Shown here: piece after piece, positions 1 through 64,000 of the stretch
Position numbering within the stretch: the first letter of the stretch is position 1
How the letters are laid out: every line of letters begins with the position of its first letter
Origin: Marinifilum flexuosum
GTDB lineage: Bacteria; Bacteroidota; Bacteroidia; Bacteroidales; Marinifilaceae
Assembly: GCF_003610555.1 (NCBI RefSeq)
Contig: NZ_RAPQ01000008.1
Coordinates: forward strand, 1,666,490 to 1,730,489
Direction: 5' to 3'
DNA length: 64,000 nt
The notes under the pieces: model-generated
Told to the model about the DNA's origin: nothing
The model's database searches: none
The model's input: the letters and a program-made list of their open reading frames with translations, nothing else
Made by a program: the position numbers and the translations under genes

Positions 1-752
1 TTGTAATCTTTACATTATTAGGATTCTATTTGTTAGGAAAACTAATGTTTGCTCACGATAGCCCATTGAAGAGTATTAGTGTACCACGTTTGATGTTGGC
101 AATTGCTTCATTCTCATTCGTTGTGTATATGATTCCGGGTATGTTTGGAGCTCCATTGAAAATGTTATCAGGTTTTACGCCTCCTCAAGCTACTCATGAC
201 TTTAATCTAAGTCAAATTGTACGTGATAATGCAGGTGGTGGATCAGTTCATAAAGCAAGCCATAAGGCAAAATACGCTGACTTTTTACATTTACCTCATG
301 GATTGGAAGGTTATTTCGATTATGATGAAGCTTTAGAAGCATCGAAACGTGAAGGAAAACCAATTTTTGTAGATTTTACTGGACATGGTTGTGTAAACTG
401 TCGCGAAATGGAAGCAAATGTATGGTCCGATCCGGCAGTATTAAAAAGATTACAGGAAGACTTTATTATAGTTGCTCTGTATGTAGATGATAAGAAAAAA
501 TTACCAGAAGAAGAATGGTATGTATCTGAATACGATGGTAAGAAAAAGAAAACCATTGGGAAGCAAAATGCAGACCTTCAGATTCGTAAGTACAATGTAA
601 ATGCTCAGCCATATTACGTACTTCTTGATGGAGAAGGTAATGATTTAACTACACCAACAGCTTACGATTTAGATGTAAATAAATTTGTGAAATTCCTTGA
701 TGAAGGAAAAGCAAACTTTAAAAAAAAAGTAACAGCTCAGAACAATAAGTAG
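1..752 (+). CDS. DsbD-like thiol:disulfide interchange protein, C-terminal part (5' truncated)
   Basis: The reading frame is open from the left edge, so the start lies outside the window. The first visible residues are hydrophobic and continue into two membrane segments, about nt 9-50 and nt 90-150. A thioredoxin-like domain follows, with a CVNC redox pair near nt 391-402 in the context GHGCVNCREME, which is typical of the C-terminal domain of DsbD/CcdA-type proteins. This family carries electrons from cytoplasmic thioredoxin across the inner membrane to periplasmic thiol proteins. The visible 250 or so residues match the end of that architecture. A TTG at nt 30 could only be an internal start. 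The family call is firm; the exact member is less so because the N-terminal half is missing. Confidence 0.8.
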   Translation, partial: VIFTLLGFYLLGKLMFAHDSPLKSISVPRLMLAIASFSFVVYMIPGMFGAPLKMLSGFTPPQATHDFNLSQIVRDNAGGGSVHKASHKAKYADFLHLPHGLEGYFDYDEALEASKREGKPIFVDFTGHGCVNCREMEANVWSDPAVLKRLQEDFIIVALYVDDKKKLPEEEWYVSEYDGKKKKTIGKQNADLQIRKYNVNAQPYYVLLDGEGNDLTTPTAYDLDVNKFVKFLDEGKANFKKKVTAQNNK

Positions 753-789
753 AGCTATTATATAAAGGTAGTTTAGATTAGTTAGTGAA

Positions 790-864
790 GTTTTCATTTT
801 GTGAATGAAAACATGGTTAGTAAGGATAGATATTGATAGCAGGAGGAAATCTCCTTCTGTTATC
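790..864. other. two adjacent hairpins downstream of the DsbD-like gene
   Basis: Two inverted repeats follow the stop codon. Arms 790-798 and 804-812 are a perfect 9-bp match around a 5-nt loop. Arms 835-847 and 852-864 match at 11 of 13 positions around a 4-nt loop. Neither is followed by a clear T-run, so they may be mRNA 3'-end structures rather than classical terminators. No gene was found in the 376-bp gap 753-1128. Confidence 0.45.
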
Positions 865-929
865 AGATCTATAAAAACTAAGGCTACCAAAATCAAAAAT
901 TACAACAACAAATACTAGTTAGTGGTTAC

Positions 930-983
930 GAGCAGGGCAGTAAAGAACTTTACCCCAATATCTGATCTATAAACTCCCTGCTC
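930..983 (+). terminator. possible terminator hairpin with nested stem
   Basis: Arms GAGCAGGG (930-937) and CCCTGCTC (976-983) pair perfectly. Inside them a second small hairpin forms from GTAAAG (940-945) and CTTTAC (948-953). A weak T-rich stretch (CCCTTTTATC) follows. It lies between the DsbD-like gene and the peptidase gene, so it could end the upstream transcript. Only the inverted repeats are observed; termination is inferred. Confidence 0.4.
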
Positions 984-1128
984 ACACCCTTTTATCATTA
1001 GAAAACCAATTACCAAAAAAAACAGTTTTTAATTGAGAACATACATGTTTTGTAAACTCATTTAAGAATGTTGTCTCGGACGGGCAGAACTCTCGAAATG
1101 ATTTTGAGAAAAACTAAAAAACAACAAA

Positions 1129-3930
1129 ATGAAGAAATTCTTATCCTTACTCGTAATGAGTGTGATTTTGTTCTCTGGTAATTTTAGCCAGGCCCAAAAT
1201 ACTACAACAATTCCTTTAAACCCTAAGGTTAAGCATGGTAAACTTTCTAATGGAATGACCTATTACATAATGCACAACGAAGAACCTAAAGACCGTGCAA
1301 GTCTTTACTTTGTGCAAAACGTAGGTGCAATCTTGGAAGAAGATGCACAAAATGGTTTGGCTCACTTCCTGGAGCACATGGCATTTAATGGTCTTGGAAA
1401 TTTCCCGGGTAAAAACATGTTGAACTATCTTGAGAAGAATGGTATCAAGTTTGGTAGAGATATCAATGCTTATACAGCTCAGGATGAAACGGTATATAAC
1501 ATCAGTAACCTTCCTACTGGTAATGAAAATTTAATAGATTCAGCTTTACTTGTTCTTCATGATTGGTCGGGAGGATTGTTATTGGAAGCTGATGAAATTG
1601 AATCGGAGAGAGGTGTAATTCACGAAGAATGGAGAACCAGAAGAAATTCTCGTTTTCGTATCAATTCACAAACCCGACCTGTAATGTACAACCATTCTCA
1701 GTATGCCAAGCGCGATGTAATTGGTGATTTGAATGTGATCGATAATTTTGAACACAAGCAATTGCGCGATTATTATCACAAATGGTACCGTCCGGATAAC
1801 CAGGCGGTAGTAGTAGTAGGTGATTTTGATGTGGAGAAAGTTGAAGCAAAAGTGAAGGCTCTTTTTTCAAATATTCCAATGCCAAAAAATGCTGCCGAAA
1901 GAGTATATTACCAGGTAGAAGATAGCAAGGAGACACAATACGTATTAGCAAAAGATAAAGAAGCTAAATCCGTTTCTATCAATTGGATCTTCCGCAAGCC
2001 AGCTTATACTACACGCGATGAAAATTACATGCGTGAGAGTTTGGTACAAGGTATGTTCAATACCATGTTGAACAACCGCTTGAAAGAGTTGATGCAAAAT
2101 CCAGAATGTCCTGCAGTGGGAATGCAAGTAGGTAATTTCGGAATGTGTCGTACAAAAGAGGCCAATTATCTTTATGTAGCTCCTAAGGAGAATAGAGAAA
2201 TTGAGGCGTTCGAAACATTTATGACTGAATTTGCCAGAGTTCAACGTTTTGGCTTTACTGAGTCAGAATTGGAAAGAGCAAAGACTTCCTTTTTAAGAAG
2301 TTATGAATCATACCTGCAGGGTAAAGATAAAATCTCAAACGAAGATTGGGCTCAAACTTTCCAGAAGCACTATTTAAGTGCTAATCCTGCTCCTTCAGTA
2401 GAATGGGAAGTAGAATTTGGACAAAAAGCGATTCCATCTATCACTTTATTGGAAGTAAATGCTATGTTGAAAAACTATGGAAATATCAACAATAGTGTTT
2501 TTGCATTGAGTGGTCCTGATAAGGAAGAAATCAAATACCCAACAAAAGAGGAACTGTTTGCTTCTGTTAAAAAGGTGATGACTTCAAATATTGAAGCTTA
2601 TGCTGATGAAACAGGTGATGCGCCATTGGTGACAGATGAATTAAGCGACAAGAAATTTGTATCAGAATCACTTGTAAAAGGTACCGATGCAAAACTATAT
2701 ACATTAGAGAATGGAGCACGTGTAGTTGTTTTGCCTACAGATTATAGTAAGGATGAAATCTTATTCAGCTCATATAGTTTTGGGGGTAGTTCATTACTTG
2801 AAAGAGAAGATTTAGAATCTGGAGATGTTGCGACAATGTTAGCGAAAATCTCAGGAGTAGGTGAATTCAATGCCATTCAGTTAAGAAAGAAATTGACAGG
2901 TAAGATTGCGGGTGTAAGCCCTGAATTGGGTTCGTTTACTGAAGCTTTCTCAGGATCAGCTTCTCCAAAGGATTTCGAAACCATGTTACAGTTATTGTAT
3001 CAGTATTTTGAGCATCCAAGATTCGATGAGAATGTATTCCAGGCACAAATGGGAGCAATCAAAAACAATCTCCAAAATGTAAAAGCTGATAATGGGAAAG
3101 CATTACAAGATACAATTGGACAGATGATGGCTAACCACCATGAACGTGCATTGATGTTCAATGAAGAGTTTGTAAGCAATATCGATTTTGAAAAGGCTAA
3201 GGAAATCTATTTGGACCGATTTAAAGACGCAAGCGACTTTACATTCCTATTTGTAGGGAATATCGATGAAGAAAAGCACTTGCCTTTAATTCGTAAATAT
3301 ATTGGTAGTATTTCTTCTGAGAATCGTGAAGAAAACTGGATTGACAGAAAGGTTCGTATGCCAGAAGGAAAATCTCAGAATATTTTCGAAAGAGAAATGC
3401 AAGTGCCAAAAACAACAGTATTCCTTTCTCTTAAAAATGAAATGAAATACAATCTTGAAACAAGAATGTATGCAAGAGTTGTTGCAGAATTGCTTTCGAA
3501 AAGATATATGGAAACCATACGTGAACAAGAAGGAGGAACCTATGGTGTTGGTGTTCGTCCATCAATTAGCAAGCGTCCATACGAAAATGTTGGTATCTCA
3601 ATCAATTTCGATTGTGGTCCGGAAAAACAAGAAAGATTAAGAGAATTGGTTTACCAGGAAATTGATGCCATTGTAAAAACAGTTAATGAAACCGATCTTG
3701 AAGAAATCAAGAAAAACTACATAAAGAACAGAGCTGAAGCAGTAAAAGAAAACAGCTTCTGGTTGAGTGTAATTCAATCATCATTAATGAATAATGAGCC
3801 AATTACTGATACTGAATCTTACAATAATCTTGTTGAAAGCATTAGTGCTAAGAAAGTAAAAGAATTTGCTAAAAAATTATTTAAGAAATACGATTCTGTA
3901 GAGGTTGTAATGAACCCTAAAGATTTGTAA
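1129..3930 (+). CDS. M16-family zinc metallopeptidase (pitrilysin/insulinase type), secreted
   Basis: The 933-residue protein starts with a signal peptide (MKKFLSLLVMSV..., cut near QAQ at residue 23). The inverted zinc motif HxxEH is present as H79-F-L-E82-H83 in the first M16 domain. A conserved glutamate-rich stretch (EADEIESERG, about residues 152-161) should give the third metal ligand. The C-terminal half is a second, non-catalytic M16 repeat, as expected for two-repeat members of about 900 residues. It probably degrades peptides in the periplasm or at the cell surface. It stands alone, with hairpins on both sides. The start follows an A-rich leader, as is common in this group. Confidence 0.93.
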   Translation: MKKFLSLLVMSVILFSGNFSQAQNTTTIPLNPKVKHGKLSNGMTYYIMHNEEPKDRASLYFVQNVGAILEEDAQNGLAHFLEHMAFNGLGNFPGKNMLNYLEKNGIKFGRDINAYTAQDETVYNISNLPTGNENLIDSALLVLHDWSGGLLLEADEIESERGVIHEEWRTRRNSRFRINSQTRPVMYNHSQYAKRDVIGDLNVIDNFEHKQLRDYYHKWYRPDNQAVVVVGDFDVEKVEAKVKALFSNIPMPKNAAERVYYQVEDSKETQYVLAKDKEAKSVSINWIFRKPAYTTRDENYMRESLVQGMFNTMLNNRLKELMQNPECPAVGMQVGNFGMCRTKEANYLYVAPKENREIEAFETFMTEFARVQRFGFTESELERAKTSFLRSYESYLQGKDKISNEDWAQTFQKHYLSANPAPSVEWEVEFGQKAIPSITLLEVNAMLKNYGNINNSVFALSGPDKEEIKYPTKEELFASVKKVMTSNIEAYADETGDAPLVTDELSDKKFVSESLVKGTDAKLYTLENGARVVVLPTDYSKDEILFSSYSFGGSSLLEREDLESGDVATMLAKISGVGEFNAIQLRKKLTGKIAGVSPELGSFTEAFSGSASPKDFETMLQLLYQYFEHPRFDENVFQAQMGAIKNNLQNVKADNGKALQDTIGQMMANHHERALMFNEEFVSNIDFEKAKEIYLDRFKDASDFTFLFVGNIDEEKHLPLIRKYIGSISSENREENWIDRKVRMPEGKSQNIFEREMQVPKTTVFLSLKNEMKYNLETRMYARVVAELLSKRYMETIREQEGGTYGVGVRPSISKRPYENVGISINFDCGPEKQERLRELVYQEIDAIVKTVNETDLEEIKKNYIKNRAEAVKENSFWLSVIQSSLMNNEPITDTESYNNLVESISAKKVKEFAKKLFKKYDSVEVVMNPKDL

Positions 3931-3963
3931 AACAAAATCAATAGTCTGTTTTGGTTTAGTTTT

Positions 3964-4001
3964 GGATCGGTCGGAGGTAAGGGGCCGGCCGGTCCGTTCT
4001 T
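3964..4001 (+). terminator. GC-rich terminator hairpin after the M16 peptidase gene
   Basis: Arms 3964-3974 and 3985-3995 form an 11-bp stem with two G-U pairs around a 10-nt loop, followed by GTTCTTTC. It is by far the most GC-rich spot in the surrounding AT-rich intergenic DNA. The following T-run is short, so termination efficiency is uncertain. Confidence 0.55.
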
Positions 4002-4070
4002 TCATCTAACAACAATTAACCACCCAAAAAACAAAAACAAACAACTAACATTTAATTTTAACTCTAACTA

Positions 4071-5351
4071 ATGAAAGAAGTATTCTTGCAAAAGCTGAAG
4101 GAGGAATTCGTTCCAGCTCTTGGATGTACAGAACCTGTAGCAGTTGCTTATGCAGCAGCTAAAGCTCGCGAAGTCTTAACATTACAACCAGAACGCATTG
4201 AGTTCTTTGTAAGTGGAAACATTTTAAAAAATGGAATGGGCGTAGGAATTCCTGGTTCGGGTATGGTTGGATTAACCATTGCCGGAGCACTAGGAGCTTT
4301 AGGTGGTGATCCAACAGCGGGACTTGAGGTATTGGATGGCATCAGCAATGATGTTATGGATATGGCAAAATCTTTTGTCGATGAAGGAAAAGTTTCAGTT
4401 GATGTAAAGTATGATGTACCTAAATTATACATTGAGTGCATTTGCCACAGTGGTGATAATACAGGCCGAGTAATTATTCAAGACCGACATACAAACATTG
4501 TAACCATTGAAAGAAATGGAGAGGTAGTTTACAGCAATGCATGCGATTCCGATGATAAAGGAGGAGCTGACTTCTCTCAATGGAGCTTTGAAAACATTTA
4601 CAATTTTATCAATACAGTAGATATTTCAGAGATCCGTTTCATCGAAAAAGGAATCAAACTAAACAAATCGATTGCTGAAGAAGGATTAAAAGGAAACTAT
4701 GGCCTTCAGGTTGGCAAGTCGATGTTGTTAAATATCAAGAAAGGTTTATTGTCTTCTGATATCATGAACCGTTCAATCATGTTAACTGCAGCTGCTTCTG
4801 ATGCTCGTATGGCAGGCAGTACCATGCCGGTAATGTCGAACTGTGGCAGTGGTAATCAGGGGATTAGCGTTACACTTCCTGTTGTTGTTGCAGCGGAAGA
4901 GTTAGAGGTAGAGCACGAAAAATTATTGCGTGGTCTTGCTTTGGCACTATTAACTACGATCTACATGAAATCATTTGTAGGTCAGTTGTCTGCTTTGTGT
5001 GGCGTATTGTTGTCAACAGCAGGTGCCGGATGTGGAATTACCTACATTATGGGTGGAGATTTCCAACAAATCGGAATGACCTTAAAAAACATGACGGGTA
5101 GTGTAACAGGTATGATTTGCGATGGTGCAAAATATGGCTGTTCACACAAGATTTCGGCAAGTGTTAGTGCTGCCATTCAATCCTCTTTATTAGCAATGAA
5201 CCACAATGTGCTAAATGGAATGAATGGTATTATTGATGATGATGTTGAAGCAACAATCAGAAATATTGGTCGCCTGGCAAACGAAGGAATGGAAGTTACC
5301 GATGAGGTAATTCTAAAAACCATGTTGGAGAAAATGAAAAAAGTATCATAA
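4071..5351 (+). CDS. cyuA: L-cysteine desulfidase-like protein (UPF0597/CyuA family)
   Basis: This 426-residue protein belongs to the UPF0597 family, also annotated as serine dehydratase-alpha-like, whose characterised members release sulfide, ammonia and pyruvate from L-cysteine with an iron-sulfur cluster. Signatures are the N-terminal LGCTEPVAVAYA, the central SNCGSGNQG loop, and cysteines in AGAGCGITY and DGAKYGCSHK that are candidate cluster ligands. Length is normal for the family and no signal peptide is present, so it is cytosolic. It sits 52 bp upstream of thioredoxin reductase and near a cysteine-synthase-like gene, which fits a cysteine/sulfide role. The family call is strong; the activity is inferred from homologues. 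Confidence 0.85.
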   Translation: MKEVFLQKLKEEFVPALGCTEPVAVAYAAAKAREVLTLQPERIEFFVSGNILKNGMGVGIPGSGMVGLTIAGALGALGGDPTAGLEVLDGISNDVMDMAKSFVDEGKVSVDVKYDVPKLYIECICHSGDNTGRVIIQDRHTNIVTIERNGEVVYSNACDSDDKGGADFSQWSFENIYNFINTVDISEIRFIEKGIKLNKSIAEEGLKGNYGLQVGKSMLLNIKKGLLSSDIMNRSIMLTAAASDARMAGSTMPVMSNCGSGNQGISVTLPVVVAAEELEVEHEKLLRGLALALLTTIYMKSFVGQLSALCGVLLSTAGAGCGITYIMGGDFQQIGMTLKNMTGSVTGMICDGAKYGCSHKISASVSAAIQSSLLAMNHNVLNGMNGIIDDDVEATIRNIGRLANEGMEVTDEVILKTMLEKMKKVS

Positions 5352-5403
5352 GCTACACCTGAATATTTTTATTAAAATTGGGGTGATAAAATATTGATTT
5401 AAG

Positions 5404-6360
5404 ATGGATGTGAAAGAGAATAATATTGAAAAAGTAAAGTGTTTGATTATTGGTTCAGGACCTGCAGGTTATACTGCAGGAATTTATGCTTCGAGAGCTA
5501 ACTTGAACCCTGTAGTTTATGAAGGATTGCAACCAGGTGGTCAGTTAACAACCACTACTGAGATTGATAACTTTCCTGGATACCCGGAAGGAATTAGTGG
5601 TCCTGTAATGATGGGAGAGCTAAAAAAGCAAGCTGAAAGATTTGGTTGCGATTGCCGTTGGGGAATTGTTACGGATGTTGATTTTGAGCAAAGACCTTAT
5701 AAAGTAACTGTTGATGGTAAAACTGAAATAGAAGCTGAATCGGTAATTATTGCAACAGGAGCAACTGCCAAGTATTTGGGACTTGAAAGTGAAGAGAAAT
5801 TTAAAGGTTCTGGTGTTTCGGCATGTGCTACCTGTGATGGATTTTTCTATAGAGGAAAAGATGTTGCTGTAGTTGGTGGTGGTGATACTGCTTGCGAAGA
5901 GGCTTCATATCTTGCCGGACTTTGTAACAAAGTGTATTTGGTGGTACGTAAGGATCATTTGCGTGCTTCGAAAGCGATGCAGGAGAGAGTTTTCAAAACA
6001 GAAAATATCGAAATATTATTCGAACACAATACGAAAGAATTAACTGGAGATATGGGAGTTGAAGGCTGTACTTTGATTAAAAAAGCTGGTACTCCTGAAG
6101 AAGAGGAAGTGAAAATTGCTATTGATGGATTTTTCTTGGCAATTGGACACCATCCAAATTCTGATGTCTTCTCAAAATATGTGAATACTGACGAGCAGGG
6201 TTATATTTTAACAGAAGCAGGGACTCCTAAAACAAATGTTAAAGGTGTATTTGCTTGTGGTGATGTTCAGGATCCTGTATATCGTCAGGCTATTACTTCT
6301 GCAGCTTCTGGATGTCAGGCAGCTATGGAAGCTGAAAGATATTTAGCTGAATTGAACTAA
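5404..6360 (+). CDS. trxB: thioredoxin reductase (NADPH, FAD)
   Basis: The protein has 318 residues, the usual bacterial TrxB length. It shows the FAD-binding GSGPAGYTAG near the N-terminus, the redox-active CATC (C141, C144), the NADPH-binding VGGGDTACEEA, and the C-terminal GVFACGDVQD that closes the FAD site. It reduces thioredoxin in the cytosol with NADPH. Reduced thioredoxin would in turn feed DsbD-type proteins such as the one at the left edge. It may be co-transcribed with the desulfidase gene upstream, and a strong hairpin terminator ends the unit at 6400-6452. Confidence 0.96.
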   Translation: MDVKENNIEKVKCLIIGSGPAGYTAGIYASRANLNPVVYEGLQPGGQLTTTTEIDNFPGYPEGISGPVMMGELKKQAERFGCDCRWGIVTDVDFEQRPYKVTVDGKTEIEAESVIIATGATAKYLGLESEEKFKGSGVSACATCDGFFYRGKDVAVVGGGDTACEEASYLAGLCNKVYLVVRKDHLRASKAMQERVFKTENIEILFEHNTKELTGDMGVEGCTLIKKAGTPEEEEVKIAIDGFFLAIGHHPNSDVFSKYVNTDEQGYILTEAGTPKTNVKGVFACGDVQDPVYRQAITSAASGCQAAMEAERYLAELN

Positions 6361-6399
6361 TAACGTCTTTCATAATTTAAGTGTAAGTTTCAGCAAAGC

Positions 6400-6452
6400 A
6401 GGCAAGCTCGCCAATTTATTCAGACATGTTAAAACGAGCTTGCCTCTTTTTT
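6400..6452 (+). terminator. Rho-independent terminator after trxB
   Basis: Perfect 11-bp arms (6400-6410 and 6435-6445, AGGCAAGCTCG and its complement) enclose a 24-nt loop and are followed directly by CTTTTTT. It separates trxB from the cysteine-synthase-like gene. Confidence 0.85.
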
Positions 6453-6523
6453 AAGAAACATAAAAGATAAAGAGATCCTATAAGATTGAATATGTTTAAC
6501 TACTAAATAACTAACCTAACAAA

Positions 6524-7639
6524 ATGATGACAAATCCCCTAAGCAAAAGAATTGTAGGTATTTCCAGTTTGATTGGGAATACGCCTTTATTGGCTATTGA
6601 GTTTACTTACAAAGGAAAAACTCGTACCATTTATGCCAAGGCCGAATACCTGAACATGACAGGTAGTATTAAGGATAGAATGGCATTTCATATTCTGCAA
6701 AAAGCCTATAAAAGCGGAGCTTTAAAAGAAGGTGATCGCATTATAGAAGCAACCAGCGGTAATACAGGAATTGCCTTTTCAGGAATTGGTCGTGCAATGG
6801 GCCATCCTGTTACGATTTATATGCCCGACTGGATGAGTCAGGAAAGAATTAACCTGATGAAAAGCTATGGTGCAAACATACAACTGGTAAGCAAAGAGGA
6901 GGGGGGATTCCTTGGAAGTATTGAGATGGCTAACAAACTAGCCGAAGAAGATGAGCATACATTTTTGCCACGTCAGTTTTCCAACTGGGACAATTGTGAA
7001 GCACATTACAACACAACCGCTCAGGAATTGTGGTGGCAATTGAAATACAGAAACCTGGTGCCTGATGCATTTGTCGCAGGTGTTGGAACAGGAGGAACTG
7101 TGATGGGAGTTGGTAAATTCCTAAAAGAACAGAATTCTGAAATCAGAATTCATCCTCTTGAGCCATCTAATTCACCAACCATGTCCACAGGATATAAAGT
7201 AGGAAAGCATAGAATTCAGGGAATTTCCGATGAATTTATTCCTTCCATCGTAGAGTTGGATAAATTGGATGAAATTGTAAGTGTTGATGATGGTGATGCA
7301 ATTGTGATGGCACAAAAACTTTCTTCTGTATTGGGTATTGGAATTGGCATTTCATCGGGAGCAAACTTTTTGGGAGCACTTAAAATTCAGGAAGAATTAG
7401 GTCCAGATGCCGTGGTGGTAACTGTGTTTGCTGATGATAACAAAAAATACCTGAGTACCGATTTAATGCGAGAAGAGCCAGTAAAAGAAGATTTTATGGC
7501 TCCTGGAGTAGAGCTTCATAAGTTCCGTGCATTCAAACGAGTTTGTCACACTTGTTGTGATCCTACCGATTGTGTAGAAGGAAATTATCATGATGCATAT
7601 GAAATGGTAAAATTACCATATTGTCCAAGAAGAAATTAA
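6524..7639 (+). CDS. PLP-dependent cysteine synthase-family enzyme with Cys-rich tail
   Basis: This 371-residue enzyme is of the fold-type II PLP class (O-acetylserine sulfhydrylase/cystathionine beta-synthase). The Schiff-base lysine is K50 in TGSIKDRM, the substrate loop is SGNTGIAF, and the phosphate-binding loop is [10 protein letters not shown]. It most likely makes cysteine from an activated serine and sulfide, or runs a related beta-replacement. It is longer than plain CysK. The extra C-terminal part is not a CBS domain but a short segment with [10 protein letters not shown] and a further Cys near the end, which could bind a metal or sense redox state. Two ATG codons stand in tandem at the start (6524, 6527). 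Terminators flank it, so it is its own unit. Confidence 0.85.
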
Positions 7640-7663
7640 TTAATCTAATTTCCATATCTTAAG

Positions 7664-7697
7664 CCTCTGTCCTAAAAGACAGAGGTTTTCTTTTTTT
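7664..7697 (+). terminator. Rho-independent terminator
   Basis: An 8-bp perfect stem CCTCTGTC/GACAGAGG (7664-7671, 7678-7685) with a 6-nt loop is followed by TTTTC and a run of seven T. It ends the cysteine-synthase-like transcript. Confidence 0.85.
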
Positions 7698-8126
7698 ATT
7701 TATCCTCAAGCCGGATGGGCTGTTCTTTTATCATTGCTATAAAAGAACCAAAAGATCTAGACGTCAAAAATTTCGTTACCCATTACGACTCAAGGTCTAA
7801 ACAGAATAATATTCTCTCGTACCTCGTTCATGGAATTATGTTCTTAACGACTTTTTCATCTATGGGGCCCAACAAATTTTTGAATGTCACATTTTCTGCA
7901 GGTTTTTAACTTAAAATCCTTGGGTTAAAACCCAAGACAAATTGATTTATTCTGCACAAAGCATTTCCTATGTCCTCTGCTTTTGCTGAGGACTTTAATG
8001 TCTACATTTGTTTGGTTTCAGATGTCAGGGCTGTTTTTGTCATTCATTACTCATGTAATCGTGAATTTTCAATAATACTTTGCGCTCTATTCTGTTTTAA
8101 TGCTTTGCGTCCTTTGCGTGAAATAT
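7698..8126. other. non-coding stretch between convergent genes
   Basis: I found no convincing gene. Short open frames here have no recognisable protein features, and the longest runs antisense into the FUSC gene. One small hairpin (7919-7926 with 7929-7936, CTTGGGTT/AACCCAAG, 2-nt loop) lies inside and could serve the convergent FUSC gene, but it has no T-run. Confidence 0.5.
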
Positions 8127-10298
8127 TTATTCAACTTCAATTTGCGAGGCTTTTTGTGCCAATTGCTGTGTTACTTCCGCAATATTGTAAAGCAACACCA
8201 ACTTTTGTCGATGAGTCCCCCTTTCTGTATTTTCCAGAGTATTCCCCAATTTTTCCAAAACAGTCTCAAGATCTTCATAGGGGCAATTCGAATCGTTTCT
8301 TCTTAATGATTCAGCAACTACCAAAAGTTCCTTTTCCACCTCCTGGTACATCAACTGCAATTCCTCATTCATATAATCAGGAATGTTACGGTGTGCACCT
8401 AAAGCCGATAAATAGGAAAGCAATGCATGGTTGAGATAGGTAATGGAAAATGCTCTTTTTTGCATTTTCTGCTGGCGTTTTGGTTCCAGTTTCATTCCCC
8501 TCCAAGCCATAGACAGAGCATTGTCAGCCTGATGAGCCTGGTATCTTGAAATTCTATAAGTCAGCAAATCATCCTCGCTGGGTGCTTTGTGTTCCAATAA
8601 AATCTGATTAAAGTAGGTGTGATTTTTCTCTACTGCACTTGCCAGTAGGTTCGGAAGTTGTTTGTATTGCCAATCGGGCCACATGAAACGAACCACGATA
8701 ATGGCCAGCAATGCTCCAATTACCGTATCTATTATTCTTGGAATCATTACCACAACGCCCTTATCAGCAATCAAGTTAAAAGCTGCGATCACAAATATGG
8801 TAACAAAGATTACCGAAACAGCATAATTGTTTTTCAGCCAGGCAAAGAAAAAGTAGGCGGCAATTAACAATAGAACCACTTGTCCTCCAACAGTAGGAAG
8901 TATTTGAACAATACTAACCCCAAGTACCACACCTGTTATGGTTCCCAGGATTCTCTGGAATAGTCTTTGCCTGGTTTCGCTATAGCTAGGCTGACACACA
9001 AATAAACTGGTTAATAAAATCCAGTAACCTTTTTCGATATCAAAAGCCAGCATCAAAAGGTAGCCGATAAGGAAACAGGTAGACAAACGGATGGCATATT
9101 TGAATTTTGGATGGTTCCAATTCAGTTGATTGGTAAAGCGTTTCCACAAACTACTTGAATCCTTGTCAACTCTAGGCAATAAACCAGAATCCACATTAAA
9201 ATTCATGTTTTGTAAGGAAAGATGTGACTGATTAAGGTTCTGAAGAAGCAAACCCAAATCATTTTTGTTCTCATTCTTCTTAATCACCTTTAGTTGTGCT
9301 TGAATGGCATTGATGGTCCACTTTAAGGAAATGGGATGATGATATTCTGTTCCCATCAACAGGCTTTTCGATACTTCGTGTGCAGCCAGTGATAATTGTA
9401 ACATCAACTGTCCCAGACCTTCTAAAACCTCTCGATTGTCAGCATCGGCACTTAATAAGTCGTAACGTTCATGACTCGAAGCAGCTCTTTCGTGAAGACT
9501 TTGTAATAGAATAAACTTGTGAAGGTACGGACGAAGTTGATTCTCATCATTCATCGCATCGCCATAACTGTTCAAAACATTTTTACAACGGCCAATAGAG
9601 TTTACCACCTTAACATTTAAGGAAGCCAATCCTTGCCTGGTCTTTTTCTGTATGGATTTATCACTGGGAAATAATTTCGATTTTTCTTTTAGATACAAAG
9701 AAAGATTTTCGAAACCATCGGCCAATTGTTCCTCTAACAGTCGTGCTGGGTGTAAATACAGCAAGATCAATGACAATAATCCATAGCACAGTGCACCTGT
9801 AGGCAATAAAATGATTTGAGCATACCAATTGGGTGTAATTTCGGCTCCCAGCATGGTATAAATGGCTACAAGCAAAGCTCCAAAGGTAATGCCTCGGTAT
9901 CGTTCGCCCAATCCACCAACCAGGATAAAGGTGATGGTAGATCCTACCAAACCAATGCCAAACAGAGTGGGGTAGGGCAGCAAAATCTCGACCGAAGCAG
10001 AGGAGATCACAAAACTAAGAATAGTAAGCAGCAAGGCTTTAACCCTTCCCTTAGGATGGTCATCGGTTTCGGATAAGGCACCAGCCAGTGCACCCAAAGC
10101 CAAAGTTACTCCAATAAAAGCCATATTGAAGATTACAAATGGAATCAACAAAGCTCCCATAGCCATGGCAGCCTTAAGGGCCAATAACCTGTTGGGATAT
10201 CGCCACAGGTTCTGTATCCAGAATTCGTACCATTGTTTGCCTTGAAATTGGGTAACTCTTAATTTGTTTTGCATGGATCGAACAATTTGAGGAGGCAA
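8127..10298 (-). CDS. FUSC-family inner-membrane protein (YccS/YhfK-like)
   Basis: The 723-residue protein has two clusters of hydrophobic helices, about residues 35-185 and 395-545, each followed by a long soluble region. This is the duplicated layout of the FUSC/YccS family, which is related to aromatic-acid exporter and fusaric-acid resistance proteins. The motif FMWPDWQYKQLPNLL after the second helix cluster is typical. The family is thought to export or exchange organic compounds across the inner membrane; the substrate here is unknown. A second in-frame ATG seven codons in (10274) is an equally good start. It is convergent with the cysteine-synthase-like gene and has no linked membrane-fusion or outer-membrane partner. 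Confidence 0.85.
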   Translation of the reverse strand: MPPQIVRSMQNKLRVTQFQGKQWYEFWIQNLWRYPNRLLALKAAMAMGALLIPFVIFNMAFIGVTLALGALAGALSETDDHPKGRVKALLLTILSFVISSASVEILLPYPTLFGIGLVGSTITFILVGGLGERYRGITFGALLVAIYTMLGAEITPNWYAQIILLPTGALCYGLLSLILLYLHPARLLEEQLADGFENLSLYLKEKSKLFPSDKSIQKKTRQGLASLNVKVVNSIGRCKNVLNSYGDAMNDENQLRPYLHKFILLQSLHERAASSHERYDLLSADADNREVLEGLGQLMLQLSLAAHEVSKSLLMGTEYHHPISLKWTINAIQAQLKVIKKNENKNDLGLLLQNLNQSHLSLQNMNFNVDSGLLPRVDKDSSSLWKRFTNQLNWNHPKFKYAIRLSTCFLIGYLLMLAFDIEKGYWILLTSLFVCQPSYSETRQRLFQRILGTITGVVLGVSIVQILPTVGGQVVLLLIAAYFFFAWLKNNYAVSVIFVTIFVIAAFNLIADKGVVVMIPRIIDTVIGALLAIIVVRFMWPDWQYKQLPNLLASAVEKNHTYFNQILLEHKAPSEDDLLTYRISRYQAHQADNALSMAWRGMKLEPKRQQKMQKRAFSITYLNHALLSYLSALGAHRNIPDYMNEELQLMYQEVEKELLVVAESLRRNDSNCPYEDLETVLEKLGNTLENTERGTHRQKLVLLYNIAEVTQQLAQKASQIEVE

Positions 10299-10412
10299 AG
10301 ATACAAACTCAGATTGGGAATAAAATTTTAATTTTTAGAAGTGTTTGATTCAGTTGAAATTACAAACGATTGCAAGAAGAAATATAATAATTATACCGAT
10401 TGTGAAAATATA

Positions 10413-10489
10413 TGAGCCACTGCTTCGCAAGCTCACGCTGTCTAATATTTTTTACATCGACATAATACGATTTGCTATAATGGCTCATT
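10413..10489. repeat. 8-bp inverted repeat pair in the FUSC upstream gap
   Basis: ATGAGCCA (10413-10420) and TGGCTCAT (10482-10489) are perfect inverted copies 61 bp apart in the gap 10299-10644. The arms are short and the gap is AT-rich, so chance is possible. Nothing else was seen in this gap except the terminator at its right side. Confidence 0.25.
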
Positions 10490-10531
10490 AAATATTACAT
10501 TAGGTATTACTGGTAGAAGAATTTTAAGGAT

Positions 10532-10577
10532 GAATAAAAAATAAAAAAGAGGCCGACTCAAAAGAAATGCCTCTTTT
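10532..10577 (-). terminator. Rho-independent terminator for the 212-residue gene (minus strand)
   Basis: Arms 10545-10553 and 10569-10577 (AAAAGAGGC and its complement) form a 9-bp stem. Read on the minus strand, the hairpin continues into a T-rich tail over 10532-10548. It lies 68 bp past the stop codon of the minus-strand gene. Confidence 0.8.
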
Positions 10578-10644
10578 GGGTCAACCCACTTACTAAAGAA
10601 TCGAATTCAAATGATTACAAAACAAATCACAGTTATGCTATATC

Positions 10645-11283
10645 TTATTTTATGGCCTCCAGAGTAATGCTTTCCACATTTGATTTTTGCCCAACCATTT
10701 TTCCTTTGTATATGAAATAGGCGTAATAACTCCTGGTTTCTGGTTTTTTAGGATCCATACGAGCTTTGGGATCTTGCCAATTATGACGGGTAAGGGTTTC
10801 CTCGTATTCTCTTACTTCATCGCCATAGCTAACTGTACAGAACAAACGAATACCATCGAATATCGATTTTTTGAATTTAATTTGAGGAGCACCCGATACC
10901 AAATCAATTTCCAATTCAGGTCGCTGTGTATCGGTATCGATAATGCGTTGAATAGGATTAAGTCCCAAATCCTCAAGAATGGCAGGAGTACAAATTGGAT
11001 TGTTCACCAATTCTTTTCTGAAGTCACGAACTACACTTACACAATTGGGATGCTTGATTTCATACTCTTTGTTGGTAGAACGCGATTGAGCTTTAATAAT
11101 GTTTTTCTTCTCGCTCAATGCCTTGTCATCCTGAAGTACCTTTATAATTTCGGCAATTCTCTCAGCAGGAATACCTAGTACCTCTTGATAAACAGGAAGC
11201 TTGGCAATGAGGTTTTCGCCTTGAGCATTAAAATCCTCCTCAGCTTTTGAAATGTAATCACTGTTTACTTTGACTTGTGTCAT
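10645..11283 (-). CDS. uncharacterised 212-residue protein
   Basis: I do not recognise this family. The protein has no signal peptide and no membrane segment. The N-terminal half (residues 1-115) is predicted from composition to be helical and charged. The C-terminal part (about 120-212) looks like beta strands, with motifs FDGIRLFCTVSYGDEVREYEE, shown only in part by conservation of aromatic and charged residues, and ends YAYFIYKGKMVGQKS before the last strand. Codon use resembles neighbouring genes, it has an ATG start and its own terminator, so it is very likely a real cytosolic protein. It is isolated between a FUSC gene and a long non-coding region, so context gives no function. Confidence 0.75.
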   Translation of the reverse strand: MTQVKVNSDYISKAEEDFNAQGENLIAKLPVYQEVLGIPAERIAEIIKVLQDDKALSEKKNIIKAQSRSTNKEYEIKHPNCVSVVRDFRKELVNNPICTPAILEDLGLNPIQRIIDTDTQRPELEIDLVSGAPQIKFKKSIFDGIRLFCTVSYGDEVREYEETLTRHNWQDPKARMDPKKPETRSYYAYFIYKGKMVGQKSNVESITLEAIK

Positions 11284-11857
11284 GACATTTTTTTTTAGGT
11301 TTTACATTAATATTTTGTTTCTTAAATCTTGTTATAATAAAGTTGGTGTGTATTTTTATAAATGTCAATGATTTTTGCATAAAAAATTTCATTAATCATG
11401 AAAAAAGGTTTTTAAGTCCAGTAAAAGCTGCCATTAGAGGAATTAGTGTTCGTGTGAAATATTTTTGAAAAAGAAGGAGAAATCATTTATCCGAGCTTCC
11501 AAACAGGTATTCTTAAACTCCGCGAAATGCATATGATAACTAAACTATATGAAATAGATCAATTTTTACATCTTTTTTATTATTCAGAATGGCGGAAGTG
11601 TCAATAAATACGGGTTGTGTTCACTTTTTGTGGAAGAATGTTCATTTTAGGAAGAATTTTTAAATTTAGATATGGTTTTATACAAGTGTTGAAAAATACT
11701 TCTGTAATATCAATTAAAATAGAGGTTGTGTGGAATATGATATTTCTATATTTATTCATTAAGTTTATTGAAAATTTTAGGGGATAAGTACATTTTTCCT
11801 CCAAAAAGTCAAAATATCTTCTCCAAACAGATTTTCGAAGGCTAAAAAAATACTTCT

Positions 11858-12130
11858 GGAGCTTAGGAAAAGCTGTCTGGAAAAATTGTTAGAGCCAGCG
11901 GAAGTTCAAAACAGCATAACTGGTGTTCGGAAAAGTTCTGCAGACTTTAAAAAATGCCCAAAGGAAGTTCAGAAAAGCTGTTCGGAAGCTCCGTTGGCCT
12001 TCGCGGAAGTTCAAAAAAGCATATCGGAAGTTCAGAAAAGCTGTCTGGAAGTTCCGTTGGCTCTAGCGGAAGTTCGGAAAAGCTGTTTCTAAAGTCAGCT
12101 GGCTCTAAAAAAAGTTCCGCAGGACCTAAA
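11858..12130. repeat. 21-bp degenerate tandem repeat, about 12 to 13 copies
   Basis: Units begin with GGAAGTTC or close variants and are mostly exactly 21 bp. Two unit types alternate: one with AGAAAAGCTGTCT after the shared start, one with CGTTGGCTCTAGC. The best-preserved run is 11964-12091. Because 21 is a multiple of three, all frames stay open and would encode seven-residue repeats such as GSSEKLF, but no start or codon signal marks a gene. It is best read as a non-coding minisatellite. Confidence 0.75.
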
Positions 12131-12319
12131 ATGTTTTCCGAAAGTACGATTTTATCTTCTGTTGAATCGTTTTAAGTTTATAGATGGGATAATGTTTGTT
12201 TTTGGGGTAGTATTGCCGAATTGGTGATGTCTATTTTATATTAATATCCTTTCTTATAATTCGTTCTTTTCTTATGTAGGAAAATCATCACCATGCCTCT
12301 CAACTGGTGCATAGTAAAA

Positions 12320-12456
12320 GTCATTAAGTTAGCAGATTTCGCCCCACGCTTATCCTTTTATTCTCTAATGGGAACAGTACACAGGTCAAAGCCTCTTTAT
12401 GGTTTGGGGTAATTTTGGCAATGTTTATTAAAAGAATGCAGCCTTAACTTAATGAC
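12320..12456. repeat. 12-bp perfect inverted repeats enclosing 113 bp
   Basis: GTCATTAAGTTA (12320-12331) and TAACTTAATGAC (12445-12456) are exact inverted copies. The total length of 137 bp with matching ends resembles a miniature inverted-repeat element or an insertion-sequence remnant. I see no clear target-site duplication and no transposase frame, so the origin is open. Confidence 0.45.
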
Positions 12457-12720
12457 ATTAGTTGTGCAGTTCTATTGCCTTCTACTTTATGAATTCCATT
12501 ACACAAGCGTAATGATGTCTCAATTAGGAATATTGATAACATTTTGATATTGGGTTTCTATATTTGATTTAGTATTCTAAGTTATCACTGAAACTGTTAT
12601 GTATTATTTTGCGTACAAAATGTAGTAAATAAAGAATTTAGAGTAGATACAAATAATTGAACTAGAGTTTTCGCATTTGGATTTTTAGTATTTTAAAAGT
12701 GACCAATAAAATTTTAATAA

Positions 12721-15531
12721 ATGTTCCAATTACAAGCAGAGTATTCCGTTCTTCCTAAATGGCAAAAGCTTCTTAATCTGATTAGTTTAAATTTTCAATT
12801 GCCAGTAGCACTAATTATGAGATTGGATGGTGATTGGATTGAGGTTTTTATGAAATGTAACAGTGCGGAAAACCCATACATCCTTGGTCATAAAGAGAAG
12901 CTGGATGGTTTGTATTGTAATGAAGTGATTCTCTCTCAAAAAAAACTATTAGTGCCCAATGCACTTAATGACAAGGATTGGAATAACAATCCAGATATAG
13001 CTTTAGGATTAATTTCTTATTTGGGCTATCCATTGTTCTATCCCAATGGAGATGTGTTTGGAACCCTTTGTATATTAGACAAGAAAGAAAATGCTTACTC
13101 GGATAAAATCGATAATCTCCTCAAGGATATTAAGAAATTGATTGAGTTGGATTTAAAAGCTTTTTATGAATATGATTACAAAAGAGAAGCATTAGAAGAA
13201 AAGATATTTAATACCGAGGGAATACTTTCCAATGAAACTTTATTAAAAACGGAATTGAGACTTAATGAAAAAGGTCAGTTACTAAATCAGCTGAAGAGAT
13301 ATCATACCAAGAATCTTACAGATGATCTCAACTATAAAAATCTGATTAGTAATTTGAAGTCTGCATTTGTAATTTTTAAGCCTGTATTTGATAAGAATGG
13401 GAATATATTTGATGCCGAATATATCGACATGAACACTTACAATGAAAAAATTATTGGTTTCAAAAAAAGTGAAGTGATTGGTAAAACGATTCTTGATGTT
13501 TTCCCTGAAACCGAAAAGGAGTGGTTCAATAAATTTACCACAGTGGTTGCCAATAATCATCATCTAAAATTTGAAATGTATCATTCTCCTTTGAAATCCT
13601 ATTTTAATGTAAATGCTTTTCCTACTGATGAAGGTAATTTTGCAGTTGTTTATGATGATGTAACTGACTATGTTAATGCTCGGGAAAAAGAAGCTGTCAG
13701 TAACTTTAATTATAGGCAATTATTTGATAAGATAAACACTGCGATAGAAGTTTATACACCCATATATGATTTTAATGATCAGATTATAGACTTACGGTAT
13801 GTGGACATGAATCCTTTAAATGAAGAAATTATACAATTACCAAGGCATAAAGTAATTGGAAAAACTTTAATGGAGGTTTTTCCAGGTACAGAGCCCGAGT
13901 TCTTTTCTCATTTTGATAAGATTAAAAAAGTTAACGAAACACATCAATTCGATATATTTTATGCTCCTTTAAATATGTATTTGTCTTGTTCAGTATTTAA
14001 ATTGCAAGACAATACCTTTGTGCTTACATATAATAATATTACAGAACGTATTGAATCATTCAGGAAATTAAGAGAGAGTGAGAGAAGACATAAGGCAATT
14101 TTTCAGGATAGTGGTTCCATTATGCTATTAATTAACCCATTAAATGGAAAGATTGTTGATGCCAATCATGCAGCAATTAATTATACTGGATACCCCAGAG
14201 ATGTATTGCTATCTATGAATATAGATCAAATTAATATTTCGAAAAAGGAGCATTTAGCAGAGGAAATGATGAAGGTTTCTAAGGGTGAAAAAAACTACTT
14301 CGAATTTCAGCATAGAATAGCTTCGGGAGAAATTAGAAATGTTGAAGTATATGCCAGTTCCTTTGAAGAGAATGGTTTAAAGCTACTTCACTCTATTATT
14401 TTCGATGTAACAGAAAAGAAGAAAGCAATGAGTGAATCACTTAAGTTTTCTGCAATAATTGAAAAAGCTCCCGTTTCAGTTGTTATTACTGATAAGGAAG
14501 GTGTAATCATCTACGCAAATAAGCAAAATGAGATTTTAACTGGTTACTCACCTAATGAACTAATAGGTAAAAAAACCAATATATTAAAATCAGGTAAAAC
14601 CCCAATGGTTGAATATGAAAAATTATGGAATACCATTTTAAGTGGTAAAATATGGGATGGTGAGTTTTACAATAGAAAAAAGGATGGTAGTTATTATTGG
14701 GAACTAGCTACAATTGCACCAATTTACGATAAGATTCACGATCGATTAAACTTTGTAAGAATTGGGAAAGATGTTACAGAGCGGAAAGAAATGGAAATAG
14801 AGTTACTTCATGCTAAAGCGAAAGCAGAAGAAAGTGACCGACTCAAATCTTCTTTTTTGTCTAACCTCAGTCATGAAATTAGAACCCCTCTTAATGGTAT
14901 TTTAGGCTTTTCAGATATGTTACAAGACGATAAATTGCCAAAAGAAAAGAGGAAGATGTATGGAGATATCGTAGATGCATCTGGAGAACAATTGTTGATG
15001 ATTATAAGTGATTTGGTTAGAACTTCGGAGCTTGAATCGGGTACCCTAAGTATTAAAAATTCAATGTTTCAAATTAAAGAGTTACTTGAAGAGGTTAAAG
15101 ATTTTCATTTTGAAACCTGTGCATCTAAAGGTGTTAATTTATTTATAAAACATGACTCATTTAGTTGTAATGATTTTATTTCAGATAGAAAAAGAATTCG
15201 ACAAGTGCTGGATAATTTTATAAATAATGCAATTAAGTTTACTCAAGAAGGAAAGATAGAGTTGGCCGCAAAGCGTATCAATGGTAGTATTTTGTTTTCA
15301 GTAAAAGATACCGGTAACGGGATTTCTAAAGAAGATCAGAGAATAATTTTTGAAAGATTTAGGCAAGTTGAAGGCGATGACTCCATAGTAAATGAAGGTA
15401 ATGGTTTGGGCTTATATATTAATAAGGAGATTGTAGAATTATTAGGAGGGGAAATATGGGTTGAATCCGAATTTGGACTTGGTTCGACTTTTAAGTTTAC
15501 GGTAAAAAGAAGAGATAAGATCGATTTTTAG
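12721..15531 (+). CDS. cytosolic multi-PAS sensor histidine kinase (orphan)
   Basis: The 936-residue protein has no signal peptide or membrane helix. Domains in order are a GAF-like sensor (about 1-150), a short coiled linker, four PAS domains (about 205-320, 335-440, 455-570, 575-690), a HisKA dimerisation domain with the phosphorylated H718 in SHEIRTPLNG, and a HATPase domain (about 815-930) with the N box NAIKF and G boxes DTGNGI and GNGLGLY. The first two PAS domains are closely related to each other (both end in GKT.L-VFPxTE), suggesting internal duplication. There is no receiver domain and no response-regulator gene nearby, so its partner is elsewhere. The stimulus is unknown; small intracellular ligands or redox state are usual for such proteins. 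Confidence 0.92.
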   Translation: MFQLQAEYSVLPKWQKLLNLISLNFQLPVALIMRLDGDWIEVFMKCNSAENPYILGHKEKLDGLYCNEVILSQKKLLVPNALNDKDWNNNPDIALGLISYLGYPLFYPNGDVFGTLCILDKKENAYSDKIDNLLKDIKKLIELDLKAFYEYDYKREALEEKIFNTEGILSNETLLKTELRLNEKGQLLNQLKRYHTKNLTDDLNYKNLISNLKSAFVIFKPVFDKNGNIFDAEYIDMNTYNEKIIGFKKSEVIGKTILDVFPETEKEWFNKFTTVVANNHHLKFEMYHSPLKSYFNVNAFPTDEGNFAVVYDDVTDYVNAREKEAVSNFNYRQLFDKINTAIEVYTPIYDFNDQIIDLRYVDMNPLNEEIIQLPRHKVIGKTLMEVFPGTEPEFFSHFDKIKKVNETHQFDIFYAPLNMYLSCSVFKLQDNTFVLTYNNITERIESFRKLRESERRHKAIFQDSGSIMLLINPLNGKIVDANHAAINYTGYPRDVLLSMNIDQINISKKEHLAEEMMKVSKGEKNYFEFQHRIASGEIRNVEVYASSFEENGLKLLHSIIFDVTEKKKAMSESLKFSAIIEKAPVSVVITDKEGVIIYANKQNEILTGYSPNELIGKKTNILKSGKTPMVEYEKLWNTILSGKIWDGEFYNRKKDGSYYWELATIAPIYDKIHDRLNFVRIGKDVTERKEMEIELLHAKAKAEESDRLKSSFLSNLSHEIRTPLNGILGFSDMLQDDKLPKEKRKMYGDIVDASGEQLLMIISDLVRTSELESGTLSIKNSMFQIKELLEEVKDFHFETCASKGVNLFIKHDSFSCNDFISDRKRIRQVLDNFINNAIKFTQEGKIELAAKRINGSILFSVKDTGNGISKEDQRIIFERFRQVEGDDSIVNEGNGLGLYINKEIVELLGGEIWVESEFGLGSTFKFTVKRRDKIDF

Positions 15532-15613
15532 GGTTGTAAAATTGGAATCAGAGATTGTTTAAGGATTTTGATATATTGAAACTAGGATGATAAAATTTGG
15601 GTTTAAAATTAAG

Positions 15614-15645
15614 AGAGCAAGAATTCATTTCTTGCTCTTTTTACT
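15614..15645 (+). terminator. Rho-independent terminator after the histidine kinase gene
   Basis: A perfect 10-bp stem AGAGCAAGAA/TTCTTGCTCT (15614-15623, 15629-15638) with a 5-nt loop is followed by TTTTACTTTTT. Confidence 0.85.
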
Positions 15646-15960
15646 TTTTAAGTAGTAATTTTTGATACAGATTATATGATACTTTCAATATATCAATTTA
15701 AATGTAGTAGTCCTACTATTCCATTATAGTTTAAATTTAAACTATATAATAATAATCTATTCAAAAAAAACTCTTTGGTGTTAAGGGCTAACCTTCTCCC
15801 TTTACAGTTCATCAAAAGGAACCAACATTGCTTTACTTTATCTAATTGCGGTTTTTAGGTTGTAAATCTTGCTTTGCGAAAGCAAACTCAGGGTATTGTA
15901 TTACATTATAAATACATGAATTTTGAGTCGTAAATATATATTCCATAATAAAGAAGGGAG

Positions 15961-16173
15961 ATGCTTTGTAAGTTTTTATCTGCAGAAGAATTTCATAATG
16001 CTTTGATTGATAAAATAAATGATATTGAATTTGGTAACCAAACTGATTTGAGTGAATTATAGGCTTGGTTTGCCCCATCATCTGCTTGGGATGATTTTGT
16101 TAGAGAGAAAGGAGAGTATTTAGGAAATAGAATTTTTACCAGATTAGATAAATTGAGGAAAGGAAATAAATAA
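15961..16173 (+). pseudogene. small broken gene with an in-frame TAG
   Basis: The frame from ATG 15961 reads 33 codons to a TAG at 16060-16062, then continues 36 more codons to TAA at 16171. Both halves look protein-like: LSAEEFHNALIDKIND before the stop, and AWFAPSSAWDDF then GEYLGNRIFTRLDKLRK after it. A TGG-to-TAG change would explain this. A purine-rich AAGAAGGGAG directly precedes the ATG. I do not recognise the family. The alternatives are a fortuitous frame or a very short intact peptide. The rest of the 845-bp gap 15532-16376 shows nothing else. Confidence 0.4.
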
Positions 16174-16376
16174 ACCACTGCTAGCGGGAGGTACCATTCA
16201 TTTTAAATTCCATTGACTTTTGAACACCTAAACTTAGGCTTTGAATCATTCTATTTTATAAGAATTCAGCATATAAAATTTGAGTTGATCTATCAAACTA
16301 AATTTTTTTGATAAATTTAGGCCGCCTGTTTTTTTAATAAGGAAATGGGGAAATGTCATTCATAATTTTGTAATAA

Positions 16377-18944
16377 ATGAAACTGATTCAACTCTTTTTG
16401 GTATTGATTTTCACCAGTCAGTCAATTCTATCACTAGCAACACCTACTTTTAAAATCAAATCTTCTCCTGCCTGGAAAACAAAAATTAAGTTCGATCCAC
16501 AGGCACAAGCACATAAAAATGAAGGTTCGGTAAGTTACCTTTTGTTAGACTGGCAGGACAACGAGATCACCAAAGAGTACAATTACCGTTACTGCATGAG
16601 TTTGAATGATGAAGATGCGGTTCAGAGCAATTCACAATTGTATTTTACCTTCGATCCATCTTACGAGGAGCTCTACATTAACACCATTAAGATTTATCGA
16701 AATGGCAAAATCATCAATAAGCTCAGCCGAGATAAAATTGAACTCATGAGAAACGAGAAGAATGTGGAGCGTTACATTTATGATGGAAGCTATTCTGCAG
16801 TGTGTATTCTCGAAGATGTGCAAGTTGGTGATATTCTCGAGTATGAATACACCCTAAAAGGAGCCAATCCTATATTTAAGAATCATTTTTACAATTACCA
16901 TAGTCAGGCGTTCAGTTCCAGAATTCAGCACATGTATTATCAAATGTTGCTGCCCGAGCATAAAAAATTCCAGGTGAAAAAGCTTTTTGGAGGGGTAGAG
17001 CCTATGCAAAGTACTAAAAATGGGATGCAGTCGATATTCTGGAACTTAAAAAATGTAGCTCCAATTTTTACCGATGAAGACAGTCCTTCATGGTACGATG
17101 CCTATCCGGCTTCAGAGATCAGTTCATTTCAGGACTGGAATGAGGTGCGTTCCTTTATGCAGGATCTTTATCCTATGGATGTGGTTTGTCCAAAGATCAC
17201 ACACTTTATTTCAAAGAAAAAATTCAGCGCCGATGAGGAAGGAGTAATTCAAATCATCCGTTTTGTACAGGATGAAATCAGGTATCTGGCCATGAGCAAT
17301 GGCGTAAATTCACACAAACCACATCATCCCGAAAAAGTATTCGAACAACGATTTGGCGATTGCAAAGACAAGTCGTACTTGTTAAGCTATATGCTTAAAG
17401 AAATAGGAGTGGAAGCCTGGCCAGCCATTGTAAATACCAAGGCCAGAAGATATGTCGATCGTTATGTTGCTTCCCCTTTTGCCTTCAACCATGTGATTGT
17501 AAAAATCAATTGGAAAGGTAAAACCTATTGGGTCGATCCCACCTATAACAATCAAAAGGGAGGGATGGATCAATTGCTGAACCCACAGTATGGAAAAGCA
17601 TTGGTGATCGATAAGGACAAAACCATTTGGGAAAAAATTCCTGAAATTCAGACCAGCAAAGTAGTGATTAACGAAAATTTCTGGATTACCGATAGCATTT
17701 CAAAAATTCGATATGATGTAGTTAGCAATTTCAGCGGACAAATTGCCAATACAAGAAGAAGTTGGAACTTGGGTAATTCCCTGGCAGAAAATAAGGATGC
17801 CTATTTGGATTATTGTACTCGCTACTACGAGAATATGAGCTGGAAACACGACTCGGCTCTTATTTTTCGTGACAATCAGAAAGAGAATACCTTCACCATC
17901 ATCGAAAAATATGAAATTGAAAGTTTGTGGGAACATAGGGGTGCAGACAGTTTAGAACTGTATTCCAGTTATTTTCCTTACAATATGTACGAGTTTATGA
18001 ACTCTACCAACGATAAGGTGAGAAATGCACCGCTGCATATTACTCATCCAATTGATGTAGAACTGAAAATAAACCTTCACTTTCCAAAACACAAGCAGGT
18101 TGCTTTTGCAGAAGAGAGGGACAGTGTGGTGAATGATATGTTTAAATTTCATTTCGATGTGTCAAATAATAGGCTGTCCAATTTTGTAACCCTTACCTAC
18201 AAATACAAAAGTTTACAAGATCATGTACCTGTCGAAAAATTAAAGGCTTACTATAAGGATTACAATCGGGTGTCCGACAAATGTGAATATCCTGTGCAGT
18301 GGGGAATGGATGCTGATCCTAAATTCAAAATCTTTGGTCCTGCGGTCTTTATGGCAGTATTATTGATTATTGCCCTTTTCTTTTTGATTCGAAAACTGTA
18401 CAATTGGGATACCATTCCAGAGAATCCATTTGGTCCGGTTCAGGAGACCATTGGAGGTTGGTTGGCCTTGGTAGCTTTAGGCCTTTATGTAACACCAATA
18501 TCAATAGTTTATTTGATATATGATTCAGGCTACTTTAGCCAGGCAGTATGGGATGGCTTTATTACGCAGTATGGCAACCAGCCTTTTTTGGCCGGAGGAT
18601 TTTACTTTTTTGAGTTGCTTTATAATCTGGCCACAATTTTCTTTGCCATATTCCTGATTGTATTGATGCATCAGAAAAGAACCACTTTTCCAAAACTATA
18701 CATCTATTTTAGAGTGATTGTACTTGTGGGATTATTTGCTGATAACATATTGGGTGCGGAAATTATTGGTTCCGACGCCATAGATAAAAAGGAGTTGACT
18801 AGAAGTATAGTAGGTGCAGCCATTTGGATTCCGTACATGATGAAATCCCAGAGGGTAAAAGAGACATTTGTGAAGCGACTTGGTAAAAATAAAACACAGC
18901 CAGAAAAAACAGAAGAATTACAAGCCTCTGAAGAGTTGGTATAA
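16377..18944 (+). CDS. DUF3857/transglutaminase-like protein with C-terminal membrane domain (DUF2569-like)
   Basis: The 855-residue protein begins with a signal peptide (MKLIQLFLVLIFTSQ..., cut near SLA). Residues about 50-250 match the DUF3857 beta-rich domain. A transglutaminase-like cysteine-protease fold follows with the triad C329 (FGDCKDKS), a His in FNHVIVKINW and an Asp in YWVDPTYN. From about residue 655 to 830 there are four hydrophobic helices in a DUF2569-like arrangement, ending in a charged tail. The catalytic part would face the periplasm. The role is unknown in this family; the intact triad suggests real peptidase or transfer activity. It converges with the DUF4421 gene. Confidence 0.87.
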   Translation: MKLIQLFLVLIFTSQSILSLATPTFKIKSSPAWKTKIKFDPQAQAHKNEGSVSYLLLDWQDNEITKEYNYRYCMSLNDEDAVQSNSQLYFTFDPSYEELYINTIKIYRNGKIINKLSRDKIELMRNEKNVERYIYDGSYSAVCILEDVQVGDILEYEYTLKGANPIFKNHFYNYHSQAFSSRIQHMYYQMLLPEHKKFQVKKLFGGVEPMQSTKNGMQSIFWNLKNVAPIFTDEDSPSWYDAYPASEISSFQDWNEVRSFMQDLYPMDVVCPKITHFISKKKFSADEEGVIQIIRFVQDEIRYLAMSNGVNSHKPHHPEKVFEQRFGDCKDKSYLLSYMLKEIGVEAWPAIVNTKARRYVDRYVASPFAFNHVIVKINWKGKTYWVDPTYNNQKGGMDQLLNPQYGKALVIDKDKTIWEKIPEIQTSKVVINENFWITDSISKIRYDVVSNFSGQIANTRRSWNLGNSLAENKDAYLDYCTRYYENMSWKHDSALIFRDNQKENTFTIIEKYEIESLWEHRGADSLELYSSYFPYNMYEFMNSTNDKVRNAPLHITHPIDVELKINLHFPKHKQVAFAEERDSVVNDMFKFHFDVSNNRLSNFVTLTYKYKSLQDHVPVEKLKAYYKDYNRVSDKCEYPVQWGMDADPKFKIFGPAVFMAVLLIIALFFLIRKLYNWDTIPENPFGPVQETIGGWLALVALGLYVTPISIVYLIYDSGYFSQAVWDGFITQYGNQPFLAGGFYFFELLYNLATIFFAIFLIVLMHQKRTTFPKLYIYFRVIVLVGLFADNILGAEIIGSDAIDKKELTRSIVGAAIWIPYMMKSQRVKETFVKRLGKNKTQPEKTEELQASEELV

Positions 18945-19118
18945 ATGAAAAGTTTATACGTTTTCTGGGGACAATTTTTTATTATATTTCCTTTCAGCTA
19001 CCATGTGAAACGAAGTTCGATAAAATCAATCCTTTCGCGTGGTACTGTAATAAAGTCACACGAAGGGATGCGTGCGACAGCGAGGGAGAACCTTTATGAT
19101 GACTTTGTATGCAAAATG

Positions 19119-20150
19119 CTAGCCTTTGCCTTTCTTTTTAAATAGATTGGGAGCATTGAATCGTATTCCAAAAAAGATGTGATAGAAAACATTTGTCTCT
19201 GTATTCCTGGCAGTGGTATTTTCTTGTTTGAACCAAGTATCAGAAAGGGTGGTGAAAACTCCTGTATAAAACTTACTGCTGTTATAGCCCATTCCAATTT
19301 TACAATCAGCTCTTAACAAGAGGTTATTCTGATTCGTAACAAAATTTCCACCTTCTGTGCGTGTGGTAAGTTTGGTATTTAGGTAACCAATGCTCGCAAG
19401 CATTCCTATGGAAGCATATATTTTCTCTTTAAGTACAAATGTATGTGCATATCCCGGTCCGATATGAAACTCTATGTTTTTTGATTTCTGCGTATTTACT
19501 GAATTGGACTTATCGTTGATCCGGTAATACTCGAAATTGAAAACAGGCATAAAACTCCCTGCACTTTTCAATTGGCGCTCTGTTTGGGTGGTTAAACTGC
19601 GTAAAGAGAATTTTGAGTTGTGAATATAGCCCGATGAAATGGATACTCCTTCGTAATTTAAATCAGGAAATTGGATAAAGGCATCTCCTTTTGTCCAGTT
19701 GATATAATCATCGGTGTTTTTAAGATAATAGCCTTGAACTTTTGAGTAGGTGATATTCGAAAACCAATTTTTAAATACCAAGGCTGCATCAAGTTGAAAT
19801 GCTGTTGTCTCGCCTTTTGAATCATTGTCTCCATTGCCTGGCAAAAAATCAGGAGCAAATTGAACGCCCAATGAAATGAATTCATAGTGTAGTTTCAGGC
19901 GCAAGTTGTTGGGAGTATTTGGGTAAAGAATGGTTTTGTTTGAGGGAGTTTCAACCCGAAATGTTTCATATGAATTATTGAATGAAATATCAGCGGCAAT
20001 TATGCCATTCATTTTCTCTATCCAACCCTCTTCATAAATATTACTTAGCGTATCTGATATTTGCGCTTCAGCCTTCAAGAACAGTATTGTAAAAACTGCA
20101 CTGATCAGTGCTATTCGAATAAAATAGATCTTTTTTGCTGCTTCGCACAT
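19119..20150 (-). CDS. DUF4421 family protein, probable outer-membrane beta-barrel
   Basis: The 343-residue protein starts with an N-terminal hydrophobic signal segment (RIALISAVFTILFL, cut near AEA). The remainder alternates short beta strands with aromatic ends (LRLKLHYEFISLGVQF; FHIGPGYAHTFVL; IFFGIRFNAPNLF near the C-terminus), as seen in Bacteroidota DUF4421 proteins and small outer-membrane barrels. The function of the family is unknown. It is a single gene convergent with the DUF3857 gene. The start could be a few codons further in, as the first residues (MCEAAKK) precede a second plausible signal start. Confidence 0.75.
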   Translation of the reverse strand: MCEAAKKIYFIRIALISAVFTILFLKAEAQISDTLSNIYEEGWIEKMNGIIAADISFNNSYETFRVETPSNKTILYPNTPNNLRLKLHYEFISLGVQFAPDFLPGNGDNDSKGETTAFQLDAALVFKNWFSNITYSKVQGYYLKNTDDYINWTKGDAFIQFPDLNYEGVSISSGYIHNSKFSLRSLTTQTERQLKSAGSFMPVFNFEYYRINDKSNSVNTQKSKNIEFHIGPGYAHTFVLKEKIYASIGMLASIGYLNTKLTTRTEGGNFVTNQNNLLLRADCKIGMGYNSSKFYTGVFTTLSDTWFKQENTTARNTETNVFYHIFFGIRFNAPNLFKKKGKG

Positions 20151-20594
20151 TCCTTTAAAATTATTTTGCTACCAATAACCAAAGATTACTCCTATACAAG
20201 ATATTAAAAAAACCGATAGCGTGAGCTTGTGGTTTCTGATTTGCGTAGACAGGAAGTTATGCGTGGAAAATTTAAATTTTAAAGTCCTGAAATGAGCAAA
20301 GTACCCCAAAAGTACATCCATATACTGATGAACCATAAGTTGGCAAATTCAATAATTTTATTCACTAATAATACGATCACCTTTGTTTTGTAATCATTCG
20401 GCTATAGGTATTGTTTTAAGATAAGTTTCCAAAAAAGAACCCAGTTTATACCATGTTGAATTCTAAGTAAACTATGGTTTCAGCATGATCAGCTTAATTT
20501 GAAGAGAATAATGTGAAGCAATTGAAGATTGTATGCTTTTAAATTTTTGTAGGAAAAAGCAAACATGCCAATTGCAGGCTAAGAATTAAGCGGA
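20151..20594. other. 444-bp divergent upstream region
   Basis: This gap lies between the divergent DUF4421 and NrtR-like genes. I found no gene. It contains AT-rich DNA and the motif AAACTATGGTTT near 20470, which echoes the AAACCAT near the palindromes upstream of the GH3 gene, but the match is too short to call an operator. Confidence 0.4.
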
Positions 20595-21299
20595 ATGGAA
20601 TGTGCGATATTTAGGGGGATAATTTCAATTGAAAGTGTGGTGTTGCGTTACCACAAAAATGAACTTCAGGTTCTTGTTGATGAAAGAGCTGTGACACAAA
20701 ACAGGGGCAATTCAGAAAGAGAAAACAATGCTTTTATTGCAGCTCAAATTACTGAACAAGCAAAATCACTTCATGAAATGGTAAGTGAAAACCTCAAGGA
20801 ATTAATTTCTTTTGAGAAGATATATGTTGAGCAGGTTCAAACACGGATTCAATCTCAGTTTCCGAAACATGCAAGAGACAAGTATGATAATAATTCTGAA
20901 AATGCTTCCAAACAACCCGTTGTAATTATCGGCTGCTGTGTATTGGTGGCCTCTTCGGAAAACAAAGAGGATCATGAGAAGGCAAAATGGGTTCCCGTAT
21001 CTGATTCTGACGAATTTGAAACTGTTTTACATCCACTTTTACAAGAAGCGCTAACATTTCTGAATCGAAAAATTGAGCAGGATCCCATCGCATTTTATTT
21101 GTTACCTGAAAAATTTAGCCTGAATGAGTTACAGCAGGTATATGAAACGGTAACAAGCAGACGCTTGGATAAGAGAAATTTCAGGAAAAAAATAGCTCAA
21201 CTACAATATTTAACTCCATTAAACGAAAAACAGAAAAACGTAAGGCATAAACCAGCAAGTTTGTACTGTTTTAATGGTAGTGTTTTTGAAAGAAATTAA
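20595..21299 (+). CDS. NrtR/AraR-type transcriptional regulator with a degenerate Nudix domain
   Basis: The 234-residue protein has the two-domain layout of NrtR-type repressors. The C-terminal winged helix (about 170-234) carries the family hallmark: LPEKFSLNELQQVYE, then LDKRNFRKKI and the final RHKPASLYCFN. The N-terminal part keeps Nudix-fold strands (SVVLRYHKNELQVLV; IYVEQVQT; AKWVPVSD), but the Nudix box with its GxxxxxExxxxxxxREUxEE pattern is absent, replaced by a charged Asn/Glu/Gln-rich helix. It should therefore bind a ligand rather than hydrolyse one. In Bacteroidota, relatives such as AraR regulate sugar genes. It lies 167 bp upstream of the GH3 gene, with palindromes between, so control of that gene is likely. 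Confidence 0.8.
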   Translation: MECAIFRGIISIESVVLRYHKNELQVLVDERAVTQNRGNSERENNAFIAAQITEQAKSLHEMVSENLKELISFEKIYVEQVQTRIQSQFPKHARDKYDNNSENASKQPVVIIGCCVLVASSENKEDHEKAKWVPVSDSDEFETVLHPLLQEALTFLNRKIEQDPIAFYLLPEKFSLNELQQVYETVTSRRLDKRNFRKKIAQLQYLTPLNEKQKNVRHKPASLYCFNGSVFERN

Positions 21300-21383
21300 G
21301 TCTGAATTGCAGTTGTAATTATTTTAAAGTTCTTGTTATTCAGATGGATGATCTGTTTTTTTTGAAATCAAATTAAGAACCTA

Positions 21384-21456
21384 GTTTAAACCTAAATGAA
21401 TTTAGATTAAACCATGAATTTTGTGCCAATATCTATGTTTAGATTTTGATTTAAAC
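21384..21456 (+). promoter_or_regulatory. two palindromes upstream of the GH3 gene, candidate operators
   Basis: The first element spans 21384-21412. Its core CTAAAT-GA-ATTTAG is a perfect palindrome, with outer GTTTAA and TTAAAC halves off by one base. The second spans 21437-21456 and pairs GTTTAGAT with ATTTAAAC around TTTG (7 of 8 positions). Both share the half-site GTTTAR. They sit between the NrtR-like gene and the GH3 start at 21467, where a repressor would block transcription. Binding is inferred. Confidence 0.45.
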
Positions 21457-21466
21457 AGTAGCAATA

Positions 21467-23797
21467 ATGAAAAGAAACAAAAGGAAATTACTGGCAATAT
21501 ATTTGGTTGGTTGTATAGGCTTTTATTCATCATGCAAGAGTAAAAATGATGGAGAAGCGAACTATCTTAATCCAAATTTACCAGTTGATGTTAGGGTAGA
21601 AAATTTGCTGTCTCAAATGACTTTGGAGGAGAAGATTGCCCAAATGTGTCAGTATGTTGGGCCTGATCATATCAGGGAGGCAGAGATGGTGATGAGTGAG
21701 AAAGACCTACACGACAATGATGCAATGGGATATTACCCGGATTTGTCGGTAGAAGATCTGGAAGATATGACACGCAAAGGAATGGTAGGTTCGTTTTTAC
21801 ATGTGAAAACTCCAGAAGAAGCCAATCATTTACAAAAACTGGCCAGAGAAAGCCGATTAAAAATCCCGGTATTAATAGGAATTGATGCAATTCATGGAAA
21901 TGCCTTAAATGTAGGAGCAACTGTATATCCAACGCCCATAGGAATGGCAAGTACCTGGGAGCCGGCTCTTGTTGAGCGTAGTGCTCGCGAAACCGCTCTT
22001 GAAATGCGTGCCATGGGTGCACAATGGGCATTTACTCCAAACATTGATATCGCTCGTGATGCTCGTTGGGGTAGAGTAGGTGAAACATTTGGAGAAGATC
22101 CACATTTGGTTTCAGAGATGGGAGTAGCCATGATTCAAGGAATGCAAGGGGATAATTTCACCGGAGAAGATAAGGTAATTGCCTGCGCCAAACATTTAAT
22201 TGCTGGCAGCGAACCGGTAAACGGACTCAATGCTGCTCCTATGGATGTTTCGGAACGAACACTACGAGAAGTTTTTCTCCCTCCTTATCAGGCGGCTATT
22301 GATGCCAATGTATTCTCTATGATGGCAGCGCATAATGAACTCAACGGTGTGCCTTGTCATTCCAATCATTATATCATGACTGAATTGATGCGCAATGAAA
22401 TGGGCTTCGAAGGTTTCTTTGTCAGCGACTGGATGGATATTGAGCGATTGGTAGATCTACACTTTGTTGCCGAAACTGAAAAGGAAGCCTGTTATTTATC
22501 GGTGAATGCAGGAATGGATATGCACATGCATGGGCCAAGATTTCACGAGCCTGTAAGGGAACTGGTTGAAGAGGGCCGACTAAGCGAAGAAAGAATTAAC
22601 CAATCGGTGCGTAAAATTCTTGAGGCAAAGTTTCGTTTGGGCTTGTTCGAAAATCCTTTTACCGATTTGGAAATGGCCAAGAAGCAGATATTTGCCAAAG
22701 AACACCAGCAAACCGCTCTTGATATGGCACGAAAATCAATGGTCTTATTAAAGAATGAAGAGATACTGCCTATCAATACAACAAAATATCCAAGAATTCT
22801 GGTCACAGGACCCAATGCAAATAATCAAACGATTATGGGAGATTGGTCGGCAAAACAACCTGATGAAAATGTGCTTACAATATTTGAAGGCCTGGAACAG
22901 GAAGCGCCGGCAAACTGTAAATTAAGTTTTTACAATTGTGGTGAGACTTTATTGTCAATTGAAGATTCAAAAATTGCAAAGGCCGCATCACTTGCCAAAA
23001 ATCATGATCTAACCATCGTAGTTGTTGGTGAAAATTCCATGCGTTACAAATGGGATGATAAAACCTGTGGAGAAAATACAGATCGTTCAAACATTCAGTT
23101 GCCAGGAAACCAACAACAATTGGTAGAGGCTCTGCACAAAAGTGGAAAGCCTGTTGTTGTGGTATTGGTAAATGGGAGACCTTTGGGAGTAGAATGGATT
23201 GCCAATAATGTTTCTGCTCTGTTGGAAGCATGGGAGCCCGGAAGTTTTGGAGGTCAGGCAGTGGCCGAAATTTTGTTTGGAAAGTTTAATCCAAGTGCAA
23301 AACTTCCTATTTCTATTCCACGAAATGCAGGGCAAATTCAAACCGTATATAACCACAAACCATCTCAGTATTTTCACAAATACAAAGCCGATGAAAGTAG
23401 TGCCTTATTTCCGTTCGGATATGGTTTAAGTTATACCAATTTTGAATACAGCAATATAAAACTGAGCAAAGAAAGAGTTAAAAAGAATGAAACTGTTCAG
23501 CTTTCAGTACAGCTTACCAATGCTGGGAATCGAAGAGGTGATGAAATTGTACAGCTTTACATTCGTGATGAGTATAGTTCGGTAACACGACCTGTAAAGG
23601 AATTGAAAGCTTTCAAAAAGATAGATCTTGCACCCAATGAAAGTTCAGTTCTGGAATTCGAGATATCGCCTAAGATGCTTGAATTCTATGATATTGATAT
23701 GAATAAGAAGGTAGAAGCAGGCAAATTCATAGTAATGATTGGTGGATCATCACTTGATGAGGATCTTCACAAGCTGACCTTTGAAGTGATTGAATAG
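21467..23797 (+). CDS. GH3 beta-glucosidase, lipoprotein
   Basis: The 776-residue protein begins with a lipoprotein signal (lipobox FYSSC, lipidated C23), so it is anchored in a membrane facing the periplasm or surface. The N-terminal GH3 barrel has the substrate-binding KHLIAGSE region and the nucleophile D321 in FFVSDWMD. The second GH3 alpha/beta domain (about 415-625) and a C-terminal fibronectin-III-like domain (about 680-770, ending in a conserved FVMIGGSS-type strand) complete the usual architecture. It should remove terminal beta-glucosyl or related residues from oligosaccharides. It follows the NrtR-like regulator and converges with the HTCS gene, sharing a bidirectional terminator. 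Confidence 0.92.
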   Translation: MKRNKRKLLAIYLVGCIGFYSSCKSKNDGEANYLNPNLPVDVRVENLLSQMTLEEKIAQMCQYVGPDHIREAEMVMSEKDLHDNDAMGYYPDLSVEDLEDMTRKGMVGSFLHVKTPEEANHLQKLARESRLKIPVLIGIDAIHGNALNVGATVYPTPIGMASTWEPALVERSARETALEMRAMGAQWAFTPNIDIARDARWGRVGETFGEDPHLVSEMGVAMIQGMQGDNFTGEDKVIACAKHLIAGSEPVNGLNAAPMDVSERTLREVFLPPYQAAIDANVFSMMAAHNELNGVPCHSNHYIMTELMRNEMGFEGFFVSDWMDIERLVDLHFVAETEKEACYLSVNAGMDMHMHGPRFHEPVRELVEEGRLSEERINQSVRKILEAKFRLGLFENPFTDLEMAKKQIFAKEHQQTALDMARKSMVLLKNEEILPINTTKYPRILVTGPNANNQTIMGDWSAKQPDENVLTIFEGLEQEAPANCKLSFYNCGETLLSIEDSKIAKAASLAKNHDLTIVVVGENSMRYKWDDKTCGENTDRSNIQLPGNQQQLVEALHKSGKPVVVVLVNGRPLGVEWIANNVSALLEAWEPGSFGGQAVAEILFGKFNPSAKLPISIPRNAGQIQTVYNHKPSQYFHKYKADESSALFPFGYGLSYTNFEYSNIKLSKERVKKNETVQLSVQLTNAGNRRGDEIVQLYIRDEYSSVTRPVKELKAFKKIDLAPNESSVLEFEISPKMLEFYDIDMNKKVEAGKFIVMIGGSSLDEDLHKLTFEVIE

Positions 23798-23812
23798 AAA
23801 TTACAAGAATAA

Positions 23813-23849
23813 AAAAGAGCAATAAATATCATTTATTGCTCTTTTTTTT
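23813..23849. terminator. bidirectional terminator between GH3 and HTCS genes
   Basis: A perfect 15-bp stem (23813-23827 with 23831-23845) with a 3-nt loop has A-runs on its left and T-runs on its right, so it works on both strands. It serves the convergent GH3 (plus) and HTCS (minus) genes. Confidence 0.92.
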
Positions 23850-23878
23850 GCTGCCTGCAACAGTTCATATCATTTGTT

Positions 23879-26800
23879 TTAGGAACCATACTTACTTGGA
23901 CTCACACCATAAAACTTTTTGAATGAAGTACTAAAATACTTAGGGTCAGAAAAGCCTGTGCTGTAAGCTATTTCACTAATACTATATTTCCCTGTTTTTA
24001 TAAGTTCAGCTGATTTTTTTAATCTGATAATTTTCACAAAATCCTGAGGAGACTGATCCGTCAATGCTTTTAGCTTTCTGTACAATACTGGTCTGCTTAT
24101 AAAGAGTTTTTTGCTGAACTCTTCAACCGAGAAATCAGTATTATCAAGGTTTTCATTTACAATATCCATGCATTTCTGAATAAATTCCTGGTCGAGTTCA
24201 TTTTTGTAATTGATTTGCTCGGAAGTATCTTCCTGTTTCAAGAATTTTTCTTTCAGAACCTTATGAGAATTCAAGAGATTGGAAATTTTCGATTTTAAAA
24301 TTCTCAAATCAAAAGGTTTCTCAATGTAACCATCTGCACCTAATTCATAGCCTTCAATTTTGTAATCGGAAGAGGTTAGGGCTGTTACCAGTATAATTGG
24401 AATATGACAGGTTTCGATATTCTTTTTTAAATGATTACAGAATACTCTGCCATCCATTTCGGGCATCATAATATCCGATACAATAATATCAGGTTCTTCT
24501 TCTTTGATCAGTTCAAGGGCTTCTTTACCATTGGAAGCCTGCATAATTTGATACGAAGAGCTTAGTTCTTTTCCAAGGAAGGTATTCAGTTCTTTACTAT
24601 CTTCTACAATTAAGAGTTTTGGAAGATTTGTATCTGGTTTTGGTAATTTATCTGCTTTGTTCTCTTTTACCTCAGGCTTAATGGAAGTTCTAAATACAGG
24701 AATGTATTTTTCATCGGTCTGTTGATCGATAAAATCGTTGACATTGAAGTGCTTATTGCCCATTTTGAACTTGATAAAGAAGCTGGTGCCGGCTTTAGGT
24801 TTACTGGTAAAACTAATGGTGCCTGAATGAGCATTTACCAGTTGTTTCACAAGTAGCAAGCCTACGCCACTGCCGGTTTCCTCCGAGTTAATGGCATTTG
24901 TAGCACGGTAATATCTTTTAAAGATGTTTTCCTGTTGATTTTCAGGAATTCCTATTCCGCTATCCTCAACTTTTATCAAACATTGATTACGCATTAACTC
25001 AATACATATGCTTATTTTTCCTTCCTCAGGAGTATATTTAATTGCATTGGAAATCAGGTTGTAAAAAATCTTATCAAATTTTAAGTGGTCATACCATAAT
25101 TCAATTACTTCCTGGCTTGATAGCAATTGAAAATGCAACCTTTTCTTTTCGAGCAGAGGTTGGAATGAACTGGACACTTCGGTCAGATGCTCTACCAAAT
25201 TGTGTCTGCCAACCTGCAGTTGCATCTTTTTCATTTCGGCCTTTTGAAAATCCAGCAACTGGGTAAAATAGGTTGTGAGTTTATCTACATTTTTAAGAGC
25301 CATATGAAGCAATTCGGAATCTTGCTTAGGTAAATTTTCTCTTGACGAAAGGCTGGTTAAGGGCGATTTTATTAAAGTTAGAGGTGTTTTTAAGTCATGA
25401 GCTACATTAATAAAAAACTGAATTTTCTCATTGGAGTTCTTTTCTTGAATTCGGATTCGGATAAATTTGAAAATAAAACTAGCAATTCCTAAGAAAAGAA
25501 TAAGGTAAATGGCATAAGCCCAGTAGGTTTGCCAGAAAGGAGGTTGTACCTTAATGGTAATTTCTCTTTGCTTTCCATTCCAATCATCTTGCAGGTTACT
25601 GGCCCTTACTTTAAATGTATAGGTTCCGGGATGAATGTTGGTATAGTTGGCTATGGAAGCAGAAGATGAAGGAGTCCATTCATCTTCGAATCCCTCTAAT
25701 TTCCATGAGTAACGATTCTTTACAGGATTTGTGTAGTTAATTCCTACAAAATCAAAAGAAAAGGAGTTTTGGTGGTAATCCAGTACGATTTTCTGTGTTA
25801 AGTCGATATGTTTTGAAAGTGGCGTATTAGGATCACCTATTGGATAAGATTTATTGGATATTTTAAAATCGGTAAAAAATATCTTGGGCGCTATTAGTAT
25901 TTTCTGAATCTGAAGAGGATCGAAGGATACAAATCCACTTTCGCCTCCAAATATCATTTTACCCTTTGAGGTGATGCAAGAAGCTCCAATACTGAATTCT
26001 TTAATGGATAAACCATCCGAAATATCGTAATTTACAAACTTCCTGCCAGGAGGATTAAAAAGAGATAAGCCATTTGTCGTACTCAACCAAACTTGCTCCT
26101 TTTTATCGGGAAGGATGCCATATATGGTGTTAGAAGGTAAACCGTCTTTCTGTGTAAAGTGGCTGAATTTTTCTGTTTTAGGATTGAAAATATTTAATCC
26201 ACCTCCTTCTGTTCCGATATATACCTTACCATTTTTATCTTCATAAAAACAAAAACAGGCACTACTGCTAATTGCATCAGGATTATTTTTGTCTGGCACA
26301 AAAAGTTTGAATTCCCCATTGGTTTTGTTAAAAAGATAGAAGCCCTCACGACAACCAATGTATAGGAAGTTGGAACTTCCTTCATATATATTCTGAACGC
26401 TATAAATTGGATAAGAAATTATCTTTTTCGTAGTTGGATTGTATTTTAATAACTTGCCTCTGATTGAGCCAATCCATATATTTCCATCTCTGTCTTTTAA
26501 AATTTCATATACGTAAATGCTTCCTTCATTTTCTTCCAGCACATGTTTAGGAAATGCTGGCTGAATCTTTCTTGTCGATAAATTTAATTGATCTATTCCG
26601 CCACCATAACTGCCAATCCATATTTCGTTATTGCTCACCTGTTCAAGGCTAAGAATTGTATTGCTGCCTATTTGTTTCTTCTGATTTGTCCTGTTGTAAA
26701 AGTGTTGCCATTGATTGGTAGAAGGATTTAATTTGCTGATGCCTTTTTTGGTTCCAAACCACATGTTTCCAAATGAATCTTCAAGAACTGCCCTTCCTGT

Positions 26801-27883
26801 ATTATTGGCCAGTGAATTTTTCTTGTTTACAATGTGCTGTATTGGTTTAAAAGGTAGAAAGTTAGGGTCATAAATATTAACGCCTCCTCCATATGTGGCA
26901 ATCCAAAAACGATTTTCGTCGTCACGAAGTAAATCATATACACCATTACTACTTAAAGAATTAGGTTTATCTTCATTGTGATTAAAATTTCTCAAAATTT
27001 CAAAAGATTCGTTGATTATATAGGCTCCAAGACCATCAACACCTACAAGATAGTATCCTGAATTAATTGGAATAATTTTTTTAATCCATATTCCATTTGC
27101 AATTTCACTACTAAGACTATTGCATTTTGTAATTTCTTTTTTTGCTAAGTCCCAAATAAAAACTCCATTGTCGATAGTACAGATCCATATTCGGTTTACA
27201 GCATCACGAAACAAGTAATTACAGTAGGAATTTGACAATTGGTATTTGTTGGTTTTTAGTTCATTTAGCGGGCTTATTCTATAATTTTTAGCATCTATTT
27301 TAAATATCCCATTGCTCGTTCCAATAATAAAATGCTGTTGATCAAATGGAAGAATAGACAAAACTGGAGTGTTGATCTCTTTAATTTTAATCAAAGAATC
27401 TTCTTTTGATTTAAAGATGTAGGCTGAGTTATCAGCACCTATTAAGAGGTTACCCTCACTATCTTCAGTCAATACATTAATTCGCAAAGAAGCCAATTCT
27501 TTTGCATTTGTACCTTCTACCCTGAAATAAGTATCCTTTTCAGCATCATAGGAGAAAAGTCCATTTAGTGTTCCTACCCAAAGTTTGTCACTTCGATCCA
27601 CTAATAAGGTTTTGGCAACATTGTTTTCTGAATTCAACTCATTGTCAGATACAAGTTTATAATGCTTGAACTCGTATCCATCGTATCGGTTAACTCCATT
27701 TCGAGTGCCGAACCAAAGAAGTCCTTTAGAATCTTCGGCAATCGAATACACAATGTTGTTGCTCAGTCCTTTGTGGATGGTAAGGTGCCTCAGGTCGATT
27801 CCTTTAACCGAAAAGCAAACTGAGATTAAAATTGAAGTAAGTAGTAAGTAAAATTTCTGCATCATATTGGCTAAAATATTCAT
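23879..27883 (-). CDS. hybrid two-component system sensor/regulator (HTCS)
   Basis: The frame is open from 27985, but I place the start at ATG 27883 (1334 residues) because a signal peptide (MMQKFYLLLTSILISVC...) begins just after it and a -7 promoter element lies at 27921-27928, inside the longer version. Domains in order are about fourteen periplasmic Reg_prop propeller repeats (about 25-690), a Y_Y_Y domain, a membrane helix near residue 790, HisKA with H829 (AHDLKTPL), HATPase, a receiver domain with D1137 (IIVSDIMMP), and an AraC-type helix-turn-helix at the C-terminus. Such proteins sense an oligosaccharide in the periplasm and activate the adjacent polysaccharide utilisation genes. It diverges from susC, its probable target. 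Confidence 0.95.
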   Translation of the reverse strand: MNILANMMQKFYLLLTSILISVCFSVKGIDLRHLTIHKGLSNNIVYSIAEDSKGLLWFGTRNGVNRYDGYEFKHYKLVSDNELNSENNVAKTLLVDRSDKLWVGTLNGLFSYDAEKDTYFRVEGTNAKELASLRINVLTEDSEGNLLIGADNSAYIFKSKEDSLIKIKEINTPVLSILPFDQQHFIIGTSNGIFKIDAKNYRISPLNELKTNKYQLSNSYCNYLFRDAVNRIWICTIDNGVFIWDLAKKEITKCNSLSSEIANGIWIKKIIPINSGYYLVGVDGLGAYIINESFEILRNFNHNEDKPNSLSSNGVYDLLRDDENRFWIATYGGGVNIYDPNFLPFKPIQHIVNKKNSLANNTGRAVLEDSFGNMWFGTKKGISKLNPSTNQWQHFYNRTNQKKQIGSNTILSLEQVSNNEIWIGSYGGGIDQLNLSTRKIQPAFPKHVLEENEGSIYVYEILKDRDGNIWIGSIRGKLLKYNPTTKKIISYPIYSVQNIYEGSSNFLYIGCREGFYLFNKTNGEFKLFVPDKNNPDAISSSACFCFYEDKNGKVYIGTEGGGLNIFNPKTEKFSHFTQKDGLPSNTIYGILPDKKEQVWLSTTNGLSLFNPPGRKFVNYDISDGLSIKEFSIGASCITSKGKMIFGGESGFVSFDPLQIQKILIAPKIFFTDFKISNKSYPIGDPNTPLSKHIDLTQKIVLDYHQNSFSFDFVGINYTNPVKNRYSWKLEGFEDEWTPSSSASIANYTNIHPGTYTFKVRASNLQDDWNGKQREITIKVQPPFWQTYWAYAIYLILFLGIASFIFKFIRIRIQEKNSNEKIQFFINVAHDLKTPLTLIKSPLTSLSSRENLPKQDSELLHMALKNVDKLTTYFTQLLDFQKAEMKKMQLQVGRHNLVEHLTEVSSSFQPLLEKKRLHFQLLSSQEVIELWYDHLKFDKIFYNLISNAIKYTPEEGKISICIELMRNQCLIKVEDSGIGIPENQQENIFKRYYRATNAINSEETGSGVGLLLVKQLVNAHSGTISFTSKPKAGTSFFIKFKMGNKHFNVNDFIDQQTDEKYIPVFRTSIKPEVKENKADKLPKPDTNLPKLLIVEDSKELNTFLGKELSSSYQIMQASNGKEALELIKEEEPDIIVSDIMMPEMDGRVFCNHLKKNIETCHIPIILVTALTSSDYKIEGYELGADGYIEKPFDLRILKSKISNLLNSHKVLKEKFLKQEDTSEQINYKNELDQEFIQKCMDIVNENLDNTDFSVEEFSKKLFISRPVLYRKLKALTDQSPQDFVKIIRLKKSAELIKTGKYSISEIAYSTGFSDPKYFSTSFKKFYGVSPSKYGS

Positions 27884-27920
27884 CTCAATCAATAAAATTG
27901 ATTGGTGATCAAACTTGTAA

Positions 27921-27928
27921 CAAATATA
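27921..27928 (-). promoter_or_regulatory. Bacteroidota-type -7 promoter element of the HTCS gene
   Basis: On the minus strand the site reads TATATTTG, an exact match to the TAnnTTTG consensus of the primary sigma factor in Bacteroidota. It lies 38 bp upstream of ATG 27883. No clear -33 TTG is visible at the usual distance, so the promoter may be weak, as suits a sensor gene. Confidence 0.5.
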
Positions 27929-28367
27929 CGGATTGAAGCTTAAACTCGCAGAGAAACAGCGCGAAAAGAACGGAAAACACACCATTGAAGAACGATAGTT
28001 AAACCCTGGTATGTGACAACAGAAAGTATTTTCGTTTCTTTGTTGCAGAAAGAAATGTTAACGCTGTAAAGAAAGGATTTTAGTATTATTCTTTAATCTG
28101 GAAACCATGGTGTTTATTGCATTACAGAGCCATTTGTTATTTTATGGCAAAGGTAGGACATGTAGTTTGCAATTTGAGTTTGAGAAGAAGATGTGAACGT
28201 TGAATGATTGTCTTCTTTAGGCTCAGAAAAACAGGTTGTTACCATTGGAGGTTTGCTTCGGGATAAGATGGAGAGAACGTTAATTTAAGCTTTTAGAACT
28301 ATGAATGAACCCGTTTCGATTGTGGTATAGCGAATTTAGCAACTGTTAACATTAAATCTAAATTTCA
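27929..28367. other. divergent control region between HTCS and susC
   Basis: No gene is present. As HTCS proteins usually bind upstream of their susC target, the activator site is expected here. I found no exact TAnnTTTG on the plus strand; the closest is TAGTTTG near 28162, one base short. An activator-dependent promoter without a good -7 element would be consistent. Confidence 0.4.
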
Positions 28368-31300
28368 ATGAAACGACTTAAAATTATTCTTTTATTTCTG
28401 TTTTTGGGGCTGCAATCCTTTGCACAAAGCCAAATAACAGGAACAATAAGCGGAACTGACGGGTTGACCCTACCCGGTGTAAATGTATTGGTAAAAGGTA
28501 CATCTGTTGGTACTACTACCGATATTAATGGAAAATATACGATTGAAGTTCCGGGAACAGAAGCGGTCTTACTGTACTCTTTTATTGGTTTTGAAAGTCA
28601 GGAAATTCCTGTAGGAAACCAAAAGGTGATTGATGTAGTGTTACAACAATCAACCGAATCTCTGGAAGAGGTTGTAGTTGTAGGCTATGGTGAAGTTCGC
28701 AAACGTGATGTTACTGGTTCTATTTCAAAAGTAAAAGAGTCCGAAAACGTTGCCAGACAATACTCGAGTGTTGATGCACTTTTACAAGGGCGTTCTTCAG
28801 GTGTACAGGTAGTATCGAATCCGGGTTCTCCGGGAGCAGCGGTAAGTGTTCGTATTCGAGGTACGAACAGTTTGCGTGGAAACAACGAGCCATTATATGT
28901 GGTTGATGGTGTTATTATTAGTTCTGCAGGTGAGGATGTATTGGATGCTTCTACTGACGCCAATGAGCTTCAGTCTCCTCAGAACGGGTTGACAGGTTTG
29001 AATCCTCGTGATATTGAAAGTATCGAAATTTTAAAAGATGCTTCGGCAACAGCAATTTACGGTTCTCGTGGTGCAAATGGTGTAGTTTTAATTACTACCA
29101 AGCAAGGACAAAAAGGCGATGGCAAAGCAAAAATTAATGCCTATGGTTCTGTGGAGTTTTCATGGATTTCGAAGAAGTTAGACATGCTTGATGGTGTAGG
29201 ATATGCGAAATATCGCAATGAAACTGCATTGTTGGAAGGCAATAAAGTAAACTTCCATATCTCTCCAGATAATAAAGTGTATGACATTACTTATGTGGTA
29301 GATCCTAATACAGGAATAGAATCTCCGGTTATTGCACAGAATCCTATGGAGGATAAAAACTGGCAGGATGAAGTATATGAAATGGGAATTACTCATACCG
29401 AAGGTGTAACGGTGAGTGGTAAAGGTGAAAAGTCGAAATATTATTTTTCGGCTGGTTTTGCTGATCAGAAAGGAATTGTTGAAACTTCGCAAATTCAAAG
29501 AGGAGACCTTCGATTAAATATGACCAACGAACTAACTGATAAGTTAGAATTGGATACCAGAGTTTCCATGATTTACCAGGATGGAAGTTTTGCACAATCA
29601 GGAAGTAAATCGGGAGGAAACCGAAGCTTTACCAAGCAGGTGTTGTCGTATACTCCACTTGTAGGTTTTGGAGATGAAGATAGTGATGATCTTGATCTTG
29701 ATGTTTCAAATCCATATGCTTGGCTTACTGATTACCAGGATGAAACTAAGGAGCTTAGAATTAATGCTTCATCATCGCTTACCTATGAATTGGCAAAAGG
29801 ATTAAAGTATAAGATTCAGGGAGGATTGGACTATCGCAATAAAGACAGGTCAAGATTCTGGAATACAGGTGTGTTTAAAGGACAGAAGGAAAATGGTGTA
29901 TTGGCCATGTCTACCCTTGATCGCTATTCTTATACAATGGATAACCTGTTGATGTATAACACAAAGTTGAATGATAACCACCGTATCAATACTACTGTTG
30001 GTGTTACTTTCGATGGAAGTCATGCAGAAGCTTCGGTATATGAGGTTACCGACTTTCCAATTAAATCATTAGGGATAGATGCTCCTGAATTGGGACGTAT
30101 TATTACCCAGCCATTGGATAAGATTACAAACGAAGAGTCAATTCTTTCATTTCTGGGGCGTGTGAACTATAGCTTAATGGATAAGTATGTATTTACTGTT
30201 AGTTTCCGTGCCGATGGATCTTCTAAATTTGCCGATGGAAACAAGTATGGTTACTTCCCGGCGGCTGCTTTTGCATGGAGAATGATTGAAGAAGATTTTG
30301 TAAAAGACCTAAACGTTTTTGAGAATTTAAAGTTAAGAATGGGATGGGGACAAACAGGTAACCAGGCCATTGATGCTTATAGTACACTTAAAAACTACAA
30401 TACGGTATACTATGTAGATTCCAATAATAATACATCTATCGGAAATGTGGCAGGAAACATTTCAAATCCTGATTTGACCTGGGAAACAACTACCCAATAC
30501 AATGCAGGTTTGGATATGTCATTTTTCAGAGGTCGTTTGAGCCTTGTAACAGATGTTTACTATAAGAGAACAGAGGATCTTTTGCAGGAAATTCAAATTG
30601 GTTCTTCCAATGGTTTTTCAACAATGCCAATTAACAGAGGAGAGATTGAAAACAAAGGGATTGAGCTATCTCTGGATGGAATTATTATCGATAAGAAAGA
30701 CATTTCATTAAATGTTGGTGGTCATATCTCCTTTAACAGAAATAAAGTAGTTGAATTGGGCTTGGATCCATCTTCGGTATGGAACAATGGAGTTGAATCG
30801 AAAGAGGTATTCTACCTAGGAAACAATGTTTCTACAGGAACATATTTTAAAGCTCCTGCCAATATTTTTATGGAAGGTAAAGCTGTTGGAATGCTTTGGG
30901 GATATAAAACCAATGGGATTTATCAGGATGAGGCAGCGGCAGCAGAAGGACCAACATACCAGGGAAATGCTAATGTGGCAGGTGATGTTGTTTTTGTTGA
31001 TCAGAACGGTGATGGCAATATCAATGAATTGGATAGAACCTTTATTGGAGATCCAAACCCTGACTTTACTTATGGTTTTAATATCAATTTTAATTACAAG
31101 CGCTTTACAGCTAGTGCATTGTTTGAGGGAGTTTATGGCAACCAGATTGCCAATGGTAACTCAATGGAGATTGCATTTGCAGAAGGAAACAGTAAAAATG
31201 TACTTTCCGAAGCATATTATAATGCATGGCGTCCGGGAGCACCATCCAATTCTCACCCAAGAGTTGGTTACGATCTAAATGAAGTGTTCACCGATCGTAT

Positions 31301-31547
31301 TGTGGAAGATGGCAGCTATTTTAGAATGAGTAATATCACTTTAGGTTACGATCTTCCGGTAGAATCTCTTGGTCTTAGTAAAGTGAACCTATATGTAACA
31401 GGACGCAACCTGTTTACCATTACAGATTATAGTGGATACGATCCGCAGGTAACAAGTTTTATGTACGACGGAACCATCATGGGAGTTGACTGGACAGGCA
31501 CTCCTAATGCCAAAAGCTTTTTGGTTGGTTTAAATGTAACATTCTAA
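28368..31547 (+). CDS. susC: SusC/RagA-type TonB-dependent outer-membrane transporter
   Basis: The 1059-residue protein has a signal peptide (cut near FAQ, residue 20), an N-terminal carboxypeptidase-regulatory-like domain (about 22-110, GVNVLVKGTSVGTTTDINGKY region), the VVVGYG motif that introduces the plug domain (about 110-240), and a 22-strand beta barrel ending in the aromatic C-terminus VGLNVTF. It imports oligosaccharides across the outer membrane with energy from TonB. There is no N-terminal sigma-regulator interaction domain, in line with control by the HTCS. The gap to susD is 21 bp, so the two are co-transcribed. Confidence 0.97.
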   Translation: MKRLKIILLFLFLGLQSFAQSQITGTISGTDGLTLPGVNVLVKGTSVGTTTDINGKYTIEVPGTEAVLLYSFIGFESQEIPVGNQKVIDVVLQQSTESLEEVVVVGYGEVRKRDVTGSISKVKESENVARQYSSVDALLQGRSSGVQVVSNPGSPGAAVSVRIRGTNSLRGNNEPLYVVDGVIISSAGEDVLDASTDANELQSPQNGLTGLNPRDIESIEILKDASATAIYGSRGANGVVLITTKQGQKGDGKAKINAYGSVEFSWISKKLDMLDGVGYAKYRNETALLEGNKVNFHISPDNKVYDITYVVDPNTGIESPVIAQNPMEDKNWQDEVYEMGITHTEGVTVSGKGEKSKYYFSAGFADQKGIVETSQIQRGDLRLNMTNELTDKLELDTRVSMIYQDGSFAQSGSKSGGNRSFTKQVLSYTPLVGFGDEDSDDLDLDVSNPYAWLTDYQDETKELRINASSSLTYELAKGLKYKIQGGLDYRNKDRSRFWNTGVFKGQKENGVLAMSTLDRYSYTMDNLLMYNTKLNDNHRINTTVGVTFDGSHAEASVYEVTDFPIKSLGIDAPELGRIITQPLDKITNEESILSFLGRVNYSLMDKYVFTVSFRADGSSKFADGNKYGYFPAAAFAWRMIEEDFVKDLNVFENLKLRMGWGQTGNQAIDAYSTLKNYNTVYYVDSNNNTSIGNVAGNISNPDLTWETTTQYNAGLDMSFFRGRLSLVTDVYYKRTEDLLQEIQIGSSNGFSTMPINRGEIENKGIELSLDGIIIDKKDISLNVGGHISFNRNKVVELGLDPSSVWNNGVESKEVFYLGNNVSTGTYFKAPANIFMEGKAVGMLWGYKTNGIYQDEAAAAEGPTYQGNANVAGDVVFVDQNGDGNINELDRTFIGDPNPDFTYGFNINFNYKRFTASALFEGVYGNQIANGNSMEIAFAEGNSKNVLSEAYYNAWRPGAPSNSHPRVGYDLNEVFTDRIVEDGSYFRMSNITLGYDLPVESLGLSKVNLYVTGRNLFTITDYSGYDPQVTSFMYDGTIMGVDWTGTPNAKSFLVGLNVTF

Positions 31548-31568
31548 GGATCTAAAAAACGAAAAATT

Positions 31569-33119
31569 ATGAAATTAAAGATAAAAAATATACTTTCTTT
31601 CATCTTGGTTGGAGCAATGTTGGGAGCATGTTCCTTAGATGAAGATCCAACTTTTCCTTCAGAAGAATTACTTTTTTCGGATATTGAAGGAGCGAATACT
31701 GTTTTGAATGGTTGTTATTCGGGAATGGCCGATTTTAATTATTGGGGAGCCGATTTTCACCACCTTACTGATTTGGGATCTGGATTGTACAATACAGGAA
31801 AAGATGCCAACCTAAAAGATATCGCAGCTTTAAATCCATATTCTTCTCAAAATTACGTAGAGAATGTTTGGAAAGGATGTTTCAGAGCCATTGAGCGTTG
31901 CAATGATTTAATTGCAGGTATAAACAAGAGCAGTTTAAGTGAAGATGCTACCAAGGATATGTTGGGACAAGCTTACTTCCTAAGAGCATTTACTTACTTT
32001 AATCTTGTTCGTTTGTATGGTAAAGCACCATTACGTATCGAGCCTGCCAGCAGCGAAAATGTAAATGCAGGATTGAGTTCTTCAGCTCAAATTTATGAAC
32101 AGGTTATTTCTGATGCTAAATTGGCAAAAGTAAATCTGGATGAATACAGAGTAGATGGTCGCCCTACAACTTATGCTGCAAACATGTTACTTGCAAAAGT
32201 GTATATGACTCTGGCAGCTAATCAAACCAGTGCAGAAACAGAATATTGGCAGTTGGCTTACAATGAAGCAATCGAAGTGTATGGGAAATTCTCATTGGTT
32301 GCAGATTATCGTAGCCTATGGTTCGAAGAAACCAGCAACTATACTTCTGAATCTATTTTTGAGATTGCAGGAAACGTTGAAAATACACTTCGTCACCTAC
32401 AACTTTTTACGGCAAGTAATGGTAACCTGGGGAGAAGTGTTTGGGGAAGAATTAAGCCTAATGTGGAAATGTATGACCAGCATGCAGCAGCTTATTCTGC
32501 CGATCCAAGAATTGGAGCAACTTTCCAAACAGAGTGGTACAAATACAATTCTACAGGAAAAGCTACACTTCAGAAAACTTATCCTGTTTTCAAAGGCAGA
32601 CAGAATAAGGATAAAAGTTATCCCTTTCTTGCCAAATATTTCATAAAGAACACAGAATCTTTAAATTATAATACAAATATGAATTTGGTAGCATATCGTT
32701 ACAGCGATTTGTTATTGATGCTGGCTGAAATAGAGAATGAACTGAATGGACCTGCCAATGCATATCAATATGTGAACGAAGTATTGGATCGTGCAAGAAA
32801 TTCGGCAGATACACCTACGGCTGAACCAACAGACTGGACTGGCTTAAGTCAGGAACAATTCAGAGAAGCAATTATGGCAGAGTACAATTTTGAGTTGTTA
32901 GGAGAAGGACACGATTGGTTCAATGTTCGCAGAAGAGGATATGACTATTTTAAGGAAAAAGTAATTGACGCGCATAACAATACTCCAATCTATAATTTTA
33001 CTAAATCAAGAGATGTTGAATATGCAGACAATGCGAGAACCATGTTGTTCCCAATTCCAGCGTCTGAAATTACGGCGAATCCTAATATTTCTGCCTCAGA
33101 TCAAAATCCTGGATATTAA
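31569..33119 (+). CDS. susD: SusD/RagB-type glycan-binding lipoprotein
   Basis: The 516-residue protein has a lipoprotein signal with lipidated C21 (MLGACS). Next come the helical TPR-like repeats of SusD, including the conserved QAYFLRAFTYFNLVRLYG segment, a central variable ligand region, and the C-terminal EYNFELLGEGHDWFNVRRRG and LFPIPASEITANPN motifs. It forms the lid of the SusC channel and binds glycan chains at the cell surface. It directly follows susC. Confidence 0.97.
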   Translation: MKLKIKNILSFILVGAMLGACSLDEDPTFPSEELLFSDIEGANTVLNGCYSGMADFNYWGADFHHLTDLGSGLYNTGKDANLKDIAALNPYSSQNYVENVWKGCFRAIERCNDLIAGINKSSLSEDATKDMLGQAYFLRAFTYFNLVRLYGKAPLRIEPASSENVNAGLSSSAQIYEQVISDAKLAKVNLDEYRVDGRPTTYAANMLLAKVYMTLAANQTSAETEYWQLAYNEAIEVYGKFSLVADYRSLWFEETSNYTSESIFEIAGNVENTLRHLQLFTASNGNLGRSVWGRIKPNVEMYDQHAAAYSADPRIGATFQTEWYKYNSTGKATLQKTYPVFKGRQNKDKSYPFLAKYFIKNTESLNYNTNMNLVAYRYSDLLLMLAEIENELNGPANAYQYVNEVLDRARNSADTPTAEPTDWTGLSQEQFREAIMAEYNFELLGEGHDWFNVRRRGYDYFKEKVIDAHNNTPIYNFTKSRDVEYADNARTMLFPIPASEITANPNISASDQNPGY

Positions 33120-33207
33120 AACAAGTCCGAATGTATGATTGAATATGTGTTGGTCGTTTTTGGCTAGTACCAACGCATATTTATCACTAACCAAAAAATC
33201 TGAAAAA

Positions 33208-34821
33208 ATGAAGAATTATATACGAACATATTTCATGTTTGCAGCATTGCTTGTACCTGTTTTTACAGCTTGTGATGATTCAAGTGAAATTAGTCCATTA
33301 GAAAAAGAACTATCCTTACCAGTTCTTTCAGCATATGAAACAGTGTCCTCAGGACCAAAAGAGTTGATTCAAACCGCAGAGGCAAATGTTAATGTTGCCA
33401 TAGGCGATTATTCTTTTAATTTGGCAGGAGTTAGTGCCGATAGTGGTGAAGATATTAGTGCTGTATCTGATTTGTTTGGCATTGATACTGAAACAGGAGT
33501 GATATCGATTAGCTCGACAAATGGTAAGAGTGCTTCAGAACTTGCATTTGGCAGATACAGCTTTAGCGTTGGTGTTAGTCATATTGGTGGTGTAGAAGTT
33601 TTTGAAAATATTGCTGCCATCGATATTGTTGATTTGCCTTTTACCATTGCTTACAATACCAACCAGTTTGAATTGGCTTTCGGACAGTTGGGAGAATTTG
33701 CCACAGTTGCAGTAAGTAGCGACAATGAAAACCTTGAAGTATTAAGCTATGAATTAACGGCGGCTCCGGAAGGTATCGAGATTAATGGTACAACGGGAGC
33801 ATTGAGTAAAACCTCTAAGAATGTACCGGCAGGAGTGCACCAGTTGTCACTAAAAGTTCAAACCAACGAAGGAGTTAAGAACTTTACAGACCTTGTTGAG
33901 TTGACCGTAGGTGACCGACCACAATTGTATTACACAAACAATGGAGTACAGTTTACAAACGTAGCGATCTCTTCATGGTCTGGCTTTAGTACTGCAATTG
34001 GAGGAAAAACTGAAGATCTGGGTACTGGTTTGTCTTACAGTTTAAAGGATACCGATATCCAAGGTTTAAGTATTGATGCCAATTCGGGTGAAATTACACT
34101 GGCAGAAGACAGCAATCTAAATGAAGGAAACTACACTGTAAATATTACAGTAGTGGATGAAGCTGGTTTTGAAGTAAACTATAATGAACTCTTTACCATT
34201 TCTGTAGCCAATAGCTGGGAACAGATTGCAATGGATGATATAGATGTATCGGCTTATGCGGATAAAGAAGCTCGTCCGGTGAATGACCAGTATGCCTATT
34301 TCGAAACAAGCAAGTTAAATGCTTCTGCAGTTGAGTTTATCTCATACAAACATGCACCTGATGGAGGTACAGGTTTTGTTGCCTACGGATGGTCTTTCAA
34401 TCTTGGTAAGAACCTGGAAATTGATGCTCCATTATTGCGCGAAGTAGATATGGATGGCACTTACCGAAAAATGAAGGTTTCCTTTGGAGAAACTTCGGTT
34501 GGTAAAATTCAGTCGGATAATGTATTAAGAAGGTTTTATTTTGGATATACCAAAACAGAACTTATCGACAATTCAAACTTTGTTGATGCAGAGTGGAACT
34601 TATTAATTGATGAGAATAGTGACAAGTGGGCTGTAAATAATTATAAAACAGATTTTAAACAGATCGAAACAGAATTTGTAATTGATGATCCTGCTCAAGA
34701 CAAGTTATACTTGCAATGGAGAGTAACATCTACTACACCAGCAACAGGCTTTACAAGAGCTTGCTTCAATGCTGTAAAGATTGAAGTTGTGAAGAAAACA
34801 GCTCCTGTTTTTGAAGAATAA
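33208..34821 (+). CDS. surface glycan-binding lipoprotein (SusE/F-position)
   Basis: I choose ATG 33208 because the lipoprotein signal MKNYIRTYFMFAALL...FTAC (C22) begins there; the frame is open 23 codons further upstream. The 537-residue protein contains two or three cadherin/immunoglobulin-like beta domains (about 60-370, with repeated ITLAED.NLNEGNYTVNITV-type strands) and a distinct C-terminal domain of about 180 residues rich in aromatics (FVAYGWSFNLGK, RRFYFGYTKTE). This matches multi-domain surface glycan-binding proteins, possibly the DUF4958 type, that follow susD in many loci. It should tether the polysaccharide for the SusCD pair. No enzyme motif is seen. Confidence 0.8.
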   Translation: MKNYIRTYFMFAALLVPVFTACDDSSEISPLEKELSLPVLSAYETVSSGPKELIQTAEANVNVAIGDYSFNLAGVSADSGEDISAVSDLFGIDTETGVISISSTNGKSASELAFGRYSFSVGVSHIGGVEVFENIAAIDIVDLPFTIAYNTNQFELAFGQLGEFATVAVSSDNENLEVLSYELTAAPEGIEINGTTGALSKTSKNVPAGVHQLSLKVQTNEGVKNFTDLVELTVGDRPQLYYTNNGVQFTNVAISSWSGFSTAIGGKTEDLGTGLSYSLKDTDIQGLSIDANSGEITLAEDSNLNEGNYTVNITVVDEAGFEVNYNELFTISVANSWEQIAMDDIDVSAYADKEARPVNDQYAYFETSKLNASAVEFISYKHAPDGGTGFVAYGWSFNLGKNLEIDAPLLREVDMDGTYRKMKVSFGETSVGKIQSDNVLRRFYFGYTKTELIDNSNFVDAEWNLLIDENSDKWAVNNYKTDFKQIETEFVIDDPAQDKLYLQWRVTSTTPATGFTRACFNAVKIEVVKKTAPVFEE

Positions 34822-34880
34822 TTTCATAGAAAATCTTTTTAGGTAATCGGGAAGATGACTTGAAAAGAAATGAATAAGTA

Positions 34881-34928
34881 AAGGAGAGTTGAGGATGGTT
34901 TGTTCCATCATCCTCTCCTTTTTTTTAA
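34881..34928 (+). terminator. terminator or attenuator between the susCD genes and the sulfatase series
   Basis: AAGGAGAG (34881-34888) pairs with CTCTCCTT (34913-34920) and inner GATGG with CCATC, giving a long stem with a small bulge, followed by a run of eight T. It would cut most transcripts after the binding-protein gene, so the transport genes would exceed the enzymes in expression. Confidence 0.75.
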
Positions 34929-34987
34929 ACTTTTTTTTGAGATCCATCTCAAGGAGTGATTTCAAAATAGACCAGAACAATCTAATC

Positions 34988-36454
34988 ATGAAACGATTAA
35001 AAAACTCCTCACTATTGTTAACTGGCTTACTAGGACTGGCAGCTACAGAATCCTGTTCCGTTCATCAGGAGGAAGTTAAGCCCAATATCCTTTACTTTCT
35101 TGTGGATGATATGGGGGGAATGGATGCCCATTATCTGGGGTCGGATTTTTATGAAACCCCAAATATGGATAGGCTGGCATCTCAGGGGGTAAAATTTACC
35201 AATGCCTACGTTAGCCATCCGCGTTGTGTTCCATCCCGTTATTCTATAATGACTGGGAAATATCCGGCAAGAATAAACCGTCCGGGGCCAGGGAAAATGA
35301 AGCTTGAAGAAGTAACTGTTGCAGAAGGTTTGAAGGAAGCTGGATACTCTACATTTTTTGCTGGCAAATGGCATCTTACGATGGGAGGAGAAAGTATGCC
35401 GGAGAATCAAGGTTTTGACTACAATATTGCAGGAGGGCATGCAGGAGCACCTATTTCTTACTTTTACCCCTATAATTCACCTGCACATCACCAGTTTAAA
35501 ATACCTATTTTGGGACTGGAAGATGGTCATGAAGACGAATATCTTACCGACAGATTAACCACCGAGACAATTGAGTATTTGAAGCAACATGTTGGCAATC
35601 ATCCGGATCAACCTTTTTTTGCCTTCCTGTCTCATTACGGAGTGCATGAGCCTTTTCATGCTAAGAAAGAGTACATTGAAAAGTTCAAAAGGAAATTGGA
35701 TTCCATTGAATTTAAGCAGCCGGAATTTATCAGGGAAAGTCATGGTTATACTAAAATGAGGCAAGACAATGCTGAATATGCTGCCATGCTTTACAGTGTA
35801 GACGAGAGTTTAGGTAGGCTTATGAAAACATTGGAAGACCTAAAACAAATGGACAATACGATTGTAGTATTTTACTCTGACAATGGAGGATTATCAAATA
35901 CAGGAACGGAAGTTCGTCCATTGGCTACCTCAAATTATCCATTGCGAGCCGGTAAAGGTCATTTGTATGAAGGCGGAGTGCGCGTTCCTTTGGTCGTAAA
36001 ATGGAATGGAGTGACAAAACCAGGTTCCATTTGTAATGCATTGATTACAGGAACAGACTTTTTTCCTGCTTTTCTGGAGGCAAGTGGAATGAGCTTGCGC
36101 CCACAGGATCATTTAGATGGTCAAAGTTTTCTTTGGGCATTGAAGGGAGAACAGAACCCTAATCCACAACGAGCAATTTACTGGCACAACTGTTTGGCCA
36201 GACCATTAAGAACAGGAGACTACAATAGCACTGCGGTACGAAGGGGCAAGTATAAGCTTATCGATTTTTATCTGAAAGATTCTTTGGAATTGTATAATGT
36301 GGAAGATGATATTATGGAGAGCGAGAACCTTGCCGACAAACTACCTGAAGAGCGTGATGAGCTATTGCAACTAATTCAGGACTGGCGCAAGGATGTAAAT
36401 GCGAATATGACAATGAAGGAGAGTAAAAGTACAGTAAAAGAGTACAATCATTAA
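34988..36454 (+). CDS. sulfatase 1 (formylglycine type, S1 family), lipoprotein
   Basis: I start at ATG 34988, where a lipoprotein signal begins (MKRLKNSSLLLTG..., C23); the upstream open frame overlaps the terminator. The 488-residue protein is a type I sulfatase: the N-terminal metal site is in FLVDDMGG, C80 in CVPSR is converted to formylglycine, and GKWHL plus FYSDNGG supply further catalytic and calcium ligands. It is the first of three adjacent, closely related paralogues sharing the HPRC.PSRYS and AGGHAGAPISYFYPY signatures. It should remove a sulfate ester from an oligosaccharide in the periplasm or at the surface; position on the sugar cannot be told from sequence. Confidence 0.93.
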   Translation: MKRLKNSSLLLTGLLGLAATESCSVHQEEVKPNILYFLVDDMGGMDAHYLGSDFYETPNMDRLASQGVKFTNAYVSHPRCVPSRYSIMTGKYPARINRPGPGKMKLEEVTVAEGLKEAGYSTFFAGKWHLTMGGESMPENQGFDYNIAGGHAGAPISYFYPYNSPAHHQFKIPILGLEDGHEDEYLTDRLTTETIEYLKQHVGNHPDQPFFAFLSHYGVHEPFHAKKEYIEKFKRKLDSIEFKQPEFIRESHGYTKMRQDNAEYAAMLYSVDESLGRLMKTLEDLKQMDNTIVVFYSDNGGLSNTGTEVRPLATSNYPLRAGKGHLYEGGVRVPLVVKWNGVTKPGSICNALITGTDFFPAFLEASGMSLRPQDHLDGQSFLWALKGEQNPNPQRAIYWHNCLARPLRTGDYNSTAVRRGKYKLIDFYLKDSLELYNVEDDIMESENLADKLPEERDELLQLIQDWRKDVNANMTMKESKSTVKEYNH

Positions 36455-36538
36455 TTGCTCACTGAGCTGTCAAATACAATTTTGGATAAGATTAAACCTG
36501 TTGGTTTTTTATATCTTCTAAGTCTTAAAATCAAAAAA

Positions 36539-37987
36539 ATGAATTACAAAAATATATTGCTTACCGGGATGATAGGATTGGGATTAACACCAGCCTGTAT
36601 TCCTGAAAAGAAAGAAATAAAACCAAATGTATTGTTCTTTCTGGTTGATGATATGGGGTGGATGGATGCAGGCTATCAAGGCTCAAAATTCTATGAGACT
36701 CCCAATATCGACCAACTTGCTGAGCAGGGAGTACAATTTACAAATGCCTATGCTACGCACCCAAGGTGTGTACCTTCAAGGTATTCTTTGATTACAGGAA
36801 AATATCCCGCAAGGGCACAAATGCCTGGACCAGGAGAAGGAAAACTTCGTCCGGGGGATGAAGGTAAACTTAAGGCTGAAGAGCTTTGTTTGGCTGATGC
36901 TCTAAAAGCAGGAGGTTATTCTACCTTTTTTGCAGGGAAGTGGCATTTGGCAACCTCAGGAACATTCCCGCAGCATGTAGGTTTCGATATCAATATTGCA
37001 GGAGGGCATGCTGGCTCGCCAATTTCTTACTTCTATCCTTACAATGAAGGTAAACAAGCAGGAAAAAAGAATCCGATAGAGGGCCTTGATGAAGGAACCA
37101 AAGGGGAATATTTGACCGATAGAATAACGGAAGAAACGGTTGAATATATTGAAAGCCATGTCACAAATCATCCGGATCAACCTTTTCTTGCATATGTATC
37201 TCATTATGCGGTTCATGAACCATTAGAGGCTAAAGAAGAATATGTGAATAATTTTAAGCAGAAGCTAAAGTTCATGTGCTACGAAATGCCTGAATTTATC
37301 GAAGAAGGCACAGGTACTACGAAAATGAGGCAAGATGACCCAGTTTATGCAGCCATGATTTACAGCATGGATGAATGTTTGGGAAGGATTACCAAAACAT
37401 TGGAAAAGCTAGGACAACTTGATAATACCATCATCATCTTTTTCTCTGATAATGGAGGTTTGTCGAACAGAGGTTTTAGGCCTAGAAGGGTAGCTACCTC
37501 CAATTATCCTTTACGAGCAGGAAAAGGACATTTGTATGAAGGGGGAGTTAGGGAACCTATGATTGTGAAGTGGCCTGGAGTTACCAAGGCAGGAACAAAG
37601 TCTGATGCAATTGTAACGGGAACAGATTTTTTTCCTACGATTCTGGAAATGGTTGGCTTGCCATTACAACAGGAAGCTCATGTTGATGGAGAGAGTTTTG
37701 CTTGGGCTCTTACCAGGGCTAAAGTCCCAAAAAAGGATAGGGCTATTTTTTGGCACTCACCAATTTCTCGCCCTCATGCAACAGGAGATGAGAACTGTAG
37801 CGCCATTAGAAAAGGGCCTTACAAGCTGATTGAGTGGTATGATGAAGGTCGAATTGAATTGTACAATCTGGAAAAAGATATTCAAGAGAATGACAATATT
37901 GCAGGTGAAAATCCTAAACTGGTTAAAGAACTCTTAGTGGAACTCACAGACTGGAAAAAAGAAGTGAATGCGTATATAAAGGAATAA
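36539..37987 (+). CDS. sulfatase 2 (S1 family), lipoprotein, paralogue of sulfatase 1
   Basis: The start is ATG 36539, at the beginning of a lipoprotein signal (C20 in LTPACIP). The 482-residue sulfatase has FLVDDMGW, C77 in CVPSR (formylglycine site), GKWHLA and FFSDNGG. It matches sulfatases 1 and 3 along its whole length, including GGHAGSPISYFYPY and GEYLTDRI, so it arose by tandem duplication. A short insert (residues about 97-108, rich in Gly/Lys, GEGKLRPGDEGK) after the active-site helix is not in the neighbours and may alter substrate reach. It lies 84 bp after sulfatase 1. Confidence 0.93.
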   Translation: MNYKNILLTGMIGLGLTPACIPEKKEIKPNVLFFLVDDMGWMDAGYQGSKFYETPNIDQLAEQGVQFTNAYATHPRCVPSRYSLITGKYPARAQMPGPGEGKLRPGDEGKLKAEELCLADALKAGGYSTFFAGKWHLATSGTFPQHVGFDINIAGGHAGSPISYFYPYNEGKQAGKKNPIEGLDEGTKGEYLTDRITEETVEYIESHVTNHPDQPFLAYVSHYAVHEPLEAKEEYVNNFKQKLKFMCYEMPEFIEEGTGTTKMRQDDPVYAAMIYSMDECLGRITKTLEKLGQLDNTIIIFFSDNGGLSNRGFRPRRVATSNYPLRAGKGHLYEGGVREPMIVKWPGVTKAGTKSDAIVTGTDFFPTILEMVGLPLQQEAHVDGESFAWALTRAKVPKKDRAIFWHSPISRPHATGDENCSAIRKGPYKLIEWYDEGRIELYNLEKDIQENDNIAGENPKLVKELLVELTDWKKEVNAYIKE

Positions 37988-38038
37988 TTTTATAGTGACA
38001 AAAGTACTAGTTGTAGTAACTGAAAAATATATTAAATA

Positions 38039-39535
38039 ATGAATTTGAATTTAAAATCATTATCCTGTTTAGGACTTGGATTATTGGGTGCCATGGGTGC
38101 CATGGCTGTAAAGAAGGAAAAACCAAATATATTGTATTTCCTGGTAGATGACATGGGGTGGACTGATACGGGTTATCAGGGATCAAAATTCTATGAAACA
38201 CCAAATATTGACAAGTTGGCACAAGAAGGGGTTAAATTTACAAATGCCTATGTAAGTCATCCTCGTTGTTTGCCATCGCGCTATTCTATTATAACAGGAA
38301 AATACCCGGCTAGAGATTGGGTGCCAGGATCAAATGAGAAGCAATTAAAAGGAGGAGAGACTACCCTAGCTGTGCCATTTAAAGAGGCTGGTTACTCAAC
38401 TTATTTTACCGGGAAATGGCATTTGGCTTCCAATGAAAGTTTACCGGAAGATCAAGGTTTTGAAATTAACGTTGGCGGAGGTCACGCAGGGGCACCTACA
38501 TCTTATTTCTATCCATATAATGTTAGGAAGAGTGGTAAGCCGGGTAAGGAGCGTCCTATTCATGGATTGGATGATGGAGTAGAGGGTGAGTATCTTACCG
38601 ATAGATTGACTGATGAAACCATTCAGTATTTGAAAAAGCAACATGAGGAAACACCAGATAAACCATTCCTTGCCTACGTATCGCATTATGCTGTTCATAC
38701 CCCTTTTCAGGCGAAAGAGGAGTATGTGAAAAAGTTCAGAAAGAAATTAAAAACAATGCATTACGATGGACCTGAATATATCAGCGAGGGTACGGGGCAA
38801 AGAAAAATGCGTCAGGATAATGCTGTTTATGCAGCCATGATTTACAGCATGGATGAGAGTTTGGGCCGTTTGGTGAAAACCCTCAAAGAGTTGGGAGAGT
38901 ACGACAATACCATTATCATTTTATTTTCTGATAACGGTGGTTTGTCGAATCGAGGAACAAATCAGCGTCAATTGGCTACTACCAATACCCCATTGAAGGC
39001 CGGAAAGGGACATCTTTATGAAGGTGGAATTCGTGAGCCTATGCTTGTAAGATGGCCAGGAGTAACCAAAGCTAGAACAGAAACTGATGCTGTTATTATC
39101 GGATCAGACTTTTTCCCAACAATGCTTGATATGGCCGGATTGCCATTGCATCCTGAAGCTCACCTTGATGGAGAAAGCTTTGTTTGGGCATTAAAAAACA
39201 AAGCAAATCCAAATCCTGATCGTGCATTTTTCTGGCATTCACCAACCGGAAGACCTCATTCAACTGGCGATTCTAACTGTAGTGCTGTTCGCCAGGGCGA
39301 TTATAAGCTGATGGAATTTTTTGACCAGGGACGAGTGGAGCTTTACAATGTGAAAGAAGATATTTCTGAATCGAATAACTTAAGTGAAGAAATGCCTGAG
39401 AAAACGGCAGAGTTGTTGGAAACCCTTCATAAATGGAAGAAAGAAATTGACGCCTTTAAAAAAGTAAAGAAGGACAAAAGCAAGAAGAAGGGGAAAGGCA
39501 AAGGCAAGAAAGGTAAAAAGGTACATCGTCATTAG
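38039..39535 (+). CDS. sulfatase 3 (S1 family) with lysine-rich tail
   Basis: This 498-residue sulfatase is the third tandem paralogue. It has a cleavable signal peptide (MNLNLKSLSCLGLGLLGAMGAMA), FLVDDMGW, C77 in CLPSR, GKWHLA and LFSDNGG. Unlike sulfatases 1 and 2 it is probably not lipidated. The last 25 or so residues are almost all Lys and Gly (KKDKSKKKGKGKGKKGKK) and end in His-Arg-His. Such a basic tail could bind the acidic, sulfated substrate. The gap from sulfatase 2 is 51 bp. Confidence 0.93.
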   Translation: MNLNLKSLSCLGLGLLGAMGAMAVKKEKPNILYFLVDDMGWTDTGYQGSKFYETPNIDKLAQEGVKFTNAYVSHPRCLPSRYSIITGKYPARDWVPGSNEKQLKGGETTLAVPFKEAGYSTYFTGKWHLASNESLPEDQGFEINVGGGHAGAPTSYFYPYNVRKSGKPGKERPIHGLDDGVEGEYLTDRLTDETIQYLKKQHEETPDKPFLAYVSHYAVHTPFQAKEEYVKKFRKKLKTMHYDGPEYISEGTGQRKMRQDNAVYAAMIYSMDESLGRLVKTLKELGEYDNTIIILFSDNGGLSNRGTNQRQLATTNTPLKAGKGHLYEGGIREPMLVRWPGVTKARTETDAVIIGSDFFPTMLDMAGLPLHPEAHLDGESFVWALKNKANPNPDRAFFWHSPTGRPHSTGDSNCSAVRQGDYKLMEFFDQGRVELYNVKEDISESNNLSEEMPEKTAELLETLHKWKKEIDAFKKVKKDKSKKKGKGKGKKGKKVHRH

Positions 39536-39591
39536 TAATTATCGACAAATAACTAAGGACTTGTAACGAATTACAATAAAAAACGCAATCA

Positions 39592-41085
39592 ATGAATGGA
39601 TTTAAATATGCAGTTGCAGGCTTAGGGCTGGGGTTATGCTTTAATATGGCGGCCCAAGCTCAGCAATTGCCAAAGCTAGAAAAAATTAAAAAACAAAAGC
39701 CACGTAATGTGATCTTCATTTTGACCGATGATCACCGTAACGATTTCATGGGCTTTACAGGGAAAGTACCTTGGCTGGAAACGCCTAATATGGACAAACT
39801 GGCTAAAGAAGGTGCTCATTTCAAGAATACATTTGTTACCACCTCTTTGTGTTCGCCAAGTCGTGCATCTATTTTAACTGGTCAGTATTCGCATTGTCAT
39901 ACAATTGTAGATAATTATGCACCAGATCCTGGCAATCTTGTTTATTTTCCACAATACCTCCAAAAAGTAGGGTATGAAACGGCTTTCCTTGGAAAATGGC
40001 ATATGGGTGACCATGGTGATAAGCCACAGCCGGGTTTTGATCATTGGGAAAGTTTCAAAGGACAAGGAATCTATTACAATCCCGAATTGAATATTAACGG
40101 GGAGCGTATTCAGTATAAGGACTCAACCTACATTACGGACTTGTTGACTGAACATGCCATCGACTGGTTGGATCACAGAGACAAGGATAAACCTTTTTTT
40201 ATGTATCTATCTCACAAGGCGGTTCATGCAGAGTTTGAGCCTGCCAAAAGACATAAAGGCAGATACAAAGGAAAAAAAATCACATTGCCTCCAACTTTCG
40301 ACCAGACCAAAAATGGTGAATACCAGGATTTAAAATGGCCGGAATGGGTAAAGCAGCAGCGCATTAGTTGGCATGGTGTTGATTATATGTACCATGGAAA
40401 TGCTGATTTTAATGAAATGGTGCAGAAATATTGTGAGACATTACTAGGCGTTGACGAGAGCATTGGTTCTGTTTTGGATTATCTTAAAGAGCATGATCTT
40501 GATGAATCTACCATGGTTATTTACATGGGAGATAATGGCTTTAGCTGGGGAGAGCATGGTTTGATTGATAAAAGACATTTTTACGAAGAGTCGGTAAAAG
40601 TTCCTTTCCTGGTTCGTTGCCCTGAACTTTTCAAAGGAGGGAAAACAATAGAGAAAATGGTGCAAAATATTGATGTTGCGCCTACTATACTGGAAATGGC
40701 TGGATTGAATAAGCCCGAATACATGCCAGGACATTCATTTACACCATTACTGAAAGGTGATGAAAGCAATTGGAGAGATCGTATTTTCTATGAATACTAT
40801 TGGGAGTATGATTTTCCAATGACCCCAACCGTTTTTGGTCTGCGTACCGATCAATACAAATACATTCGCTATCATGGTGTTTGGGATAGAAATGAATTGT
40901 ATGACATTAAAAATGATCCCGATGAAATGTACAATTTGATTGATAAGCCAGAACATCAAGAACTGGTGAAAGATTTAGCCAATCAGCTATATGATTGGTT
41001 GGAAAATACTGATGGTATGAATATTCCTTTAAAGCGAACAGTAAAATATCGTTGGGGTGATTATCGTCATGAGAATCAATATTAA
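39592..41085 (+). CDS. sulfatase 4 (S1 family, GlcNAc-6-sulfatase-like)
   Basis: The 497-residue protein has a signal peptide (cut near AAQAQ, residue 23) and a type I sulfatase domain: ILTDDHRND, C87 in CSPSR (formylglycine), GKWHMGDHGD and MGDNGFSWGEHG. It belongs to a different subgroup from sulfatases 1-3. The segment GFDHWESFKGQG and the C-terminal RTDQYKYIRYHGVWDRNELYD region, partly quoted here, are typical of enzymes related to N-acetylglucosamine-6-sulfatases. If that holds, a 6-O-sulfated gluco-configured sugar is a likely substrate. This subgroup call is from memory of family patterns and should be treated as tentative. Confidence 0.88.
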   Translation: MNGFKYAVAGLGLGLCFNMAAQAQQLPKLEKIKKQKPRNVIFILTDDHRNDFMGFTGKVPWLETPNMDKLAKEGAHFKNTFVTTSLCSPSRASILTGQYSHCHTIVDNYAPDPGNLVYFPQYLQKVGYETAFLGKWHMGDHGDKPQPGFDHWESFKGQGIYYNPELNINGERIQYKDSTYITDLLTEHAIDWLDHRDKDKPFFMYLSHKAVHAEFEPAKRHKGRYKGKKITLPPTFDQTKNGEYQDLKWPEWVKQQRISWHGVDYMYHGNADFNEMVQKYCETLLGVDESIGSVLDYLKEHDLDESTMVIYMGDNGFSWGEHGLIDKRHFYEESVKVPFLVRCPELFKGGKTIEKMVQNIDVAPTILEMAGLNKPEYMPGHSFTPLLKGDESNWRDRIFYEYYWEYDFPMTPTVFGLRTDQYKYIRYHGVWDRNELYDIKNDPDEMYNLIDKPEHQELVKDLANQLYDWLENTDGMNIPLKRTVKYRWGDYRHENQY

Positions 41086-41104
41086 CAGGGAATAAGGTTT
41101 AGAA

Positions 41105-42547
41105 ATGAAAAAAGAACTTCTATATATGGGGCTTTTGGCTGTAGCAGGAATGAATCCTGCACAGTCTATGGCCAAAGAGAAAGCTGAACAAGCAGAAAAG
41201 AAAAATGTACTTTTTATCATGGTGGATGATTTGCGTCCACAATTGGGGTGTTATGGACAAACTCAAATTAAGTCGCCTAATATCGACAAGCTTGCCAGTG
41301 AGGGTACATTATTCAGAAAAGCCTATTGTAACTATCCGGTTTGTGGTCCATCAAGAGCCAGCTTATTAAGCGGTCTTCGTCCGAATGCAACTCGTTATAT
41401 CAATAACCAGAGCAGTGTGGAGAAAGATGAGCCTAATATTGTTCCTATTCAAAAAGCATTTAAGGACAATGGGTACTATACCGTAAGTTTAGGTAAAGTA
41501 TACCATCATAGATTTGATATGGTTGAAGGGTGGACAGAAAGACCATGGCATGCAACAGACGGAGAAAAGCGCAAGGATCATCCGGATGGGTGGCGTGACT
41601 ATCAAGATGAAGACAACCTTGCCCTTTGCAGAGGAAATAAGGGAAGAGCAAATTCCTTTGAGATTGGAAAGGTGAACGATGAGGATTACTTTGATGGAAA
41701 AATAGCCAACAGAGCCATTGAAAAACTGAAGAAGTTCAAGAAATCAGGACAGCCATTCTTTATGACAGTGGGATTCATAAAGCCGCACTTGCCATTTAAT
41801 GCGCCAAAGAAATATTTCGATTTATATCCAAAGAATTCAATTGTGCTGCCAGGTAACTACTATGCACCTGAAAATGCACCGGAGCAATCACTTCATAATT
41901 GGTGGGAGTTAAGAGCTTATCATGATATCCCATCAAAAGATGGTAATTTGACAGATGAGAAAGCCAAAGAAGTGATTCGAGGTTATTATGCATGTGTTAG
42001 CTATGTAGATGCCATGGTGGGTAAGGTTTTGGATAAACTAAAAGAGTTGAATCTGGATGAGAATACAGTTGTATGTTTAATCGGAGATCATGGATGGCAA
42101 TTGGGAGAGCACTTGTTGTGGTGTAAGCACAGTAACTTTAACAAGTCGCTGAATACTACTATGATTGTAAAAGCCCCTGGCATGAAAGGTGGTCACGAAA
42201 CAAATTCTTTAGTTGAGTTGATTGACCTGTATCCTAGCTTTTGTGATTTGACAGGAATCGATGCTCCTGATCATTTGGAAGGGAAAAGCTTTGTCCCTGT
42301 TTTGAAGAATCCTAAAAAGAAATGGAAGGAAGTGGTGTATTCCAAAATGGGTGACGGTTGGACAGCAATTACTCAACAATACATCTATACAGAGTGGAAG
42401 AATAAAAAAGGCGAGACTACAGAAAGAATGTTATTCGATCATAAAAATGATCCGGAGGAAAATGTGAATGTAGTTGGTGAAGCGAAAATGAAAAAAGTAG
42501 TGGCGAAAATGTCAAAACTTTTGGGTCTATATGTTGAAGCAGAATAA
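41105..42547 (+). CDS. sulfatase 5 (S1 family, iduronate-2-sulfatase-like)
   Basis: This 480-residue protein starts 19 bp after sulfatase 4 and has a signal peptide (cut near QSMA). Metal ligands are in IMVDDLRP, the formylglycine cysteine is C80 in CGPSR, and GDHGWQLGEH provides the C-terminal metal and catalytic residues. The motifs DDLRPQLGCYG, FIKPHLPFNAPKKY and GDHGWQLGEH are those of the iduronate-2-sulfatase-like subgroup, whose members act on various 2-O or related sulfates, not only iduronate. It shares this subgroup with sulfatases 7 and 9. Confidence 0.9.
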   Translation: MKKELLYMGLLAVAGMNPAQSMAKEKAEQAEKKNVLFIMVDDLRPQLGCYGQTQIKSPNIDKLASEGTLFRKAYCNYPVCGPSRASLLSGLRPNATRYINNQSSVEKDEPNIVPIQKAFKDNGYYTVSLGKVYHHRFDMVEGWTERPWHATDGEKRKDHPDGWRDYQDEDNLALCRGNKGRANSFEIGKVNDEDYFDGKIANRAIEKLKKFKKSGQPFFMTVGFIKPHLPFNAPKKYFDLYPKNSIVLPGNYYAPENAPEQSLHNWWELRAYHDIPSKDGNLTDEKAKEVIRGYYACVSYVDAMVGKVLDKLKELNLDENTVVCLIGDHGWQLGEHLLWCKHSNFNKSLNTTMIVKAPGMKGGHETNSLVELIDLYPSFCDLTGIDAPDHLEGKSFVPVLKNPKKKWKEVVYSKMGDGWTAITQQYIYTEWKNKKGETTERMLFDHKNDPEENVNVVGEAKMKKVVAKMSKLLGLYVEAE

Positions 42548-42552
42548 GAAAG

Positions 42553-44253
42553 ATGAGAAATCCACTGATTAAAAATACTTGCCATTGGTCGTTGTTTTTA
42601 TTGGGAGGAATTGCTTTGCACTCGTGTGGTGTAAACCAAAACTCAAAGGATAATTCTTGTGAGCAACCTAATATTCTTTGGATTACTTGTGAAGATATCA
42701 GTCCCAATTTGGGTTGCTATGGTGATTCAGCTGCAAAAACTCCTGTCATTGATCAGCTGGCTGCTGAGGGAGTGTTGTTTACCAATGCTTTTGCTACGGT
42801 AGGAGTTTGCGCACCAAGCCGATCGTCTATCATTACTGGTATGTATCCTGTTTCCCTTGGAACTCATAATATGAGAACCGGAAAAGACATAACAGGAATC
42901 TCCAAGGGGAATTATAATAAGGAAACGGGTATAGTAGATCCAAAAGGAAACTCAGTACCTCAGTATTCGGCAGTCATCCCTTCTCAGGTGAAGTGTTTTA
43001 CTGAATATCTGCGAAAAGCAGGATACTATTGTACCAATAATGCGAAGACAGATTATCAGTTCGCTGCACCGATTACGGCATGGGATGAAAACGATACGCA
43101 GGCACATTGGCGAAACAGACCCAAAGGAAAACCATTCTTTTCGGTATTCAATTTGAACGTGTCGCATGAATCACAAATTTGGAAGAAGAAAAACGATTCT
43201 TTACGAATAGATCCAAAGGCTCCGGCTCTTCCTCCTTATTTTCCTGAAGATTCCATTGTGCGAAAAGACATGGCTCGCAACTACTCCAACATTAGTGAAA
43301 TGGATCAACAGGTTGGAGAAATTTTGGAGCAGTTGAAAGAGGATGGCCTGTTGGATAAAACCATTGTTTTTTTCTATAGCGACCATGGAGGCCCTTTGCC
43401 AAGAGGGAAAAGAGCCATTTATGATTCCGGCCTGAAGGTTCCTATGGTAATCAGGTTTCCAAAGCAAAAGCATAGAGGAGTTGTGAACAGGGAAATGGTA
43501 TCCTTTGTCGATTTGGCACCTACCGTTCTTTCTCTGGCAGGAGTCGACGCTCCTGACTACATGCAGGGACAGGCTTTCCTTGGACCATACAAAGCCAAAG
43601 AACCAAGAACTGAAATATATGGTTCCAAGGATAGAATGGATGAGTTTTATGATATGGTTCGTAGTGTTCGCGATACCCAATACTTGTATGTGAAGAATTT
43701 TCATCCGGAATGGTCCTATTACAAGGATATCAAATATCGCAGACAATTGGATATGATGAATCGTTTGTTGGATTTGAAAGCTAAAGGAGAGTTGACAAAA
43801 GAGCAAAAACTCTTTTTTAGAACCAGTAAGCCAACTGAGGAATTGTATGATGTGAAAGCAGATCCTTTTCAATTAAATAATCTGGCTGAGGATCCAAAGT
43901 ATAAAGCCATCATGGATAAGATGTCTGTAAAGTTGGATAGCTGGCAGAAAGTGGTTGGAGATAAGGGAAATATCCCGGAAGGAGAACTGGTAAGGCAAAT
44001 GTGGCCAAATTTGGAGCAACCTGTTACAGCCAAACCTACGTTTGAAAAACTTGGTAATGCATATGAAATACATTGTGCAACGAAAGGTGCATCGGTGGCT
44101 TACCAGGTTACCCGTGATGGGGAAAGCAAAAATGCGTGGAAGCATTGGCAGGTTTATCAAAAGCCAATACAATTGAAAGCAGGAGAATGTTTACATGTTG
44201 TTGCAATTCGTATTGGCTACAAACAGAGTTTTGAGAATAAATTGAGGAAATAG
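42553..44253 (+). CDS. sulfatase 6 (S1 family, sulfamidase-like subgroup) with C-terminal accessory domain
   Basis: The 566-residue lipoprotein (C25 in ALHSC) starts 5 bp after sulfatase 5. The sulfatase domain has ITCEDISPNLGCYG, C86 in CAPSR and FYSDHGGPLPRGK. These features recall the heparan N-sulfatase/sulfamidase-like subgroup, which also contains O-sulfatases. After residue about 480 an extra domain of 80 residues follows (PTFEKLGNAYEI, SVAYQVTRDG, KAGECLHVVAIRIGY), resembling the small C-terminal beta-sandwich of chitobiase/hexosaminidase proteins. That domain may bind sugar or stabilise the enzyme. Confidence 0.88.
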   Translation: MRNPLIKNTCHWSLFLLGGIALHSCGVNQNSKDNSCEQPNILWITCEDISPNLGCYGDSAAKTPVIDQLAAEGVLFTNAFATVGVCAPSRSSIITGMYPVSLGTHNMRTGKDITGISKGNYNKETGIVDPKGNSVPQYSAVIPSQVKCFTEYLRKAGYYCTNNAKTDYQFAAPITAWDENDTQAHWRNRPKGKPFFSVFNLNVSHESQIWKKKNDSLRIDPKAPALPPYFPEDSIVRKDMARNYSNISEMDQQVGEILEQLKEDGLLDKTIVFFYSDHGGPLPRGKRAIYDSGLKVPMVIRFPKQKHRGVVNREMVSFVDLAPTVLSLAGVDAPDYMQGQAFLGPYKAKEPRTEIYGSKDRMDEFYDMVRSVRDTQYLYVKNFHPEWSYYKDIKYRRQLDMMNRLLDLKAKGELTKEQKLFFRTSKPTEELYDVKADPFQLNNLAEDPKYKAIMDKMSVKLDSWQKVVGDKGNIPEGELVRQMWPNLEQPVTAKPTFEKLGNAYEIHCATKGASVAYQVTRDGESKNAWKHWQVYQKPIQLKAGECLHVVAIRIGYKQSFENKLRK

Positions 44254-44256
44254 AAG

Positions 44257-45807
44257 ATGCAAAAAATAAAAAAATACATGGCCTTGGCCTTGGCAACATT
44301 GCCATTATTGGGACAAGCTCAGGAAAAAAAGAATGTCCTGTTTATTGCAGTAGACGATTTAAAACCCATTTTAGGTTGCTATGGTGATGATTTGGTGAAA
44401 ACACCCAACATTGACAGATTGGCCAAACGTGGAGTAGTATTTGCCAATAACCATTGCCAGCAAGCTGTTTGTGCTCCTTCAAGAGCCAGTCTATTGTGTG
44501 GGATACAGCCAGATAAGACAAAAGTATGGGATTTGAAAACACTGATTCGAGATATGAATCCCGATATTTTAACCTTACCGCAGCACTTCAGACAAAATGG
44601 ATACTTCACGACCAGTGTGGGAAAAATCTACGACAAGAGAAGTGTGGATGAACATCATGACAAAGTATCGTGGAGCGAAGTTCAAGCCTTTGAAGGAGAT
44701 TATAAATATTACGACGATAAGTGTGGAGAGCCTGCTTTAGGCTATTACCAATTGCCGGAGACCAAGGAAAAAGTAGCCAAATACCGTAAGGAAGCAGAGG
44801 CTATGGGCAAGAAAGGATATGGAATTACCAAATATGCAATTTCCTTTGTTAAGCCAACTACCGAATGTGCCGATGTGCCAGACAATGCTTATGTAGATGG
44901 CGTGTTGGCCTTATCGGCTATCGATCGTTTGGAAAAGCTTTCTAAAAAGGAAGAACCATTCTTTCTGGGTGTTGGGTTTAAGCGTCCACATTTGCCTTTT
45001 GTGGCTCCCAAGAAATATTGGGATTTGTACCAGAGAGAGGAAATGCCATTGGCAAAATATCAGAAAGCAGCTGAGAACGGACCTCTTTTAGCCTATCACA
45101 ATTCTGGTGAGTTGCGCTCCTATACCGATATTCCTCCTTTGAAATCTTTTTCGGATATTGAATCTGATTTGATTCCAGTTGAGAAACAAAAAGAAATGAT
45201 TCATGGATACTATGCAGCGGTTTCTTATATAGATGCGCAGGTTGGTAAGGTGTTGAATGCTTTGGATTCTTTGGGATTAACAGAAAATACTGTTGTTGTT
45301 CTGTGGGGTGATCATGGCTGGCACCTGGGTGATCATGGTATTTGGTGTAAGCATACCAATTTCGAACAGGCTACCCGTAGTCCAATGATAATTGCTGACG
45401 GAGAGAATCATACTGGTGTATGCAAAACACCTACTGAATTTCTGGATCTGTTTCCTACACTTTGCGATCTGGCAAATATTGAAACTCCGGAGCACTTGGA
45501 TGGGATAAGCTTACTACCTGTACTGAAGGATCCGAAGAAAGAACTGAAGCCTTATGCCGTGAGTCAGTTTCAACGAGGAAAGGCAGAAGGTTATGCTTTC
45601 AGATCGGAAAGGTATCGTTATGTGGTTTGGGTGAAAAACATGTTTAGAAACCCATCACAATTTTCAAAGGATTTAATATCTGTTGAAGAACTTTACGATT
45701 ACAAGAAGGATCCTCTGGAGACCAGGAATGTGGTGAATGAGAAGAAATATAGAAAAGTGAAACAACAGATGGAGAAATACTGTTTGGATTACTTTAAAAA
45801 CAGATAA
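44257..45807 (+). CDS. sulfatase 7 (S1 family, iduronate-2-sulfatase-like)
   Basis: The start lies 3 bp after the stop of sulfatase 6, so the two are almost certainly co-translated. The 516-residue protein has a signal peptide (cut near LLGQAQ), IAVDDLKPILGCYG, C72 in CAPSR, FKRPHLPFVAPKKY and GDHGWHLGDHG. It is a close paralogue of sulfatase 9 (both share NHCQQAVC or THCQQAVC, DKTKVWDLKT or DFTKIYDLKT and the C-terminal SQFQR/SQFHR region). An insert of about 50 residues (around 150-205) is absent from sulfatase 9. Substrate position is unknown. Confidence 0.91.
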   Translation: MQKIKKYMALALATLPLLGQAQEKKNVLFIAVDDLKPILGCYGDDLVKTPNIDRLAKRGVVFANNHCQQAVCAPSRASLLCGIQPDKTKVWDLKTLIRDMNPDILTLPQHFRQNGYFTTSVGKIYDKRSVDEHHDKVSWSEVQAFEGDYKYYDDKCGEPALGYYQLPETKEKVAKYRKEAEAMGKKGYGITKYAISFVKPTTECADVPDNAYVDGVLALSAIDRLEKLSKKEEPFFLGVGFKRPHLPFVAPKKYWDLYQREEMPLAKYQKAAENGPLLAYHNSGELRSYTDIPPLKSFSDIESDLIPVEKQKEMIHGYYAAVSYIDAQVGKVLNALDSLGLTENTVVVLWGDHGWHLGDHGIWCKHTNFEQATRSPMIIADGENHTGVCKTPTEFLDLFPTLCDLANIETPEHLDGISLLPVLKDPKKELKPYAVSQFQRGKAEGYAFRSERYRYVVWVKNMFRNPSQFSKDLISVEELYDYKKDPLETRNVVNEKKYRKVKQQMEKYCLDYFKNR

Positions 45808-45886
45808 ATTGGTATCGCCTGCCGGATTGATCCCCTCTTACTAATTCAGCAGGTTGATATTTTTTTGAAAAGAAACAGCATTAAAA

Positions 45887-47665
45887 ATGAAGTACAGAAT
45901 GAATAAGAGCTCAATGATAAAGAACAGGAACGTGATAAAGGGTTTACTTTGTATCTGTTTGTTTCTGCTTTCCAGTGCAGTTGTAGCACAGGAAGAGGGT
46001 GAAGATATTTATTTTAACCAGCTTGGTTTTTTGCCCAATGTGGAAAAGGTAGCCTCCATTAGGGGCGTTGAGCAGGGAGACTTTCTGATTCGCAGGACTG
46101 CAAACAATCAAATTGCATTCTCCGGGCAATTGGAAAAAGCAGCTTACTGGAAAAGTTCTGGTGAGAAGATCCTGATTGCTGATTTTTCAAAACTACAGGA
46201 AGAGGGAGAATACTATTTGGAAGTTCCGGGAGGTGGAAAATCAAGTAAGTTTACCATTTCCAAAGACTGTTTCAAAAAAGTACTGAAGGCTACATCTAAA
46301 GCCTATTATTACTGGCGTTCTGCCTTCCCGATAACAAAAGAATTTGGTGGTGAATGGAACCGTCCTTTAGCCCACCCGGATACAGTGGTGTTTATTCATC
46401 CCTCAGCTGCATCAAAAAAGAGACCTGTCGGAACTGTAATTAGTGCTCCCGGAGGTTGGTATGATGCAGGTGATTACAACAAGTATGTGGTAAACTCAGG
46501 CATTACCTGTTACAGCTTGATGTCTGCCTATGAATTTTCAAAACAAAGATTCAACTCCTTGAATTTGAACATTCCGGAGTCCAATGACAACATTCCCGAT
46601 ATTCTAAATGAAGTGTACTATAATCTGAAATGGATGATGAGTATGCAAGATCCGCATGACGGGGGAGTATATCATAAACTAACAACAGCAAACTTTGCCG
46701 GAGAACATATGCCGCACCAGGTAAAGAACAGGAAAAGGTTCGTGGTTCAAAAAACCACAGCTGCAACATTGAACTTTGCTGCGGTGATGGCCATGTCTCA
46801 TCGAGTATTAAAAAAGGATTACCCAAAGTTTGCAGATCAATGTTTGCTTGCTGCAGAAAAGGCCTGGACCTGGGCAGGAAGATATCCTGAGACCTTTTAC
46901 GAACAGGAAGAACTCAATAAAAAGTATGATCCTGATATTAATACAGGAGCTTATGACAATAAAAAGCTTAAGGATGAATTTGCCTGGGCTGCAAGTGAAC
47001 TGTTCCTGAGTACGAAGAATAATGAGTATCTTCATCATGCCATGAATTATTATAAAACAATTCATCATATTGCGGTACCAAGTTGGGGAAATACAGCCAT
47101 GCTTGGAATATACTCCTTATTGAATAACAGAAAAAACATTCCTTTTTCAGAGAGAAAGGAGTTTCATATTTTAAATCGAAAACTATTGAAAATGGCTGAT
47201 GCCTTGCTTGACTCCTATTTAAAATCGCCAAACAGAACGGCTTTCGGAAATCAGGAGGCTCACTTTAAGTGGGGATCAAATGCCATTGCAGCCAACCAGG
47301 GCATGCTTTTGTTACAGGCTTGGAGACTAACTGGCAAACAGATGTATTATGATGCTGCTTATTCAAACCTGGACTATATTTTGGGACGAAATGCAACAGG
47401 ATACTGTTTTGTGACTGGTTTTGGTCATCAGAATCCCAAATACCCACACCACAGAATTTCTGCGGCAGATGGAGTAAAGGAGCCTGTGCCAGGTCTTTTG
47501 GTTGGTGGAGCCAGCAATATGAAACTACCAGCCTTACAATTTCCATCAAAGTATTCAGCAAAAAGGTATCATGATGAATACAAATGTTACGTTACCAATG
47601 AAGTCGCAATTAACTGGAATGCTCCCTTGGTTTTCCTGATTAGCGGACTAAGCAATAACTTTTAA
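45887..47665 (+). CDS. GH9 endoglucanase/glucosaminidase-family enzyme
   Basis: The 592-residue protein has a signal peptide (VIKGLLCICLFLLSS..., cut near VVAQ), an N-terminal Ig-like cellulase domain (about 42-125, DIYFNQLGFLPN), and a GH9 catalytic domain. The catalytic aspartates are D193 and D196 in GGWYDAGDYNKY, and the acid glutamate is E572 in VTNEVAINWN. GH9 enzymes cut beta-1,4 linkages, mostly in cellulose-type glucans; some act as exo-beta-glucosaminidases on chitosan oligosaccharides. ATG codons at 45887, 45899 and 45914 precede the signal; the first is taken. It stands between sulfatases and the GH5 gene, 9 bp upstream of the latter. Confidence 0.93.
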   Translation: MKYRMNKSSMIKNRNVIKGLLCICLFLLSSAVVAQEEGEDIYFNQLGFLPNVEKVASIRGVEQGDFLIRRTANNQIAFSGQLEKAAYWKSSGEKILIADFSKLQEEGEYYLEVPGGGKSSKFTISKDCFKKVLKATSKAYYYWRSAFPITKEFGGEWNRPLAHPDTVVFIHPSAASKKRPVGTVISAPGGWYDAGDYNKYVVNSGITCYSLMSAYEFSKQRFNSLNLNIPESNDNIPDILNEVYYNLKWMMSMQDPHDGGVYHKLTTANFAGEHMPHQVKNRKRFVVQKTTAATLNFAAVMAMSHRVLKKDYPKFADQCLLAAEKAWTWAGRYPETFYEQEELNKKYDPDINTGAYDNKKLKDEFAWAASELFLSTKNNEYLHHAMNYYKTIHHIAVPSWGNTAMLGIYSLLNNRKNIPFSERKEFHILNRKLLKMADALLDSYLKSPNRTAFGNQEAHFKWGSNAIAANQGMLLLQAWRLTGKQMYYDAAYSNLDYILGRNATGYCFVTGFGHQNPKYPHHRISAADGVKEPVPGLLVGGASNMKLPALQFPSKYSAKRYHDEYKCYVTNEVAINWNAPLVFLISGLSNNF

Positions 47666-47674
47666 ATCTATAAC

Positions 47675-49477
47675 ATGTATCGACCGAGAAGACTAAGGAT
47701 AAAACTATTTTTGCTATTTATTGGATTTCTATTCCTGACCTCCTCTTTTGCCCAGAGCAAGACGGAAGGAGAGAGAACAAAGGCCTTTGAATTTGTCCGG
47801 GAAATGGGCCGGGGAGCTAATTTTATGGCAGCCAAAATGGAAGGGCGTTTTCACTCCAATCATGATTTTCAGCTTTTAAAGAAAAATCATTTTACCCATT
47901 GTAGAATAGGGGGAAAGCTAAATCTTCATATAGGACAAGCTCCCGATTATACAGTTGATGCCGATAGAATTGATGATTTAAAGGAGGCGGCAGACATGTG
48001 TTTAGCAAAAGGACTGATCGCGGTGATTGATCCTTTGCACCTTTATAATGAGCATTACAGCGATGATCAGTTACCTGTTCTGAAGAAAATCTGGTCGCAG
48101 GTGGCTCAGGCATTTGCTTCATATCCTACTGATAAACTGGCTTTCGAAATCATGAACGAGCCGCACAAAGGCTACGATTTAAAGAGTATGATTCATGAAA
48201 GTATTGCTGAGATAAGAAAAGTGGAAGGCAATGAAGAGAGATTGGTTATTGTGTCGGGACAAGGGTTTACTACAAGGAAAGCTTTAATTAATGCTTTTGA
48301 CGACGATGTATTTCCCACTGGTGATTCCTACCTGATTGGAACCTTTCATTACTACGATCCCAAAAGCTTTACCAAGCAAGGTACTTTTGGTGTGACAACC
48401 AATTGGGGGGAGAGTGGAGCAAATGATTCGGATTGGTCAGTAGTGGAAGATGCTTTTGATGAGGTTGAGGAAGCAAACAACGATTGGGCTCAACGACATC
48501 AAACGACTGTCTTACCCCTTTATTTGGGAGAGTATGGCGTGGATAATCAGGCTCCTGATGCGGATAGAAAAAGATGGCTTTCCTGGATAAGAATGCAAGC
48601 TGAAAAGCGTGGTTATTCAACCTCCCTGTGGAACATGTACAATTTGAATAGCAAGGGAATTGGCCCTTGGGAGAAGGAGCAGAAAGATGATTCTTCCACA
48701 AGGTATTTTGAGCAGGATGTGGTTGAGGTTTTAATGACCCGATACGAAATGGAAGGTGCCGATGTAAGCGGACAACTGGAAATTGTAGACGAAACGGAGA
48801 ATGTTTCGGGAGAACAGTATCTTACTTATTCAAACGCACAGCATGGCGATCAGGCTATTTTGAATAGTATTTATATCCCCAAATCAGATCAATATACCTT
48901 GACCATTCGATATAAAAATCAGGATGAGCAAAATGCGGTTTTAAGCATTGCTGCTTTGGATCAGAATGGAAATAAAGTATCGGAGCAAGAGGAGGTATTC
49001 TTTCCGTCAACTGCGGATATTGAGGGATGGGGAAAGATTCTTGTGAAGCTTGATTTGGAAGCAGGAGAGGATAATCAGATTGAGCTGACAGGCCTTAACG
49101 ATTTAGAATCATTACAGCTTGATTACCTCTGTATCTCTCTGGGGGAATATTTCGACAGACTTTATCCTGCGGAACAAAAAGAGGCTGATGTGCCTACTGC
49201 TGTCATTTCACCTGCTGAAGAAAGAAAAGTAAACATAAAGGTCTATCCAACCATCTTTTCAAATCATACCAATATCTATTCTAATCTGAATGGTGGTGAG
49301 AAAGTCATTTTTCAAGTGAACGATTTGTTGGGGAGGCCTATTCAAAAAGGCAGCTTACCTGCAACTAAATCGAGCTTGTTGTTGGGGCAAAATTATCAGA
49401 ATGGCTATTACCTTTTGAACTTTGTGGGAGAAGGTTGGCGCAAGTGTATCAAACTGGTTAAAAAGTCAGGAATCTAA
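47675..49477 (+). CDS. GH5 endo-glycanase with CBM-like domain and T9SS sorting signal
   Basis: The 600-residue protein begins with a signal peptide (cut near SSFAQ). The GH5 barrel (about 35-345) carries the acid/base E162 in FEIMNEP and the nucleophile E286 in LYLGEYG. Residues about 350-495 form a beta-sandwich ending LQLDYLCISL, like CBM6/35-type carbohydrate-binding modules. The last 85 residues (KVYPTIFSNHTNI, NDLLGRPIQKG, NGYYLLNF) are a type-A type IX secretion sorting domain, so the enzyme is delivered to the cell surface or released. It is the only T9SS-marked protein in this locus and is the best candidate for the first cut in the intact polysaccharide. Confidence 0.92.
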   Translation: MYRPRRLRIKLFLLFIGFLFLTSSFAQSKTEGERTKAFEFVREMGRGANFMAAKMEGRFHSNHDFQLLKKNHFTHCRIGGKLNLHIGQAPDYTVDADRIDDLKEAADMCLAKGLIAVIDPLHLYNEHYSDDQLPVLKKIWSQVAQAFASYPTDKLAFEIMNEPHKGYDLKSMIHESIAEIRKVEGNEERLVIVSGQGFTTRKALINAFDDDVFPTGDSYLIGTFHYYDPKSFTKQGTFGVTTNWGESGANDSDWSVVEDAFDEVEEANNDWAQRHQTTVLPLYLGEYGVDNQAPDADRKRWLSWIRMQAEKRGYSTSLWNMYNLNSKGIGPWEKEQKDDSSTRYFEQDVVEVLMTRYEMEGADVSGQLEIVDETENVSGEQYLTYSNAQHGDQAILNSIYIPKSDQYTLTIRYKNQDEQNAVLSIAALDQNGNKVSEQEEVFFPSTADIEGWGKILVKLDLEAGEDNQIELTGLNDLESLQLDYLCISLGEYFDRLYPAEQKEADVPTAVISPAEERKVNIKVYPTIFSNHTNIYSNLNGGEKVIFQVNDLLGRPIQKGSLPATKSSLLLGQNYQNGYYLLNFVGEGWRKCIKLVKKSGI

Positions 49478-49497
49478 ATAGCGATACTCCAGAGAGC

Positions 49498-49594
49498 AAA
49501 TTAAAAAAGATAGTACTAGCAAATCGGACTTACTGTAGGCAGTAAATCCGATTTGTTGTATACAGTAAATTGAAAAAGCTAGTAGCAGCAAATC
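49498..49594. repeat. 28-bp direct repeat with an intervening hairpin
   Basis: Copies at 49498-49525 and 49567-49594 match at 24 of 28 positions. Between them, 49521-49535 pairs with 49540-49554 (14 of 15 positions, 4-nt loop). The hairpin lies just after the GH5 stop codon and may act as a terminator or mRNA-stabilising stem, although the T-run after it is poor. The gap 49478-49761 contains no gene. Confidence 0.55.
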
Positions 49595-49721
49595 AAAAAA
49601 GGTGGTAGAAGTTTATCTATACCAGGGTCCCATTTTTCCAAAGACAACTTTTGGGATATTGCAGGAACCAAAAACCAACCTTCGGGAACGCATTCTTAAC
49701 TTCAATGAACCATTCTTAGAA

Positions 49722-49729
49722 TATTTTTG
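49722..49729 (+). promoter_or_regulatory. possible internal promoter (-7 element) before sulfatase 8
   Basis: TATTTTTG is an exact TAnnTTTG match 32 bp upstream of ATG 49762. No good -33 TTG is visible. With the hairpin upstream, this may start a second transcript that covers sulfatases 8 and 9. In AT-rich DNA such a match can occur by chance. Confidence 0.3.
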
Positions 49730-49761
49730 AGATAGAAGAATCAAAAAAATAACAAACAGAT

Positions 49762-51903
49762 ATGGATCGGAGAGTTTTTGTAAAACAATTTTCATTAACC
49801 GTCTTGGGAACAGCCTTGCTTCCTATGGGCTTATCGGCAAAAAATAAGAATTTGTGGGGGAAGAAGATTACCCCTCAAAGCTTGTTTGATGAAGGGAAAC
49901 TGGATGTGATATTGCCGGAAGAGGCATTTAATCCCATGGGAAACTGGGAGCAAGCATGGAGACTTTGGATGCCTTTTAGGGGAAAGCCAGGTGAAGCTTC
50001 CGGGTATTTACATGTGACAAGAAATGTTGCAGATCATTCGGGAAAGGTAGAATATGGAGTTGAGCAGGCCATTTCAGAGAACAACCAATGGATGCATCTT
50101 ACCAAGGTTGCCATCAGGGCCAGAAACAATCAGTATGGAACTCCTTTGAATTGGGAGGCTGCCACTGAATACATCAAAGCTCCGGGAAAAGGTTTTAATA
50201 AAGAAGTTGGTTCCTACCAGAGCTCAGATCTGACAAATGAAAATGAAGACATCTGTTTGAATTTTACCTTGCTTGATACGGTTCAGAGAATGAAAATGGA
50301 AGGGGTGAAAGAATTGAATTTTACGTTTTTCGATGAACTGGATAAGGAGAAGAAAAATCACAGCATCAGATACAAAGAAGACACAAGAATTCAGATTGGC
50401 GGAAAAACCGTTGAGGTTCATTGTTACGAGCAAATAGGTGAGGGAATGCTTCCCTGGATGTATTATGTAGATGACAATGGACGATTGCTTCTTGCCATAA
50501 ATGGGATGCGAGTTCTCATTGCTGATGTGCAATGTAAAAGCAATTATCAGGCTACTTACCCTGAAATCAGTGAGGTTTCCATTGAGAAAAGGGCTGTACA
50601 GTCGGGAAGAAAAGGAGAGATCAGAAAGGATAAGCGTCCGAACATTCTGTTTTTAAGTACCGATCAGCAAACTTGGAATACCCTGTCGGCATTAGGAAAC
50701 AAACATCTGAATACACCTAACCTGGATCGATTGGCAAACAAAGGGGTCACCTTTAGTCAATGTTATAGCCCAAATCCGGTTTGTTCCCCTACGCGTGCAA
50801 GTTGGATTACTGGATTGGCAAGCAGTGAACATGGAGTGATCAAGAACGGGAAATCGATTATTTCGGGACTGACAACGGTAGGACATACCCTTCGGGAAGA
50901 GGGATATGAAACCGTTTTTGCAGGCAAGCTGCATGTGGGTATTCCTGAATCCTATGGTGAGAAAATACCAGGTTTCGATAAGGTATTGTGCATGGGAATT
51001 GGAGGGAAAGGAACCCTGGGTGACCAGGCGGTTTCCAGTGTGGCTGTTGGCTATTTGCAAAACAGGGACCGATCCAAGCCATTTTATCTTACGGTAAACT
51101 TCTTACAGCCTCACGACATCTGTAATTGGATCAAGAGACACAACAAAAATCGCAACGACAGGCATTTGGATTCTGTACTGAATGAATTACCACCCTTGCC
51201 TGAAAATTTCAATGCAATATTAGAGGAACCTCAAAAAATGATTGTTCCCAGAAAGACGGAGTGGACCGAGACCGACTGGCGTTACTACCTGTGGGCATAC
51301 TACAGGATGGTAGAAGAAGTGGATGCTGAGATTGGTCGTGTTCTGCATGCTTTGGAGGAGACTGGCGAAGCCGATAATACGGTCGTGCTATTTAATTCCG
51401 ATCATGGAGAGGGAAGTGCAAGTCATCAGTCGGTAACCAAAAACTATTTGTATGATGAGGCTTGCCGCGTGCCGATGATCGTTTCTTATCCGAAAGAGTT
51501 AAGATCAGGTGTTGTCGATCATGAGAATTTACTGTCCTGTTTGGATATCGTACCTACCATTTGTGATTTTGCCGGAGCCAAAGCGCCTGAAAACTGCAGT
51601 GGAATCAGTATGCGACAACTGGCTGCTGGCAAGAAGAGAAAGCTACGCGATTTTGTAGTGTCTGAGGTGAATAATGATAATGGACGAATGGTAAGAAGCG
51701 AGGACTTTAAATTGATCGTTTATCGAAATGATTCAAACTATTTGTTTTTCGATATGAAGAATGATCCCGGCGAGACCATCAACCTGGCTCAAGACACCAA
51801 ATACAGTCAGCAATTACAGGAGCATTTTACCATGCTTGAACAATGGGAATCGAAACTAACGAAAGCCCCATTTTGTAAGCCTTTTAACACGCAAATCAGT
51901 TAA
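49762..51903 (+). CDS. sulfatase 8 (S1 family) with novel N-terminal domain and Tat-like signal
   Basis: The 713-residue protein starts with a twin-arginine-like signal (MDRRVFVKQFSLTVLGTALLP). Residues about 30-285 form an extra domain I do not recognise; it is rich in aromatics (WRLWMPFRGKPGEASGYLHV, quoted in part) and beta-prone. The sulfatase domain begins at RPNILFLSTDQQTW (about residue 293) with the formylglycine cysteine C341 in CSPTR, KLHVGIP in place of the usual GKWH, and FNSDHGEGSASH. Export in folded form fits a Tat signal. The N-terminal domain could bind the glycan or be a second catalytic unit. It lies 1 bp upstream of sulfatase 9. Confidence 0.9.
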   Translation: MDRRVFVKQFSLTVLGTALLPMGLSAKNKNLWGKKITPQSLFDEGKLDVILPEEAFNPMGNWEQAWRLWMPFRGKPGEASGYLHVTRNVADHSGKVEYGVEQAISENNQWMHLTKVAIRARNNQYGTPLNWEAATEYIKAPGKGFNKEVGSYQSSDLTNENEDICLNFTLLDTVQRMKMEGVKELNFTFFDELDKEKKNHSIRYKEDTRIQIGGKTVEVHCYEQIGEGMLPWMYYVDDNGRLLLAINGMRVLIADVQCKSNYQATYPEISEVSIEKRAVQSGRKGEIRKDKRPNILFLSTDQQTWNTLSALGNKHLNTPNLDRLANKGVTFSQCYSPNPVCSPTRASWITGLASSEHGVIKNGKSIISGLTTVGHTLREEGYETVFAGKLHVGIPESYGEKIPGFDKVLCMGIGGKGTLGDQAVSSVAVGYLQNRDRSKPFYLTVNFLQPHDICNWIKRHNKNRNDRHLDSVLNELPPLPENFNAILEEPQKMIVPRKTEWTETDWRYYLWAYYRMVEEVDAEIGRVLHALEETGEADNTVVLFNSDHGEGSASHQSVTKNYLYDEACRVPMIVSYPKELRSGVVDHENLLSCLDIVPTICDFAGAKAPENCSGISMRQLAAGKKRKLRDFVVSEVNNDNGRMVRSEDFKLIVYRNDSNYLFFDMKNDPGETINLAQDTKYSQQLQEHFTMLEQWESKLTKAPFCKPFNTQIS

Positions 51904-51904
51904 T

Positions 51905-53389
51905 ATGAAGAACTTTTTTAACTCTATAATGAAACCAGCATCTGTTTTGGCATTGGCGCCTTTGCTGGCGGTATCCTGCCAAAGCAAAAAAGTACAGGAA
52001 ACTCATCAGCAACAACCCAATGTCCTGTTTATTGCCATTGATGATTTAAAACCCATGTTGGGTTGTTATGGCGATAGCCTGATACAAACGCCAAACATCG
52101 ATCGCTTGGCGCAAACTGGAGTAGTTTTCACAAATACTCACTGCCAGCAGGCGGTGTGCGGCCCTTCCCGTGCCAGTTTGCTAACGGGAATGCGACCTGA
52201 TTTTACGAAAATATACGACCTGAAAACATTCATCCGCGATAAGAATCCTGATATCACCACGCTTCCGCAGCATTTCAAGAACAATGGATACAGCACCGCA
52301 GCGGTGGGGAAGGTTTTCGATGTTCGCTCAGTGGATCAGCATCATGATTCCCTTTCGTGGAGCGAACCTTACGAGCTTTTGGAAGGTTCCAACCCAATTG
52401 GAGAAGGATGGATCTACTCCAAAAAACGAATTAGTACCGAAGCTCCCGATGTTGCCGACAGCATAACTGTGGATGGGAAGATTTTGTTGAGGGGAAATGA
52501 GTTAATGCAGCAATTGTCCCAGCAGTCAAATCCTTTCTTTTTGGCCGTAGGCTTTCATAAGCCTCATTTGCCCTTTGTGGCTCCAAAGAAATATTGGGAT
52601 CTCTATGACCGAAATGATTTTAAAGTGCATCCTTTCCAGGAAAAACCCGAAAATGCACCGGACTTTGCCTATCAGCCAGGTTGGGAAATCAGAAGTTTGT
52701 ATGAAGATGTTCCTAAAAAAGGGAAGATTGCGGACAGCAAACAACTGGAGTTGATTCATGGTTACCATGCCTGTGTATCCTTTATAGACCAGCAAGTGGG
52801 CTTGTTGTTGAAACAGTTAGATGATTTAGGATTGAGAGAGAATACCATTGTGGTATTGTGGGGCGATCATGGATGGCATTTGGGCGACCATGACATGTGG
52901 TGCAAACACACCAATTACGAGCAGTCTACACGTTCTCCACTCATTGTTTCCTATGGTTACAAATATAAGGGGAGCAATGCTTCGCCTACCGAATTTGTTG
53001 ATATTTTTCCTACCCTTTGTGAGTTAAGCGGTGTGAATACCCCGGCTAAACTTGATGGAACAAGTCTGCTTTCCATCATGAGTGGAGAAAAGGAAAAGGT
53101 GAAAGATGTTGCCGTGAGTCAGTTTCACAGAAATGGGAACCTTATGGGATATGCTTTTAGAAATGAGCGTTATCGTTATGTGGTATGGTTCAAAAGCAAA
53201 TTCAAACAGGATGAGGTTGGTCCCTTTGGTGAGGATTTGATTGTTGCCAAAGAGCTTTACGACTATAAAAAGGATCCTTTGGAAACCCGCAACCTGATTG
53301 ATGACAGTGCTTACACTTCGGCCAAAGAAGAAATGGAGCAAGTGAGTAAAGGCTACTTTAAAGAGAGTCTGAAAGCCGATCAGAATTGA
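51905..53389 (+). CDS. sulfatase 9 (S1 family, iduronate-2-sulfatase-like), lipoprotein
   Basis: The ATG is separated from the stop codon of sulfatase 8 by one base, which points to coupled translation. The 494-residue lipoprotein (C25 in LAVSC) has IAIDDLKPMLGCYG, C85 in CGPSR, FHKPHLPFVAPKKY and GDHGWHLGDHD. It is a close paralogue of sulfatase 7, from which it differs by lipidation and by lacking a 50-residue insert. A hairpin terminator follows at 53415. Confidence 0.92.
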   Translation: MKNFFNSIMKPASVLALAPLLAVSCQSKKVQETHQQQPNVLFIAIDDLKPMLGCYGDSLIQTPNIDRLAQTGVVFTNTHCQQAVCGPSRASLLTGMRPDFTKIYDLKTFIRDKNPDITTLPQHFKNNGYSTAAVGKVFDVRSVDQHHDSLSWSEPYELLEGSNPIGEGWIYSKKRISTEAPDVADSITVDGKILLRGNELMQQLSQQSNPFFLAVGFHKPHLPFVAPKKYWDLYDRNDFKVHPFQEKPENAPDFAYQPGWEIRSLYEDVPKKGKIADSKQLELIHGYHACVSFIDQQVGLLLKQLDDLGLRENTIVVLWGDHGWHLGDHDMWCKHTNYEQSTRSPLIVSYGYKYKGSNASPTEFVDIFPTLCELSGVNTPAKLDGTSLLSIMSGEKEKVKDVAVSQFHRNGNLMGYAFRNERYRYVVWFKSKFKQDEVGPFGEDLIVAKELYDYKKDPLETRNLIDDSAYTSAKEEMEQVSKGYFKESLKADQN

Positions 53390-53414
53390 AATAAAACAGA
53401 ATTTTAAATACAAT

Positions 53415-53452
53415 AACGCAGATATAGCAATGAGCGATGTCTGCGTTTTTTC
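53415..53452 (+). terminator. Rho-independent terminator after sulfatase 9
   Basis: AACGCAGA (53415-53422) pairs with TCTGCGTT (53440-53447) across a 17-nt loop that can pair further, followed by TTTTTCATTTTT. It ends the sulfatase 8-9 unit ahead of the repeat array. Confidence 0.75.
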
Positions 53453-53469
53453 ATTTTTGAGATTTGCGG

Positions 53470-53737
53470 GTATGTCCCAGGAGATTTTTGTAAGGATTAA
53501 ATTTCTGGAGGTATGTTCCTGGATCTTTTTGTAAGGATTAAATTATTTGAGGTATGCCCAGGAAATTTTTGAAACGATTAAATTTCTGGAGGTATTCCCC
53601 AGGATATTTTTGCATCGATTAAATCTCTGGAGGCATGTCCCAGGATATTTTTGCATCGATTAAATTTCTGGAAGTATGTCCCAGAAAATTTTTAGTATCG
53701 ATTAAACGTTTGGAAGTATATCTCATGAAAATTTGAG
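53470..53737. repeat. 41-bp degenerate tandem repeat, six copies plus a partial
   Basis: Units start at 53470, 53511, 53552, 53592, 53633, 53674 and (partial) 53716, with lengths 41, 41, 40, 41, 41 and 42 bp. Each begins with GTATGTCCCAGGA or a variant, continues with TTTTTG and ATCGATTAAA, and ends CTGGAG. Copies 4 and 5 are nearly identical; the outer ones have drifted. The period is not a multiple of three, so it is not coding. It lies between two sulfatase transcription units. Confidence 0.9.
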
Positions 53738-54221
53738 TGCCAAATTTTCGCTTGGAAGTCACTTTATGGAATTTGAAACTCAAAATATCATTTGGTAATT
53801 CTTATTTCCTTCCTGAAAAAAAGCTTGAAAAACTACTGTTTTTGGTTCATCAATTTTCTTTTAAAGGATTCAAATACCATAGTTGGAAAATCGAAAAAGG
53901 AGCCTTGGTTTCCCTGTAGTAGGCTGGTATTTAGCTTTTCCAGGTGAGCTTCTTTTTTGCGGTCAATCCCGATAGATCGTAAAACCTACCTTTCCGATTC
54001 ATGAGTGAACCATCTTTCGTTCCCCTCAATCTATTTTTGCTACTGTTCCTTAAAGGTTAAAAACGAGGCCTTCTACAGTGTGCCATCGTTTGTGCCGATA
54101 AGGAACAAAGGATAACGAAACTCAAAGATAATTGATAAATCTTTCAGTTGGCTGAGGTTTTTTTCAAGCAAATAGAATTTGAGAGTAAGCAGGCTGGTTG
54201 AAGGAAAAAAATAACAAATAC
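53738..54221. other. non-coding leader region of sulfatase 10
   Basis: I saw no convincing gene. A 60-codon frame (53737-53919) has only a GTG start, no recognisable features and overlaps the end of the repeat array. The near-match TAGAATTTG at about 54172 has one base too many for a standard -7 element. A promoter for the sulfatase 10 unit is expected here. Confidence 0.4.
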
Positions 54222-55937
54222 ATGAACGAAACTATAAAAACAAGAAGAAGCACAGGTCTTTTTTCAAGATCAGCTAAGAGCTTAAGTTTAGCGATGATGC
54301 CATTCTGTTTATTGGCAGGAGAAAACCAGGCTCAGGCTACTGAACCTGTAAGTAAAACCGGTGATTCGGCAGGGAAGCATATTGCCTCGCAGCAGGAAAA
54401 ACCAAATATCATCTTTTTTATCGCGGATGATATGGAACGTTTTCAATTTAATTGTCTGCCAGAGGGGAAGGGGAAAAACTTAACCCCCAATATCGATCGT
54501 TTGGCGAAGGAGGGAACTGTGATGTTCGGACAGCATGTGAGTTCAGCTGTTTGTACGCCAAGTCGTTTTTCTTGTTTGACTGGTCAGTATGCAAGTCGCG
54601 CTCAAAACGAAGGGTTTTTGAAGGATACCAAGAGAATGGATGGAGAAACTGTTGTGCAATGGAATTCTTTTATGACCCCAAAATCGAATTCAATTGCCAA
54701 GCTTTTAAAGAAGCAGGGATATACCACAGGGTTTTTCGGAAAAGATCATGTAATTGAGGCAGAAGGTTGGAGAAAACTTCCTTTGGATACGGATCCTACT
54801 TCGCCGGATGCTGTGAAAGTACTGAAACGAAATGCCAAGCTGATTGCCGATGCCATGAAAAAGTGTGGCTTTGATTATGCCGGGGCAAATTATTACGATA
54901 ACCCAAGCTATTTGGGACCTGAAAAGTTGAGATATCACAATCTGGATTGGATTACAGAGAAGAGTTTGAACTTTATGGATAAAGCAGAAGATCAGCCTTT
55001 CTTCCTTTACTATGCTACAACTGTTCCTCACGGACCAACAAATGCAGAACAGGCCTGGGATGCGGATCGCAGAATCACCTCAGAAGGAATTTTGGATAAA
55101 GCACCTAATGTGCAGCCAGCCAAAGAGACAATTGGTCAGCGTTTAATTGATGCAGGATTGGCAACACCGGGAAATATTCCTGAAAACAAAGCCAATGTAT
55201 TGTGGATTGACGATGCTCTTGGTGCTTTAATGCAAAGACTAGAAGATGAAGGAAAGTTAGACAATACCATCATTTTCTTCTTTAGCGATCACGGTCAGTA
55301 TGCTAAAGGATCGGTTTACGAAGGCGGTGTAAGTAGCCCGTCAATTGTATGGAAAAAGGGAGGATTCAAGTGTGGCAATAGAAATGAGGCCTTGGTTTCA
55401 AACATCGACTTTGCACCAACCATCTACGATATGGCCGGTGGAAAAGTTGAAAAAGTGAAAGCCTTTGATGGAAAAAGTTTCTTGCCAATTCTGGATGGAA
55501 AGAAGGAAAAGATTCACGAGTCGCTTTATTTCGAAATGGGATTCTCTCGCGGGGTGTTAATGGACAATCACAAATACATTGCTTTGCGTTACCCTGAGTA
55601 TGCCATGAACTGGAGCATGAAAGAGCGTCAGCAGAAGTTGGATGACTGGAACAATTTCCGTATCGCAAACAAATTGAAATACCATTTCGATGATGCAAGT
55701 CTTCCTTTTTCACACTTGATGTTGATACCAGGAGGTGGTGATGCTGAATACCCTTCAACAAAACGCTATAAGCACTATTACGATGCCGATCAGCTTTACG
55801 ATTTAAATAAAGACCCTAAGGAACAAGATAACCTGTATGAAAACGAGGCTTACAGCGCCAAGTTAAAGGGATTGAAGAAAGAGTTGAAAAAGTATTTGAA
55901 CGACTTGCCGGGAATTTTCGGTGAATTTAAGAAGTAG
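54222..55937 (+). CDS. sulfatase 10 (S1 family)
   Basis: I use ATG 54222; a TTG eight codons upstream is less likely. The 571-residue protein has a long signal region ([17 protein letters not shown]..., cut near AQA) and a type I sulfatase domain: [13 protein letters not shown]111 in CTPSR (formylglycine), FFGKDHV in place of GKWH, and [17 protein letters not shown]. The motif changes and longer N-terminal half place it in a subgroup of its own among the ten. The C-terminal [14 protein letters not shown] is an unusual glycine-rich loop. It heads the last unit of the window, followed by the GH94 gene. Confidence 0.92.
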
Positions 55938-55953
55938 AAATTAGTTGGTTAGA

Positions 55954-55988
55954 AAAGAGTAGAACTTATTCGTTAAGGTCTACTCTTT
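55954..55988 (+). terminator. hairpin between sulfatase 10 and GH94 genes
   Basis: AAAGAGTAGA (55954-55963) and TCTACTCTTT (55979-55988) form a perfect 10-bp stem with a 15-nt loop. The T-run is within the stem and the bases after it are GTCCCG, so it may act as a weak terminator or processing site. Confidence 0.5.
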
Positions 55989-56035
55989 GTCCCGAAAATG
56001 ATCAATCGGCAACAGAAACATTAATGACTAAGAAA

Positions 56036-58474
56036 ATGAAGTACGGATTTTTTGATGATGAAAGAAGAGAGTATGTAATTACTCAGCCCAATACCCCATT
56101 TCCATGGATCAATTATTTAGGTAACGAGGATTTTTTCTCGTTGGTTTCTAATACCGCAGGAGGTTACAGTTTTTATAAGGATGCCAAGTTTCGTCGCTTG
56201 AACAGGTACCGTTACAATAACGTGCCAATGGATAACGGTGGGCGTTATTTCTATATCAAGGACAACGACACAATTTGGTCGCCAGGATGGAAACCTGTAA
56301 AGACAGAATTGGACAAGTATGAGTGTCGCCATGGTTTGAGCTATACCAAGATTACAGGTGAAAAAAATGGACTGGAGTCAGAAGTTACTCTTTTCATTCC
56401 ACTTGGGAATTGGTGCGAGATTCAGAAAATGAAATTGACCAACAAGAGTGAAGAAGTTAAAAAGTTTAAGCTTTTCTCTTACAATGAATGGTGTTTGTGG
56501 AATGCCGAGGATGATCAAAACAATCTTCAGCGTAACCTTTCTACCGGAGAAGTAGAGATTGATGGCTCAACATTGTACCACAAAACAGAATACAAGGAAC
56601 GTAGAAATCACTTTGCGTTTTATCATGTAAATGCCGATATCGATGGTTATGATACTGACCGTGAATCATTCATGGGGTTGTATAATGAAGCTTCAGGGCC
56701 ACAGGCTGTTTTAGATGGAGCTCCTCGCAATTCTGAAGCCCACGGATGGTCTCCAATTGCATCTCACTATTTCGAGATTGAGTTGCAGCCAGGCGAAAGT
56801 AAAGATTTGATTTTTGTTTTGGGATACGTTGAGAATGCTGAAGACGACAAGTGGGAGAGCAAAGGCGTTATCAATAAGACAAAAGCAAAGGCACAGATTG
56901 CCAAATTTGATACTGGTGAAAAAGTAGATGCTGCCTTGGCAGAACTAGCAGCTTACTGGGAGAACTTATTGAGTATTATTACTCTTGATCACGAGGATGA
57001 TAAGTTGAACCGAATGGTAAACATCTGGAACCAATACCAGTGTATGGTTACCTTTAACATGTCTCGTTCAGCATCTTTCTTCGAGGTAGGTATCGGACGT
57101 GGTATGGGATTCCGTGATTCCAACCAGGATTTAATCGGATTTGTACACCAGGTTCCTGAACGTGCCCGTGAGAGAATCATCGATATTGCTTCTACTCAGT
57201 TTCCTGATGGAGGATGTTACCACCAGTATCAGCCACTTACCAAAAGAGGTAACGATGCTATCGGTGGAGGATTTAACGATGATCCAATGTGGTTGATTTT
57301 AGGAACTGTTAGCTATATCAAAGAAAGTGGTGATTTTTCTATCCTTGATGAAATGGTACCATTTGATAATGATGAAAGCTTAGCTCAGCCTTTGTTTAAT
57401 CACCTAACGGTTTCTTTCGATCATGTTATTAACAATTTAGGACCAAATGGCTTGCCATTGATCGGACGAGCTGACTGGAACGACTGTTTGAACTTAAACT
57501 GTTTCTCAACCAATCCGAATGAGTCTTTCCAAACAACTGAGAACAACACTGAAGGTTCTAAAGCTGAATCATTGATGATTGCAGGTTTGTTTGTTGTTTA
57601 TGGAAACGACTATATCGATCTATGTAAGCAACTGGGCAAAACAGAAGAAGCTGAGCGTGCACAGAAAGCTGTGGATGCAATGAAAGAAGCTGTTAAAGCC
57701 AAAGGTTGGGATGGAGAATGGTTCCTTCGTGCTTACGATTTCCATGGAAACAAAGTGGGATCTGACGAAAATGAAGAAGGAAAGATCTTTATTGAATCTC
57801 AGGGATGGTGCTCCATGGCTGAAATCGGAATCGAAGAAGGCATGGTAGAGAAATCATTGAACAGTGTAAAGGAGAGATTGAATACACCTTACGGTATCGT
57901 ATTGAATAATCCTGCTTTCAGCAAGTATATGATTGAATATGGCGAAATCTCAACTTATCCTGCCGGATACAAGGAGAATGCCGGAATTTTCTGTCACAAC
58001 AACCCATGGATTATTATCGGGGAAACCAAGATTGGTCGCGGTAAGGAAGCCTGGAATTACTTTAAGCAAATCTGTCCTTCTTACTTAGAGGAGGTTCAGG
58101 AACTTCATAAGGTAGAGCCTTATGTGTATTGCCAGATGATTGCAGGTAAGGATGCCTACAAACCAGGTGAAGGTAAAAACAGCTGGTTGTCAGGTACAGC
58201 AGCATGGAATTTCTATGCAGTTGTTCAGTATATCCTGGGAATACAGCCAGACTATAATGGAATTAAAATAGATCCTTGTATCCCTGAAGAATGGAAAAAC
58301 TATACCGTGAACCGTAAGTTTCGTGATGCAAACTACCAGATTGAGATTGTGAATCCTGAGGGTGTTTCTAAAGGAGTTAAAGAGATTTGGTTGAATGATG
58401 AGAAATTGGATACCAATGTAATTCCTGTAATGGATAAAGGAACCTGTAATAAGGTGAAAGTTGTTATGGGATAA
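56036..58474 (+). CDS. GH94 disaccharide phosphorylase (cellobiose phosphorylase-like)
   Basis: The 812-residue enzyme (start at MKYGFFDD; an ATG four codons upstream is also possible) has no signal peptide and is cytosolic. It covers the full GH94 architecture: N-terminal beta-sandwich, linker helices, (alpha/alpha)6 barrel and C-terminal jelly roll. The general acid is D480 in [11 protein letters not shown]. The N-terminal [19 protein letters not shown] and the [10 protein letters not shown] segment resemble characterised cellobiose phosphorylases, which convert cellobiose and phosphate into alpha-glucose-1-phosphate and glucose. Phosphorolysis saves ATP. It sits just upstream of the sugar symporter, its likely supplier. 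Confidence 0.9.
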
Positions 58475-58520
58475 AAGCAAGAACAAAATCAATGCTTAGT
58501 AATAATTAACTATACAGTGG

Positions 58521-58568
58521 ATAGCCCGGCTTGGGACAGACAATTTGTCTGCCTCAGGTTCGGGCTAT
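58521..58568. other. nested hairpin in the leader of the symporter gene
   Basis: Outer arms ATAGCCCG/CGGGCTAT (58521-58528, 58561-58568) enclose an inner stem CAGACAA/TTGTCTG (58537-58543, 58545-58551). No T-run follows. It lies 44 bp before ATG 58612 and could regulate or separate expression of the symporter from the phosphorylase. Confidence 0.5.
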
Positions 58569-58611
58569 TGAAATACAATATAGACAAGACTTTTTAACCA
58601 AACGAAATTCT

Positions 58612-60240
58612 ATGAATAACGAAAAAATACATATCAAAGAAAAGATTGGATACGGTTTAGGGGATACGGCCTCGAACCTGTTCTTTCAATCCTTCATGCT
58701 GTTTCTTCTGTATTTTTATACAGATGTATTCGGTATTCCTGCTGCAGCTGCCGGAACCATGTTTCTGGTGACCAGAATTTGGGATTCAGTAAACGACCCT
58801 TTAATGGGGATTTTATCGGACAGAACCAATACCAAGTGGGGAAAGTTTCGACCATATATTCTGTGGTTGGCCATTCCATTTGGAATTATCGGAGTGTTAA
58901 CATTTACTACTCCCGATTGGTCTGTAGCCAGTAAAATTGTATATGCATACATTACCTATACACTTATGATGATGGTGTATACGGCTATCAATATTCCTTA
59001 CTCTGCCTTGATGGGGGTGGTTTCTTCCAATCCTATTCAGCGTACGAGCTTTTCTCAGTATCGATTTATTTTTGCTTTTGCCGGGGCTTTTATTGTGCAG
59101 GGGATTACTCTTCCTTTGGTTCAACAATTTGGAGGAAACGATGATTCTGTTGTGATAGCAGAGCAGATTCAGAATGAAATTGTGATCACTGAAAAAGGAA
59201 CGGGAACATCTAAAATTGAATTGGAAGCTATTGTCCCGGGTGAAGAGCCAGTTGAAGGTAAAATATCAGTTTGTGTGCTTACTCCTGAAATGTTTGCCGA
59301 AGCAGATACTGCAGGTGGATTGCTTGCCTTGCAAAAGGGGTTTGAAAAGAGAACGGTACCTGTTGCCGATTATATTGAAGGTGTTGATTTAAGCAAGGTT
59401 CAACTAAAAGTAAGTGTGGTGAATGAACGCAAAGGTTTTATGTGGGCCATGATTGTTTTGGCCACTCTGGCTGTTATCATGTTCCTGATCACTTTTGTTA
59501 CTACCAAGGAGAGAGTTCAACCTGCAAAAGAGCAAAAAACATCACTTAAAGATGACATCAAAGATTTGGCAGCCAACAAGCCTTGGTGGATTTTGTTTGT
59601 GCTGGGAATCTTCACCTTATCCTATGTTTCCGTTCGAAATGGTGCCATCATGTATTACTTTAAATACTATGTGGGGAATGATGCCCTGGCCTCAGGCTTT
59701 ATGATTGCAGGTACCATTGCAACCATTGCATCTATCACCTTAACAGAGTGGTTGTCGAAAACTTTCGGAAAAAAGAGAGCCTACATCTATAGCATGATAC
59801 TTACCAGTGTCTTAACCGTAGCCTTCTATTTTGTTGGCAAGGACGATATTGTAGCAATGTTTGTATTACAGGTATTGATCAGTTTCGTATTTGGGCCAAC
59901 GGCACCTTTGGTGTTTGCCATGTATACCGATGCGGCAGACTATTCAGAGTGGAAAACTGGGCGAAGAGCTACAGGACTGGTAATGTCGGCATCGACCATG
60001 GCACAAAAGTTTGGATGGACCATTGGTGGTGCATTGGCAGGATGGTTATTGGCTGCATTTGGTTTCAAGGCCAATGTTGAGCAGGCAGAAGGTGCTTTAA
60101 CTGGAATTCAGCTAATGATGAGTTTGATACCTGCTGCAGGAAGTGTGTTGGCAGCCATCTTTATGCTGTTTTACAAGCTCGATGAGAAATTTTTAGGCGA
60201 GGTAGAAGAGGAGTTGAAATTAAGAAGAGTAAAGGCCTAA
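58612..60240 (+). CDS. GPH-family (MFS) sugar:cation symporter with an extended central loop
   Basis: I start at ATG 58612; the longer frame runs through the leader hairpin. The 542-residue protein has about 12 membrane helices and the GPH signatures IGYGLGDTASNLFF at the N-terminus, DPLMGILSDRT, and, after the middle, the DAADYSEWKTGRRATG motif. It imports a glycoside with a cation across the inner membrane. It is longer than the usual 450-500 residues because residues about 185-285 form a soluble loop between helices 6 and 7 (VVIAEQIQNEIVITEKG through LKVSVVNERKG). Placed between a GH94 and a deacetylase/GH94 pair, it most likely brings disaccharides in for phosphorolysis. Confidence 0.92.
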   Translation: MNNEKIHIKEKIGYGLGDTASNLFFQSFMLFLLYFYTDVFGIPAAAAGTMFLVTRIWDSVNDPLMGILSDRTNTKWGKFRPYILWLAIPFGIIGVLTFTTPDWSVASKIVYAYITYTLMMMVYTAINIPYSALMGVVSSNPIQRTSFSQYRFIFAFAGAFIVQGITLPLVQQFGGNDDSVVIAEQIQNEIVITEKGTGTSKIELEAIVPGEEPVEGKISVCVLTPEMFAEADTAGGLLALQKGFEKRTVPVADYIEGVDLSKVQLKVSVVNERKGFMWAMIVLATLAVIMFLITFVTTKERVQPAKEQKTSLKDDIKDLAANKPWWILFVLGIFTLSYVSVRNGAIMYYFKYYVGNDALASGFMIAGTIATIASITLTEWLSKTFGKKRAYIYSMILTSVLTVAFYFVGKDDIVAMFVLQVLISFVFGPTAPLVFAMYTDAADYSEWKTGRRATGLVMSASTMAQKFGWTIGGALAGWLLAAFGFKANVEQAEGALTGIQLMMSLIPAAGSVLAAIFMLFYKLDEKFLGEVEEELKLRRVKA

Positions 60241-60260
60241 GTTTTAATTGTAAATTGAAT

Positions 60261-60336
60261 AGGGGCTGCAAGGCGTAGAGGTTTTGTTATTTGGTAGAGC
60301 ACAGTCGGTATTGACGTACTCGATTTAGCAGCCCCT
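60261..60336. other. 9-bp inverted repeat with a 58-nt loop between symporter and deacetylase genes
   Basis: AGGGGCTGC (60261-60269) and GCAGCCCCT (60328-60336) are perfect inverted copies in an otherwise AT-rich gap, with TCATTCACTT after the second arm. It may be a terminator with a long loop or a structured leader of the following gene. Confidence 0.45.
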
Positions 60337-60376
60337 CATTCACTTGAATTAGTTCGAACTTGAAAAGTTGAATTGC

Positions 60377-62065
60377 ATGAGTAAGAGATTAATTATTTCG
60401 ATTGGAATTTTCCTGCTGGCAGCTTTGTCTGTCATGAGCCAGACAATTGAACCTTTACAATCTGTTAAGACAAAGCAGAAATTGGTCGCTTTCACATTTG
60501 ATGATGGGCCGAATCCACAGACTACTGCTGAAATCATGAATTTGTTTGAGAAAGCAGATGGAAAAGCCACCTTCTTCGCTATTGGGAAAAGCTTATCGAA
60601 GCATACAGCCTTAGCCAAAGAAGTATTACAAAGAGGGCATGAAATAGGCAACCACAGCATGACTCATAAGCGTCCGTCAGGAACTACTACGGCCGATGAA
60701 TCGATACAGGAGATTAAAGGGTTTCAGGATATGATACAAAAAGAATTGGGATACTCGCCGAGCTTGTATCGTGCTCCTTTTTTAAAGTATGATATGCTGA
60801 ATAGTGGTAGTTTGGAATCTCTTGGTTTGAAAGCTGTGAATGCTTCCGTTTATGCCAGGGATGCAAAGAAAGATGTACCTGTTGAAGGAATCGTAAAACG
60901 AATCATGGATGATGTTCATTCCGGAGCGATCATTCTTTGTCATGAGAGACAACATACTATCAAAGCATTGAAGCAGATACTTCCTCAGTTAAAGTCGGAA
61001 GGATATCAGTTTGTAACGGTATCGCAATTACTGTCTTTGGCCAAAGGTAATGTTGTTGCAGCCAATCATCCCTTGGTTAAAATTAAAGGAAGTAAATACC
61101 ATTACATGAAGAATGGAGTGATGGTGTTTCCTCGTCATTCAGCCAACCTATTGGCGATGGCGAAATCCAAAAGCAAGTTTAGTCCTGTAAAAGCGCAAAC
61201 AACAACAGGTGTTATTGTGTCATTTAAAACAGCCAGTCCAAAGGTAAAAGTCAACTTTAAAGTATTGGAAGGAGACAATAGGGGGCTTGTGTTTGGAATT
61301 TTTGAAAATAAAGAATTTAGAGAGGCCAAGAGTTTTGGTAAAAAAGAGGGACCCTTATTATCCTTTGATATAGAATCAGCGCATAAAGGTGAAGAGGTCA
61401 CATATGAAATCAGTCTTCCGAACTGGGCCAATGTAGGTCTGGTGAATATTGAATTGGAAGAAGGATACGACTTGAAAGAAATTAAATCGGAAGAGAAGCC
61501 CGTTTATGTGGCTTACGGGAATTCCATTACTCATGGTACCGGACAGCAGGCAAGCCATCAAACCTATCCTTTTTTATTGTCCCGGGAAATGAACTGGGAC
61601 TTGTATAACCTGGCAGTAGGAGGTGGGAAAACTTCTGTGCCTATGGCGGAAATGATCAGGGATGACTTTTCCAAGATCGATTACATGACCATCCTGATAG
61701 GATACAATGACTATAATGGAGAGGGAATATCAGCGAAAGAATACAGCAAAAGATTGGAGAATTTCCTGACAACCATACGTGAAAAGCACAGCCTTACCAA
61801 GCTGTTCTGTATTACACCAACCCATACAAAAACGCTGCGCAGTAAAAAGAGTGGGGAGAGTATTGCAGATTTTAGAAAGAGTATGACTCAGGTAGTGGAA
61901 AAATTTCAACAGGAGGGAGATGGGAACATTTTTCTTATCAGGGGAGAAGAGATTTCGAAACTTGCAGACCTGAAAGATGCCGTTCACTTTAATGTGGAAG
62001 GTGCCAAAAGCTTTGGCGATAAACTATCAATAGAATTAAAGAAGAAACTAGCTACTAATAACTAG
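60377..62065 (+). CDS. NodB polysaccharide deacetylase fused to an SGNH-type esterase
   Basis: The 562-residue protein (ATG 60377) has a signal peptide (cut near VMSQ). The first domain (about 35-225) is CE4/NodB: TFDDG with D42-D43, metal ligands H93 and H97 in HSMTH, the RAPFLKY motif, and a C-terminal ILCHERQ histidine. Residues about 230-370 form a beta-rich linker domain. The last domain (about 373-562) is an SGNH hydrolase with S383 in YGNSITHG, the glycine block VGGGKT, the GYND block, and the D534-x-x-H537 pair. Two deacylation activities in one secreted protein would strip N- or O-acetyl groups from the glycan. It is 12 bp upstream of the second GH94 gene. Confidence 0.9.
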   Translation: MSKRLIISIGIFLLAALSVMSQTIEPLQSVKTKQKLVAFTFDDGPNPQTTAEIMNLFEKADGKATFFAIGKSLSKHTALAKEVLQRGHEIGNHSMTHKRPSGTTTADESIQEIKGFQDMIQKELGYSPSLYRAPFLKYDMLNSGSLESLGLKAVNASVYARDAKKDVPVEGIVKRIMDDVHSGAIILCHERQHTIKALKQILPQLKSEGYQFVTVSQLLSLAKGNVVAANHPLVKIKGSKYHYMKNGVMVFPRHSANLLAMAKSKSKFSPVKAQTTTGVIVSFKTASPKVKVNFKVLEGDNRGLVFGIFENKEFREAKSFGKKEGPLLSFDIESAHKGEEVTYEISLPNWANVGLVNIELEEGYDLKEIKSEEKPVYVAYGNSITHGTGQQASHQTYPFLLSREMNWDLYNLAVGGGKTSVPMAEMIRDDFSKIDYMTILIGYNDYNGEGISAKEYSKRLENFLTTIREKHSLTKLFCITPTHTKTLRSKKSGESIADFRKSMTQVVEKFQQEGDGNIFLIRGEEISKLADLKDAVHFNVEGAKSFGDKLSIELKKKLATNN

Positions 62066-62077
62066 AGATTGAAGAAA

Positions 62078-64000
62078 ATGAAGTACGGATATTTTGACGA
62101 TAAGAATAAAGAATATGTAGTGGAACGACCGGATACTCCGGCATCATGGACCAACTACCTGGGAGATACAAACTACGGAGCTATTATAACTAATAATGCA
62201 GGAGGATACAGCTTTTACAAATCAGCTGCTCAGGGACGATTTACCAGATTGCGTTTCAACTCTGTTCCTATGGATCAGGCAGGGCGTTATTTGTATTTTC
62301 ATGACAAGGATTCCAATGATTTTTGGTCTGCCTCCTGGCAACCAGTTGGAAAGTCGTTGGAGCAATTTAAAACCGAGTGCCGACACGGAACAGCTTACAC
62401 AAAAATTAGTTCAGAATATAAAGGTTTAGCCTCAGAGGTAACCTACTTTGTTCCCAGAGGAAAGGCTTATGAAGCATGGATGGTGAAGCTTACCAATAAG
62501 GGGAAGGTGACAAGAAACCTACGAGCTTTCCCTTTTGTAGAGTATGCCTGTAACTGGAATGCCGGAGATGATTTAGGCAACTTGCAGTACACGCAGTACA
62601 TCGCAAAAATGTCGGTTGCTGATGGGATCATCGATCATGGATCGAATATCAATATGCCTGAAATGCCTGAGGATTTTCAGCAGAAGGATCAGCAACGTCA
62701 TACTTTCTTTGCCATGGTAGGTGCAGAGGTTTCAGGTTATGATACTGATAGGGATGTATTTATAGGCAGATACAATGGCTATGGTAATCCTGAGGTTGTT
62801 CAAAAAGGTGAATGCGCAGGCTCACTGGCCGAAGGAGGAAATCCTTGTGGGGTTTTACAAACAGACATTTGTTTGCAGCCAGGAGAATCTGTTGAGTTCG
62901 CCATTGTTATGGGAATTGGAAGTGCCCAAAAAGAAGGTGCTGAAGTAAAAGAGAAATATACAGACCTATCGATTCTGAAAAATGAATTGGAAGAGTTAAA
63001 GAATTACTGGCACAGTCGTTTAGAAGTGATGCAAGTTGAAACTCCTGATGCTGATATCAACAGCATGTTAAATGTTTGGAGTCCATATAACTGTCAAATC
63101 ACTTATGCATGGTCAAGAGCTGCCAGTTTAGTTTATGCTGGAGTTCGTGATGGTTTAGGTTATCGTGATTCAGTACAGGATATGTTGGGAGTGATGCACT
63201 CTGTTCCTGAAGAGGCGGGAGAACGTTTGGAACTTTTGATAACAGGTCAGGCTTCAACCGGAGGTGCGATGCCAGTAGTGAAGCCATTTGCTCATAAGCC
63301 AGGAGAAGAGAAAGAGCCTGATGCAAATGAATACCGTTCTGATGATTGTTTGTGGTTGTTCAATGCCATTCCTGAGTATGTAAATGAAACCGGGAATTTT
63401 GATTTCTACCTAAAAGAACTACCCTATGCTGATAAGGGAAAAGATACTGTACTTGGGCATTTAAGAAGAGCCATTGAGTTTAATTTAGAGCGTTCAGGAG
63501 CTCACGGTATTCCTTGTGGATTGGCTGCCGACTGGAATGATTGCCTGGTCTTGGGATATGAAGGTGAATCGGTGTTTGTAGCATTCCAATTGCGTTATGC
63601 TTTGGCCAAATACAGTGAGGTTGCCGAAAAACTGGGCTTGACAAAAGAAGTGGAATGGGCAGAGCAGGAGTTAAGAATTCTGGATAAGAGTCTGGAAGAG
63701 CATTGCTGGGATGAAGATCGTTACGTTCGTGCCTTCAGCGATAAAGGATTCCGTTTTGGAGCCAAAGAGAATGAAGAAGGTAATATTTTCATGAATCCGC
63801 AGGTTTGGGCTGTAATTAGTGGTCATGCCAATAGGGAAAAAGCCGAAAAGGCAATGAATGTCGTTCACGACGATTTGTATACTGATTATGGGATCATGTT
63901 GTGTGCACCACCATTCGAAAAATCAAATTTTGATATTGTTCGTGCCGTATTGTTCAACCCTGGAATGAAAGAGAATGCTGGGATTTTCAACCATACGCAA
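62078..64000 (+). CDS. second GH94 phosphorylase, chitobiose phosphorylase-like (3' truncated by window)
   Basis: The frame from ATG 62078 stays open to the right edge (641 codons seen of an expected 800 or so). It starts MKYGYFDDKNKEYVVERP and has no signal peptide, so it is cytosolic. The GH94 general acid is D485 in AADWNDCLVLG. It is clearly divergent from the GH94 at 56036: it lacks the PWINYLG form (PASWTNYLG instead) and has RASLVYAGVRDGLGYRDSVQD, closer to N,N'-diacetylchitobiose phosphorylase and related enzymes. A different disaccharide from that of the first GH94 is therefore likely. It forms an operon with the deacetylase/esterase gene. Confidence 0.88.
   Translation, partial: MKYGYFDDKNKEYVVERPDTPASWTNYLGDTNYGAIITNNAGGYSFYKSAAQGRFTRLRFNSVPMDQAGRYLYFHDKDSNDFWSASWQPVGKSLEQFKTECRHGTAYTKISSEYKGLASEVTYFVPRGKAYEAWMVKLTNKGKVTRNLRAFPFVEYACNWNAGDDLGNLQYTQYIAKMSVADGIIDHGSNINMPEMPEDFQQKDQQRHTFFAMVGAEVSGYDTDRDVFIGRYNGYGNPEVVQKGECAGSLAEGGNPCGVLQTDICLQPGESVEFAIVMGIGSAQKEGAEVKEKYTDLSILKNELEELKNYWHSRLEVMQVETPDADINSMLNVWSPYNCQITYAWSRAASLVYAGVRDGLGYRDSVQDMLGVMHSVPEEAGERLELLITGQASTGGAMPVVKPFAHKPGEEKEPDANEYRSDDCLWLFNAIPEYVNETGNFDFYLKELPYADKGKDTVLGHLRRAIEFNLERSGAHGIPCGLAADWNDCLVLGYEGESVFVAFQLRYALAKYSEVAEKLGLTKEVEWAEQELRILDKSLEEHCWDEDRYVRAFSDKGFRFGAKENEEGNIFMNPQVWAVISGHANREKAEKAMNVVHDDLYTDYGIMLCAPPFEKSNFDIVRAVLFNPGMKENAGIFNHTQ

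Follow-up and report, generated by a model that had tools for sequence, protein, structure and literature searches.

PULs for carrageenan, ulvan, fucoidan and glycosaminoglycans (GAGs) carry many family S1 sulfatases, and xyloglucan loci carry GH31 together with other side-chain enzymes. A further PUL type has been predicted to act on sulfated xylan; the passage that describes it lists a sulfatase-domain GH10, a GH3 and two additional sulfatases (PMC6794258). The Marinifilum flexuosum PUL described here has many S1 sulfatases in common with the carrageenan, ulvan, fucoidan and GAG PULs. Its sequence also shows shared ancestry with the sulfated-xylan type, with GH9, GH5 and GH94 proteins where those PULs have GH10.

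The window, the 64,000-nt stretch of DNA analysed, holds most of one PUL, which runs from 20595 to 68479 (window numbering) and reaches past the right edge (Table 1). It encodes an HTCS, SusC/SusD, an Ig-type surface protein, 11 sulfatases, GH9, three GH5, two GH94, a GPH symporter, a CE4-GDSL protein and GH3, and its tandem susC-susD pair adjoins CAZymes and a regulator, as in SusC/D-type PULs. We took 40 kb of the right flank and scanned 20 ORFs, leaving out antisense ORFs and three ORFs at L003:10550-13005 between two PULs. The same gene run continues beyond the window with the end of GH94b, GH5b, S11 and GH5c. We place the right end at GH5c; the neighbouring locus comes with a separate HTCS and SusC/D. 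A sulfatase maturase lies 1.1 kb past GH5c, with one other gene between them. Within 67 kb of the 5.17 Mb genome lie 17 of its 24 PF00884 matches (E <= 1e-15), 11 of them in the PUL, a concentration beyond chance.

Table 1. Predicted features of the PUL and its right flank (window numbering).
Feature	Position	Strand	Evidence
NrtR/AraR-type regulator (first gene, PUL edge)	20595..21299	+	PF21906 5.1e-25
GH3, beta-glucosidase or beta-xylosidase	21467..23797	+	PF00933 4e-68
HTCS regulator	23879..27985	-	Reg_prop, Y_Y_Y, HisKA, HATPase, Response_reg, HTH_18
SusC-like TonB-dependent transporter	28368..31547	+	PF00593, PF07715, PF13715
SusD-like glycan-binding lipoprotein	31569..33119	+	PF07980 1.1e-32, PF14322
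Ig-domain protein	33139..34821	+	He_PIG, RibLong
S1 (group S1/S2/S3)	34889..36454	+	PF00884 4.3e-61; CVPSR; tree
S2 (group S1/S2/S3)	36455..37987	+	PF00884 5.1e-61; CVPSR
S3 (group S1/S2/S3)	38039..39535	+	PF00884 6.8e-62; CLPSR
S4, GlcNAc-6-/L-Gal-6-sulfatase-like	39592..41085	+	PF00884 3e-56
S5	41105..42547	+	PF00884 9.1e-45; CGPSR
S6, S1_8 type	42553..44253	+	PF00884 2.8e-40; best PDB 9bb9 'S1_8A sulfatase' 2.4e-86
S7, iduronate-2-sulfatase-like	44257..45807	+	PF00884 2e-43; best PDB 6hhm, 5fql, 6ioz
GH9, endoglucanase-type	45887..47665	+	PF00759 7.2e-87
GH5a, endoglucanase-type	47675..49477	+	PF00150 6.8e-32
S8	49762..51903	+	PF00884 4e-46; RR signal-like start
S9 (group S7/S9/S11)	51905..53389	+	PF00884 3.4e-45; tree
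S10, divergent	54198..55937	+	PF00884 6.9e-44
GH94a cellobiose phosphorylase	56024..58474	+	PF17167 1.1e-161
GPH-family sugar:cation symporter	58531..60240	+	PF13347 3.2e-108; TIGR00792 421 bits, cut-off 231
CE4 polysaccharide deacetylase fused to GDSL esterase	60368..62065	+	PF01522 1.5e-28, PF13472 6.3e-14
GH94b disaccharide phosphorylase	62069..64000, ends 64471 outside window	+	PF17167 5.6e-135
GH5b	64490-65440, outside window		nearest bacterial endoglucanases
S11 (group S7/S9/S11)	65534-67102, outside window		PF00884 profile
GH5c, GH5-like	67115-68479, outside window		
Anaerobic sulfatase maturase	69627-70835, outside window		TIGR03942 434 bits

A sequence-only reading of the window had named susC/susD, an HTCS, GH9, GH5, GH3, a GPH symporter, CE4 with GDSL and the GH94 at 56024, and Pfam found each of them in place, with the HTCS alone on the minus strand and the remaining genes on the plus strand, as it had said. 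The second GH94 that it reported runs off the window and is completed by the flank. Its ten sulfatases and single GH5 are correct for the window, but the whole PUL has 11 sulfatases, and of its three GH5 proteins one appears catalytically inactive. It had also noted that lyases and hallmark hydrolases of known sulfated-glycan loci are missing, and a Pfam scan of the 25 PUL proteins (20595 to 68479) found no lyase or algal hallmark hydrolase, including in the right flank up to the PUL end at GH5c. A carrageenan, ulvan, fucoidan or GAG locus was ruled out on this basis.

The importer region has published relatives that the earlier reading overlooked. The three nearest SusD homologues sit in PULs that share SusC/D, GH3 and sulfatase orthogroups with this one. 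Two of these loci, in genome G510 and on Persicobacter plasmid CP012861, carry GH10; the third (G760) is truncated by its contig, and beside its SusC stands a FecR-type gene rather than an HTCS. Identities to the G510 and CP012861 loci are 30-34% for HTCS, 44-52% for SusC, 43-47% for SusD and 54-58% for GH3 (the range for the GH3 adjoining the related SusD at all three loci), and four sulfatase orthogroups are common to these GH10 loci and the Marinifilum PUL. The Ig-domain protein, probably a surface glycan-binding protein, shares 28% identity across 254 aa with a protein encoded close to the Persicobacter SusD; that protein matches SGBP_BT4661-like. The remark in the earlier reading that it did not recognise a characterised pathway here calls for correction: the transporter, GH3 and four sulfatase orthogroups of the locus fit the predicted sulfated-xylan type as far as the published passage describes it (PMC6794258). 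Unlike those PULs, the Marinifilum PUL has GH9, three GH5, two GH94 and CE4-GDSL, together with S4 (distant counterparts only), S8, S10 and duplicates, but no GH10 xylanase, whether as a separate protein or in fusion with a sulfatase. As GH10 is missing from the whole genome at 1e-5, plain sulfated xylan was rejected as the substrate. The related loci differ in their surroundings: the G510 locus additionally has GH29 and GH5, and a GH78-type rhamnosidase adjoins its HTCS; GH92 lies past the CP012861 HTCS; and a more distant Persicobacter locus on CP012852, whose SusD is 38% identical, contains three each of GH26 and GH43. S6 (48.8%) also led to a plasmid of Persicobacter psychrovividus on which GH9 and sulfatase are paired, but this proved to be a different locus (GH9 21%, SusD 26%).

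The enzymes that stand in place of GH10 point to glucose. GH94a scored 1294 bits against the cellobiose phosphorylase 3qde and 487 bits against the best chitobiose phosphorylase in the PDB. By these scores GH94a is clearly a cellobiose phosphorylase, and a β-1,4-glucose product is therefore well supported. GH5b resembles endoglucanases, the Cel5A-type endoglucanases are nearest to GH5a (FnCel5A, 9.4e-32), and the best solved relative of GH9 is the Bacteroides ovatus xyloglucan endoglucanase BoGH9A (6dht, 1.2e-147). Judged by sequence, endo-β-1,4-glucanases and a cellobiose phosphorylase thus occur together, as in a β-1,4-glucan (cellulose/cellobiose) locus, and the earlier suggestion of a β-1,4 gluco-configured backbone gains support. 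We also counted for glucan the missing genomic GH10 and a gluco-disaccharide module on contig 5 of the same genome. GH5a has a weak T9SS-like tail (Por_Secre_tail 2e-4, under its cut-off). Among 393 genomes from the order, one (its own) has a GH5a relative at 1e-40; among 56 from the family, two (its own and G818) have one at 1e-20. A search for a plasmid copy gave no match at 1e-30. GH5c looks catalytically dead: in an alignment of distant rows it retains the acid/base Glu but has Asn at the nucleophile place, also in Marinifilum sp. D737, so that the two glutamates are not both present.

Based on these enzymes, we consider the chances even that this PUL serves a sulfated, probably acylated polymer with a backbone of β-1,4-linked glucose, either a sulfated cellulose-like or a mixed-linkage glucan, and shares ancestry with sulfated-xylan PULs. 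A passage of PMC7997180 reports a natural sulfated (1,3;1,4)-β-glucan in Kappaphycus, a red alga, and our literature search found no PUL or degradation locus for sulfated β-1,4-glucan. Other observations counted against glucan. Xylanases accompany the nearest relatives of the transporter, and SusC/D proteins with the same predicted substrate tend to group together (passages of PMC6298971), which speaks for xylose in the oligosaccharide that is imported. Additionally, the best NCBIfam model for GH3 is a β-xylosidase (614.6 bits, cut-off 1350), followed by β-1,3/1,6-glucosidase (600.1 of 1330) and BglX β-glucosidase (568.9 of 666); GH3 reaches the cut-off of none of the three.

Alternatively, the substrate may be a sulfated hemicellulose of xylose and glucose, xyloglucan- or xylofucoglucan-like, whose glucan part is attacked by a PUL that kept its xylan-type importer. 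Such a polymer would fit what the PUL has in common with GH10 loci (importer, GH3 and four sulfatase orthogroups), the GH29 and GH5 present in one of those loci, and the closeness of GH9 to a xyloglucan endoglucanase. A table in PMC7285066 and a passage in PMC6298971 list sulfated xylofucoglucan among brown algal hemicelluloses; in the latter, sulfated xyloglucans are also given as likely targets of GH10 PULs. However, there is no α-xylosidase, α-fucosidase, GH43 or GH10 among the 25 PUL proteins, nor GH10 in the genome, and we regard this hemicellulose as unlikely. A xyloglucan locus as such was ruled out, as GH31, GH2, GH43, GH95 and GH29 are all missing from the 25 proteins; BoGH9A is the best solved relative of the Marinifilum GH9, but the side-chain enzymes of xyloglucan loci are not there.

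The 11 sulfatases fall into seven sequence groups, and all carry the C-x-P-x-R motif. The ten in the window match PF00884 at E 2.8e-40 to 6.8e-62; S11 lies past its edge. We compared three of the 11 (S4, S6 and S7) with solved structures. The best seven PDB sequences for S4 include 7p24 (mucin-desulfating), 5g2v (GlcNAc-6-sulfatase) and 7lha (exo-L-galactose-6-sulfatase). Glucose has a 6-hydroxyl and xylose has none, so the closeness of S4 to 6-O-sulfatases was counted for glucan. This argument is not clean, because the S4-like sulfatases of GH10 loci group with S4 (tree support 99/97), at just 33-36% identity. S5 clusters with one sulfatase each from G510 and Persicobacter, a sulfatase from a Persicobacter plasmid is the closest tree neighbour of S10 (31%), and the N-terminal region of S8 (about 290 aa) has a best Pfam E of 0.075.

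Sulfatases and cellulases could instead serve two substrates of one wall, cellulose for GH9, GH5 and GH94 and a separate sulfated polymer for the sulfatases, with the two gene sets merged into one operon. GH9 homologues elsewhere stand without sulfatases: none was found in 18 neighbourhoods (17 of 20 kb and one of 12 kb) drawn from the 22 other genomes in which GH9 has a homologue. The cellobiose phosphorolysis module (NrtR, GPH symporter, GH94) also recurs on contig 5, in an NrtR-GPH-GH94-SusC/D-GH30 cluster whose GH94 is 72% like GH94a and whose regulator is a 35% paralogue of the NrtR/AraR-type protein. In contrast to the PUL version, this cluster is free of sulfatases over the 20 kb examined; the same search found seven in G510 as a positive control. 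Marinifilum is, moreover, credited with cellulose or hemicellulose CAZymes in passages of PMC12325347. Against this, the PUL has no depolymerase for a second backbone, and its sulfatase and cellulase genes are interleaved. An S11-type sulfatase in Persicobacter is fused to the endo-hydrolase GH10, and this sulfatase group therefore accompanies backbone cutting there. We find two substrates improbable.

A sulfated amino-glucan with GlcN/GlcNAc, with GH94b as a chitobiose-type phosphorylase, seems to us very improbable. GH94b is closest to the N,N'-diacetylchitobiose phosphorylase 8bou (777 bits) and has the same short stretch after the DWNDC motif as chitobiose phosphorylases; a CE4 domain is present, and S4 resembles GlcNAc-6-sulfatases. 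Nevertheless, the next chitobiose phosphorylase (1v7v, 606 bits) and the cellobiose phosphorylase 3qde (603 bits) are nearly equal against GH94b, GH94a is a cellobiose enzyme by its scores, and neither GH18 nor GH20 occurs in the 25 PUL proteins. S4 also gives the top match to SGSH_C, named for N-sulphoglucosamine sulphohydrolase (1.3e-47), which tells little because all 11 sulfatases match it. Thus, where the earlier reading proposed a sulfated cellulose-like or amino-glucan polymer, the gluco backbone stood and the amino-glucan part, with CE4, GH94b and S4 behind it, is weak.

Marinifilum sp. D737 has full-length counterparts of all 25 PUL genes at 87-100% protein identity, with a pooled dN/dS of about 0.09 (0 to 0.286 per gene), and 12 PUL genes were observed in M. 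breve in unchanged order. The 21.8 kb loci around this GH9 in D737 and M. breve each hold ten sulfatase frames, of which one is truncated where the locus ends. One congener lacks both this PUL and a second sulfatase PUL, as a block of about 82 kb. A SusD profile found two of 365 genomes of the class and two of 364 of the order, counting the genome itself, and the second (G226) offers a 6,974-base contig with HTCS, SusC and SusD only.

We tentatively propose a dedicated sulfated β-1,4-glucan pathway that arose by a swap of backbone enzymes in a sulfated-xylan PUL, kept the importer and sulfatases and ends in phosphorolysis. From gene content, order and families, conservation and shared ancestry with GH10 PULs, all read from the sequence, we infer the substrate, the direction of the swap, the order of steps, the cell compartments and the sulfate positions. 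The HTCS would sense an oligosaccharide. The chain would be bound by the Ig protein, SusD and the apparently dead GH5c at the surface and first cut by GH5a, and sulfated oligosaccharides would be imported through SusC/D. The seven sulfatase groups may then remove esters at different positions, while the CE4-GDSL protein takes off acyl groups. The bared chain would be cut by GH9 and GH5b, with GH3 removing end sugars. The disaccharide could enter the cytoplasm through the GPH symporter, where GH94a would release a sugar-1-phosphate and GH94b would act on a second disaccharide.

Sulfated hemicellulosic glucans have been reported in seaweed walls, for which our literature search found no bacterial utilisation route, and this locus names candidate enzymes for the use of sulfated glucans. 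The PUL may have changed its backbone specificity by swapping endo-hydrolases while retaining its transporter and sulfatases. If this is true, a backbone swap can go unnoticed when substrates are predicted from SusC/D similarity alone.

The locus of clustered sulfatases and beta-glucan enzymes proposed from the sequence alone is confirmed, and it extends past the window (contig 1, 1666490-1730489; genome 5.17 Mb) by three genes: GH5b, sulfatase S11 and GH5c. We refer to this polysaccharide utilisation locus as PUL1, to its sulfatases as S1-S11, and to the next sulfatase PUL downstream as PUL2. The anaerobic sulfatase maturase that follows PUL1 scores 434 bits with model TIGR03942, which exceeds the cut-off.

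Features of PUL1 and its surroundings (window numbering unless a piece is named: L003 and L038, right flank; L075, congener G816; L096, contig 5; L090, Persicobacter)
Feature	Coordinates	Setting
PUL1	20595-68479
NrtR/AraR-type regulator, then GH3		start of PUL1
HTCS		after GH3; opposite strand
SusC, SusD, Ig-type protein, seven sulfatases, GH9, GH5a, three sulfatases	GH5a 47675-49477	co-directional run
GH94a, GPH symporter, CE4-GDSL, GH94b	GH94a 56024-58474; GH94b from 62069	run continues
GH5b, S11, GH5c	GH5b 64490-65440; GH5c 67115-68479 (L003:5105-6469)	beyond window, same run; end of PUL1
ABM-domain gene, anaerobic sulfatase maturase		after PUL1 end
S8 N-terminal region	49762-50640
PUL2	about 75780-102460 (L003:13770 to L038:450)	directly downstream of PUL1
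PUL1-PUL2 block	20410 to about 102607
Element of about 6 kb	L038:5848-11971
Recombinase-like ORF	L038:6067-7386	in the element
Empty site	L075:4968-10112	congener G816
tRNA-Ser(GGA) region	L075:15847-15935	congener G816
Two large ORFs	L096:943-5582	upstream of contig 5 GH94 cluster
594-aa ORF	L090:33191-34972	near GH10-sulfatase locus

The genome holds 24 matches to PF00884 (at 1e-15), and 17 of them lie within 1701570-1768610 of contig 1, 11 in PUL1 and six in PUL2. In the genome_contigs collection, loci with the GH9 of PUL1 were found only in Marinifilum sp. D737 (95% identity) and Marinifilum breve JC075 (92%). D737 has full-length counterparts for all 25 genes, with protein identities of 86.7-100%, a pooled dN of about 0.019, a pooled dS of about 0.209 and per-gene dN/dS from 0 to 0.286. 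In the 21.8 kb compared around the M. breve GH9, the 12 genes from S2 to GH94a keep their order at 92-99%; an incomplete sulfatase frame precedes S2, and GH94a is incomplete at the locus end. As controls, we took neighbourhoods (20 kb each, one of 12 kb) from 18 of the 22 other GH9-matching genomes (44-50% identity), and a profile built from the 11 PUL1 sulfatases found a sulfatase in none of the 18.

PUL1 and PUL2 form one block of about 82 kb, which is absent from the congener G816. There, the flanking DUF4421 and ketoacyl-synthase-like genes lie 5.8 kb apart; the same pair spans about 83 kb in the present genome and 96 kb in G818 (taken as D737 on its matching contig and positions). In place of the block, G816 has 5 kb of different ORFs, judged by eye to be a macroglobulin-like fragment and a YegP-like protein. 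In G818 the block is present in pieces (89-96% DNA identity); about 4.4 kb (71.0-75.4 kb here) has no match, and about 7 kb of different DNA lies at either edge. The site is a variable spot. GH5a is present in two of the 56 genomes of the family, and this narrow spread tends to favour gain of the block over loss. PUL2 encodes an HTCS, SusC/D, Glyco_hydro_cc+CBM4_9, GH43, a beta-helix protein, a GH16-sulfatase fusion and GH2. It likely targets another sulfated glycan, which may be a beta-1,3-linked one.

Further right lies an element of about 6 kb whose recombinase-like ORF is by eye a tyrosine recombinase. As the tRNA-Ser(GGA) region of the congener matches both of its ends, the element seems to have inserted in that tRNA gene; ARAGORN found no tRNA on L038.

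By comparison with solved structures, GH94a is a cellobiose phosphorylase (1294 bits, versus 487 for the best chitobiose phosphorylase). The closest match of GH94b is 8bou (777 bits), which is labelled as N,N'-diacetylchitobiose phosphorylase, and its next matches tie between chitobiose phosphorylase 1v7v (606) and cellobiose phosphorylase 3qde (603). GH9 is closest to BoGH9A, GH5a to FnCel5A and further Cel5A endoglucanases, and GH5b to endoglucanase E-5. GH5c is a distant match to these endoglucanases and has a beta/gamma-crystallin-like region. Its alignment retains the acid/base Glu and puts Asn where the nucleophile would stand, here as in D737; we therefore read it as a probable binding protein, apparently without a catalytic nucleophile. 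Its dN/dS of 0.09 indicates purifying selection.

By tree and identity the sulfatases fall into the groups S1/S2/S3, S7/S9/S11, S5, S6, S4, S8 and S10. Three of the 11 were compared with solved structures: the matches of S4 include GlcNAc-6-sulfatase and L-Gal-6-sulfatase, S6 matches S1_8 sulfatases, and S7 matches 6hhm and iduronate-2-sulfatase. The N-terminal approximately 290 residues of S8 have a twin-arginine-like start and no Pfam match, and are 93% identical in two relatives.

A crude lipobox pattern matched at the N-terminus in GH3, SusD, the Ig protein, S6 and S9. Its matches in HTCS, S7 and GH5b fell at implausible positions and were discounted, and it missed S1, S2 and GH5c, judged lipoprotein-like by eye. 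The T9SS-tail match of GH5a is weak, under the curated cut-off. Beyond these matches, cell compartments are inferred.

A second strong GH94, on contig 5, is 72% identical to GH94a and neighbours NrtR, a GPH symporter, SusC/D and GH30, with no sulfatase in 20 kb. This cluster marks out NrtR-GPH-GH94 as a reusable gluco-disaccharide module. Two large ORFs upstream (788 and 756 aa) have no Pfam match at 1e-8.

Among 395 genomes of the phylum, SusD had matches at 1e-70 in three: its own, G510 (45%) and G760 (44%). The best match in the plasmid collection was Persicobacter sp. JZB09 CP012861 (46.9%). The G510 locus has HTCS, SusC, SusD and GH3 (54%) in common with PUL1. Its sulfatases comprise two of the S3 group, members of the S5, S6 and S7/S9/S11 groups, one distantly related to S4, and a further one; its own features are two GH10, a GH29 and, beyond the core, a T9SS-tailed GH5. 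Persicobacter shares HTCS, SusC (52%), SusD, GH3 (58%), S3-, S5- and S6-type sulfatases and a distant S4 relative, and has a GH10 fused to an S11-type sulfatase. In G760, SusC has no HTCS beside it; up to its contig end the locus carries SusC, SusD and GH3 (58%) along with two sulfatases, one distantly related to S4 and the other of S11 type. In the tree, S6, S5, S7/S9/S11 and S1/S2/S3 each join counterparts from these loci. G510 and Persicobacter, with their GH10, follow the published 'sulfated xylan' PUL pattern (PMC6794258: GH10 carrying a sulfatase domain, GH3 and additional sulfatases), and the SusC/D importer, the GH3 and a large part of the sulfatase set of PUL1 belong with that type. 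GH10 had no match in the genome of M. flexuosum at 1e-5. Near the Persicobacter locus, a 594-aa ORF has no confident Pfam match (best E 0.006).

The substrate of PUL1 is a prediction. Glucose and xylose have the same pattern of 2- and 3-hydroxyls, so common sulfatases could serve both. The likeness of S4 to 6-O-sulfatases fits glucose, but it is no more than a hint, since the tree also places distant counterparts from GH10 loci with S4. Among known polymers, the sulfated (1,3;1,4)-beta-glucan from Kappaphycus would fit; a review gives sulfate on its 1,4-linked residues (PMC7997180; original report, Lechat 2000). The main alternative is the sulfated xylofucoglucan of brown algae, listed in a table of PMC7285066 and mentioned in PMC6298971. 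The sequence-only reading, a sulfated cellulose-like or amino-glucan polymer outside any pathway it recognised, is partly supported, chiefly for the beta-1,4-gluco backbone. The beta-1,4-glucan set (GH9, GH5 and GH94) occupies the place of the GH10 of the relatives, and PUL1 is a form of the sulfated-xylan type of PUL whose enzymes for the backbone are those of a glucan PUL.
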